64,000 nucleotides of DNA from Asterias amurensis (lineage: Eukaryota > Echinodermata > Asteroidea > Forcipulatida > Asteriidae), in contig NC_092660.1 in NCBI RefSeq assembly GCF_032118995.1, forward strand, positions 511,501-575,500, in the 5' to 3' direction. How positions within the stretch are numbered: position 1 is the first letter of the stretch; each line of letters opens with the position of its first letter. The position numbers and the translations under genes are program-made. The notes below the pieces were generated by a model that saw only the letters and a program-made list of their open reading frames with translations, was not told the origin of the DNA and searched no databases. Shown in pieces: positions 1 through 64,000 of this stretch.

Positions 1-119
1 AATAAATCTGGCTTGAAATTTGGTAAGTTTCAGCGAAATGAAGTTGCACTTTAATATCTAGAACAAAAGTTAGTTGCTTGACGAATCAGGCATGAATTCC
101 AAACCATAAAAAATAAAAA

Positions 120-395
120 GGTTTACAAGGTGTTGTGGCACAATATGCTGCCAATCAAACTAGGAACACCGGGGCGAACTCCTTTTCTTTTCGATAAGTG
201 CACTGGGTTCTTTTACGTGTGTTACACAACACACGTGACCATCGGCTTTACGTCCCATCCGAAGGACGATGCTTTCATGGTTGTGTGTCTTGCTTAAGGA
301 CACAGGTGTCACGACTAGGACTCAAACCCCACTCTGCTGTTCAGAAACACCAGAGTTTGAATCCAGGGCTCTTAACCGCTTGGCCATGACATGCC
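120..395 (-). mobile_element. tRNA-derived SINE, family S1
   Basis: Minus-strand copy with a tRNA-like head (GGCCAAGCGGTTAAGAGC box A; internal GGACTCAAACCC... region) and the body TCCGAAGGACGATG... GGTTCGCCCCGG-type. It directly follows SZT2 exon 19 in the intron. Confidence 0.8.
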
Positions 396-413
396 ATCAT
401 TATTTTCACTTAC

Positions 414-3400
414 TTGACGAGAACAATATCTATGGGTCTAGCGAGGATGACTATGCAGGGTTTATCCTTGGTGTGTTTCTGCTCCATTTGAGATGGCTTC
501 CCTTTGACAGCTTGAGCCATCTTAGCAATGACTGACTTGCGTTGTGTCGTCGGTGCTTTGAGGTAAGATGTCTGCTTCATTGGGACAGTCAGTTCTTGTA
601 GTCTCTTCCGGAGCTTGTTCACAATCTGTACAGAGCCAAAGTTTATACAGCTGCTTAAAGGCATGGACACTTAAGACCTTTATCACGGTGTGGCCATCTT
701 GATTTTACTCCATTCCAACTCATTGTAACCAAACTGAGGCTTGACGAAATAATAGTCTGGTGCCATGTTTGCTTAATGAATGTTAGCATTCATTACTGTT
801 ATGGAAACAGGGAGCATGACCAAAAAGGTGACAGCATGATAAAGGTCTACTGGTAATCACTGTTAGAATAAAAACTTAGTTGTTAACGATCAATGGAGAG
901 CTGTTGATAGTATAACACATTTGAGAAAGAAGTGATTTTTCACTAAAATATTTGAATTTGGTTTCAAGACCTCATAATTTGATTTTGAGGTCCCGAAATC
1001 AAACATCTGAAAGCATACATCTTATTTATCACTCGAGACAACAGTCTCCGAGAAAGAGTTTGCTAGAATGTGATGCCATTAGGACTTTTGGCATTTATCA
1101 TTGATTATGAATTTGCACCAGGCAACAGATTACAAAAAGTAAGGTTAGAGATTTAAGTTCATTTTCCTCCAGAAAAGGTGGAAATAGTAGACACACACTT
1201 GTGTGGATTGGGTCTATAACTTGTTTGGATCATTACAAATCATGTATAATACCTTTAACACTATCAACAGTTAACTCTGTGCTCACATCTTATTGATCTC
1301 TAAACCTCACCTTATTTCTCTCATGACCTGGTGTACCGCCTAGGAAGGCTAGTCTAATGACCACACAAGGCGCCTTAGATAAGATTCGGATCAAGTAGAA
1401 AGATGTGGGAGGACTGTTGGCATCTCTAGGAAATGAAAACAAATCACTTTTAAGAAAGAGGTGGAAGGACTGTTGACATCTCTAAGAAATGAAAACAAAA
1501 CAACTTGAATAAAGAGGTGGGAGGACTGTTTGCATTTCTATGAAATTGTATTCACTAGTTTTATTTGACATAATCCTACATAGTTCGGCTAAACTAGCCG
1601 ACCAGCTTACTAGGCATGGTAACGTCACTGGTTATCAATAGGCGTTTTCAAAGTATGATGACAACATACGTGAGTCTATGATACCTACATGTACCTGTAC
1701 TTACTTAGTAGTCAGAGTGATATAGCTGTGGTTCTCTAGCAATGTGGACGTACTGAACTCTGTTAGGAGGGAGTTGATACCTACATGTACCTGTACTTAC
1801 TTAGTAGTCAGAGTGATATAGCTGTGGTTCTCTAGCAATGTGGACGTACTGAACTCTGTTAGGAGGGAGTTGATACCTACATGTACCTGTACTTACTTAG
1901 TAGTCAGAGTGATATAGCTGTGGTTCTCTAGCAATGTGGACGTACTGAACTCTGTTAGGAGGGAGTTGATACCTACATGTACCTGTACTTACTTAGAAGT
2001 CAGATTGATATAGCTGTGGTTCTCTAGCAATGTGAACGTACTGAACTCTGTTAGGAGGGAGTTGATACCTACATGTACCTGTACTTACTTAGTAGTCAGA
2101 GTGACATAGCTGTGGTTCTCTAGCAATGTGAACGTACTGAACTCTGTAAGTAGGGAGTTAAGTTCCTTCTGAGCAACTCGACACTGGATGTTGTTATAGC
2201 GACCATTGTTGTTTGGTAGGTAGAGATGTTTTGGCAATGGCCTACAAAGTTATGATACAAAATGAAGAATTAGAGTTAGAATAGTTAAAGACAACGTACA
2301 CAATAAATAGCTTTTACCCCCCCTCCCCCCCAATTTTTTTTAAAATCTGTTTTCATCTGAAACAATTCCATCTAAAATAATTTGTAAGTCAAGAAAATAG
2401 TATTTGAAGACCTCTCCCGAATCAATGTTTCTGCTGAAATATTTCACGAAAGTTAACTAGAATTATTTTTAGATGTACCCATAAAAATACAATTTGACCC
2501 TCAAATTTAATGCAAATGTTCACATTTTAGTTATTAAAAGGGAAATAGTATTACTTTTCCAAACCACCATGATGTATTTTCCTTTTCAAAATTTACTAGC
2601 TATAATCGTTCCAAAATTCAGTTTGACAAAAAATACATTCATTTAATCTATTAAAAACAATTCATTCAAACCGATAAATATCCTTTAGAAAACTTCTATC
2701 AATGTATGATAGATTGACTTACATGTCTGGGACTAAGAGCAATGGAATCTTGTGAGTGTGTAACCACCTCTGCCTGAAAAAAATAAATAAAAAATCTTTT
2801 AGGAACAGTTGCGCACAATTTCAAACTGGAAACTCGTGTTTTGTTTGTCCATATTCCCAAGAAGGCGTCGGCTGAAGACATCCTCTCGCTCAACTGTTCA
2901 TATCTCAACAGCTCAAGGTTTAAAGGTACTGGACACTATTGGTAATTACTCAAACTAATTGTTAGCATAAAACCTTACTTGGTAACAAGTCAGTGGATAG
3001 CTGTTGATAGTATAAAACAACGTGAGAAACGGCTCCCTCTAAAGTAACGTAGTTTTTAAAAAAGGAGTAATTTCTCACTGAATATTTTTAAATTTCAAGG
3101 ACTCGAATTCAAGCAACTGAAAGCAGACAACTTGTGTGACAAGGGTGTTTTTTTCTTCCATTGTTCTCTCGCAACATTGATGACCAATTGAATCCAAATT
3201 TTCAGTCCAAAAAAGATTGACAATTACCAAAGGTGTCCAGTGCCTTCAGCCATTAGATTTAGAGACCATTTTGCAAGCAGCGGTATCAAAATGCCTGTAG
3301 CGACCTAAAATGGCAGCACAGCTTGACCTTCTGCCACTCAACCAAAAAGGTCAAAGGTCATATCCTGAACTGACATAATTTCAATACTTCCACATCAACA

Positions 3401-5857
3401 CAGTATCTTCATTTGGGAACAAAAACAGTTGTAATTTTTCCTAACATTTTTACTAAAACAAAAAACTGCACAAACATTCCTCATTATAAGCAATGTCTGA
3501 GTTTAAGGTGGTTTCGTCCTTCGGATGGGACGTAAAGCCGTTGGTCCCATATGTTGTGTAACGCATGTAAAGAACCCAGTGCACTTATCGAAAAGAGAAC
3601 GAGTTCGCCCCGGTGTTGATGGCTGTGGCTGCTGTATGCGCCGTAGCACCTTGTAAACCCTTATAAGGTGCTACATAATTGGGTCTTAGAATTCATCACT
3701 GTAATTACCTATCTTTCTGAAAGTTTGTATATATACCCAGCGCCTTGAGTACCTTGTTTGGTAGATACGTGCGCTATATAAGACTTGATATTATTATTAT
3801 TACTATTTATTTCAAACATAAATGAATGGGATGAAATTACTTAAATAAGATCAAAATACAATGGACTCAAGATTACCATTTCTTGGGCTCCATCAGAGCT
3901 ATCCTCTTCCAGAAAGCTGCAAATTGTTCCAAGCTCGAGTCTCTGTTTTATAGAAATGCAAAACACAAACATTGATAATCATCACAACAGAAATAAATTA
4001 AGTAGACCCCTTGCTGACGCTTCCAGGGTTGTGATGTAAACTTGGGTATGATCACTGATTACCTGGTTATATGGAAGTTAATGGTTGTATGGCTTCTGAC
4101 AGACATCCCCGAGCAAAGATATTGACAAAATTAAGGAGATTGGCCAACATAGGGCTAGACAGCTCAGTTGATAGAGCAACAGCACGTTAATCCGGAGGTC
4201 ATTGGTTCAAATCCCGCTTTACTCAATTGTTCTTTGTTCAATTTTTAACTTCCCCATTGCAATAATTCTACTGTTCTCCATGCTCATCTAGTTTCCCTCC
4301 TGTCATCATCTTTTTTTTTAACTTTGCTATTATGTATGTTTCTTAGGCTAGGCCTATGTTTTTTGCTCTGTTGTTTTAGTTCTTCATTTTGCCTTGTATT
4401 TATTTTGTATTTGTGATGCTGTAGTTGAATAAATAATAGTAATAGTAATAATACTGGGGTGATGTGTGAATTCAACTGACTTTGTGTCAAACTTCTGGGC
4501 CAGGACCGGGGTGTCCGAGTACGGAGGCATGTAGAGCAGTGGGATGCCCTTCTTGATTCCTTCTGGTACTTTGTAGAAGATTACGTTCGTTGAGAAAGAC
4601 TGAAGATGAACTAAAAGCTGGTCTGTCTCTTGTAAGCTGCAAGACAAAGAGTTCAAATAAACATCCTTTAAGGCAGTGGACACTATTGGTAATTACTCAA
4701 AATAATTGTTAGCATAAAAACCTACTTGTTAGCGACCAATGGAGAGATGTTGATGGTATAAAACATTTTGAGAAACGGCTCCCTCTGAAGTAGCGTAGTT
4801 TTCGAGAAAGAAGTAATTTTCCATTATAATATTTGAATTTGATTTCGAGACCTCAGAATTTGATTTTGATGTCTCAAAATCAAACATCTGAAAGCAGACA
4901 ACTTCATGTGACAAGGGTGCTTTTTCTTCCATTATATTATCGACAACCAATTGAGTTAAATTTTTCACAGGTTTGTTATTTTGTGCAAATGTTGAGACAC
5001 ACCAAGTGAGAAGACTGGTCTATGACAATTACTGAAGGTGTCCAGGGGTCGATTTCACAAAGAGTTAGGACTAGTCCTAACTTAGGACTAGTCCTAGGAG
5101 ATATACAAATTGCATGGATAGTCCTAAGTTAAGACGAGTTACTGTTCCTAACTCGAGATAAGACTAGTCCTAACTCTTTGTGAAATCAACCCCAGTGTCT
5201 TTAAAGGAACATAACAGAATTGGTTTTGCTAACAAAACAGTTGTTGGCAGTGTAAGCACTTTATGTAATCCACCATACGTAAACTAACAAACCTGTAAAA
5301 GTTGAGAGAGATTGGGATTGGATGTAAGTAGGGTTTGAAACCTTGCACGGTAGGAGTATAATTAGGGGAGGTTTGCGGTAGCACTGTAGGTAAATCTCTT
5401 TTGAAGAACCGGTGTTGACATCTCAACGCTTCAATCAGTATGCTTTTGATCAAGCAAGACACTTAACCATTGCTTCGTCCATCGGATAGGACGTAAAGCT
5501 GTGTGTCCCATGTGTTGTGTAAAGCATGAAAAAGAACCCAGTGTACTTATCAAAAAGAAAAGGGGTTTGCCCCGATGTTCCTAGCAGTGGCAGTAGAATG
5601 CGCCGTCTCAGAATTCGTAACTTCAATAGCCTTTATTTCTGTATTGGTAGATAAGTGCGCTATATAAGGCTTTGATATTATCATTATATTTTCATTTATT
5701 GCTTTCATTCATTGCTTACCTTTGTAATGTTTGCCAGAAGTTTGTGACGACCTTAGCGCGGTAAAGGTTGTGGGGACTCTTTTTCATAGGGCAGGTCACA
5801 TCAAGTAGAAACTCATAGCTCCCTTCCATTATCACATCAACATTGGTCAAATGCCTG

Positions 5858-5903
<46 letters not shown>

Positions 5904-8900
5904 GTCAGTTTATTTCAACATTATCAAAACCAAAATCAAATCAAAGACAATGTTAATTGGAAGTTAAGTAATAAATAGTTGTTTGATAAGATTAATTAGA
6001 ATAAGCATGGACCTTATCGCAAATACCAATGCGCAAGCGCAGACTGTTGAATGAGGTGCATTGTGGGATTTATATGAATCAAATTTGTAATCAGCTAGAC
6101 CACAATGCACCTAATTCCAAGCTTTACGCGCGCGCCCCAGTATTTGCGAAAAGGTCTATGGACATTCATGAAACTGTGGAGGGACCCCTAAAGAAGCAAA
6201 GCTTGTAAGGTTATGGGCCCCTGATGAACAAGTGCATGCCATGAGCCGATAGTTTGTTTGATGTCTTGTGGGAGATATGCTCCAGCAGCCGGATTCATGA
6301 AACACTAGGATTGAGTAACATGTCCTAACTTAGGATGGGTTCAAACGTCCTCGGAAACTGAACTGACGTTGTCCTAAGTCCTGAGATTAATCCTAAGTTA
6401 GAAGGAGTTTGGTGAAATTGACGGCAGGTAGGAATAATGTTCCTAAAAGAACAGTTGTATTCATGAAGTCTCAAGCTGCCAACAATTGCCTTATACTGCA
6501 AAACCATCTGGAAAAAGAATGTTAGTGACTACGTAATTCATACCTGTTTGGATTCAGAGGCCATGCAGATGAGGCTATGTATTCAATCCTGCCGTTGTAT
6601 TTCCAGGGGAGGGCTAGTTTCACTTCTATCTGTTTGTCATCTGAAAAAGAAAAAAAAAACGTCAGTACAAATGAGTTTACAAACCACCGACACCGAAGGC
6701 ACTGGAAAATATTTGTAAGCATAAAAACTCACTTGGTAACGAGCAATGGAGAGCTGTTTCCTCTGAAGTAACATAGTATTTGAGAAAGAAGTTATTTCTC
6801 ACTAAAATATTTGAATTTAAAGAGACCTCAGCTGAGGTCTTAAATTCAAGGTATCTGAAAGCACACAACTTTTGCAACAATGATGTTTGGTTTTTTTTTC
6901 ATTATTCTCTTGCAACTTTGACGACCAATTGAGTCCAGATTTCCACAGGTTAGTTATTTTATGCATATATTGGGATACACCATGTGAGAATACTGTTTTT
7001 TTGACAATTACCAATAGTGCCAATGCCTTTAAGCTCAATCGCTCATCAGAATCATAAGCACATCGAGAGAGAAAACAAGTTTTTATTTTCAAATGTTGGA
7101 CTTTGGATTTCAAGCAAACATACTTCAAGGCTGCAAGGGAAGTTTTCTACCATGTCCAACTTTTATACCCTGTAAGTTTCAACAAACCTGTGAACATTTG
7201 TATTTTCAACCTCACCAATGTTATGTGCGCCCTTTAAACAAACTGTGCCATTTCTTTCAATTCAATTCAACATTTATTCGTCATGCCAGTGTGAAAATCA
7301 TTTTGCACATATTAAAAACATTACATATAAAATACACAACACAAATATATTAAAAGCAGAACAAACCTTTAAATAAGAACAAGACTCGATCAAAATATTA
7401 AAATATTAAAATATTAAATAACGAAACTAAATGACCAATACAAGACAAAAACACAAAAGGGGACGGGATAAAGGATATAGTGGGGCAAAAGGGGGAACAA
7501 AGTAACATGACACAGGGAAGATACAAGGACATAATGGGTGCGTTTGATTAGCTTCCCTGGGTCAACCCCTGAGGTGCTCACCACTCGGGTGAGCCCCTGA
7601 CAAGAGCTAATCGAACGATCACTCACCCTCTCGTGGTGATGTCATGCATCTCGGGCCAGCCCAAAGTGACCCACTCCACAAGCAGGGCACTTGGGGCTGA
7701 CCCGGGTGAGCCCCTGGAATGACGCCAAAGCTATTCGAACGTACTGGGGGCAGACCGGGGTCTACCCAGGGAAGCTAATAGAACGCACCCATAGAGAATG
7801 AGGAAGGGGAGGGAGGGTAAACAAACGTGTGTAAAAAAGACCCAAGGGAAACCTAGAATTGCTTACTTTTTGTGAGTGCCACATCCTTAATGGTGTAGCC
7901 CTCTCGTAGTCTAACAGAGAGTACATTGGCCAGGCAGGTATGCAGCTTGTAGTCTCTATGCTTCTTCCTTATCAATGGGATGGTACACAGTCCCTGCTTG
8001 TTCAGTGCAAAGGGTGGCTGGATTCTGTACAACAACAAATTATATATATATATTCTGTATAAAAACGTTTCAAACTTCATTGTTAATTTACTTCAAAGCA
8101 GACATCTTTGAACATCAGAGCTGCAAATCAGTTTGATATGACTAATGTCTGCTGCAATTGTCTACTGCTAGGTCTCCCAAACTACCTAGCTCAGAAGCTC
8201 GAACGAGTCCAGAATATCGTAGTCAGTCTAGTGACAAACACACTGAAATACACGCATATTACACCAGTCCTAAGAAGCCTTCACTGGTTACCAGCTGAAC
8301 AGACACTTGCATACAAAGACCTTCTCATCACCTTCCTGCATGAAAGTTCTCCTCACCTGAAGACATGTGGGACTGTTTATAGTTCAAGACCAAATGACTT
8401 GCTTGTGGGATGTCGTGACCAAGCGGTCTAGGGCAGTGGACACAAATTAATCTACAGATTTTTGGTTTGAATCCTGGCCTGATCGGTGGGACACTTGTGT
8501 TCTTGTGGAAGGCACTTTAGCAGTAACATTTTTAGCAGTAATTGAAAACTATTTTCTGACAAGGCTGGCTACAAATGTCATGAGTAAAATAGAATAAAAA
8601 TTGAGAACAAGTTACAAACCCCTCTGACTGAGCGCCAACTTCAGGTGAAACGACTTGATGTTGTCTGCCTGTGTAAATAAACATAAATTGTTGGCAAACA
8701 TTAGTGAAATCTGAAACTTTCACTCTGTATCTTAGAGAGTTAAAGGGAATTCATACTTTTTGTACAACACAAAACACAATTTCCACAGATTGACATTAAA
8801 CTTACACAGTTTAAAGATGATAATAGAAAGCTTCCCTTAAAATACCACTAGCCGAGGTGCTATAGTTTTTTTTAAATGAGTAAAACAATGTCGCAAAACA

Positions 8901-11900
8901 CAACTTTCGTCTCAGAGAGACAAAAATTATTTTACACCATTACTGGTGAATATGTTGTACTTGTTAAAACTGAGAAAAAAATTATTTTTGTGAAATTGAT
9001 TTACTCATTTCTCAAAAATTACAGCACCTCTGCAAGTAAACATTTAAAGGGAAGCTTTCTGCTATCATTATCTTCAAACTATGTAAGTTTAATGTAAATT
9101 TGCAGACATTGTGTTTGGTGGTTGAGTAACCAAAAATGATGTTGGATTCTGACAAGCTCACGAAAATGGGGTAAAAAGGATTTACGGATGGACAAGATAC
9201 AACAGTCCACTTCTATCAGTATCCTTCAGTTTGAAACAGCTTTATTCTTGATATAAATGACTTATCAGGAATAAAAATCAACATCACAACTTACCTTTAA
9301 CGTAATCTATCTTGAAACCTTCCAGTCCTTTCTGGAAATTCCAAGACAGAAATGCTTTGTGATACTGATTCATATCTCTCCTGGATATATCCTGGACGAG
9401 AGGAAACAAATAATTTAGAATGAATCAGCCTTTTGTGTATAAAAATAATATCAAAGTCTTGTATAGCGCATAACAAGGTACTCAAGGCGCTTAGTAAGGA
9501 TATTTAAACAGAAAGATAGTTTATTGAAATTATGAATTCTGAGACCCAATTATGTAGCACCTTATAAGGGTTAACAAGGTGCTACGGCGCACTAAGCAGC
9601 CACAGCCAGGAACACCGGGGCGAACCCATTCTCTATTCAATAAGTGCACTGGATTCTTGTATGTGCGTTACACAACACACAGGACTAACGGCTATACGAC
9701 CTTTCCGAAGAACAAAGCAATCATGATAAAGTGTCTTGCTTAAGGACACAAGTGTCCTGACTGGGCCTCAAACCCACACTCTTTTGATCAGAAATACCAG
9801 AGTTTGAGTCTAGTGCTCTTTAAGACAGTGGACACTATTGGTAATTGTCGAACGACTAGTCTTGACAAACCTGTGAAAATTTGAGCTCAATCGGTCACGA
9901 AGTTGCCAGATAATAATGGAAGAAAAAACACCCTCCGTCACATGAGTTTGTGTGCTTTCTGATGTTTGAAATCAAATTCATGGAAAGTAACTTCTTTCTC
10001 GAAAACTACGTCACTTCAGAGGGAGCTGTTTCTCACAATGTTTTATACTATCAACCTCTCCCCTTTAATCATAATAAAGAAAGGTTTTATGATGATAATT
10101 ATTTTGAGTAATTAACAATAGTGTCCACTTCCTTTAACCGCTCAGCAAGGACATGCCCGAAATTTCTCACTTACAATTTCCGGACACTTGCACAGAAAAG
10201 CACCGAAGGTTGCTGTGGCCATAAACTGCATGATCTCAGTGTGAGGGATATAGCCGAAGCTACAATGGGGATGGAACCCTCTGCCTACTTGGATGAATGA
10301 ACAGGCTACTGTGGAATTCCTCATCTGGGTCAGGAGATGGTTTGTACATGCTACATCAGGCATTGCTGTTACTCCATCCGTAACGCAGATAATTCCTGAT
10401 TGGAAACGATAGAGGAACAAATTGCAAGCTTATATTGAGTTCATATTATGTTTAAATATATACACATACACAATTAAATCATATGTCTGTATAAGTTACT
10501 CATCAGCAGATTTGGACCAAGATTCGTTCAAACTTTGTTGCAAAACATGCAACAGTATGTAATACCCAGGGCAAATTTTCATTTAGCAGTCTAGTGTAAC
10601 TAAAAAAATAACAAGTAATAAGCCACTGCGTAAATCTTAAAATAGTGGTTTCTCACTAGCATCCCGGAACAAGGAGACCTCCAACATGAGGGTTAGATAA
10701 CCCATTTGGTAGAGGATGTGCATGCTAATCCAGACTAGTAAATATTTCCAACTTCAACACCCAAAATAATGAAAAATAATATTAATAATTGTAATGCGCA
10801 CATATCCATCCTGCTGGGTGTTCAAGGGGCAGTAAAACCGAAAAACAAAACAAAACAAAGAAAATACAGACACAACAAAATAAGTCATTGAAAACCTGTG
10901 ACATAACAAAACTTTTGAGAAGAGATTTGAATTTTGTGGTACAAGAACAAGATCTAGGATTAAGTGGGAGAGAGTTCCTGTTGCGTGGCGCAGCTGAAGA
11001 AAAAGACCTGTCACCCCATAAGTGGTGAAACTTGGGTTCAATGAGGAGAAGCATGGAACTTGATTGAAGATTCCTTGAGGGAGTGTAAACGTGAAGTAGT
11101 TCACAAATATAGTGGGGAGCCTTGCCATTAAGGTAAAGAGACACAGCCTACCTGCACTTGTGTTCTCTGGCAGCAACTGCAGTGCTAGAATACCACACCA
11201 TAGCATGTTAACAAAGCAAGCTTCTGGAGTTGCCATCCCTTGTCCTTCAGAATTGTGTCTATGCGGTGACGACAGAGCGACACGTTCACTCTTGTCGATG
11301 ATGTCATCGAATACAATGTGATGATCCCCGAGGAACGTAGAGTCTGAACTGGTATTGAATCTTGTGTCCAACATATCTGATGATCCAAATATTATACAAA
11401 TAATGAATGTTTATGAGTGCAATGGTGTGAATATTTGCATGAGTTGAAAGATGACATGTCCAATAATTATTCTGATTGGACTCCAATATTCAATTTAGGA
11501 GTGCTGCAAGGATGGCACAGGGTCTAGTTTCTGTCACAGATTGAAGCAATGTCATGGCTTTAATGGTACAATAAATGTCGGAATACACATGGGACTTGAA
11601 TGGTCTGCTACCAGAAACATGCAGTCAGAATAATTATAATATTTTTTTGGAAAAGACCATGTATAATAAGCCATTACTTGGCAGTAGACTGAGCAAGTCT
11701 TGCACGTATTCGAACATTGGGACCTATTTAAGTGCGAAAGTTTGTTTCCTTCACAGGTGTCTCCAAATATGTTAGGATCAAGTGAGACTAGCATGATCTA
11801 TCGTAAATGGCTGCACTTAAGTAGGATTTGAAACTTTGCATGGTGGAAATAAGATATAGAAGAGTCTGCGGTAACACCATGTAATAACTATCTCTAAATG

Positions 11901-14900
11901 AGTTGGGGTGGTTCTGAAAAGAACCGTTGGATTAACTCGACGTTTCGATCAGTATGCTCTGATCGTCTTCTGGAGAATGCTGCACTTACTTTCAACAAGT
12001 TTATTTTCAAACTCTTCAAGTTCTTTCTGGAGTTGATCCAAGAATGAGGGCAGGTTGTGTTCCGTCAACAAACAACCTTGGAATAAAACCTGCAGAAAAA
12101 AAAAACAGACATGAAAATCAAAGCGCCAAAGAATTCAAAATCCCACCATAGGCCAATGTACAGTCTGATTTCCTTTCTTATTAATACAGACCTTGAAACA
12201 ACCCAGAGCACCCACAGTTGTGCTTTTGCAGTGGTGCTATTTGCACAGTTCAAATACAAATTTAAACTTTCCTAAAAGAAGAATTATTAAAAGCCTTGAA
12301 CACATTTGCACAGTTTGATTTCAACTGCTCCACAGCCCTTTTCACACTACTTTATTCCCCAGGGGCAACCCGGGAATAATGGCCAGCCTTTTCACACTTT
12401 GATGGTGTTCACCCCGGTCTGCCCCAGGGACTAGCCACTCTTGCTCCAGAGTAGGGGTAACGGTAAAACTTTAGGGTTTTCTTTAAACGAGCAAGCAGAA
12501 CCCTGTGGAATGGTGACCTAGGCGAGGACAGTGAGAACAAGTTTAGGGTAACTGTAGGGTAAACAAAAAAAACTTCTGGGGCGTCCCCAGGGCTGTATTT
12601 TACAGAGGATAAGAGATACAGTGTGAACAGGCTAATATTTGTTGACTTGTGATGTATTTTGCTCACCTGTTGTGTTGTGAGTGAAGCCAGTGGTGTGTAT
12701 GCAATGACTGTTACGTAGATCTTGGGTGACAGAAGTAAGGAGCTGCCAGGTACAGTAAACTGAAAGAAACAAAACACATCAAGTCAATAATCAGGACCCA
12801 ATTTCATTGAGCTGCTTTAGCAAAAACTAGTGCTCAACAATTTTATGCTTAGCAGAAATGCTTAGAAGGATACCAGTCACAAATGATACATGTGACATGG
12901 TATTTTGGCAGACATGGTATTTTGGCTGGTAACCCTGTTCTAGTAAGCACGGGTAAGTTGTGCTAAGCTACTTGCTGTGGTTATAAGCAGCTCTATGAAA
13001 TTAGGCCTAAGTCTTACTTTATCTGCTTAAATATAGGATATAGGTGTACCAACGTAATTGTGGGTGGGCCCACACCCGTTGGCCGACCGCACAAGACGTG
13101 ACAGAGCTCCGTAAAACGAAGTGAAACTGCTTGGAGTCGATGCAAGGGACGTGACAGACAGGGTCAAGTGGAGGAGAGCCATATGGAGAAAACAGGCCAA
13201 TTCAGAACAGACTGGACAACAGCCTTAAAACCGTCATAATGATACATACATACAAACATAAAAGGCATTTGTAAAGCGCCACTACGTCAAGAACGCAGCG
13301 CATTTGGTTGGTTATAGAAAATGTTTAACAATGTTCACTGAGAGTCAGATTCCCTGATTGAGATAATACTTACCGGTTTGATGAGTCCATTCAAGCAATT
13401 ACAAATACAGGTAAATAAGTCTAGGAGACAGACTCGACCAGACTGAATATCCTGCAAAATGGAACAGATGATAACATTTTTAATAATAATAATAGTAAGA
13501 ATAATAATCATAGAGATTTGGCAGGTGAAAGTGAGATTTAGTCCCTGTGGTGGTTGGAGCATCTAGCACCATTCCAAAAGCACTGGGGAAACTTCTAGAT
13601 GAAATAGGAATAAATATTAGCAATGTTCGAAGGCAAATGTTTATGTTCCTACTTTCACAACTTTTGTTTTATTTTTTGCATATTTTAATATATGCCTGGA
13701 TAATGCTCTTTCCAAATGTATAATAAAACGGAAAACGACCTGGGTCTAAAAACGACTCATTTTTCTTGACTTTTTCGTGCATCACCTATACTGAATGATA
13801 TGTGGTCTAGTGGTCAAGCTTGGTGATCTAGTTGGTATGACACTGTTCTAGAATTACAAAGGTCGTGGGTTCAAATCCCACCCGAGAAATATGTCTGTGA
13901 TTTTTTTTCTTCACAGAACTCAGGGAAGGTACTGAGTATACAGTGCTAACACACATCGGTGTATATGGGTCAAACCAAAATGAATATTCTATTCCCGATG
14001 CAAATTGATCATCTATTGATATGTGGTTTATTTTTTTAAACATTTTTTTTATTCACTTACCACCGTTGCCATAGACGGACTTAGATCCATTACAATAACA
14101 TGCCTATAACGTCTGGCTAGGAAGGTCACATGACTGCTTGGAACCAGCTTATACCGTATCGGAGTACCAGGTGGAATTTTATCCACGCTCCCTTTGGGTA
14201 TAATGGATATAACATCCAGCTCTTCGTCAGAGTTGATCTGTGGACAGGCACAAATGAAAATAACAATCAGTAGAATTTGAAACTTTGCATGGTGGAAAAG
14301 CGGTATAGAAAGGTTTGCGGTAACACCATGTAATGAAAATCTCTTACCGAGTTGGGGTGGCTCTGAAAAGAACCAATGGTTTCAACTCGACGTTTCGATC
14401 AGTATGCTCTGATCGTCTTCTGGAGAAAGCACAGAAAGATGATCAGCTTTCTGCAGAAGACGATCAGAGCATACTGAACAAAATGTAGAGTTGGAAACAC
14501 CCCAACTCTTTCAGAGATTATCATTACATGGTGTTACTGCAAACCTTTCTATAAAATAAGAATCGTTAACAAGTTCTTAGCTTTGAGATGTTCAGCTAAG
14601 TGAGTGATTTCTATCATAGCATATTCCTTCATACACTCACTGAAAATATCATGCGCAGATTAAAATGAATGATCAGGGGTCGATTGCACAAAGAATTAGG
14701 ACGAGTCCTAACTCAGAACTAGTCCTAGTCCTAAGTTAGGACAAGTAACTCATCCTCACTTGAGATAAGACTCAAGTTGGGACCAGTCTCAACTATAGTT
14801 GGGACGAGTTGGGATCAGTCTCAACTATAGTTGGGACGAGTTGGGATCAGTCTCAACTATAGTTGGGACGAGTTGGGATCAGTCTCAACTATAGTTGGGA

Positions 14901-17575
14901 CGAGTTGGGATCAGTCTCAACTATAGTTGGGACGAGTTGGGATCAGTCTCAACTATAGTTGGGACGAGTTGGGATCAGTCTCAACTATAGTTGGGACGAG
15001 TTGGGATCAGTCTCAACTATAGTTGGGACGAGTTGGGATCAGTCTCAACTATAGTTGGGACGAGTTGGGATCAGTCTCAACTATAGTTGGGACGAGTTGG
15101 GATCAGTCTCAACTATAGTTGGGACGATTGTCAAATTGGGGCGGAACAACAGCCTTGTTGAGGTGAACTTACCAGGTCTTCTCCTGACTTCACCTTGATC
15201 TCTTTGTTGAGATTACCAAAGAACCACGAGGCGCGGATATTCCTTGAGATCCGATACTCTTCCTTCATGAGTAGATAAACCTCTCCTGCCTCACACTCCT
15301 GGATTTATTTAAATACAACATGAAAACTTCACACTGATTTTTAAAGTACAGAACATCATTTAAAGTATTTGGGTACTTTTTGTAGGATACCAAACACAAA
15401 TGCCACGAGGATAATGATGGTAGAAAGCTTCCCTTATATTCCTTGCTGAGGGGCTGCAGTTTTTGAGCTATTGAGTAAAACAAGTTGCAAAAATAATGTT
15501 TGTCTCAGTGAAAATTATCTTAGCTTATAAAATAAAAACATATTAAACTCACCTGGAAGTGGTATTTTGTCAAAATATAGCTTTTGTCACGTGTTTTGAT
15601 GAGTGGAATGTGAATAAATAGTTAACTTAGGTTCTAAAAAAATAGTTGTTATCTTATTTACAAATTTAAGAGTAGACCCCGAACTAGTGCTGGGCGAATA
15701 GTGAAATTTTGTTATTCGGATACCGCTGGCCAACTATCCGAAATTAACCGGATATTCGAATAGTTTTTTTCGCCGCTAGAGGGCGCTATTTAAAAAAAAA
15801 TTAAATTTATTATTATTATTTTTTTTGCTGCTAGAGGGCGCTGTTCGTTTGTGAATGAGATCTTATTGGCGGATTGATATTAGTTTTAGACAGTGTCACT
15901 CGGTTCATTCATAAAAATGACCGGATCTAATTTAAAGATGGCGATTTGCTTTTTCTTTTGATCGTGATTGACTCTACGTGAAGGAAAACTTTTGTAATCT
16001 TTGAACAAATTACGTCAGAAATGTCATTGTTTTAACTCTTCACGGAGGTGAGCATAGTTAAATACTTAATATATGCTGTTTTATGCTGTCTTAATAGAAG
16101 TTTCATAAGGATTCAGACAAAACATTCATATGCGTTGTCGCCCGACGTCCGCGGATATTCGGATGTTAAAGAATATCCGGTTACTCGGTTGTAATTACAG
16201 AATTATCCGGTTTGTAAATAGGTATTCGCGCCCTATGCGGATATCCGGTTAAGAAAAAAAAGGCATTCGCGGTTACGGATAGGAAAACCTATTCGCCATT
16301 AACCGGATATTCAAATAATTCGCCCAGGCCTACCCCGAACCGAGAGGGCACTGTTCGTGACATCAAACAAGGCGCGATATTTAGAGAGAAAAAACTGCAC
16401 TGCGCTGAAAAAGACGATGGACCGGACCACTATGGGCACAATTGCAAGAGTGAGTCTGACCAGCCATGCAGACTGACCCCATCTTTAGTTGTTTTGCTGG
16501 ATCCAGCAGCAATACACTTGGTCGATAATGCCAGAAAATGCAAGCCAAGAAAATAACTTTTTTGAAACGTACAAACTCAATGACTTGGACTTGCATGTAC
16601 TTTGCACGTGTCTTTACTCTATGCATCAAGGCAAAGTCTGCCTCGATTGACGCCACAAAAAGGGTCGGGGGAGTCAACCCCTAAACAACTTTAGCTATTG
16701 TAAACATATATAAATCGTGACAAACAATTACCAAAAAAATTGTTTTATTGTTACTAAACATTTACTAAACTCTTACGTTTGAACAAATAAAAATTATATT
16801 TCCAGGTGACTTTAAAGACAGTGGACACTATTGGTAATTGTCAAAGACCAGTCTTGTCACTTGGTATATCTCAACATAATACATAAAATAACCAACCTGT
16901 GAAAATTTGAGCTCAATCGGTCGTCAAAGTTGCGAGGTATTTAATCAAAGAAAAAACACCCTTGTCACACAAAGATGTGTGCTTTCAGATGCTTGATTTC
17001 GAGACCTCAAATTCTAAATTTGAAGTCTCGAAATCAAACTCGTAGAAAAAAATAACTTCTTTCTCAAAAACTATGTTACTTCGGAGTACGACAGAGAATG
17101 TCAAAATCTCGAAAAAAGGTGTACAGCGCCCCAGTTACTGGGTCTAGGCTTACGATACAATTATCGCAGCTCAGCTAAAGTGAGCAGCTAAGAAAAAATA
17201 CATTCACCACAATTATGATTATCCCAACGGAAAAGTTTCTGTATGGCGCCACCACTTTTTCAGGCGAAATGAAATATTAAATAATATATTATGATTATCT
17301 AATTTACCTCAAACTCAATGATGAGATACCCCTTTTTGTAAAAATAAGTGAAAAAGTGGTGGCGCCATGCGGAAAGTTATCCATGTATTTTATTAGGGAT
17401 AACTTTCCGTATGGCGCCACCACTTTTTCACTCATTTTTACAAAAAGGGATATGTCAATCAGGTAAATTAGATACTATATTATTTTATTTCGAATGAAAA
17501 AGTGGTGGCGCCATACGGAAACTTTTCCTTTATTAGGCTTACCACAGAACTTTGATCTCTTGGTTCAGAACCCAT
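414..17575 (-). CDS. SZT2: SZT2, KICSTOR complex subunit (N-terminal part, runs off the left edge)
   Basis: SZT2 is the large scaffold of KICSTOR, which recruits GATOR1 to lysosomes and restrains mTORC1 when amino acids are scarce. I assembled 19 phase-consistent exons (2,363 nt, ~788 residues of a family protein of ~3,400): 17543-17575, 15173-15298, 14061-14237, 13374-13451, 12667-12759, 11990-12089, 11152-11376, 10175-10395, 9295-9391, 8616-8668, 7867-8017, 6544-6640, 5720-5854, 4455-4636, 3877-3940, 2723-2773, 2089-2241, 1311-1425, 414-625. Recognisable blocks include EAGEVYLLMKEEYRISRN, VTFLARRYRHVIVMDLSPSM, VACSFIQVG, RLREGYTIKDV, NDKQIEVKLALPWKYNGRIE, FLLDVTCP, QRWLHTH and RILSKAPCV, all colinear with vertebrate SZT2. 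DLSPS (residues 104-108) fits the DxSxS pattern of von Willebrand A folds and VTDG (282-285) a second such strand; this fold is my inference. The start MGSEPRDQSSV resembles the vertebrate N-terminus and joins exon 2 in phase. The exon 19 donor implies more exons to the left. Introns 15 kb-1 kb are filled by repeats. Confidence 0.96.
672..850. mobile_element. P9 palindromic element
   Basis: Ends AGACCTTTATCACGGTGTGG and TGACAGCATGATAAAGGTCT, with GGCCATCTTGATTTTACTCC inside. Confidence 0.75.
845..1025. mobile_element. P1 MITE, partial
   Basis: Left half of P1 (GGTAATCACTGTTAGAATAA to the GAGGTC / GACCTC inner palindrome), fused to a P9 element at 672-850. Confidence 0.7.
1395..1560 (-). repeat. 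SZT2: 56-bp tandem array: 3' splice site plus SZT2 exon 18 start, three copies
   Basis: Three units, spaced 56 bp (GGACTGTT anchors at 1411, 1467 and 1523), each hold on the minus strand a polypyrimidine/AG acceptor (TTTCCTAG, TTTCTTAG, TTTCATAG) followed by an exon 18-like start (AGATGCCAACAGTCCTCC). The unit next to the exon body continues into the real exon 18 (ends at 1425). The two intronic units lack the rest of the exon and are more diverged than the donor array at the other end of the same intron. Confidence 0.9.
1681..2160 (-). repeat. SZT2: 96-bp tandem array: SZT2 exon 17 end plus 5' splice site, five copies
   Basis: Five head-to-tail units begin at 1681, 1777, 1873, 1969 and 2065. 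Read on the minus strand each unit contains the last ~60 nt of exon 17 followed by the splice donor (TACTAA/GTAAGTACAGG) and the first intron bases. The exon-proximal unit (2065-2160) carries the donor used in the gene model. The others lie inside intron 17 and keep GTAAGTA intact. Units differ at only a few positions, so the expansion is recent. Confidence 0.97.
2921..3247. mobile_element. P1 palindromic MITE
   Basis: Ends GGACACTATTGGTAATTACT and CAATTACCAAAGGTGTCCAG; internal GGAGAGCTGTTGATAG, CTCCCTCTAAAGTAACGTAG and a hairpin-like centre. P1 is the most frequent family in the window. Confidence 0.85.
3511..3810 (+). mobile_element. SINE family S1, 5'-truncated
   Basis: Body from CCTTCGGATGGGACGTAAAG through TATATAAGACTTGATATTATT, lacking the tRNA head. 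Confidence 0.8.
4005..4262 (+). mobile_element. SINE family S3 with a tRNA-like 3' part
   Basis: A leader (GTTGTGATGTAAACTTGGG, TGGTTATATGGAAGTTAATGG) is followed by a tRNA-like unit AGCTCAGTTGATAGAGCA ... GGTTCAAATCCCGC. Confidence 0.7.
4668..5204. mobile_element. P1 MITE interrupted near its end by a P2 MITE
   Basis: P1 runs from GGACACTATTGG (4678) to GGTGTCCAG (5044). A P2 element (5045-5193) follows at once, and the P1 end resumes as AGTGTCTTTAAAGG. Confidence 0.85.
5448..5695 (+). mobile_element. SINE family S1, 5'-truncated, joined to a P6 element
   Basis: S1 body from AAGCAAGACACTTAACC to the GATATTAT tail, abutting a P6 palindromic element at 5325-5447. Confidence 0.75.
5858..5900. 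repeat. (AATC)n microsatellite beside SZT2 exon 13
   Basis: About ten copies of TCAA/AATC begin 4 bp upstream (in transcript sense) of the exon 13 acceptor. Confidence 0.95.
6007..6162. mobile_element. MITE in SZT2 intron 12
   Basis: Ends TGGACCTTATCGCAAATACC and AGTATTTGCGAAAAGGTCTA, with an inner TGCATTGTGG / CCACAATGCA palindrome. Confidence 0.75.
6697..7032. mobile_element. P1 MITE
   Basis: Complete but diverged copy, from GGCACTGGAAAATATTTG to CAATAGTGCCAATGCC, in SZT2 intron 11. Confidence 0.75.
7535..7791. mobile_element. P5 MITE, SZT2 intron 11
   Basis: Ends TGGGTGCGTTTGATTAGCTT and AAGCTAATAGAACGCACCCA; inside repeated CCCGGGTGAGCCCCTG motifs. Confidence 0.85.
8108..8431 (+). mobile_element. 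LINE reverse-transcriptase C-terminal fragment
   Basis: A 107-codon frame reads LPNYLAQKLERVQN and HITPVLRSLHWLPA, the signature of the thumb/C-terminal part of CR1/L2-like or related non-LTR retrotransposon proteins. It is 5' truncated and lies in SZT2 intron 10 on the opposite strand to the gene. Confidence 0.85.
8741..9130. mobile_element. P4 palindromic MITE, intact
   Basis: Inverted halves around AAAACTGAGAAAAAAATTAT: GAAAGCTTCCCTTAAAATAC ... AAAGGGAAGCTTTCTGCTAT, CAGCACCTCTGCAAG and AACACAATTTCCACAGATTG. Confidence 0.8.
9446..9822 (-). mobile_element. SINE family S1, near full length
   Basis: Minus-strand copy from the GATATTATT tail (9446) to the tRNA-like head (GAGCACTAGACTCAAACTC), abutting a P1 MITE at 9823. 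Confidence 0.8.
9823..10138. mobile_element. P1 MITE
   Basis: Both ends present (CAGTGGACACTATTGGTAAT; AACAATAGTGTCCACTTCC), adjoining the S1 SINE. Confidence 0.85.
10754..11144 (-). mobile_element. LINE C-terminal fragment in SZT2 intron 7
   Basis: The minus-strand frame reads YLNGKAPHYICELLHVYTPS and RSFSSAAPRNRNSLP, the end of a CR1/L2-like reverse transcriptase ORF (compare the GKAP...YTP...AAPRLWNSLP pattern). It starts only a few bases from the exon 7 donor and shares the gene's orientation. Confidence 0.85.
11820..11978. mobile_element. P6 element, directly beside SZT2 exon 6
   Basis: GTTTGCGGTAACACCATGTAA-type start, GGTTCTGAAAAGAACC hairpin, CTCGACGTTTCGATCAGTAT and GATCGTCTTCTGGAGAA. 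It ends about 12 bp from the exon 6 donor. Confidence 0.75.
12787..13015. mobile_element. P7 palindromic MITE
   Basis: Ends CCAATTTCATTGAGCTGCTT and AAGCAGCTCTATGAAATTAG; middle with ATACCAGTCACAAATGATAC. Confidence 0.8.
13036..13240 (+). mobile_element. LINE 3'-end fragment in SZT2 intron 4
   Basis: A plus-strand frame (ARDVTDRVKWRRAIWRKQAN) followed by a stop resembles the last residues of RTE/CR1-type ORF2 proteins. Only ~200 bp remain. Confidence 0.6.
13811..14030 (+). mobile_element. tRNA-derived SINE, family S2
   Basis: Box A-like TGGTCTAGTGGTCAAG, box B GGGTTCAAATCCCACC, then a body with TTTTTTTTCTTCACAGAACT and CCCGATGCAAA. It ends close to SZT2 exon 3. Confidence 0.8.
14273..14552. 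mobile_element. P6 element, inverted pair
   Basis: A forward copy is followed by a shorter inverted one (TTTCTGCAGAAGACGATCAG ... GGTGTTACTGCAAACCTTTC), together a large palindrome in SZT2 intron 2. Confidence 0.8.
14673..15145. mobile_element. P2 palindromic MITE with internal 32-bp expansion
   Basis: Starts AGGGGTCGATTGCACAAAGA, AGGACGAGTCCTAACTCAG. The second half has been replaced by the 32-bp tandem repeat. Confidence 0.8.
14770..15130. repeat. 32-bp palindromic tandem repeat inside a P2 MITE
   Basis: About eleven nearly identical units of GTTGGGATCAGTCTCAACTA...GGGACGA expand the middle of a P2-family element that starts at 14673. Each unit contains its own palindrome (TCTCAACTATAGTTGGGA). 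It lies in SZT2 intron 2, about 40 bp from exon 2. Confidence 0.95.
15352..15545. mobile_element. P4 MITE, half
   Basis: TTTGGGTACTTTTTGTAGGA, GAAAGCTTCCCTTATATTCC, GCTGAGGGGCTGCAGTTTTT; directly beside SZT2 exon 2. Confidence 0.75.
15685..16332. mobile_element. Non-autonomous hAT-type element in SZT2 intron 1
   Basis: Imperfect terminal inverted repeats TAGTGCTGGGCGAAT and ATTCGCCCAGGCCTA bound a 648-bp element, flanked by a perfect 8-bp duplication CCCCGAAC (15677-15684 and 16333-16340). Eight-bp duplications and these ends are typical of hAT elements. The ends are rich in CCGGATATTCG-like motifs. No transposase frame is present. Confidence 0.9.
16813..17087. mobile_element. P1 MITE, truncated, fused to a fold-back terminus
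   Basis: Starts GACAGTGGACACTATTGGTA and stops at ACTTCGGAGTACGACAGA, where the fold-back family end begins. Confidence 0.8.
17088..17153. mobile_element. Isolated terminus of the fold-back family
   Basis: About 65 bp ending GTACAGCGCCCCAGTTACTGGGTCTA match the right terminus of the element at 63373. No partner arm is seen nearby, so this is a remnant fused to a P1 MITE. Confidence 0.75.
17229..17528. mobile_element. Two adjacent P3 palindromic MITEs next to SZT2 exon 1
   Basis: Copies at 17229-17382 and 17397-17528 share ends GGAAAAGTTTCCGTATGGCG / CGCCATACGGAAACTTTTCC and the arm GGCGCCACCACTTTTTCA. The second stops only 14 bp from the exon 1 donor (17542). Confidence 0.9.
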
Positions 17576-17760
17576 GTTGACTTATCTGTCACACGTAAAC
17601 TACACACTGACTGGGCTCGTCTCCTCAGGCTCAGCCGAAATATGCCGTCTGCTGCTGCTGTGACCGGACATGACCAAAGTCTAGAAGACGGCAAAGTTGA
17701 TTTGTGGAACTTGTGTCTACCAACCAAATCATTCACTGACTGCACAACAACTCAGCTGAA
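17576..17760 (-). promoter_or_regulatory. SZT2: SZT2 5' untranslated region and core promoter
   Basis: The bases directly upstream of the SZT2 start codon stay open in one frame but resemble no protein. They are bounded by repeat families on both sides (P3 MITEs from 17229 and a palindromic element from 17930), so the functional promoter is probably within this unique stretch. Donor-like AGGCTTACC motifs at about 18474 and 18832 could serve alternative first exons. Confidence 0.35.
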
Positions 17761-17929
17761 CATGCTGACGACAGTGACAGTAATCATGCAGGACTTCTTC
17801 CTTGAGCAAATATTAACAAATAAATTCAACAGCATCCATTTTTATAAAGATTGTTTATTTCTATTTAAAAACAATTTCCACGGCCAACTTCAGCCACAAC
17901 CTGCATTGCACGGTGTGCTGTGCTTGTGT

Positions 17930-18236
17930 TTCATCCCAACTTTAGAATTGTCCCAACTGTAGTTGGGATCCGGTGGGACGGGCGGCACAACTAACCAACT
18001 AGTCTTGATGGAAGACTTTCTCGTGTTGATTTGTCCAACGTAGAAGGCGCTATCACTCACGGACCGCTCTCACGACGACCGCTCCACGTGTAGAGTGAGA
18101 GCGGTTCGTGCGTGATTGCGCCCTCTACGCTGAATTTTTGTTGACAAATTAACACGAGGCAAGACTAGTTAGTTACAGAAAGCTGTCCCATCTGGGACAA
18201 GCCCAACTACAGTTGGGAAATTCTGAAGTTGGGACG
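17930..18236. mobile_element. Palindromic element upstream of SZT2
   Basis: TCCCAACTGTAGTTGGGATC at the left and CAACTACAGTTGGGAAATTC at the right, with GACTAGTT and a central hairpin of GGCGCTATCACTCACGGACC / GTGCGTGATTGCGCC. Confidence 0.75.
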
Positions 18237-19204
18237 GAACAGTACCGACGAGGCAGGAACCCATCTTTATGTGTGGAACCAGACCAAAGAGATAACTCCA
18301 AAAAGAGGCTCAACACCAAATCGCATGCTAGCACTTACGCGTTTACGAGAGTCAAAGTTAGTCGTTCAGTGCCTGTCCACTGAGACAATGGAGGTAGCTG
18401 AGACATAGCGATGCATCACCCTCGAGTCCTCGCCTCCCGACGGCTCTAAGTTTAAATTATTTTGTAATAGGGCTTACCTCAAGCATGGAGGAAAAATTAA
18501 GCATAGCTGTTTCGATTTAATGAACAGTTTCCCGTCACTGCATAAAATACAACATTTTGTACAACATTTCTCTGTATGAATTGTGTGTTTAGTTTCGTTG
18601 TGCTAGGACCAGGGGTTAAAAAAGAGCATTCAGATTACGGTGTAACTTTTAACAGACAATTTAATAACTTTTCTGACCTTGGAAAATCTCAGTCTCCTCA
18701 CTCGCTTCGTTCCGAGTCCACCCAGAAATGTTCTCCAAGTCCCACCACCAACGTGTCATTTTTATTTTTCAATTACTTAAATAAAAAGCACACAACCGAA
18801 CCGCCAAAGCCCAAACTCAGCTAAAAAAATAGGCTTACCTTTGAAGAGCTGAAGATTGAAAATAACATAACGAGTATGTGTATAATTGTGTGCAATTAAT
18901 TTACATACCAGCAATGAATACGGGATTGAGACTTGAGATGCCTGAATTGAAATATCATGGAGGTAGAACCGTCTGTTGATAAGATGGATAAAATCCCCGG
19001 CGAGAAGTTATGCGTTTTGCGACACCGTTAAAGTGCAATGGCGCCCTCTATCGGTTAACAAAGTCATACAGCCAAACTTTCTATCAACGTAACAGAATGG
19101 CCATTATAATTATTATTATTATGGGTAGGCCTAATGAACTTTTTTTTAATTCATCACAGTAAAGTCATTAAGATTGCATCGAGAGCCATTTATTGTTTGC
19201 TAAA

Positions 19205-19735
19205 GGACTAATGACGGATTGGGTGGGGGAACGCTAGCATCTTACAGCGAGTTCCTCCTCAGATACTGATTAAATTATTGCTTTGTTTGTTTATATGAAA
19301 CTTGGCACCCCTTGTGTGGATAGTTTCGGGTACATTTATAAGGAAAAGAAGAAAAAAATACCAAGATTCTGTGTGACTAAGACAATCACATGATGATGGG
19401 GATTTGTTCAATTATTATTGTTTATCATCCCCAGTTATAATTGTTTATCTCTGTATAAATTATGTATTTGAGTTTCGTTGTGCTAAGGGGTAAAAAGAGT
19501 AGCCCCCCCCCCCTGACAGATTGGGGGGGGGGGCTCACCAACGGATAGGGTGGGGAACGCACAGCATCCAGCAATTTAGTTTATTAGATCAAACGACACT
19601 CTTTGTGTGGATAGTTTCGGGTCATTTATTACAAAACAAAGAAAATACCAAGATTCTATGTGACAAAGACAGTCACATGGGTTTTGTTTAATAATAATGG
19701 TATAACATCCCTAGTTAAGTTAGGGGCGCTTTTAT
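19205..19735. repeat. Diverged direct duplication in SZT2-CARM1 intergenic DNA
   Basis: A block at about 19205-19450 (GGATTGGGTGGGGGAACGC ... TTTGTGTGGATAGTTTCGGG ... CCAAGATTCT) recurs in the same order at about 19535-19735. A related fragment (GAGTTTCGTTGTGCTA) is at 18591 and 19472. No coding potential. Confidence 0.75.
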
Positions 19736-19849
19736 CGGGAACTGTCTTGTTTCCCTAACCTAACGACTCACGTTTCATCATTTCAATCTCTTGTTTACAT
19801 GGGCGTCAATCTGTCTTGAGAGATGGGGTGGGGGAAATCTTAAGTCATA

Positions 19850-20620
19850 CGGCGTGGGGTCCAAGGCCTGCTTTAAAGCGGGCCCTAGGAACATTTTTAG
19901 GCCTTCTGGTGCAATCTAGGGAGTCTAGGGGGGGGGGGGGTGTGCCCCTCTCTGATGTTGTAACTTAAGGCCTTTTTCAAGGTGATGCACCATTGTTTTA
20001 CCTTCGCGGCATGGGTCCAGGCTCGCTTTCCCTGGAAAACTGTGCATTCCTAGTTGCCCTCTGAAGTGTGATGTGCCAACCTCTCAGATGTTGGAATGGC
20101 GTTCAAGTTATGATGCATCATTTTTGCTATTGGTAATCTAAAAAAAACAATAGATTCGTATCCATATTATTTATGCTCTGAAGGCGTTTCATTACAATCA
20201 TCACCAGCAACGTCAAGGATGGATCCAGACATGAATTTTTCGGGAGTTTTGGCAAATCTGTTGATGGAGCCCCCATGCAGCAAGTTACTGTGAGCGAACG
20301 CGAAACCTTATTTTCACGGCGCGTGGTCCGGGTCCGCTCAAGGGCCCGGGAAAAGTTTTGGGTTTTGCTTTTATGCTCAGTGTGGTGCAATCTTCGGCTA
20401 ATGAACAGGCACAATGAATGAAACAGAACATAAATCCTTTAAGTGAGTGGGCAGCATCTCAGTTGTTCTAAGACACGAATGTTAGGGGGCAAATCTGTCA
20501 AAGATTTATGCGAGTGTGAAGCCTTTACGGCATGGGTCCGGGACCGCTTAAGGGCCCGGAAAAACTTTGCATTCTAGATACTCTGTGGTGCAATCTTAGG
20601 CCATTTAGAGGCCAAATTGG
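19850..20620. repeat. Four diverged copies of a GGGTCC...GGGCCC repeat
   Basis: Copies near 19852, 20008, 20316 and 20520 share CGGCATGGGTCCGGG, CGCTTAAGGGCCCGG, AAAACTTTGCATTC and TGTGGTGCAATCTTAGGCC. They may be remains of one tandem family or of an unknown element. A poly-G run (19927-19941) interrupts the region. Confidence 0.7.
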
Positions 20621-20999
20621 CGAACGAAACAATACAATAAGCCTTCAAAATTTAAGAAGAAGAATTTGGACAATGGCAGACAGCGCGTCACACCAGTAAA
20701 ATAATAGTAAACATCCCTGAAAAGTAAAGTATGAGATGACAGGCGCAGGCACCCTTCCGTTCACACGAGTTAACGCAAATTGGGGGAACATCCCATCCCC
20801 AGGAAAACAGGGAAACAGGGTTCGGTCTCCACAGTGCAAAATGCAAAACTTGATTCTCATGAAAATAATTTTATGGTAAAAACATGGAGGGACTGAAGTC
20901 TCCTCAAAAGTGGGGACGCGTCCCCAGCCCCTTACTTCAGAAGTATGAACCAAGGTTGGTGTTCGACTTTGACGGTCGAAACGGATACAGTCTAGCACC

Positions 21000-21302
21000 G
21001 AATTTTGTGTTGTGCTCGAAACGAAGTTAATGACCTTTAACTCACATTATCTGTAAAAAAAAACACCGAGCGCAAATAAAACAAACAATAAGGAAGAAGC
21101 TGAAGAGAACAATGTAAAACACGTATTTTAATACATGCATTCAATCCAATATTTACAAATACACTTTTTCATAAACAAAAGTACACAATTCGGTGAAAAA
21201 GACAAATAATTGCCTTGAGCTATGATCAAAAGAGGGCGCTCTTTACATTATTCTGTCACGTCCGGAATTCGGGACACATTGAACAAGGGCGAAAAGCACA
21301 TC
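21000..21302 (+). promoter_or_regulatory. CARM1: CARM1 5' region
   Basis: Unique sequence precedes the CARM1 start. It includes an AGAGGGCGCT motif at about 21232 and an upstream in-frame ATG at 21222. I infer the promoter and 5' UTR here from position only. CARM1 and SZT2 start codons are 3.7 kb apart in divergent orientation. Confidence 0.3.
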
Positions 21303-30291
<8,989 letters not shown>

Positions 30292-30435
30292 AAAGGATGT
30301 CAGGTAGTCAAGTAAGATTCTTTAGACGTTACTATTCCATCGATTCACTAATCTTGACATGTAATTTAATCAGACCACATATATCCCATAATGGAGATTT
30401 GGTCGTCTTCTCCTCTTCTTTTTTAGCTAATAAAC

Positions 30436-30905
30436 TGTATAAATGAGTTCACTGTGGTGATGCGTAAAGCCGGCCTCAGGTCGACCTACAATTTTCTTGC
30501 GCCCGCATCAAACCATCGGCAATGTGCAGTAAATGCTCAGGTCACAACAACTGACAAATTGTGTGCCTGCCATTGGGTCCCGACCCAAATTGACATTGTT
30601 TTACTCTTAGGGTTGTTAATTTTACGAGCGACGGTTGTGTCAGATTGTCTTAAAATCATCGCAGGTACGCTCAGGTCGTAAATAATCTCCGACTGAAAAG
30701 TTCCTGATGGTCTTAGCTCAGGCGCAGTGTAATCCTGAAAAGTCAGTCGCCAACTGTTTTTTGTTGATGCAAGGTCGATCAGAGGCCATCTTAAAGTTCA
30801 CCGTGATGATGCGTAAATTGCACTGTGGTGATGTGTAAAGTTCACCATGGTGATGCATAAAGTTGACTATGGTGATGCGTAAACTTCACCGTGGTGATGC
30901 GTAAC
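30436..30905. repeat. ~26-bp minisatellite split by a 325-bp insertion
   Basis: One unit (TTCACTGTGGTGATGCGTAA) lies at 30440 and about five more at 30793-30905. Between them sits a 325-bp block (30471-30794) with inverted ends (GGCCTCAGGTCGACCT and its imperfect complement) and a possible TAAAG target duplication, so a MITE probably inserted into the minisatellite. Confidence 0.65.
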
Positions 30906-30918
30906 TTGTGTGTCACCT

Positions 30919-31068
30919 GGGGTGGATTTCACAAAGAGTTAGGACTAGTCTTATCTCTAGTTTGGACCAGTTACTTGTCCTAACTTAGGACTATCCATGC
31001 AATTTGTATATCTCTTAGGACTAGTCCTAAGTTAGGACTAGTCCTACCTCTTTGTGAAATCGACCCCT
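30919..31068. mobile_element. P2 palindromic MITE, intact
   Basis: Ends GGGGTGGATTTCACAAAGAG and CTTTGTGAAATCGACCCC; the inside is built of TTAGGACTAGTCCTAA palindromes. It could fold into one long hairpin. It lies in the probable CARM1 3' UTR. Confidence 0.85.
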
Positions 31069-31878
31069 GCTGTTTTTGTGCGGTGTATTTTTTACAATTT
31101 TTTTACATGAGCCATATTCATGCTGTGGCCATTTTGTTAAATTTCATGTAGGCTGTAAAGAAATACGAATGCTACATGTAGGACTTCTTCCAAACCATTG
31201 TATTATGTTTGAGCCGAGGCTCAACACTCCGTATGGTGTTGAATACTGTGCAAAATGTGCACTGCTTCAAAATTGAGGACAGAGCCCACGTTTGCTTAGT
31301 CCAAGTTGGGAGTGGGGCCTAAGCTGGGATTGGGGCCCAAGCTGGGAGCAGACTAAAGTTGGGAGTGGTGCCTTGTACCTTTTTATAGTGTTTGTAGCAT
31401 CAAACGAAGACAAAGACAACAAGCTATATTTACTTTCCGAGGAGGGTCTATCCTGTTTACAACACTTAGTGTGAATGTCTACACAAAGGAGCACATTTTC
31501 TAAAAGTTATTTATTTGTGTTTTCTTAAAGTGATTGGTAAGAAATAAAAATAATGACTACAATGGGATTGTAATGAATTTACTCTTCAAAACATCATTGA
31601 ATACTTTGTAAAAGACTGTTATTGTCAGCTTTATCACAAAATAAATATCCTGTAAAAATGTGGCAATTGTTGTAAACAGCAAATGTACCTTTTTTGCACC
31701 CCAATATCTTTACTCTTATTGTGTTGTTAAGCTGAATTAAGACAGGAATCATTGTGTTTGCTCTTGTACACGGAGCAATTGAATATACTGTTTTCTCTCA
31801 ATAATCAAATGTACATACCAGATTGTTACTTGTACCATGTTTTGGCCGTTTCCATCATTTTTAGTATAAATGAAGATC

Positions 31879-32120
31879 AGGGTTCTGTTTCATGGCTCTG
31901 CTTATGGTTAGCATTTATCAAGGCTTAGGTCAGCAGAAAAGAATGTGCTTAAATTAAGCATATTTGAGTAAGCAAAGTTTGCTTGTGTGCGTGCACATTT
32001 AACATTACTAAGCATTCTTCTCTTTCAACAGCTTGCGCAGAAATTTGGTACTAAGCTGAGAGAATGGTGACTGTAAAGTGCTAAATTTCACGGTAAGCCG
32101 AGCCATGCAATTAGGCCCTC
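31879..32120. mobile_element. P7 MITE, diverged
   Basis: GGTTCTGTTTCATGGCTCTG to GAGCCATGCAATTAGGCCC, with TAAGCA/TGCTTA inner motifs. Confidence 0.65.
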
Positions 32121-32874
32121 GTAGTTGTAGATTGTTGAGTATTAAATAATGGTAATAGAATCTTTCCCAGTCGTTCGTGGTGTACAAGTATTTACCTTTA
32201 GTTGTTTTAAAAAGAAAACTAGCAAGTTGAGACTGTACTCAACTGGAGCTAGAGATTTTCATCGGCCATTTTTGTAGGCTGCCCTCAAATGCTTGGGGAT
32301 GTTATTGTTCTTTTATTTGTGCAAGCCCATGAGTGATGTTTGCCTGTAAACTTGAAAAATAAATCATACCATAAGACACAATAGGCAAAGAGATCCTGCT
32401 AGACATGTTCCTCTATATCAATGCGCTATGTAGGGTTGTAATATGGGAATATTGTATTCAGATTTGTTCTTGTATTCGTTCAAACATTGTTATTAAAAAC
32501 ATCAGATTTTACTTACATTTCAACTTTTTCTTTTTTCTATCGTTTTCTAAAAACTGGAATGTCAAACATAAAAATTGGTAGCCTTTTACAAAGCCAGGTT
32601 GTTTGTTTTTTGCCTCAAGGGCAAGGCCGTTTTATTTATAGTCCAACATGACATCAGTGAAGTAACAAATTCAGAAATGCTGGCTCCAAGTTGGCCATAA
32701 AAGTTGCCTCATGTGACAAGGCCCTTTAGATTGGTACATTTAGCCCTACCAAGTCTAGTAACACTGCTCAACTGCAATGGACAGGTGCATCTCTGCCCTT
32801 AAACCTTCAGCAATAACTGCACCACGCTACTCGCCTACCCTTGTGCCAGCCGACAGCTTGTGTCAATTGTGTAA

Positions 32875-33090
32875 TGTCGCTTCCCAGGTTGTATCGTTAA
32901 CTATGGTGTGATCCCTGGCTATATGGCAGTAACAGGTTGAATAGCTTTTCTAACTGGCACCCACCGACAAAATATTGATAAAATAGGGAGACCACCCTCA
33001 CAGACCTAGATATCTCAGTTGGTGCAAGTTAAATCGGAAGTTGCAGGTTCAAGTACAGCTCTTGTCAATTTTTATTTGTTAAACCTCAAA
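32875..33090 (+). mobile_element. SINE family S3, second copy
   Basis: Same order as at 4005: GTTGTATCGTTAACTATGG leader, GGCTATATGGCAGTAACAGG, then TCTCAGTTGGTGCAAGTTAA and GCAGGTTCAAGTACAGCTC. Confidence 0.7.
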
Positions 33091-34984
33091 TGAGAATAAT
33101 TTAACCCAGTCAGTTTCTCCTGTAGTTTATTACTAGGGATTCTACTATTTTTTACTTTTGTGCCCAATTGTTTGTTGACGCGTCCAGTTTGACATATATC
33201 TCAATTGTAGTTTGATGCTTGTCCCAATTGTGATTGGTTAGTTTGACGCTCGTCTCAATTGTTATTGGTTAGTTTTAAAGGGGTGGAACTTAATGGATCG
33301 ATCTACAGAGCAAGAAAATCCAGACTCTATGCTTGATTAATAATAAGAGAACAATAAAAATATCAGGCCTTTTAATACCATAATCTTTAAGTAAAAATGT
33401 TGCACTAAATGTGTACCAAAATTGTTAATTGATTTTCCGCATCATATGAAGATGTCGCTTGCTGTCGTGTCATATCACGCCTTTTTGACTCCTTTTAGAT
33501 CTATTATTTAAATGAATAAATTATGCACCTACTCTGTTTAAGTTTGCCTACAGATCATGTTTACTGGATGAATATTTGTCATGGAACAGACCACTGTTTT
33601 CTTGTACATTATTAAGTCCACTGAACTGAAAATAATAGATTTTTTTTAATAGATGTTAATATTAAATTTCAACGGAAACAATTATTCATTTTTGTTTTAC
33701 CCATACACCGATCAATTTGGTTTTGCGCAACTTTGTCGCGTCTGTCTGAAACGGGTGTTTGCGCGCTTCATACTTGACAGACCATTCTGCATTCTCTTCA
33801 TAGATTGAGATGGGTTAAGGAATGAAATAAATGGCTTAGTGACAGGGATAATAACCTTCATGCAACAGGAGTGCCAATAAGAGTGGATTCTGGCACAGCA
33901 AAATCATTATTATTATTATTGTATTTATTAAATCAAAAGGTAACGGGGACATGTCTGTACTGTGGTATACCTGGAAGTCTCATATTTGTAAATGTAAAAG
34001 GAACGAGGTGGTTTGGGGGGGTTTTCTGTTTAAACATTTGTTTTAGCAAAGCAAACCGTTTTAGGTTTGTTCAGTACAGTTACTCGTAATATTTGGCTGA
34101 AATTTGTTTTGGATATTAATAAACTATGATACAGGGCGATGAAAACTTTCCAGAATTAAATTTACGTTTGTATTTTAGGGAAACTGAAGTTGGTATTAGA
34201 GTTATAGTTTTGAGATAAGGTTGCGGGGGAAAAACAGCCATTGATGTCCAGAAATACACTTTGTGGTATTTTATTTGTTATTCAGGCTGGTACAATATTT
34301 GATTGCAAAAACGAACATTTGATAGACATTTCAGTATGATTTTATTCACCAGAATGAAACACCCGAGATGACAGTAAGTTAACTATGGATTGAAATGAAT
34401 TAGCAAGGAAGGTGCAACCAGAAATCAAATAAATGTATCACTTGAAATATTTGTCTCCATCAAGAAATTGATTTATTCTTTAGTTTGACGTGTATGACGC
34501 CCTTCATTATCCCTATTCACACTACAGAACTTTAACACCAGCAAGTTCCTGGGTAATTTAACATCCCCCAAAACAACCGTTAAATTTCCAGTCAGTTTGT
34601 TAGTTTACTCCTATGCACAGGTCAAACTGATGTGACTTGACATGCGCCAGGAGTGTCACTTATAACAGTTAAATTCTTATCTTGTTCCACCATCTTCCTT
34701 CCTGTCACTCCAATGTTTTCTGTTGTACCCTCAACCAAATTCCCTCTAAACGTCTTTCTTGTTTTAAGTTCACATATTTTTTGGTATTCCCTGCCTGCAT
34801 GTCTCTTTCTTGTCATGGGCCAAATAAATAAGACAATTAGAAACAAGTTGTAGCAAACTACTGACCAACCAAAAGGTATAAATGGTATAAATGCAAAAAC
34901 AAATAGGCCTTTAAGACTCTGCTAGGCTCAAAACCAACATCATGCCATAAACTATTTTTCGGAAAGATAAAAAATAACAAAACC

Positions 34985-35165
34985 AAAGCCTGGTTCATAC
35001 TTCCTGCCAATGCGATACAAATTTCGACATCTCAAATTTGCAACAAATAATTCGCGTCAGTTGGCTTGACATGCTTAACCCCTGCGAAACATTCAGTGCG
35101 AAAACAGCCCTGTTACGTCAAACTTCATTTCGCATTCGCAGTAACTTTGAACCGGTCTTAATGAC
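34985..35165. mobile_element. Candidate MITE just beyond the MED8 stop
   Basis: Imperfect inverted ends AAGCCTGGTTCATACTTCC and TAACTTTGAACCGGTCTTA; may form part of the MED8 3' UTR. Confidence 0.5.
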
Positions 35166-35215
35166 TGCAAGATAATCTACAGTAAACTAAAACATTAAGA
35201 GATGCTTGATGAACT

Positions 35216-38200
35216 TCATCTATGACCGTATGGATGTGCAGTTACTCCAGCCTTGATGTTAGTTTTGATGGTACTTTGTGCTTTACCCATGGCAACTGTA
35301 CAGGGGGAAAAAAGAACAAATACCTTGTTACTATTTTTATGCTAAAGCTGTTAACAACAGTCCCCTAGCATGAGCTGCCACCATTGATGAAGCGTGCACG
35401 CATGAAAGACTATCACTGGACGAGTGTCGTGCGCAGTGCATACATGCGTAGACACTTCCATTGTTTGCCATCAAAGATGGTAGTCAAAGACGTCATGTGT
35501 AATCCATCCATAGTAATGCCCAAGTACCAAACGCAGGAAGAAAGTTCTTTGTTACTTAACATGTTTCTCGCTTAAAGGTAACGTGGTTTACGAGCCAAAG
35601 GTCCCTGAAATTCTCAGGACCAGTCCAAAATTAATTCCAAGCAGTGTGGCTGGCTAGAGTTCAAATGAGTAAACCAGGGTTGCCCCCCCCCCCCCCCTGG
35701 ACAATACTAGTAGTAACTAACCATGCTGGTCTTGTCTCTGTGATTGTGATAGGGTTGGTTCCCCCCGGGACAATACAAGTAGTAACTAACAATACTGGTC
35801 TTGTCTATGTGATGGTGATAGGGTTTGCTCCCCCTGGACAATACTAGTAATAACTAACCATGCTGGTGTTGTCTCTATGCTTATGATAGGGTTGGTTCCC
35901 CCTGGACCATACTATTAATAATTAACCATGCTGGTTTTGTCTCTGCAATTGTGATAGGGTTGGTTCCCCCTGGACAATACTAGTAATAACTAACCATGCT
36001 GGTCATGTCTCTGTGATTGTGATAGGGTTGGTTCCCCTGGCCCTGGACAATACTGGTAATAACTAACCATGCTGGTTATGTCTCTATGATAATGATAGGG
36101 TTGGTTCCCCCCGGACAATACTAGTAATAACTAACCATGCTGATCTTGTCTCTGTGGTTGTGATAGGGTTGGTCCCCCTGGTTGACCCGGAATGCTATGT
36201 TGACCTTGTACAGGCATACGGATGGGTTTCAGCCCTCTACCGTTGGTTATAGCTCCGACTAATGCCGCCGTGTCTGTAGGATTAGAGTTGCTCAGTGACG
36301 TCAACCTCATTGCTGGCAAAATAAAAGAACACATCATGAGTGGAGCTGTTTAGAAACTGTTTTCCTAATTACATTATGCTGACTCAGTTCTGTTGATTTG
36401 TATGGAAATAAAATACAAATAACAAATCGTGACAATCTGTGTTAAAGTCCTCTTTCAAAAGTCAATGTTTCCCTTCCTATATCAATGATTTCTTCTTTTG
36501 ATTGAGGGTGAAAAATAAATTATATTCTTTATCGCGATGCAAAGTATAACATCTTTTGAGGTACCCATTGCTCAGGATTTGATCTGTCTCTAGCCATCGG
36601 GCTAGCTTGATGTTCTAGTAGCAAGGGTCGTTGGTTTGAATCCCAATCTAGTGATTTGACTGTGGATTTTTTTTTCACAGAACCTTGAGAAAGTTCCCAG
36701 TACAAAGTGCTTAAAACACAACTGTGTATGGGTAAAACCAACTTCTAGTCTTTATCCCCGATGCAAAAGTTAGAAATTGACTGGGTAAGTTCTAAAATAG
36801 TTTTGGGTCTTACCGGCATTATCGCCTTCCCAGTCATCCTTCGCACTGTTCACCATATCAAGGATTCGATTAACAAGTTTATTCATGCTGTTAATCTGCT
36901 TCTGTTAATCCCAAAAGAAAATTATGGCAAAATGAAGAGAGTGAAATTAGCAATATGAGCACAGAAATGTTGTTTCTTAAATGTTGTTATGTTCGTATTT
37001 TGGGAACTGTCAACAAGCCATAGGGAGTTATGTCCACCCAGGAAGATTAGTCCCGAATATGAAAACACAATCTGAGAAGCCTTATCTCATATACAGATTA
37101 CGAGGCATCAAAACTTACATCTTTTTATATAACCACATTGCTTCAAAGTGAAATGTTTCTCACAATGCTTCATAAAATCAAAAGCTGATGTAGGCTTCTA
37201 ACCAAAAGATCTTATTGCCATTAATCGAAAGAGTGATAACCAAATGAACACCTTCCCTTTTAGACTAGTTTTAGAGATTAAAAATCAATTGAATGATGAC
37301 AGAGCTTTAATATTTACCTGAGCTTGTTCAGGAGCTATGGTAGCTGCCTTCTGCTTTATCTGCAACTCTCTCTCCTCAACCTCTGGTTCTGCCTTGGTGC
37401 GTAGATAATTAGGTACAACCTCATGGTTGAAGGCTGGCACACGACCCTCTGTCATTTTCTAAATATCGGTTAGAACAGACGGTCATAGATTAGCTCAAAT
37501 CCATCCCTGCACTAAAACCTTGCTCAGACCATTTAGGATCATATTGTTATATATTTTGTAGGGCTTGAGTTCCATTCTTGAAGAAGCACAGTAATTTCCC
37601 TCTGGTAAGGGTCACTTCTAAGAGGACAATTTTTTTTAATTTGTATTGGAACTTTGCAGAGGGCACCAATGCAAAAGCACAGGGCACCACAGCAATTGCT
37701 GTTGGTGCCACAGATTATTTTGAGGCCTGCACTTCTGGTCATGAAAGCAAGGATGCCTCTTATATGAACTTGATCACTGTAGATCACTGTAGATCACTGT
37801 AGATCACTGTAAACAAGGATGCTTGCTATGTGAATCAGAAACGCCATGGTCAACCCCTACTCTTCCCCGATAAGTGTTCTGGGTTCTTGACTACCAATCC
37901 CAATTCACAGGACCTAGGGCTCAATGTCCCATGTGAAGGGGGCAAAAATGGGCTGAAGCGCACTAGTGCCATGCATGATTGGACTTGGAACTAGGCCAGT
38001 GCAACCTCTAGTTCTAATGACTCTATGGTTCACACTTAGTACAATGAGGGCGCTGTTACCTCCAGTTCTTCATCTCTATCCTGAGACAGCTTCAGCGGCA
38101 GCAAGACCAGATTCCTTAAAGCAGGAGTCTTATCGCTCTTTAACACTTTGTTCAGTGTGTTAATCTGACCTATAGAAATTAAAGAAAAACTCATTATTTG

Positions 38201-39619
38201 TAGTAGGGTTATAGATTGGCAAGTACTCCATAAAATAATGACCATAAAAACTTAGCTACATGTATGTACTTTTGAGTTCCAATAAACTGAATAATGGTCT
38301 GTAATTTTTAGTCACTTGCCTGATAGTAAAGCAAAACTGTTGAGAACAGAGGGCCTGCAGAACAAAAAGACAAAAAAACAGTTAAGTGCAAGTTCATTAT
38401 GTTTCACATCAACCTAATTCATCATGGTCGACCTTGAACATCATTCACACAGTTTGGTATTTGTGTTAATAGTAGTAATCCATTTTAAGGTTGTCGATCT
38501 AAGCTCCCCTGCTTAATTCTGGATCTGGCAGACTTTTGAAATTGAGTCTACTTTTAATTGCCCAATGTGTTCCATCACCCCTAGGTTCCGACAACCCTAT
38601 GTTGCGACGGAACCGTTCCGACACCCCTATGTTCCGACACCCTTATGTTTCTACACACCTATGTTCCGACATCCCCCAATTTTCTACCATGTTCCGACAC
38701 CCCTATACACCCTATGTTCCAACACCCCTATGGGACTGAACCACACAGTGCCCTCGGCAGCATTCAAATCAATGTCCAAGAGGTGCAAGGAGAGGAAAGA
38801 TGTACAGTATAGGCTACACCCTCGACCGACTGGGGTGCGTGTTTTGACGATCCACGATGGATCAAGTTGTGAATTGCATACCATGTGAGTGTTGCATGTT
38901 CCAGTTCAAGCTTGGCCAAGAAGGATATTAAGGATGTCTTCAAATCTTGGACTCGATTTGTCAGAGCCTCTAAGGAAATCTCCAATGCCTTCTCTTGATT
39001 CTGTCAACAAGAGAGAGAAAAAAAAGAGAGATATTATATTAGCGTTACGTTACAAACCGGTAAGATTGAGTTTTGAGGATGTTGTTGGGAAACAACTGTA
39101 GTGAAAATAAGTGTTTGTCCTTTTCCTTGATTTCTGCATTCAATCATACAAGAAATATAAACCACAGACATCCATTCTTAGATAGGATTAGATAGGTTAG
39201 AATTTATGAACCTCATGTCCTCAGTCAGTGGTCAGTGTCCTTGTCCACTGCATGCATGCAATGCATCTGCATGAACTCCAATGGCTGGCTATGGTAGTGC
39301 AGTTCCCAGTCCTGACTAGTGTCACTGTCAATGTCAGTCATGTCACTGTCAATGTCAGTTTATTATTAATTATGTGCAGTCTAGTTAATGACAATATGGT
39401 CATACGATTATTTCCAGTTTATTTATTACTGACATTTGACAAAACACACAATCGTCAATACTACTACCTACGTATTAACTATTAGTAATAAACAAATGTT
39501 ATTTAATTTTTATGTCTTTTTAAATAAAATAAAGCCTGTATTCGTAATTATATGATGAGGGGAAAGGGAGTAATCAAAATCAACACAATAACTGTGATTA
39601 TAATTGAACCAACCTGCAT
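35216..39619 (-). CDS. MED8: MED8, Mediator complex subunit 8 (complete)
   Basis: MED8 is a head-module subunit of Mediator, linking activators to RNA polymerase II in the nucleus. Eight coding exons in phase give 251 aa (human 268): 39614-39619 (only Met-Gln), 38882-39000, 38320-38354, 38060-38169, 37318-37458, 36814-36901, 36136-36312, 35216-35295. Matching blocks are [86 protein letters not shown] and the C-terminus TIKTNIKAG...HPYGHR, which mirrors the vertebrate end. The intron after exon 3 has a GC donor (CAG/GCAAGT). If the splice at 36135 were skipped, translation would stop within the repeat array at 36131; the recognisable last exon at 35216-35295 shows that splicing is needed. Exon 7's end and its GTTAGT donor are repeated seven times downstream. 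The gene lies head-to-head with the BBOX1-like gene and tail-to-tail with CARM1. Confidence 0.95.
35690..36190 (-). repeat. MED8: ~68-bp tandem array: MED8 exon 7 end plus 5' splice site, seven copies
   Basis: Seven units with anchors (ACTAACCATGCTG on the plus strand) at 35717, 35786, 35854, 35922, 35990, 36063 and 36131, spaced 68-73 bp. On the minus strand each holds GGGGAACCAACCCTATCA, an AGAGACA block, CAGCATG and the donor GTTAGT. The first unit met by transcription (36131-36190) encodes the end of MED8 exon 7 ([14 protein letters not shown]). Nearly all units keep GTTAGT. A poly-C run sits at 35684-35698. Confidence 0.93.
36590..36778 (+). mobile_element. SINE family S2, MED8 intron 6
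   Basis: Shares GGTTTGAATCCC, TTTTTTTTTCACAGAACC, GTGTATGGGTAAAACCAA and CCCCGATGCAAAA with the copy at 13811; box A is degraded. Confidence 0.75.
37765..37812. repeat. 11-bp short tandem repeat in MED8 intron 4
   Basis: Four copies of GATCACTGTA(A) in a row between MED8 exons 5 and 4. Confidence 0.85.
38575..38735. repeat. CCGACACCCCTATGTT simple repeat in MED8 intron 2
   Basis: About ten degenerate copies of a 15-17 bp unit (TTCCGACACCCCTATG) form a small minisatellite between MED8 exons 3 and 2. Confidence 0.85.
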
Positions 39620-40560
39620 TTTCCGTCCGGTTTAAGGAAAGCAAAAAAGTGTTTAATTTGCCGTCAGTGTCACTCGGTTAACTCTCTTTTTCCTGAGCCG
39701 ATTGGGGGGCCCAGCTACAGAATAAATCCAACTGTAGTTGGGTTGCCCAACTGTGGAATTGCAGTGAGGCCGCGGCGGGCTCGTTTTTCCTTAGACTGCG
39801 GACAAGTCGTTAAATGTCTGTCGCGGTGATAGCGTTCCGAATCTCCCCCGATTCCCCTCGCGGTGTATTCTCGCGAGACTGCTGGCCCCACGAGACTACT
39901 CACGACGGCTTCGGCTTGGGTTCGGCTTTGCGTAAACGCACTCAGGGTTTCAGACGAAAGAACGGAGCGTCAAGCCAAATCCAAAGCAAAAGCCGAAGCT
40001 GTGGTTTAATAATGCGGAGTAAAAGTCAGCAACCAGCAGTTCGCGCGAGGGTAGTGATCTCGCGAGAGCACCGTCACAACTCGACTATCTTAACGCGGCA
40101 GACTATTAACGACATGTACACAAGGCTAGTTTTTACCAGGAGTAACCCAACTACAGTTGGACTAAATTTATAATCGGTTACATAACGCAGGTAACCTCAG
40201 GAGGGCGCTACTTAAGGGGACCGTTAACTAAATTCAACCCGCCGCGCGACTCACGTCGTAACCTAAAGAGGGCGCTATTTAAGGGGACGTTAACTACTAG
40301 CTGAACGAAAGTTCGCAACCCCGGCCCGCCGAGAAGTAAGTCAGAGGTCGTGGAGAGAGGATCGAGGGATGAAGTGACCCGATGAAAACAACAACACGAT
40401 CACGCCACCCTCGATCCGTTGTTGTTTTTCGGGGTAGATATAGGTCGAGGTGCACGGACTTTGAAGGCAATGCCTGACGTCGAAAGGCTGCTGTCTCTTC
40501 TGTCTTTCTGATTCTGAGAGCAACACGACTGCTGTCTAAAACTAAAGTAAGGTAGGTTTT
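39620..40560. promoter_or_regulatory. CpG-rich divergent promoter region between MED8 and BBOX1-like gene
   Basis: This stretch is far richer in CG than its surroundings and lies between the MED8 start (minus) and the presumed first exon of the BBOX1-like gene (plus). It holds a TIR-bearing element (39723-40168) starting about 100 bp from the MED8 ATG, and two direct copies of a GAGGGCGCTA...AAGGGGAC motif at about 40200 and 40267. No TATA box is obvious. The promoter role is inferred from position and composition. Confidence 0.4.
39723..40168. mobile_element. CpG-rich TIR element upstream of MED8
   Basis: Inverted ends TAAATCCAACTGTAGTTGGG and CCCAACTACAGTTGGACTAA bound 446 bp rich in CG and TCGCGAGA-like motifs. 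The ends resemble the palindromic element at 17930. Confidence 0.75.
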
Positions 40561-40932
40561 GTAACAAAAAACAAATAAAAAACGACGTTGATGAACTTGA
40601 ACATGTTGAGTTACTAGTTGAAGAAATGAATGACACTGTTGTAGTTCAATCCAATTTTTCAATTCAAGAATACATACACTGACCATAATTGACTAGCAAT
40701 AGCATACACTGCAGCATCCATGCACACTCTGACAAATCTGACTGACACATTCCTTCCTCTATGGTGACACTGACAGCAGCCCATGCGTGGACGTGGTGGT
40801 GGTGGGGGAGGGGGGGGGGGGGGGGTTGGGGGGAAGTGTAGAGCCCAGTGGGGCTAGGGTTTGCTTTTATTTGTTGTGGTTCAATTGAACTTGGCTTGGG
40901 TGGGTGTGGTGTCAGGTTTTTCAGGGGAGTGG

Positions 40933-41340
40933 CACTGGACACTATTGGTAGTTACTCAAAAACATGGAAAAGTTTCCGTATGGCGCCACCATTTTTTCAT
41001 TCGATATGAAATAACAGTATCTAATTTATTTCAATGAGATATCCCTTTTTGTAAAAATTAGTGAAAAAGTGTTGGCGCCATACGGAAAGTTTTCCCAAAA
41101 CATTTTTAGCTTAAAAACTTACTTGGTTAGTAAAAAAGAGGAATGGAGATGTAGAGCTGTTGAAACAGTATAAAACAATTGTGAGGAACGGCTCCTCCTT
41201 TTCTGAAGTAATGTAGTTTTTGAGAAAAACGTAATTTCTCATTAAAATAAAACTTTGGCTGAAGCACACAAGAGGTGTTTTTTCCTTCATAGTCTCTTGC
41301 AAATTCGAAGACCAATTGAATCGAAACTTTCACAGATTTT
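40933..41340. mobile_element. P1 MITE with a nested P3 MITE
   Basis: P1 starts CACTGGACACTATTGGTAGT; a P3 copy (40966-41095) is inserted at TCAAAAACAT, with CAAAACAT repeated after it (about 8 bp duplication, one mismatch). Confidence 0.85.
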
Positions 41341-42046
41341 TTATTTTACGCGTTGTCTTTCAAACGCATTGTCACGTTTGTTTTTCTATTTTACTACAGA
41401 AAGTTTGAATATCACCAAGTTGAATTACGGTTTAAACGACAAATACTGTGCACGTGTTCAAAACCTGCGATCGAGCTATCGTGCAAATTCTTTTTTAAAT
41501 CGCGCAAGGAAACAAAGTTTGTGCAAAGTTTGTGCCTTCACAAAATGTCACACTGTACAGAGTAAAACAAAGGGGCAACTTATAACATTGTGTAGTTATA
41601 TAATATTTGGTTTGTGGTAACACCATGTGTGTATCTACTTGCCTGGTAGAGTTTGTTCTTAGAGAACTGTCTTGCTTAATTCTACTACCGGGGAGTAGAT
41701 TGTTCGGGTGTTCGGAAGACTTCTCAGTTCTGAAAAGAACTGTCCTGCTTATTTAACTATTACCTGGGCAGATGGTATAAAATGCAATGCCTCAAATCCT
41801 ATACGTATTGTGTAGTTACTTTTGCATCAGCACACAATTAATTGTTCAAAACAATAGAGGTCTATCGACACAGAAGGATTCTAAATCTAGAGGCCTATGA
41901 GAGATATCCAGAAGTAGAAAAATTCCCTCTCCACATCAATCTAGGTTAAAATCCGTAGGCTGTTATATTAGTGTTACTTTTCAAATTGATATTTGTTTTT
42001 CAGAAAACAATCTAAATGTTGAGTGACGTTTTTGTTTTCTTTGCAG

Positions 42047-42076
42047 ATTCATTTCAGAACACCCTGATCAATAAAC
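42047..42076 (+). other. 5' untranslated part of BBOX1-like exon carrying the start codon
   Basis: A polypyrimidine tract ending TTTGCAG places a 3' splice site at 42046, 30 bp before the ATG. A non-coding first exon must lie upstream; a candidate donor (CTAAA/GTAAGG) is at about 40548 at the edge of the CpG-rich block. Confidence 0.55.
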
Positions 42077-45000
42077 ATGGCCTTCTCGGTTGCTCAGCGT
42101 TCAAGCTCTGTCCTGAGGCTTATGGTCCGAAGTTCCAACAAAATCAGACAAGAATTAGCAGAGGGTCCTTGCCAACACCTCACAAAGAGAGTTGTGTTGC
42201 CTTCTCTTGGACCTGTTGCAATCCAAACAGCTTCACTGCACGGGCACCATGGCAGCACCAAGCCTCTGTTGGGCCAAGCAATGGGTAGGCGAGAGGTCCA
42301 TGCAGGTATCTTCAACACCAACGCAGCAGCTCCTGATATACACCCACTACAAGGCAGCACTGTAGATGCAGCTGCAGACAAGACTACCCAAGCATCCCCT
42401 AGAGTGATGAAACGCTCACATCTCTACCGCTTCATTGCAGAGGTGAGCCAGGCTGAGATTACCAAGGGCCAAACCATCACTTCGGTTGCGCATGCCCTGG
42501 ATGACATGGCCCTTAACGTCACTTGGTCCGACGGGGAGGTACAAGCCTACCCGTATGCATGGCTTCGGGATAACTGCCTCTGCAAGCAGTGTTACCAGTC
42601 ATCCCTTCAGTCAAGGATCTTTAGTTTCACAAGCATTGATGTGGAGATGATTCCTATTTATGCTGTGCCTGGAGATGAAGGAAAGACAGTTCGATTGACT
42701 TGGCCCGATGGTCACTTTGGAGAATATCCTTCAGGTATGAAGTAGGGATACAATCTCCCCTACCCCCATCCACGCCCCTAATCGAACCCCCCCCCCCCTT
42801 TAGCTTTGGTTAATTTCCCAAACTATCCTAAGTTTGTTCCATATGAATTGGTTTTCAGTTGAGTTCATTGTTTATTAGTCAGATATTTCTTCTGATAACG
42901 ACATGTCAAGTTTGGATATGGAGGAAAAACCCTTAGTGAGGAGAACGCTCACAATCAGGTAGAGACTAAAAACCCAGTCCACATCCTCCGGTACTGGTGT
43001 GAGGTGGGATTCGAACTGGGGGTCCACAGAGGTGAAAGAGGTGTGACCATTTAGTTTGTTTCCGTGTAGTTTTATTGACATAATTTGGATGCTGACACTT
43101 TAAAGCATTTTGTTGTGCGCCTAAACCTTGAAGTGGACTCGCCCTGTTGTTTGTTCTTTCAGTCAAAATTTACGATAAGATCGGTGAACTAATCCTAAAG
43201 TAGTGGTGTGTTTCGTCAGCCAACCAATAAAAAAGCAAACAAGTTTGTTGTCGCTGTTTGCACAAACCTTTTGGTGCACTCTAGTTTCTACAAACTTGTC
43301 ACAGTAGGTGGCAATAGACCCTGCCCATAAAATGCTAATTTACATTCACGCATCGTACAGACTCTATTGGTTGGCAACCGCCATAGAGAAGTGCATTACT
43401 CAGACGCACAATCACGTCTGCGTCACGCAGCCATTAGCCGAGTACAAACCAGCCCGATGGTCCCTCATTAGTGCGCACGTGCGTTGTGCAATTTACATAT
43501 TTCATTGGAAGGGTCTATTGTGCAAAGTGCTGATTGAAGATACCTAATTCTTATGTTCATTATGACTTTTGTTGTGGGTTATTTGATTTACACTCTGATA
43601 TGAAAACTTGATACTTAGGTTTGTTTTGATTTGTTGGCACAATTCCAGCCAGAGTTTTTAACACAAGTAAATATTGCCCCATTTGCATTGAGTGGAAATT
43701 CCCTCTACTCTAGATTTATAATAAAAAAAAGAGGCTTGGGTGCTACATAAAAACATAATTAGAATCAATTGAAAGGATGGTTACTTTTATCTGCGTACTC
43801 TAAGGCCTGGTATTTTCATCTTTGAGAGTGCAAGGCAATTTTCATGCAAAGGGCATTTTTAAGTAGAAAATGTTAAAGAAATGAAATAATGCTGAAGGGG
43901 CACCAAAGACGAGATTATGGGCAACAAGTCATGGTATCCATGTGATTCCAGGCCTGAATTCTTGATAATTTTAAAATTTTCTTCACAATTTTTTGTTAAT
44001 GACAGATTGGCTTCGTAAACATCGCTTTGAGAACTCCTTCACTGACCCTACCTTTGACTCTGAGCTACAGTACTGGAAGACAGACCTGATAGACAGCGGC
44101 ACTCTGCGTAGGTTTAACTTCCACGACATCGTGTCTAATGATGAAGCTCTGTATGAATGGCTCATGGAAATGAAGGTATGTCTACTTTAAGGCCATGTCA
44201 CACAGGGCACTGTTTACAGACAACTTTGAGGCAACCAAAACCAATTGTTAAAAGGTTTGGGTACTTTATTAAGGACACAAAACACAATGTCCGTGGACAG
44301 ATTTACATTAAACTTAAAAGGTCCAAATATAACGATGGTAGAAAGCTTCCCTTAAAATATTGCTTGCTGAGGTGCTGCAGTTTGGAACCATGGAAACAAA
44401 GATACAAAACAAACAAACAATGCATTGATACAGACCTCTCATGTTTACTGCAGAACTATAACAAACACATACGGAAAGATTAATGTTTTAAATCACTAGT
44501 CTTTTGTTATCTTCATATCTTCGATTTTCGATCTTTGGAATCAGGTGATGTATGTGTTGATTTGTTTACCAACTGATAGTTGAACGAGATTTCCTTTTCG
44601 AGTTGTTGATCTATCCTTGGCACAGACGATCAAGGACTGGAGTATCAGAATAATATTCATTATGTGTAGATAAAATGTGTATCTTGATGGGGCCACTTGA
44701 TTCTTAAAAAGAAGATTAACAGTTGGTAATCACTCTTTAAATTAATGGCAGTAATTAAAAACTTGCACCACTCCTGTTTCAGTCTATCAACTTCATTGTT
44801 TATTTAGTAATTTCTTTTACAAATTGGGAGTCAACTTTGTAGCATCTACATATATAGAAAGGTTTGCAGTAACACCATGTAATGACTATCTCTAATGTGT
44901 TGGGGTGGTTCTGAAAAGAACCGTTGGTTTCAACTCGACGTTTCGATCAGTATGCTCTGATCGTCTTCTGGAGAAAGTACAGTGTCTATAAAATCAAGCC

Positions 45001-48000
45001 CCCTGAAATGTTTATTTAATTCAATTCTCTAGGTTCATGTAAAGTTAATTATGCTTTCTCCAGAAGACAATCAGAGCATACTGATTGAAGCGTCGAGTTG
45101 AAACCACGGTTCTTTTCAGAACCACCCCAATTCATTCGCAAACCTTTCTATATCGTATTTCCACCATGCAAAGTTTCAAATCCTACTTAGCATGTACACA
45201 CTTCACTTTACATGAACCTAGAAGACTGAATAAAATAAACATTTCAAGGGGCTTGATTTTATAGACACTGTACTAAACTATTTGTTTGTCATTATTGAGA
45301 AAACTCTCACAAAATCCACAACAAAACATGAAACATTTATTATACATGATTGATGGAAATTTATAGGTTAGATTAAAAAGAAAATTTAACCAAACTATTT
45401 GTTATCATCTTTTTTCCCCTGACATTTTGTATCAAACATAATGACGGATGAGGAGTAATAAATAACCATCTTATTGTCCTATGTGACATTTACAGCTGAC
45501 TGGAATTTGCCTGGTGGAGGGAGCCGGAATGGTGGAAGGGCAGGTCAAACATCTTGGGGATAGAGTTCTGTTTCTTAGATCAACTTACTACGGGTAATTA
45601 ACTGTTTGAACCATCTTACACTTAACTGTCTTGATGGCATTGAGAGCACAGTGAGACATTTTACCAAACTCTTCCTAACTTTGGATTAATCTTAGGACTT
45701 AGGACGAGTTGAGTTCCCTATCCGAAGACGATGGACACATTGAACTCATTTTAAGTTAGGACGGGTTACTCGTCTTAACTCGAGACAGGATTTATCCTAG
45801 CTCTGTGAAATCGGTTGCTGGGGTTATAACAGTGTGAGGCTTATTAAGATGCCTGCTTACTTGTCTTGAAAAAGTGCATTATATTTAATCATTATTTGTA
45901 TAGTTACACAACGAAAGCTTATTAAACCACTGCTTCCATTTATACCTACCATTGTTTATTTCATTTCAGACCAACATCCCATGTGGTTGTGAAATACAAT
46001 GCCACCAATATTGCATTCACCGGCAAGGCTTTCCCGATGCATACTGACCTGGCATTCCTGCATAGGCCACCTGGTGTAAGTTACAATAAACCTTAGGACA
46101 TGTAGCAAGTTCAAAGACTAAAGGTCGAGTCACACTGCAGCGATAGCGAAAACGATATTGATCACGACGCAAAAAGCTTTCTATTGGTTGAATGAGTGTG
46201 TGCGTATTCTGCGTGGAGCAATTCAACCAATAGAATGCATTCTCTTTGTGTCGTGATCGTTATCGTTTTCGTATTTGCTGCAGTGTGACTCGGCCAATAG
46301 ACCTTTATAATGGTGCGGCCATCTTGATTTTCTCTCATTCAAATCAATGTAACTGAACCAAGACCGGAAGGAGAAATAGTCTGGTTCCTTTTTTTTACAA
46401 TGAGTATCAGCAACCATTACTGTTATTGGATACAGTGAACATGGCCAAGATGGTGGCAGCGAGGGTTGGTTGCTCTATGAATAGATACCTCATTTGATGT
46501 TTATGATGCTTCAGTATACAATTGTTGCTCGCTGTGATGGACCCCAATCACAGTGTGCACCAATTAGTTTGTTATACCTTGGTAACATTAATATTCCTCT
46601 TCTCGAAGTTCTGTTGTTATCTTCAAACATTACTACGACTGAGTATTCATTGTTTAATAAGCAGACGAACAAGAAACAATTCCTGACTGTTCCCTCAAAC
46701 CCGCGGGTGTTTCGTACACAGCTCTGGAAATCGACCAACACTGGGAACGATCATGTTCATGTTACCCGACCCCCCAAGCCATGTAACATGCGTTTTTGTT
46801 GCACGTCACGTGATTGGTTCTCGACCAATCAAACTTCACAGTTTGTTACCGAAGTATAACAAGCATTTTTGTTTTACGTCACATGATTGGTTCTCGACCA
46901 ATCAAACTTCACAGTTTGTTACCGAGGTATAACAGTGTAAAGTGGATTGCCCAAACCCTAGATAACCTGAGCTATTGGGTCTTCAATTAAATGTTGCAAT
47001 TCCAGTCTGGGTAAGATTCGGCAAGGCATACTGGAATAGCATGGTGCTTTAAAATGAATACACTCATGAGATTGAGGTTGATGATGTGGTAACAGAGCCC
47101 AATTTCATAAACCTGTTTAGCAGAATTAACTACTGCTTGACAAATTTCTTTGTTAAGCAAAAAAATAGTGGGGCACCAGTCACAGCAATGTACACTGAAT
47201 GTAATTTTGGCTGGTTACTTGTTTATGTTAAGCAATACTTTTCTGTGCTTAGCAAAACTTTGGGCTTTATGAAATAAATGTGTACATATTGGCCCAAGAA
47301 ATAATCTTAAAACTTTCTTTAGAATTGAACAAGCCCTATAACAACCTTGCTGACTACAGACAACCATTTGTTCTTTCAGGCCCAGATGATCCATTGCATT
47401 GAGCAGGCCAAGGGTCCAGGGGGTGAGAATTGGTTCACTGATGGGTTCAAGGTTGCCTTAGATCTGAAGAGGGAGGATCCTGAGGCCTTTGAGTTGCTTA
47501 GCACTACACTCATGGAGTATCAAGACATCGGTGAAGATGTATATGGTAGATTCCATCAGCATTCACGCCATCCAACTATCAGGTAGGATTCTATAGCATC
47601 ATGGTTCAATATGTGATCAAAGGGTGTCCAAATTTGCTAGAAATTAAAAAAATGGGTGTGCAAATTTTTCACTTACGTTACATCAACATGTAAATGACAG
47701 ATTGAATAAGACACCAAGGACCCACTGATACCCCTCTGGCTGACACTATGTACAGAGTTTAACCAGGGGGTGGATTTCACAAAGAGTCAAGTCTTATCTC
47801 GAGTTGTTCTTCCTAACCTAGGACTGGACTTTAGTTAGTAATATCCCCTAGGACTAGTATACACATTTTGACTGGCAATGAGGTAACTAGTGTACGTCTA
47901 TTCCCCCGAGGGACTTTGAGTGACCAGAAGAGGGAAATAGGCCCCTGTTCTGATCACTCACAGGCCTGAGGGGGAATAGATGCGTACACTAGTTACCAAA

Positions 48001-49290
48001 TTATGCCAGTCCATATTTGTTTTATATTGCACCTGTAGTCTTGACCGTGACGGAAATCCAGAGCATGTGTACCTGAGTGACCATGGTCGTATGCCAATGA
48101 TGCGGATACCAGTGAAGAAAACCCAGGCCCTCTATCGAGCCTTGAAGAAGTTCAGTAATATGTACCATCACCCTGACAATGTCTGCGCATACAAACTACG
48201 AGAAGGTCAGTAAACGCCTTTTTTCATATAACTATGGGTTGAAAGAAGAAAAAAATCTTCGTTCAGCCCACAAATCATTTAAAACATGTGCACTCAGTTT
48301 CTCATAGTAACATACTTTGATGGTTTGGATTGCTCTTATTACAGGAAAGATATGACCCTGTGACCTCATTACCCCCATGACCTCATTACCCCATCAATAC
48401 TTTAGGAAACATTGGGTGCGTTCGTTTAGCTTCCCTGGGTCGACCCCGCGGTGCTCACTCGGGTGAGCCCCTGACAAGAGCTAAACGAACGACCACTCCC
48501 TGCTCTCGTAGTGACGTCATGCACCTGGGGCCAGCCCCCAAGTGACCCACTCTCCAAGCAGGGCACTGGGGGCAGACCCAGGTCAACCCAGGGAAGCTAA
48601 ATGAACGCACCCATAGTATAGTAAATCAATATGTTACTTAAGATGTTGGAGAAAAATTATTACTTGGAAACAGTGTAAAATGGATTGTAGGTGGGGGCCT
48701 AAAGAAATGATTATTCTTATCTCAAATTTTGTCATTGGGCTGAACAGAGACAAATTGATAGGAGCAGGATTTGAACCTGGTACCTCTGAATTAACGCGCC
48801 AGCGCTCTACCATCTGAGCTTTCTAACCCTTATGTTGGTGCCCCCCCCCCCTCATTTTGTCTATATCTTTGTTCAGGGTGCCAGTCAGAAGGCCTTATGA
48901 TCCTGCATCTAGTACTGTCATACAAGCATTGCTGCTTTTCTGGAGAGAAAATCTTTTTGTGCTGTGTGCTTGCGCTGTCTATACTGTGCTTTTTCCTGAG
49001 AGAGCTTGGAATCTTCATCCCTCTTATAGCTGGCAGTGTTCTCTCTGGAACACTTTTATATTTGTATTCCAATTGACATTATGACCTACGACCTTATGCA
49101 AAACATATCACAATTTGTTTGGATTTCAGGTGACATTATGACCTTTGACAATCGACGTGTCATCCATGGTCGAGGTTCCTTTGAGGTGACCAGTAACAGT
49201 AGTCGCCATCTTGAAACGGGTTACCTGGAATGGGATGAGATCAACTCACGCTTGCGTCTGCTTCAGCACCAGTTCCAAGCAAGCATGTAA
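42077..49290 (+). CDS. BBOX1: BBOX1-like gamma-butyrobetaine dioxygenase (complete)
   Basis: The enzyme hydroxylates gamma-butyrobetaine to L-carnitine using 2-oxoglutarate, O2 and Fe(II), the last step of carnitine synthesis. Seven coding exons in phase give 520 aa: 42077-42734, 44006-44175, 45496-45593, 45970-46075, 47380-47582, 48039-48205, 49130-49290. The N-terminal zinc site is present (C167, C169, C172 in DNCLCKQCY; H213 in WPDGHFGEY). The iron ligands are H333 and D335 (MHTD) and H480 (VIHGR), and R493 in SSRHLE is the likely 2-oxoglutarate anchor. The WLRDNC block and the overall spacing match BBOX1 better than its paralogue TMLHE, though a BBOX/TMLHE-family relative cannot be excluded. 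About 129 residues precede the conserved region that begins almost at once in human BBOX1 (387 aa). The first 40 are rich in Arg, Ser and hydrophobic residues, as in mitochondrial presequences. An acceptor at 42046 shows that translation starts in a second exon, after a non-coding first exon. Confidence 0.92.
42920..43075 (-). mobile_element. SINE-like fragment, family S4/S5, BBOX1-like intron 1
   Basis: On the minus strand CCAGTTCGAATCCCACCTC (box B-like) precedes GTGGACTGGGTTTTTAGTCT and GTGAGCGTTCTCCTCAC. Confidence 0.6.
43310..43532. mobile_element. MITE in BBOX1-like intron 1
   Basis: Ends GGCAATAGACCCTGCC and GGAAGGGTCTATTGTGC form inverted repeats around GC-richer DNA. Confidence 0.65.
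44247..44400. mobile_element. P4 MITE, half
   Basis: GTTTGGGTACTTTATTAAGG, GAAAGCTTCCCTTAAAATAT, GCTGAGGTGCTGCAGTTTGG, in BBOX1-like intron 2. Confidence 0.75.
44853..45300. mobile_element. P6 element in an A-B-A'-B' arrangement
   Basis: A P6 arm (44853-44975, A) and unique DNA (44976-45050, B) are followed by the inverted arm (45051-45187, A') and an inverted copy of the unique DNA (45188-45297, B'; e.g. AGTGTCTATAAAATCAAGCC versus its complement). Confidence 0.85.
45655..45825. mobile_element. P2-like MITE, diverged
   Basis: TCTTAGGACTTAGGACGAGT, AGGACGGGTTACTCGTC and CTCTGTGAAATCGGTTG, in BBOX1-like intron 3. Confidence 0.65.
46115..46475. mobile_element. Two abutting palindromic MITEs (P8 then P9) in BBOX1-like intron 4
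   Basis: P8 (46120-46300): AGTCACACTGCAGCGATAGC and its complement TTTGCTGCAGTGTGACT. P9 (46303-46475): AGACCTTTATAATGGTGCGG, GGCCATCTTGATTTTCTCTC, GCCAAGATGGTGGCAGC. Confidence 0.75.
46790..46937. repeat. 72-bp direct duplication in BBOX1-like intron 4
   Basis: Two adjacent copies of a block containing TGATTGGTTCTCGACCAATC, each holding an inverted repeat (GATTGGTTC / GACCAATC). They differ at about six sites. Confidence 0.9.
47096..47278. mobile_element. P7 MITE
   Basis: GCCCAATTTCATAAACCTGT to AAACTTTGGGCTTTATGAAA with GGGGCACCAGTCACAGCAAT inside. Confidence 0.75.
47768..47865. mobile_element. P2 MITE fragment
   Basis: GGGGGTGGATTTCACAAAGA and CTAGGACTAG; right end missing. Confidence 0.6.
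48413..48613. mobile_element. P5 MITE, BBOX1-like intron 6
   Basis: Ends TGGGTGCGTTCGTTTAGCTT and AAGCTAAATGAACGCACCCA; same inside as the copy at 7535, ~55 bp shorter. Confidence 0.85.
48735..48890 (-). mobile_element. SINE family S3 tRNA-like part, minus strand
   Basis: On the minus strand AGCTCAGATGGTAGAGCG ... AGGTTCAAATCCTGCTCC resembles a tRNA but lacks paired stems for an intact tRNA gene; it matches the S3 pattern. Confidence 0.65.
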
Positions 49291-50755
49291 AGGTATCTGG
49301 CTGTTCTATTTCCAGGGGATGTTAACAGCTTATAACAGCTTACCTCCCACTGGTAAACAAATAGCATCATAAGTATTAGTATAATGCCAATCAAATAGAC
49401 ATTTGTTAATATCTTAGGACTGAAATTTATAAAACTTAATTTACAGACTAAATTCTATTTTATTTAGAATATATTATAAACAGAACGTTTTGATAATCAT
49501 CATAATATCAGCTGCTTTCCTGGAAAGAAAAGTAGGTTTGAATGTTAAAACACTGGAGGATTTGTTTTAAACAAACGATTGGCTTTTTCTCTGAAAGTGT
49601 GTCCAAATAGTCTGGTCCCACTTTTACAACTCCAGTCAGTATTATTGCTTGTACTCGGGGAGTATGACTATGATGACAGTGTGAAGATCCTTTTAAAGCA
49701 ACCTTGTTCCCAGCATGCATTGCTCTGTCATAACCCCTGGAATTTTTATGAGCGGCTGTAATCAAACCATTTTTACCTCAGCTGAGGTATGCATATGTTG
49801 AGATACACCAGGTGAGAAGACTGGTCTTTGACAATTCCCAAGGAGTTCAGGTCTTTAATGGACTGCACAATGTGAAGTGGTCTGTAGTGAAAATTAGTAA
49901 GCTTTTTTAATTCATTGTGTCTTAAAAAAAGCCAACCAAAACTGCCGAACTGCCAAAATGAACTTCTGCTTTTGTCAGATTATTACAAGGAATTGCTATT
50001 TAAAATCATACCTTGTAATCCGAGAAACAAATTTAATACACATACTTTACTTCCATCAACAAATTTCTCTAATCTGGTACTTACTGTCACATAACACTAT
50101 TTAAAGGTGTTATTGCATTTTTCATTTATTGTCTATCAAATATTATTTTTGTTTATTCAAAAAAAAATATATAGATTTAATTTTTTTGTTTATATATTTG
50201 TTTTGAACCTGTGTGCAGAAAGAATTATTATTATTATTTTTGTTTTGATGGGGGGGATTCAAGGGACTTGTTAGTATCATTTTGAATATGATATAAAATA
50301 GTTTAATTTCTTAATTATAACAAAATGCATGACACCAAGTTTGCATGTTAGTCAATTTATTCCAGATCCTTTCTTTTAGAGCCAACATATGTGTATCCTT
50401 TCTGAAGACTAATATTTGCCAAAAACCTACCCCAAATTACTTTATTTTGCATAATGAGTTATCCTGCACTGACTGACACCACTTCTAGTTCACGATCTGA
50501 CATTTTGGACCAAAAAAATGAAGTTTTGATTTGCATCTAAACCAGGATTTTGAGGGGATGAATGTAAGTGGAAGGGTTTCGTAATCCCATGCTTTTTAAG
50601 TGCACTTTGTGCAATGAAGATCAATTTAGTTATTTGATATAATTGCATTATGCTAGAGAAACTTGCCTCATTTTACACCTTTAAGTTGAACTGAGTTTGG
50701 ACAAATACAATTTGTACCCTAATTGATTATTAATAAATCATGCTTCGATTTGAGC
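49291..50755 (+). other. BBOX1-like 3' untranslated region (probable extent)
   Basis: AT-rich DNA without frames follows the stop codon. An AATAAA at 50732 is a plausible polyadenylation signal. The minus-strand GASK1-like gene has an AATAAA at 50911-50916, so the two convergent transcripts may end within about 200 bp of each other. A short P1 MITE remnant lies at 49785-49860. Confidence 0.4.
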
Positions 50756-50929
50756 TGTATTCAGACGAAACATTTTTGTCCTTGAAGTTTGTATCTGCCA
50801 AAAACGTCAGAAAAAGCCACAGATGATATATAAATATGTAAAACCCTTTGTTCGGTAATGTTTACCCTTTGTTCGTTGATGTTATTTTCCATTTCATACA
50901 TGTGTGTACATTTATTAGTGCAATTTTTA

Positions 50930-51202
50930 AATGGAGAGTTGTTGATATTATAAAATATTGTGAGAAACGGCTCTGTAATAACATAGTTTTTGAGACGGAG
51001 GTAATTTCTCACTCAATAATTGCATGCATCTGAAAACACACAGAGTTGTTCAAGAAGGTTCATTTCTCTTATTATTCACTTGCCATTTCGATGAACGCTT
51101 GGGTACAAATGTTCACTGGTTTGTTATTGTATGCATATGTTGGGACACACCAAGTGAGAAGACTGGTTCTTGGTAATTACCAAATGGTGTCCAGTGCCTT
51201 TA
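50930..51202. mobile_element. P1 MITE, left-truncated
   Basis: From GGAGAGTTGTTGATATTATA to AATGGTGTCCAGTGCC, 50 bp from the GASK1-like stop codon. Confidence 0.8.
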
Positions 51203-51251
51203 AAACCAGTCAAATTACCCGCAGGCCTCGAAAACTACTTAGTGCATTTTT

Positions 51252-54200
51252 CTAGTCCCTTTGCGAACTACTAATATATTTAAGAAACATTCCTGCCCGT
51301 CTATCAATGACGTCAATGATGTCTTCAATGGCTGGTTGTCCTCCTTGGTTTTCCCAGTAGCTACTGTCAATTGAGAGAGATTCAAGAAGCATGGGATGAA
51401 GACGAGCTTCCTTCAGTATGGTTACAGCTCTCGCAGGGAAACTGCAATGGAACGAAAAACAACACAATTTAAAGGGTTTTGAAACCTTTTGTAGATCATT
51501 TTTTTGCCATTTTTTTTCTTTTTCTTTTTCCCCTTGCCATGAATCCGGCCCTATACTCACTGTGAATGCAACCGATACATCCCAAATCGAGAGATTTATT
51601 GCAGTACTGATCCAGATCGATATGTATTTAATTGTAATATAATTAATGACATGTAGAAGTTTCAGCTTCAGAATCATTAGTCGTCAAGTTTTTGAGGGGG
51701 AAAGGTGAAAATCACAGAGCAATGTTATCAGGCAATGCTAAATTAATGTTTTGTGATATTGTTTAAAGCCATTGGACCCTTTCGGTAAACAGTATTGTCC
51801 AAGGCCCACACTTCGTGTATCACAACTTCTATATCAAATAACAAACCTGTGGAAATCTAGGCTCAATCGGACATCGGAGTCGGGAGAAAATAACGGGAAA
51901 ACTTACTCCTGTTTTCGCGCGTTTCGCCGTGTCATGACATGTGTTTATAACAAATCCGTAATTCTCGTTAACGAGAATTTATATTGTTTTACCGTTTTCT
52001 CAAAAAGTAAAGCGTTTCATGGACTAATATTTCAAGAGAAGTCTTTCACCATTACCTTCTGTAAACCCTGTAAATTATTTGTAAATCTGTGAACTTTTTT
52101 TTTTGTTTCTGTACCGAAAGGGTCCAATGGCTTTAACTCGTTTCTCAAAAACTACTGCACCTCAGCAAGTAATATTTTAAGGGAAGCTTTCTATCACCAT
52201 TATATTTTAACCATGTTAGATTTAAATGTATCAGCCCCCCCCCCCCCTGAACACCAAACCTATATGTTACCTTTAAAGGTTTTGTTATTGTCATCATGTT
52301 GTGATGATGTTTTTTGCTGAAGATGGTAAAGCGGTTACTGAAGTGATCTTCACAGATGGGTCACCGTTTAAATGCAAACAACATAGGGTTGAATACTGCG
52401 AGGACATCAACTGGAATTCAGTGAATTTTTTAAATGTCACATCTGAAAATGATGACATTTAAAGGCACTGTACACTACTGGAATGGCTCCCTCTGAAGTA
52501 ACGTAGTTTTTGAGCAGGAGGTAATGCTCACTCAACATTAATAGTAAAAAGACTTCAGCTGAAGTCTTTTTTTATTATGTATATGAAAGGGTGTTTTTCT
52601 TTCAAAATTCTCTCACAAAGTTGATGACAATTTAAGCCCAAATTTTCACAGGTTTGTTATTTTATACGTTATGTTGGGATACACTAAGTGAGAATACTAA
52701 TGATCTTTGACAATTACCAAACGTGTCCAGGGGTGGATTTCACAAAGGTAGTCCTAACTTAGGACTAGTCCTATAGGCAATGCTAAGAGATAGGACCAGT
52801 CCTAAGTTAGGATCAGTAACTCATCCTATTTTAGGACTGGTCCTATCTCTTAACTGATCCTGTTTTAGGACTGGTCCTATCTCTTAGCATTGCCTAGGAC
52901 TAGTCCTTAGTTAGGACTACCTTTTGTGAAACCCACCCCTGTACCTTTAAAGTCAACATTTAAAGTTATTAGCAAATGTTGTCTTTGACGCATATTATAA
53001 CTTTCATCATACCGGTTGATGAGACACCGGCGCCGACACAGATGGTATTTAGCTCAGGGATTGAGTACGGGGAAATGTTGCCCTGGAATTTAAAGGCAGT
53101 GTATATACTTTTTGGTATAATGTCAAAGACCAGTATCCTCACTTGGTGTGCCCCAACAAAATGCATACAATAAACAAGCTTTGGAAATATTGGCTCAATT
53201 GGTCATCGAAGTTGGAAGAGAATAATGAAAGAAAAAAACACACTTGTATGATTATGTGCTTCCAGATTTCCAAAGAAATATTTTGGGTGAAAATTTTGTA
53301 ATTTCTTGACATACTTGACAAAGCATTAAAGTGTTTCGTTTCTAAAGATGTTTATATAATATCAGCAGCGCTCCAAGAGCTCTTTTTCCAAGTAACTTTG
53401 TATATGGTCATTAACTTTTGGAGTTAAAATTGACATAGTATACTCTCTCTTAAAAAAAATCAATTTGTTGCGTCGCTGCAAGTGAAAATAAAACGAGATA
53501 TCTCAAAATGTACGCAACTTCAGAAAGACATGGAGTTAGAGGCGGGACACTTAGAGTTTAGACATATCCATGTCGGCTAGAGCAGAGGGTGGTCTGTAGT
53601 CCCGATGGCAATCATGACACGATTGGTTTCAAGTTCCAAATTGTTGCTCCAACGACCAAAGAAACTTGTTTTTCTTCCTTTCGGGCGAGCAAATTTGGTT
53701 TTGAAACTATAGTCGATTTGAATTTGTGTAAATTGTATCTCTCTCTCTCCCGTTGGGTTAGTCTCTGCAGAGAGTGCAGCCTTTGAGTATTAACTTTCTT
53801 GCAATATATTGAGGTTTGGTCTAGTTTTAAAGAATGAGTGTTAGGCCCCTCTCGTGATCGACAAAAAAACATGATAAACTTTTGACCTGACTGCTTACTT
53901 TATAGACCTGCTCCAGTACCACATTTTGTAAAGAGGAATATTCCATTACAAATGGTTGGCAATGTTAGCCACCCCTTTCTCGTTATTTCTCTCTGTACGA
54001 ACCGTACTTGATATGTGACGTTATCGCACGTTTTTGGCCATGTATTCAAAATGTTATCAACAAATATAGGGCATTTTACACCATTTTAAAGTGAGGTTAG
54101 ATACTTATAATATTTCCCCAAGGATTGGACTCCATCTTTTGGAAAATGAGTGCATCATTAAACTGATTTTTGATCTTGGAGTTGGAGCCTCTCTGTTCAT

Positions 54201-56237
54201 CTACATTCTAGGAGAGCAGGTCACAAAGTGGCCATCGTACTGGTCAAAGTTATCCACCAGGGTTATCCACATCAGGGTTGTCGGGTTGGTTTGGTGATAT
54301 CTTTCCCCACCTTCCACCTCCAGGACCCGGGTTGGAATCACGCTGGATTGGATTTGGTTTTTAGTCCCTACCTCACTGCTTGGGTTTTCACTGGAGTAAT
54401 TTCCCCCGTCTTCTCTCTTGGATTCTTAGCTATTAACGTGATTAAGTTCGCTTATCTTAGAGTCCTTTGCTTCACAACCGGGTATAAAATGAGCCTTCCT
54501 ACCTGTTTGGTCCTCTGAGGAGCATGAAGTCTAGCTTATCATCAGGAGCCCGTAGATCTACCAAGTTTTCCACCAGAATGAGTTTATCTGATTCTGATGC
54601 GATACGGAAACCACATCCAACCATCTGTGGGTTGATCAATGGATTGCACTGCCTTGCAGCTTGCCCCCCTGCAATAGACACACCGCAACGGCGATGCCTC
54701 TCGAACGGGTCCAGGCCGCAGCATCCCAGATCCAAGCGATGATAAATCTTTGACAAAATGTATAAAACATGGTGTGAGGGTTGCAGTCACAAGAAGTACA
54801 GTGTTGAAAAATGATACTAAGGTGCAAGACGAGTTCACTACAGACGCATGCAGCAAAGTAAACAACAATTGTGAACAAAAAAGGAAGAGAGCAGGTGAAA
54901 GAGAGATAGTAAATACTAACTTGTAAAAGAAAGTCAAATACTGCAACAGCTCCCCAGTCATCAGCCACCACACTACTACACTCTTCCATCTCATTGTTCC
55001 CGTCATTTCCATCACCCAAACAGTCACTTAACTGAGCTCTGGTGAGTTCGGCAAGTTCTGTGTCTTCGTACAGACTCGGCTCAAACAACATCAACGGGAA
55101 ACTGACATCCACCGGCATCCCGATCTGCCGCCGGATCTCTCCGGGCAGTCTTCGGGAGATCGTCAGCAACGTTCGGTTGAAGCCGAGCACGCGATCCAAG
55201 TGGAAAGCGAGCACTCGGTGAATTTCGGCCGGCGGGTATAGCACGGCGCATGTAACTCCTCTGACCCCGCATAGCTCAGTAGTTCTCTTGTCGTTATTGC
55301 CATTGGCTCCAACATCCTGATCATAAATTAAAACTCCCAACCCAAGTTTTCCAGCGAATTTAGAATGAATTGCTTGAAAACTGGAGATGGAACCCTCAGC
55401 TAAGTGTCTCAATACATCAGCGTCTTTTTCACTCAACCACTTTGGGCGATTGTTGAGGTTCATTCTACCGGGCTCATTGTCCGGAGATGATCTTGCCACC
55501 CTCTCCCGGCGGTCGTGCTCCTCTTCACGGCGAGAATTCCTCCCATAATTTTTCGATAACTTGTTTTTTAATTTAACGGGTGCGGGATAAAATCTTGATT
55601 GATTTAAGGCTACGTTAGTTTTAATATTTCCAGTAGCAATTCGTTTTTTAGTTGCAGGTATTTTATTGCCAGCTTTGCCTTCGGCTACATTTAGTCTGAG
55701 ATTCCTCGTGAAGACCAAGTTTTGTTTGGCATTACCTGCCTCTTTATAATCAACTCTGACGGTGACCTGCTTGGTGTTGGCGGTATTCCTTGGCAAACTG
55801 TCTGATCCTTGGTACAGAATCCTCTCCTTGTCATTTCTAGGATTACTATTAGCACCTCGTGTGATGTAGACAACCCTGGGGGAGTTTGACCTTTTTACCT
55901 CGTCCTCACCGTCACCCTTCCCCCGCTGGTTCTCAGACAGACCCCGGAACTGTCGAGGCGAGTCGATGTATAAATCCCAGCGTGTATTACCGTGGGGCTC
56001 GTCCTCGTTTTGTTGCAAAGAGTCTATGGATATGACCCTCTCCTTGATAGAGAGACTCCGGGGATCCATGGACCTACCACCGCTACCCTCAGCCCGATTG
56101 ATGCCCAAGTACAGGACGGAGTTGACGGCGATGAATGCTCCGAGGACAAGGAGCAGCAGGTAGAGACGGGATGTCATCAGAAAGCGACGCACACGGCGTG
56201 AACGCTGCAGACTGCCTCGTAAGGGCACTACTGTCAT
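51252..56237 (-). CDS. GASK1/FAM198-family Golgi-associated kinase-like protein (complete)
   Basis: GASK1A/B (FAM198) proteins are Golgi type II membrane proteins related to FAM20/Fjx secretory kinases; their substrate is not well established. Three coding exons in phase give 583 aa: 54921-56237, 54503-54747, 51252-51441. A short basic cytosolic tail (RSRRVRR, residues 12-18) is followed by one membrane span (about 24-45), a low-complexity stem rich in Arg, Asn and Ser (50-260), and the conserved C-terminal domain with LYPPAEIH (333-340), VLAFHLDRVLGFNRT (342-356), AVFDFLLQ-IYHRLD at the exon 1/2 joint, NCCGF-like GCCGL, and YWENQGG with IEDIIDVIDRRA at the end. This order matches vertebrate GASK1 proteins (519-575 aa). 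Possible N-glycosylation sites are NQS (212) and NRT (354). The ATG lies directly behind an acceptor-like CTGCAG, so an upstream non-coding exon is likely. Which of the two vertebrate paralogues is closer cannot be told. Confidence 0.9.
51768..52135. mobile_element. P10 MITE with 28-bp inverted ends
   Basis: Ends TAAAGCCATTGGACCCTTTC and GAAAGGGTCCAATGGCTTTA are near-perfect inverted copies. It lies between GASK1-like exons 3 and 2. Confidence 0.85.
52136..52262. mobile_element. P4 MITE, half, abutting P10
   Basis: CGTTTCTCAAAAACTACTGC, ACCTCAGCAAGTAATATTTT, AAGGGAAGCTTTCTATCACC; follows P10 without a gap and ends in a poly-C run. Confidence 0.7.
52460..52955. mobile_element. P1 MITE interrupted near its end by a P2 MITE
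   Basis: The P1 end CAAACGTGTCCAG is followed by a P2 element (52731-52938), then the remaining P1 end GTACCTTTAAAG. The same site is used at 5044. Confidence 0.8.
53090..53330. mobile_element. P1-like MITE, diverged
   Basis: AAGACCAGTATCCTCACTTG, CAATTGGTCATCGAAGTTGG and GAAAGAAAAAAACACACTTG match the right half of P1. Confidence 0.65.
54255..54420 (+). mobile_element. SINE-like fragment related to that at 42920
   Basis: Shares the GGGTTGGAATCACGCTGG box B-like part and GGATTTGGTTTTTAGTCCCT body. It lies between GASK1-like exons 3 and 2. Confidence 0.6.
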
Positions 56238-59200
56238 CTGCAGTGTCAATAAATCAAAGTAAATGACGGTTTTAATTAATTTGTTAGAATACACTAGCAA
56301 TATCCAATGAATCAAAACACAGTGAATTGGTCTTCAGCTATGGTACAATGGAAACCAAATGTATTGTTTACAAAATGGTGTAGGCCTACATGCCTTTCTG
56401 GTAAAGGCATCTGTTTTTTTAGTTTGAATGTATGACATCTATAAATAAATATTACCAATACTTTTAGTTAAAAGTGCACGGCAAACGGAAACAAAAGCAA
56501 ACAATGTATTTCGTGTCCCATGCAAGAACAGTTGAGGCATCCTCAAATTTGTTTTTTCCTTCTTTTACACATTCTTACTTGTAAAAGAGTGTGTTTTAGA
56601 AGGACTCTGGAACAGTGATTGACAGAGACGGGGGCTATTATCACCCAACCATTATAGCACCACTTGCTACGGCCAATGAACATCCGCCGAATTCAACTAG
56701 GCAAATCTCCAGAGTGACAAATGCAATTGGAGTATTGACAAAGAAAACACAAAAATAAGACATTAAACATACTGCTCAAACTACGAACTTGAAACAAACA
56801 AGTCAGACTTTAAAAATTAACAAATTATTTTAAACAATTTGAGGGATCCGTAAGGCATCATCCCAGTCCACCTTAGTGTTTTAAGTAATAGTAAGAGAAG
56901 AGTGTGTTGCCGCAACCATGCAACTTCTTCTTCAGTGACGTCACATTAATTGTTATGAATATGCAAATGCCATTTCCATAAACAGTTCAGACAAGAAGGA
57001 AGAGTATCAAAGCACACGTACATAAAAAAAGCAAACCAACAATATTTTGCATTCCTCTGCTCAAAAGTTCAATTGTTCAATCCAGAATCGTCTGATGATG
57101 CATTGTTTTCAAATTCCTTGCGATAGACTTTGACACGTCTTATCATGAGACGGAACTCTAATTAATGTTGGGTTGTGTCTCAGTCTCACGTCTTGCACAT
57201 GCTTCATCTTAAAAAGGAGTATAAAAAAGACGCGCAATTGTTCGTTCTGCCTAACCACAGCCCATCTGAAAAAAAAATATTTACAGTTACGCTCGGAGCA
57301 GGGTTTGCTTACCTCAAAAGTGTGAAGTTAACCAGTTTTGAATTTGTCCTCGGCCACCATACGTCAGCTGCGACTGTCATCTTCATTGCATACACTACAT
57401 CCAATGACTAAGTGATCCAAAACACCACTCACTCAACCTAAACGATATCACATAAAACATTCGCTAACATATGACAGATTTGTTTAAAACATGGAGTGGC
57501 CCTCCAATACACCATGGTCCTTCTTCCATGATTAAACCTCGGAGGAAGAAAACAGACAGTCTCGCGAAGTTATAGTTTGCATTTCCATAGGCCGTTATTC
57601 CAACCGGTGACCTCAGCTAGACAATTTAAGGGTATTACCACGGAGGAAGAAAATTCACACCGGTAAAGTTTCAGTATTAATATCAGATTGTACATTCCAG
57701 TTCTCAATAGTCTCGCAAAAGTAAATGCAAGAGGAGCCCGACACTCAACCTCAAGTTTCGAGTATTGTGCAGAATAAGATAAACACGTTAAGACCATTAC
57801 CCAGTTCTAGTACAAAGCAATTAAACCCAACCGTATCCGATATTTGGTCCGTGTCATGTACACGTGGGATTTGGTGTCCACACTATTAAGTCTCTGTCGG
57901 GTTATTGCTTTATGTTCTATTGGATTCCAAGTGACAGGTTCACCCCCCCCCCCCCAAGGAATGTGTTTTTGGGGTCATTGATAGCTGACAGCACTGCGCA
58001 CGACTATACACTAGTGTATAGACTCCAACGTGACAGCTGCATGAGGAGAAACTAGATCATGCTCTGGCGAATCAAATCACACACAGTGTCTTAATCTTAC
58101 AGACATCAGTTTAAAGACGTGGTGTGTGAACTGTTCTCCGATTATTTTATGATTCAAACCGATGTCAAGAAACGTATACAGCATCATAATTTGGTGCGCC
58201 TAAAATTTCGAAAATACCGGCCTTTAAAGTTGGTTTATTGTTCCCCCGCGAGAGTACAGTAAGCTGTACACCTGGATGAAGAGAAGAAACTATTATATTC
58301 TTTGTAGTTATAACTACAACGGCTATGGCTTCCCATATATATCCAGGTGTACACTTGGGAAGAGAGAAGAAACGTGTTTAGGATGTTAACCAATATTTTA
58401 AGTACGATGACCAACGATCAGGGATACATCTCTCATGATGTTGCTGGTTCTTATAAGGACCGACGAAGTCGCGAGAGCTAAAGTCTCGAGACAAGAGAGT
58501 ATATGCCCTATATGCGAGAGCGCCGTTTTGCTATTGCCACAAGAAACATTGAGGACTTCCAACAAGTCTAGTCCTAGAATTGTATTTGTTTCTTTGTATT
58601 TAATTGAGTGTTGTCATAGAAATATGACATATAAGTATCAAGCACAATACAGGAAGAAAGAACTATTTAACAGTGTGCCAAATCAATGACGGAATTTGAC
58701 ATTTACGAGCTTTCTGTAGTATATAACAGCTGTAGCATTTAAAGTTTTCTCACGCTCAGGGCCCAGGTGACCTACACAAGGCCATGCACGCAGATGGTCA
58801 GAGAGTCAAGGGGGTACTCACGCCGATCATCTCACCACGGTAACCGAGTCTCATTCATGGGTTCCCTACAATGCATTCAAGGCCTGATACTTCACGGACT
58901 GGCAACGGAGGCGATTGCCTCCATGCCTGGTCATTGCCTTGGTGCCAATGAAATGCTCCAGTAGAAATTGACAATTTTTTCATAGGGTGCCCTTTACCAA
59001 GAAGAAACTGCCTTTTTGCCCCTGCTTCTCAAAAATGAAGCATGCATCTGCAGTCCTTCCTCGTGGTGCAAATTCCTGCTGAATGTTTCCTTTTCACCAC
59101 ACTCCTGATATTCTTATGTAATTCTTCTTTGTTTGCTATGAAAAAGGATGTTGTAATACTTTATTGATGTCTTTTGTAAGCATGCGATTTGTAGAATTAC

Positions 59201-60029
59201 CTTATGATTCTCGACAATGTATATTGTGTTTGTAAACCGAAATAAACTAATAAATAAACAAAAATACTGTCTAAGATAAACATCTTGTAATGCCATAGAA
59301 GAAATGCGTTGTAGAAGTTGACAATGAAGGACTTTAAGAACAGTGTTTCAAATTATTTCGGAGACCGAGGACAAAAGTGTTGATTTCATATAATTACCGG
59401 TTATGTAGTACCAGTATGTAGTCCTTTTTAAATCCCGACCTTTAATGGTACCATACTAAACCACAAGATTGAGCCACTAACCTGCATACAAGGTTACAAG
59501 GACATAACTTAAACCAGAATTGGCTTTATTCGGTGCCCCAGGACGGGTTTTAAATTGACGAATGATGGCGTGCCGCTGATAAAAGGTGTATACTGAGGTC
59601 ATAGACCGACGGGGAGTCACTATTGGTGTGCAATAATAAAACTACAATCCATATAGAGTAATATTTTGTGATTTATATGAACCACATATTGGTCAATGAC
59701 TGCATGCTGTATCTCAATGATCACCCCAACCCAGTTGAAAATGTAGACCGAGATGATCACACCATTTGTTTGTTTTTGTTTGCCTCAAGTAAAGGGCCAG
59801 GGTTCGGTATTAAAGTAATGGAAATACAACCTCATTGGTTAGAAGTACTGTCGATAGTATGAAGCAATATTTGAGAATCGTTTCACTGCAAAGTAGAGTG
59901 CGGTAAAAAAAAAAAAAAAAAAAAACGTCCACATTGGAAGCGTTACTGCCAGAAACGTTTCTAAGATTGTGTATTCCAATTACGGATGGTTGTTCTCCTG
60001 CTTCAAACAGATTCTTAAAAGTATTTTCA

Positions 60030-60255
60030 TTTTGAATTGAATATTTGTTAGCATAAAAACTTATTTGGTAACGAGCAACGGAGAGCTATTGATAGTTGTT
60101 GAGAAAGGGGTAACTTAACCCACTCAGACTTCAGGCCTAAAGCCGATAAATAAGGCATCTGATTTCAATTTTCCACAGAGTTGTTATTTAATCCATAATA
60201 TGTTGGGATACACCAAGTGAGAATGACAATTGCCGATATCCAGTGCATTGAAGGC
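60030..60255. mobile_element. P1 MITE, internally deleted
   Basis: TTGTTAGCATAAAAACTTAT, GGAGAGCTATTGATAG and the end GACAATTGCCGATATCCAGT. Confidence 0.65.
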
Positions 60256-60509
60256 TATCCACACATGCTCCCAAGACAATCAAAATCCAACAGGGTGCTC
60301 AACGTATAGGTTCTGAAGTGCCGGATGAATAAGAGCTTTGGATAAAGTTGTTGTCTCATCCGGAAATATTTACAAAATTTAACAACTTATTTACGTCGAT
60401 TCAAGGTATTATACAACAACACACACTATTCACACTGGGGAGAAAGGGCATCAGAATCGATGATTGAGCCACTCACCTCATTTCTTGTATCAGATGTGAT
60501 TTTCAAGAT

Positions 60510-60785
60510 GTGGTTTTCACGATGTGGAGTCTTAAAGCCTACTGCTTCACTCTATGCGTTGTTGTGTGTGTACTCCTTGCTTGGCCTCGGCCAGCCGTGT
60601 TTGCGCACTGCGGAGCGGGTTCGCAACCAGTCGCTCATTTGCAATATAAGGATTGGAAGAAACTTTCCCCCCTTCCTGACAAAACATGCTACCTGCTGTG
60701 TACACACAAAGACGAAAACATAGCACTACACCAACACTCTGGGCTTACAATAATCCCTATGCACAAATTGTCCACACTAAGTTAA
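60510..60785 (+). CDS. Candidate small secreted-protein ORF, unrecognised
   Basis: A 91-codon frame (a second Met at 60522 gives 87) begins with a convincing signal-peptide shape: Met-Trp-Ser-Leu-Lys, then a hydrophobic core FTLCVVVCVLLAW and a small-residue cleavage region near VFA. The remainder has several cysteines and histidines and no family I recognise. It could also be a first exon of a larger gene, or chance, since it lies in repeat-rich DNA without other exons. No function is proposed. Confidence 0.2.
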   Translation: MVFTMWSLKAYCFTLCVVVCVLLAWPRPAVFAHCGAGSQPVAHLQYKDWKKLSPLPDKTCYLLCTHKDENIALHQHSGLTIIPMHKLSTLS

Positions 60786-61051
60786 ACACTTTATTCAGTA
60801 TAATGATGTGTGTATCTACTGGATTACTACCGCTGTGACCAGAGAAAGTTGTTATTCCCGGAACAATACACCTCTTGAAAACATCCATCTATCATGCGCA
60901 GAGACGTTACGGTAGAAAATGATATTGCCAGCGGTTGTCTCATTATGTTGCGGATTCGAAACGTTCATTTACATTTTCAATTAGGGCAATAGGCAATTAG
61001 TATTTGGAATAACGTCATACACTGGTGAGATAAAGTGATTCTCTTATAAAG

Positions 61052-61262
61052 CACTGGACACTATTGGTAATTACCTGCACTAGAATAACAAGGGAACAAG
61101 CAATGGAGAGCAGTTGATAGTAGGAACGTTTTTTTTCAGGCTTCAACAACCACACAATTTAATCAAAAAAGATGAATTTTATTTTCTTCCACCTCAGACG
61201 ACCGATCAAGCACTTATTTTCGCAGATTTGTGAAATCGTGTTCATGTTGGAAAGCACTGCTT
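61052..61262. mobile_element. P1 MITE, internally deleted
   Basis: AAGCACTGGACACTATTGGT at its left, GGAGAGCAGTTGATAG inside; the right half is degraded. Confidence 0.6.
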
Positions 61263-61772
61263 TCAAAGACCACGCCCTTCAGTGAGGGGCGTGGTCTTTG
61301 ACAACCCAAGGACTGAGCTACATATTTAACTGGCCCTACCCACACATTATGGTCAAGCCGGCAAAAATGATTGTGCATGATGGAAATTGGCATGGTGAGA
61401 TCAGAAATTGATGAGTTCTGGATCTCACAACTATCACGATATTTTTATCCTTTTCAGGAGTTTTAGGCACTGCGCCCTCTGTTGACAGAATGTGCAAAAT
61501 GTAGTAAGTTTTGTTCAGTTCAAAATGGCGGCCTCCATGAACTGGCATCATTTTTGTAACAGAATTTAGTCAGAAATCAAACAGTGAGCCATTCCAACAC
61601 AAATACTGTTCGGGCTACACAACTAAAGACAGTTCATGGTGGTAAGTTTCATTATTATTATTAACTAATAACGTACATAGTCATATAGCATGGACTTGGA
61701 TAAAAGCAAAATTGGAGTCAAAATTTTGGTAGCCCCACTTCACTTGATTTTGTGTGGCCAAGGATAGCTGAA

Positions 61773-61905
61773 GGATAACTTTCCGCATAGCGCCACCACT
61801 TTTTCACTCATTTTTAGAAAAAGGGATATATCAATCAGGTAAATAAGTTCCTATATTATTTCATATCAAATGAAAAAGTGGTGGCGCCATACGGAAACTT
61901 TTCCC
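61773..61905. mobile_element. P3 palindromic MITE
   Basis: GGATAACTTTCCGCATAGCG to GGCGCCATACGGAAACTTTT; lies 33 bp left of the fold-back element. Confidence 0.85.
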
Positions 61906-61938
61906 CACCTTTGTTTTATTGTGTGTATCACTCTCATT

Positions 61939-63373
61939 TAGACCCAGTAACTGGGGCGCTGTACTCCTTTTCAACAATTTTTGACTTTATCTGTCGTACT
62001 AGCGCCCCAGGGAATGGCACAGAATTTTAACGAATACCCAGTTTTTCGCGACACCCAGCCAAAAAAAATGCCTCAAAATGACAAAAAGACCAAACAAACT
62101 AGCTCAAAAATCGCCTACTCTATTCTCGATACGTCTAGGATGTAACATCAGGCATTTAATTGTACTCACGATCATTTTTTAAACTCCAAATCGATGATTT
62201 TTAACTCGCATCGTGGAGCGATTGACAAGTCTGCGATTTTCGGATGTGTATGGTAACGAAACATGGCGTCGCGTTGTGGGTGGATGTCCATCAACGGCTG
62301 TTTAATGCTACACTTGTTACAGGCGTTGCAGCGAATGCTATACATTGTACACGGGGATGGGTACAGGCGCTGCAGCTAGCGAGTGCCCACGTGCGTTCAA
62401 TCATGGGCAACGTAACTTACACGGTGCCGGGTTGTTGGAAAATTATCAGAAAGGGGGTGAAAGGTTCTCAGAAAGGGAATATTGTCTGAAAGAGGGGATT
62501 TTTCTGGTCTGAAGTCTGCTGGATGAAGCTGGATGGTTCTGGATGAAGTCTGCTGGTCTGGATTTTTCTGGTCATCGCCCCCCCCCTCCAAAAAAAAAAG
62601 GAAAAAACGAAAAAAAGGGGAAAAAAGATGACAAATAAATAAAAAAAAATTCTACAGTGACACTGGCAGCACTAAACATTATAAGAAGCAATTTAACCAT
62701 GCACAAAAATCGTAGGCCTAGATGAAGTACAGCGGTTTTTATTTATTTATCATATTTTTCCCCCTTTTTTTTCTTTTTTTTCTTTTTTTTGGGGGGGCGA
62801 TGACCAGAAAAATCCCCTCTTTCAGACAAGATGCCCTTTCTGAGAACCTTTCACCCCCTTTCTGATAATTTTCCAACAACCCGGCACCGTGTAAGTTACG
62901 TTGCCCATGATTGAACGCACGTGGGCACTCGCTAGCTGCAGCGCCTGTACCCATCCCCGTGTACAATGTATAGCATTCGCTGCAACGCCTGTAACAAGTG
63001 TAGCATTAAACAGCCGTTGATGGACATCCACCCACAACGCGACGCCATGTTTCGTTACCATACACATCCGAAAATCGCAGACTTGTCAATCGCTCCACGA
63101 TGCGGAGTTAAAAATCATCGATTTGGAGTTTAAAAAATGATCGTGAGTACAATTAAATGCCTGATGTTACATCCTAGACGTATCGAGAATAGAGTAGGCG
63201 ATTTTTGAGCTAGTTTGTTTGGTCTTTTTGTCATTTTGAGGCATTTTTTGTGGCTGGGTGTCGCGAAAAACTGGGTATTCGTTAAAATTCTGTGCCATTC
63301 CCTGGGGTGCTAGTACGACAGATAAAGTCAAAAATTGTTGAAAAGGAGTACAGCGCCCCAGTTACTGGGTCTA
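61939..63373. mobile_element. Fold-back DNA transposon with 9-bp target duplication
   Basis: Two arms of about 630-710 bp (61939-62650 and 62740-63373) are near-identical inverted copies around a ~90-bp loop. The ends are TAGACCCAGTAACTGGGGCG and its complement. ACTCTCATT flanks the element on both sides (61930-61938 and 63374-63382), a 9-bp duplication as made by Mutator-like transposases. The left arm carries an extra ~70 bp of CTGGATGAAGTCTGCTGG-type repeat. No transposase is encoded, so it is non-autonomous; the near-identity of the arms suggests a recent copy or gene conversion. Confidence 0.9.
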
Positions 63374-63383
63374 ACTCTCATTA

Positions 63384-64000
63384 GGTTTTTGAGTGGAGGT
63401 ACATGTAATTCTAATAGAATCTTGAGTACTGTGACATCAATTTTGCATCCATCCTAAAATACAGAACTATGTGAAGTTTGTAACCACTCTCTACAATGGC
63501 AAAGAGTTCCCAGTTATCACAGGTAAATAAGTGTTTTACAATTTATAATATAAGATTTGAAATGATAATTATAAGGACATACTAGATAATGAATTGGATA
63601 TGGGGTAAATCAAACCAGACGATAGAGGCTGCAAGCGTCATGTACCAAAACGCACAGAGCGGCCACAATCTATCACAATATTTGAACACCTCTTTCTCAA
63701 ACAATGGAGTCAAAGAAAAGGTTTTGGGACTGAATTGACATTTTTCAATGTTTCACATGTAAATTGGGAATCTACTTATCTCAAAATCAAAACCATGTAT
63801 TTCTGTTTCTTATTAATTCTCAGGCTGACATTTTACCTGAAAATGTATTTCTAACTCTTTGAAGTGTCTATTGTTATCTCTTTGTATAAACTTGACTGCA
63901 ATTCAGCTTTTGGCTGCTATGGTCTTTATTTTTAATAAGTTACTTCAAACCAAATCTACATCGGTAAAGTATTAATGTTGGACCCACTATTATGGACAGA
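63384..64000. other. Right-edge unique sequence
   Basis: AT-rich DNA after the fold-back element; I see no gene, repeat or structural signal in it. Confidence 0.5.

Follow-up and report, generated by a model that had tools for sequence, protein, structure and literature searches.

Tandem arrays at exon-intron junctions of sea star genes are probable members of the 'mirage' minisatellites known from amphioxus

Results

A window of 64,000 nucleotides of Asterias amurensis DNA (GCF_032118995.1, contig NC_092660.1, positions 511,501 to 575,500) was analysed, and exon limits were set by aligning Asterias database proteins to it. Coding exons 1-19 of SZT2 lie at 414..17575 on the minus strand; joined, they are identical to an A. 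amurensis protein (P0001) at 780/780 residues. This gene extends beyond the window with exons 20-64 in the present numbering, in which one number is a spurious copy. Coding exons 1-13 of CARM1 lie at 21303..30288 on the plus strand (P0004 of A. rubens, 596/598 residues), and those of MED8, seven in the present count, at 35219..39006 on the minus strand (P0125 of A. rubens). Exon limits are approximate for MED8 coding exons 1-3 and for BBOX1 exon 3. SZT2, CARM1 and MED8 have 39 coding exons in the window, where about 50 had been counted in the original prediction.

Five of the 85 splice junctions in the window sit inside tandem arrays that repeat their own exon end together with the splice site, with units of 48-117 bp and 3-7 copies. 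All five were recovered both by Tandem Repeats Finder (TRF), run blind on the window, and by self-BLAST, and each was placed against its exon limit, confirming the junction arrays that had been claimed in SZT2, CARM1 and MED8. The copy numbers claimed with them include the functional copy. Four arrays repeat an exon end with its donor. The SZT2 exon 17 array (1679..2159, minus strand, 96 bp × 5, exon end 2089) has its functional copy first. The array of CARM1 exon 9 (26707..27039, plus strand, 117 bp × 2.8, exon end 26802) has a third donor weakened to GTACAC, while that of CARM1 exon 12 (29441..29647, plus strand, 48 bp × 4, exon end 29472) has dead donors in copies 2 and 4 and a 10-bp insert in copy 3. 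The MED8 array (35693..36181, minus strand, 68 bp × 7, exon end 36136) had been assigned to exon 7, which is coding exon 6 in the present count. The fifth array joins the end of SZT2 intron 17 to the start of exon 18 (1397..1546, minus strand, 56 bp × 2.7, acceptor 1425), and its functional copy is the last in the sense of the gene.

In SZT2 the exon-side copy spells the database protein of A. amurensis itself, and in CARM1 and MED8 it spells that of A. rubens, a sister species. The extra copies drift. Outside the SZT2 exon 17 array, their exon-derived parts differ by 3-17%, some copies carry private indels, and one MED8 copy has stops in the exon frame. In the SZT2 exon 17 array, copies 3-5 are mutually identical and copies 1 and 2 differ, copy 5 being an edge copy as well; the other arrays show no clear pattern of identical inner copies and deviant edges. 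In the gene models of the window no gained intron was seen, and at each place the copies stay inside one existing intron.

The splice signals of the extra copies were scored with matrices that omit 5/42 donors and 6/41 acceptors, whose hand-set limits are off by a base or two. The GT is retained in 13 of 15 extra donor copies, about what a drift of about 10% per site leaves. Twelve of the 15 have scores that fall among those of real donors in SZT2, CARM1 and MED8, and three are dead or very weak. A reading-frame check indicated that use of a later donor copy would give an immediate stop in 3/4 donor arrays. The upstream acceptor copies of SZT2 exon 18 shift the reading frame. One of them outscores the functional acceptor (10.7 vs 8.4, own matrix), so that the last acceptor may not be the only one used.

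The five array units are mutually unrelated by self-BLAST. When the CARM1 exon 9 and MED8 arrays were searched against the whole genome (491.5 Mb assembly), each had a single match, at its own locus. A mobile element was thus rejected for these two arrays. These results agree with the earlier view that no one mobile element is involved and indicate separate local duplications.

Beyond the window, such copies occur at six further junctions: four belong to the remainder of SZT2 and two to chaperonin (CCT) genes, whereas no junction array was found among 38 myosin exon segments. In total, there are 11 cases in 316 junctions, eight of them at donors and three at acceptors (those of SZT2 exons 18, 34 and 58). 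Junctions have thus been struck repeatedly, as the original prediction held. The outside set holds 231 junctions; they were placed for 101/110 CCT and 43/54 myosin segment ends, snapped to nearby splice-like sites. The set excludes three of the 58 CCT matches, which lie at two sites with long open frames. Of 81 myosin matches, 27 entered the junction count, 11 more were inspected and 43 were left out; the 11 inspected matches showed no array with a period of at least 20 and one self-repeat, which is not at an exon. Two candidate repeats close to CCT exons (L014, and one in L009) were rejected because they fall outside the exon.

The frequency of junction arrays was compared with chance. In the window, 5/14 arrays with a period of at least 20 include a junction, against 0.77 expected when founding units are placed at random (P about 5e-4). 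The founding unit was placed instead of the whole array because an exon can join only one end copy. In the pooled test the MED8 array entered with period 209 (its best-scoring row) and not 68, which raised the window expectation from 0.77 to 1.08 (P 0.005). All P values for the window alone are post hoc, as the window was chosen for its junction arrays. When whole arrays were placed at random, 2.57 were expected (P 0.08); over 12 settings, this null gave P 0.04-0.29 in nine and 0.008-0.02 for periods of at least 45. A whole-array null would weaken the excess in the window.

Outside the window, four junction arrays were found against 2.25 expected by TRF (231 junctions, P 0.19), and six against 5.30 by a looser self-BLAST criterion (P 0.44), corresponding to a 1.8-fold (95% 0.5-4.6) and a 1.1-fold (0.4-2.5) frequency. 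The claim that such cases are far more frequent than expected is not supported there. The difference between the window and the outside set is not significant (P 0.13 and 0.06). Pooling both, with the discovery set included, gave 9 vs 3.33 expected by TRF (P 0.007) and 11 vs 6.72 by self-BLAST (P 0.08). Because the outside fold ranges are wide and the sample is small, a mild junction excess is possible.

The DNA adjoining the window was also searched for arrays. Its 80 kb hold 29 arrays and seven predicted exons; arrays are thus at least equally dense where few exons are predicted. Seven is a lower bound since the exon finder misses exons: at threshold 24, it overlapped 38/44 exons of the rest of SZT2, which were part of its training set, and 5/10 held-out MED8 and BBOX1 exons.

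Discussion

The features observed directly here, namely the arrays, their position on junctions, the exon-side copy that spells the protein, the drift of the other copies, the recurrence at further junctions and an outside count not significantly above random, are probably those of 'mirage' minisatellites, that is, ordinary tandem arrays whose founding unit chanced to span an exon-intron boundary. A local duplication would found such an array, and slippage or unequal exchange may then expand it. Splicing would continue at the copy attached to the intact exon, the first one in a donor array and the last one in an acceptor array, and we propose that the mRNA is unchanged for this reason. The remaining copies would be near-neutral intronic DNA that drifts or is homogenised, while mis-spliced messages would be removed. 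On this account arrays are common at junctions because minisatellites abound in the genome, their units measuring tens to hundreds of bases, and because its genes are split into many exons; a mechanism aimed at junctions would not be needed.

Such a mechanism, in which mutation tied to transcription or splicing (e.g., breakage or re-replication) repeatedly duplicates boundaries, appears unlikely. It draws on the five of 14 window arrays on junctions against 0.77 expected and on the pooled nine against 3.33, but the counts outside the window (4 vs 2.25, P 0.19; 6 vs 5.30, P 0.44) speak against it, as does the equal or higher density of arrays in adjoining DNA with few predicted exons. For a mild form of targeting, the upper limit is about 2.5- to 4.6-fold. 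There is a small but appreciable chance that such breakage or re-replication has made junctions give rise to minisatellites at two to four times the rate of matched intron DNA. Where minisatellites are dense, several percent of all junctions would then carry ready-made spare splice sites, and intron gain by tandem duplication could be in progress. The nominal window excess (P 5e-4 to 0.005) and the pooled TRF excess count against chance placement.

Selection of the spare splice sites, whether to buffer splicing or to supply alternative isoforms, is very improbable. Although 12/15 extra donors still score like real ones, this retention is what drift leaves, 3/15 are dead or very weak, a later donor leads to an immediate stop in 3/4 donor arrays, and the upstream acceptors of SZT2 exon 18 shift the frame; the earlier suggestion of selection for redundant donors is thus not borne out. 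We regard it as extremely improbable that assembly errors created the copies. Tandem arrays are notoriously hard to assemble and copies 3-5 of SZT2 exon 17 are identical, but in the other arrays the exon-derived parts diverge by 3-17% between copies, private indels occur in some of them, and an A. amurensis assembly, presumably the present one, is described in part of PMC10625585 as made from PacBio HiFi reads. No evidence was found for junction aiming, for selected spare donors or, in the window gene models, for intron gain.

The sea star arrays are placed with a kind that is already known from amphioxus, to which they would add echinoderm members. In the accessible parts of the amphioxus reports (PMC3087553, PMC3902484), mirage minisatellites are described from Adh3, the globins BflGb6 and BflGb9, and PGBD5. 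They affect 5′ or 3′ exon boundaries and leave regular splicing undisturbed, their inner copies are homogenised with the exclusion of edge copies, and the number of copies can differ among haplotypes or change in somatic tissue, as reported at Adh3. As far as these descriptions go, both systems have a minisatellite-like unit of tens to about 170 bp that spans the exon-intron boundary at donors or acceptors. In both, one copy is joined to the exon and the rest are intronic, and splice signals persist in many but not all copies. In amphioxus edge copies deviate more than inner ones, a pattern that the array of SZT2 exon 17 may share. The unit spans the boundary in the five window arrays and the six outside cases, and both boundaries are affected (8 donors, 3 acceptors). 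The sea star differs from these accounts in being an echinoderm and not a cephalochordate, in showing several affected genes at once and in having a rate set beside its chance expectation.

Two other systems were compared. Human genes in segmental duplications have internal tandem repeats that, like the sea star arrays, overlie exon-intron boundaries (PMC2812944). As presented in part of that paper, however, the human repeats set recent paralogues apart from one another and often remain part of exons, whereas the sea star cases are mostly in single genes with coding unchanged. The Rogers model, as cited in PMC3087553, has introns gained when a segment containing splice signals is duplicated in tandem, and a potato case of such gain is described in PMC4974935. 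By these partial accounts, the sea star arrays share the tandem duplication of a segment bearing a splice signal; unlike in the model, no new intron has formed, the coding parts still meet at an unchanged boundary and an existing intron contains the copies. A route of intron gain, as had been proposed, is not what the window gene models display. Because junction arrays are expected by chance in a minisatellite-rich genome, finding them does not by itself argue for intron gain by junction duplication.

The 11 cases in 316 junctions give mirages a second deuterostome phylum and a first rate. Exon ends at such arrays may be called wrongly in gene prediction and in the mapping of short RNA reads. 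At SZT2 exon 46, one array copy was at first chained as an exon (row 47) and was removed.

Splice-junction arrays in three neighboring genes

The window covers bases 511501–575500 of contig 13 in an assembly of 23 contigs. The SZT2, CARM1 and MED8 models were built from database proteins (P0001 for SZT2 and, from A. rubens, P0004 for CARM1 and P0125 for MED8) with GT/AG limits on the introns. SZT2 exons 1–19, which lie in the window, matched 780/780 residues of P0001, the A. amurensis protein. A HiFi assembly of this species is described as 22 chromosomes and 491.53 Mb (PMC10625585). Blind detection with Tandem Repeats Finder (TRF) and self-BLAST recovered five arrays in the window that include a splice junction: the donors of SZT2 exon 17, CARM1 exons 9 and 12 and MED8 coding exon 6, and the acceptor of SZT2 exon 18. 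The original prediction had placed arrays over these five junctions, and its unit lengths (96, 117, 48, ∼68 and 56 bp) and copy numbers agreed with the measured ones. In every array the intact exon was joined to one end copy, and this copy encodes the database protein sequence.

Other repeats lay near junctions. A (CAAT)11 microsatellite (5858–5901) stops 4 bases short of the acceptor of SZT2 exon 13, leaving (ATTG)n rather than the usual pyrimidine tract before the AG. An array of 32 bp × 11, 99% matching (14775–15127), begins 46 bases past the SZT2 exon 2 donor. CARM1 exon 6 (24622–24960) sits between two short arrays, neither of which contains exon sequence: the 17 bp × 3.6 array stops 11 bases short of the acceptor, and the 12 bp × 6 array begins 19 bases past the donor. 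Read by eye, the intron after a small MED8 exon (38319–38354, 12 protein letters) apparently starts with GC, not GT; the model script on MED8 did not confirm this GC start.

Frequency of junction arrays inside and outside the window

As a fair null, the founding unit of each array was dropped at random, so that its probability of including a junction is the product of its length and the density of junctions. Of 14 arrays in the window with a period of at least 20, five were on a junction versus 0.77 expected (P about 5e-4). Since the window had been picked for this feature, DNA unseen when the prediction was made was sampled. The rest of SZT2 (60 kb) contributed 44 exons, 87 junctions and 14 arrays, and the full joined coding sequence of 11,754 nt carried no stop interruption. 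Arrays were found here on the donors of exons 46 (94 bp × 5.3) and 51 (135 bp × 2.8) and the acceptor of exon 34 (170 bp × 1.9); self-BLAST added the exon 58 acceptor. At exon 41, a 108-bp array with about 9–10 copies comes within 4 bases of the donor (L004:8892 to L005:128, or 28892–30128 in L002–L007, the joined pieces covering SZT2 beyond the window), with no exon sequence within the match. In the CCT chaperonin genes (115 kb, 55/58 matched segments used, 101 junctions set), a single array of 10 took in a junction, namely a donor where the exon end occurs five times, and self-BLAST added a 31-bp exon end with a copy 103 bp downstream. None of three arrays was on a junction in the myosin exon sample (29 kb, 27 segments, 43 junctions set), nor was any in 11 further myosin segments. 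Junction arrays are real, recurrent structures.

The prediction that such arrays are far more frequent than expected was not supported in this outside DNA, where 4 were on junctions versus 2.25 expected (P 0.19), or 6 versus 5.30 under the looser criterion that includes self-BLAST (P 0.44). The fold over expectation was 1.8 (95% range 0.5–4.6) and 1.1 (0.4–2.5), respectively. The window's excess, a point estimate resting on five cases, would have predicted 10.4 and 18.7 outside (P 0.02 and 0.0007 for counts as low as those observed). A direct comparison showed no significant difference between the window and the outside DNA (P 0.13 and 0.06). Window and outside together gave 9 versus 3.33 expected (P 0.007), and 11 versus 6.72 with self-BLAST (P 0.08). 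A mild excess of arrays at junctions is therefore possible, and the outside counts are explicable without any junction-seeking process. Overall, 11/316 junctions examined (85 in the window and 231 outside) carried an array, which gives a first rate for such structures.

Coverage by arrays with a period of at least 20 was uneven. It reached 27.6% in a 30-kb flank and 7.1% in a 50-kb flank on the opposite side, compared with 8.1% in the remainder of SZT2, 4.0% in the window and 1.2% in the CCT stretches, indicating that minisatellites are general but patchy in the sampled DNA. These 80 kb beside the window held 29 such arrays and only seven predicted exons (the predictor misses exons). The 27.6% derives from 17 array loci in contig 13:421501–451500, beside SZT2.

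State of the extra copies and predicted consequences of their use

The four donor arrays hold 15 extra copies, 12 of which have a donor score inside the range of these genes' real donors; the other three (CARM1 exon 9 copy 3, and exon 12 copies 2 and 4) are dead or very weak. In their exon-derived part the extra copies differ from one another by 2% in SZT2, 3% in CARM1 exon 9, 17% in CARM1 exon 12 and 13% in MED8, and one MED8 copy has stops in the exon frame. With a later donor, translation would stop one codon beyond the native junction in three arrays: SZT2 exon 17 (codon 673), CARM1 exon 9 (codon 376) and MED8, whose open frame has ...QDQHG as its last residues. The frame of CARM1 exon 12 remains open beyond its native junction, and use of copy 3, the only intact later donor, would shift it by one base. 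The upstream acceptors of SZT2 exon 18 would shift the frame to stops at codons 702 and 701; one of them outscores the functional acceptor (10.7 versus 8.4, a sequence score from our own matrix). P0124, a database protein of 193 aa from a 984-base contig, contains several spliced MED8 exons, then reads through donor 36136 and ends ...QDQHG, suggesting that the intron may be partly retained in an RNA of a relative.

Most likely, a minisatellite expands over a splice junction harmlessly. Growth would occur by slippage or unequal exchange. The array would be harmless because splicing would stay with the exon-side copy and because occasional slips to later donors would mostly give stopped messages, presumably removed by decay.

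Relation to known minisatellites

The sea star arrays belong to the known mirage kind, named in amphioxus, and the phylum is new for them; our literature search, which covered few subscription journals, found no echinoderm report of minisatellites at exon-intron boundaries. The authors describing the amphioxus mirage minisatellites proposed them as possible feed for intron gain (PMC3087553). Tandem repeats of 60 and 108 bp are reported at splice sites of lancelet PGBD5, with Adh and troponin C also cited (PMC3902484), and human internal tandem repeats over exon-intron boundaries have been described (PMC2812944). An abalone gene has a 27-bp minisatellite within an intron.

Other features of the window

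A BBOX1-like (gamma-butyrobetaine dioxygenase) gene of about seven exons lies at 42068–49290 (+ strand); a third frame in this region gave no match. Its array (73 bp × 2.1, 46784–46934) is intronic, 445 bases from the nearest junction. A long inverted repeat, which we label as resembling a mobile element, occupies 61938–63374, with arms at 62198–62509/62802–63113 (98%) and 61938–62207/63105–63374 (99%). On the - strand, a stop-to-stop open frame of 565 codons (54639–56333) is probably a single-exon gene.
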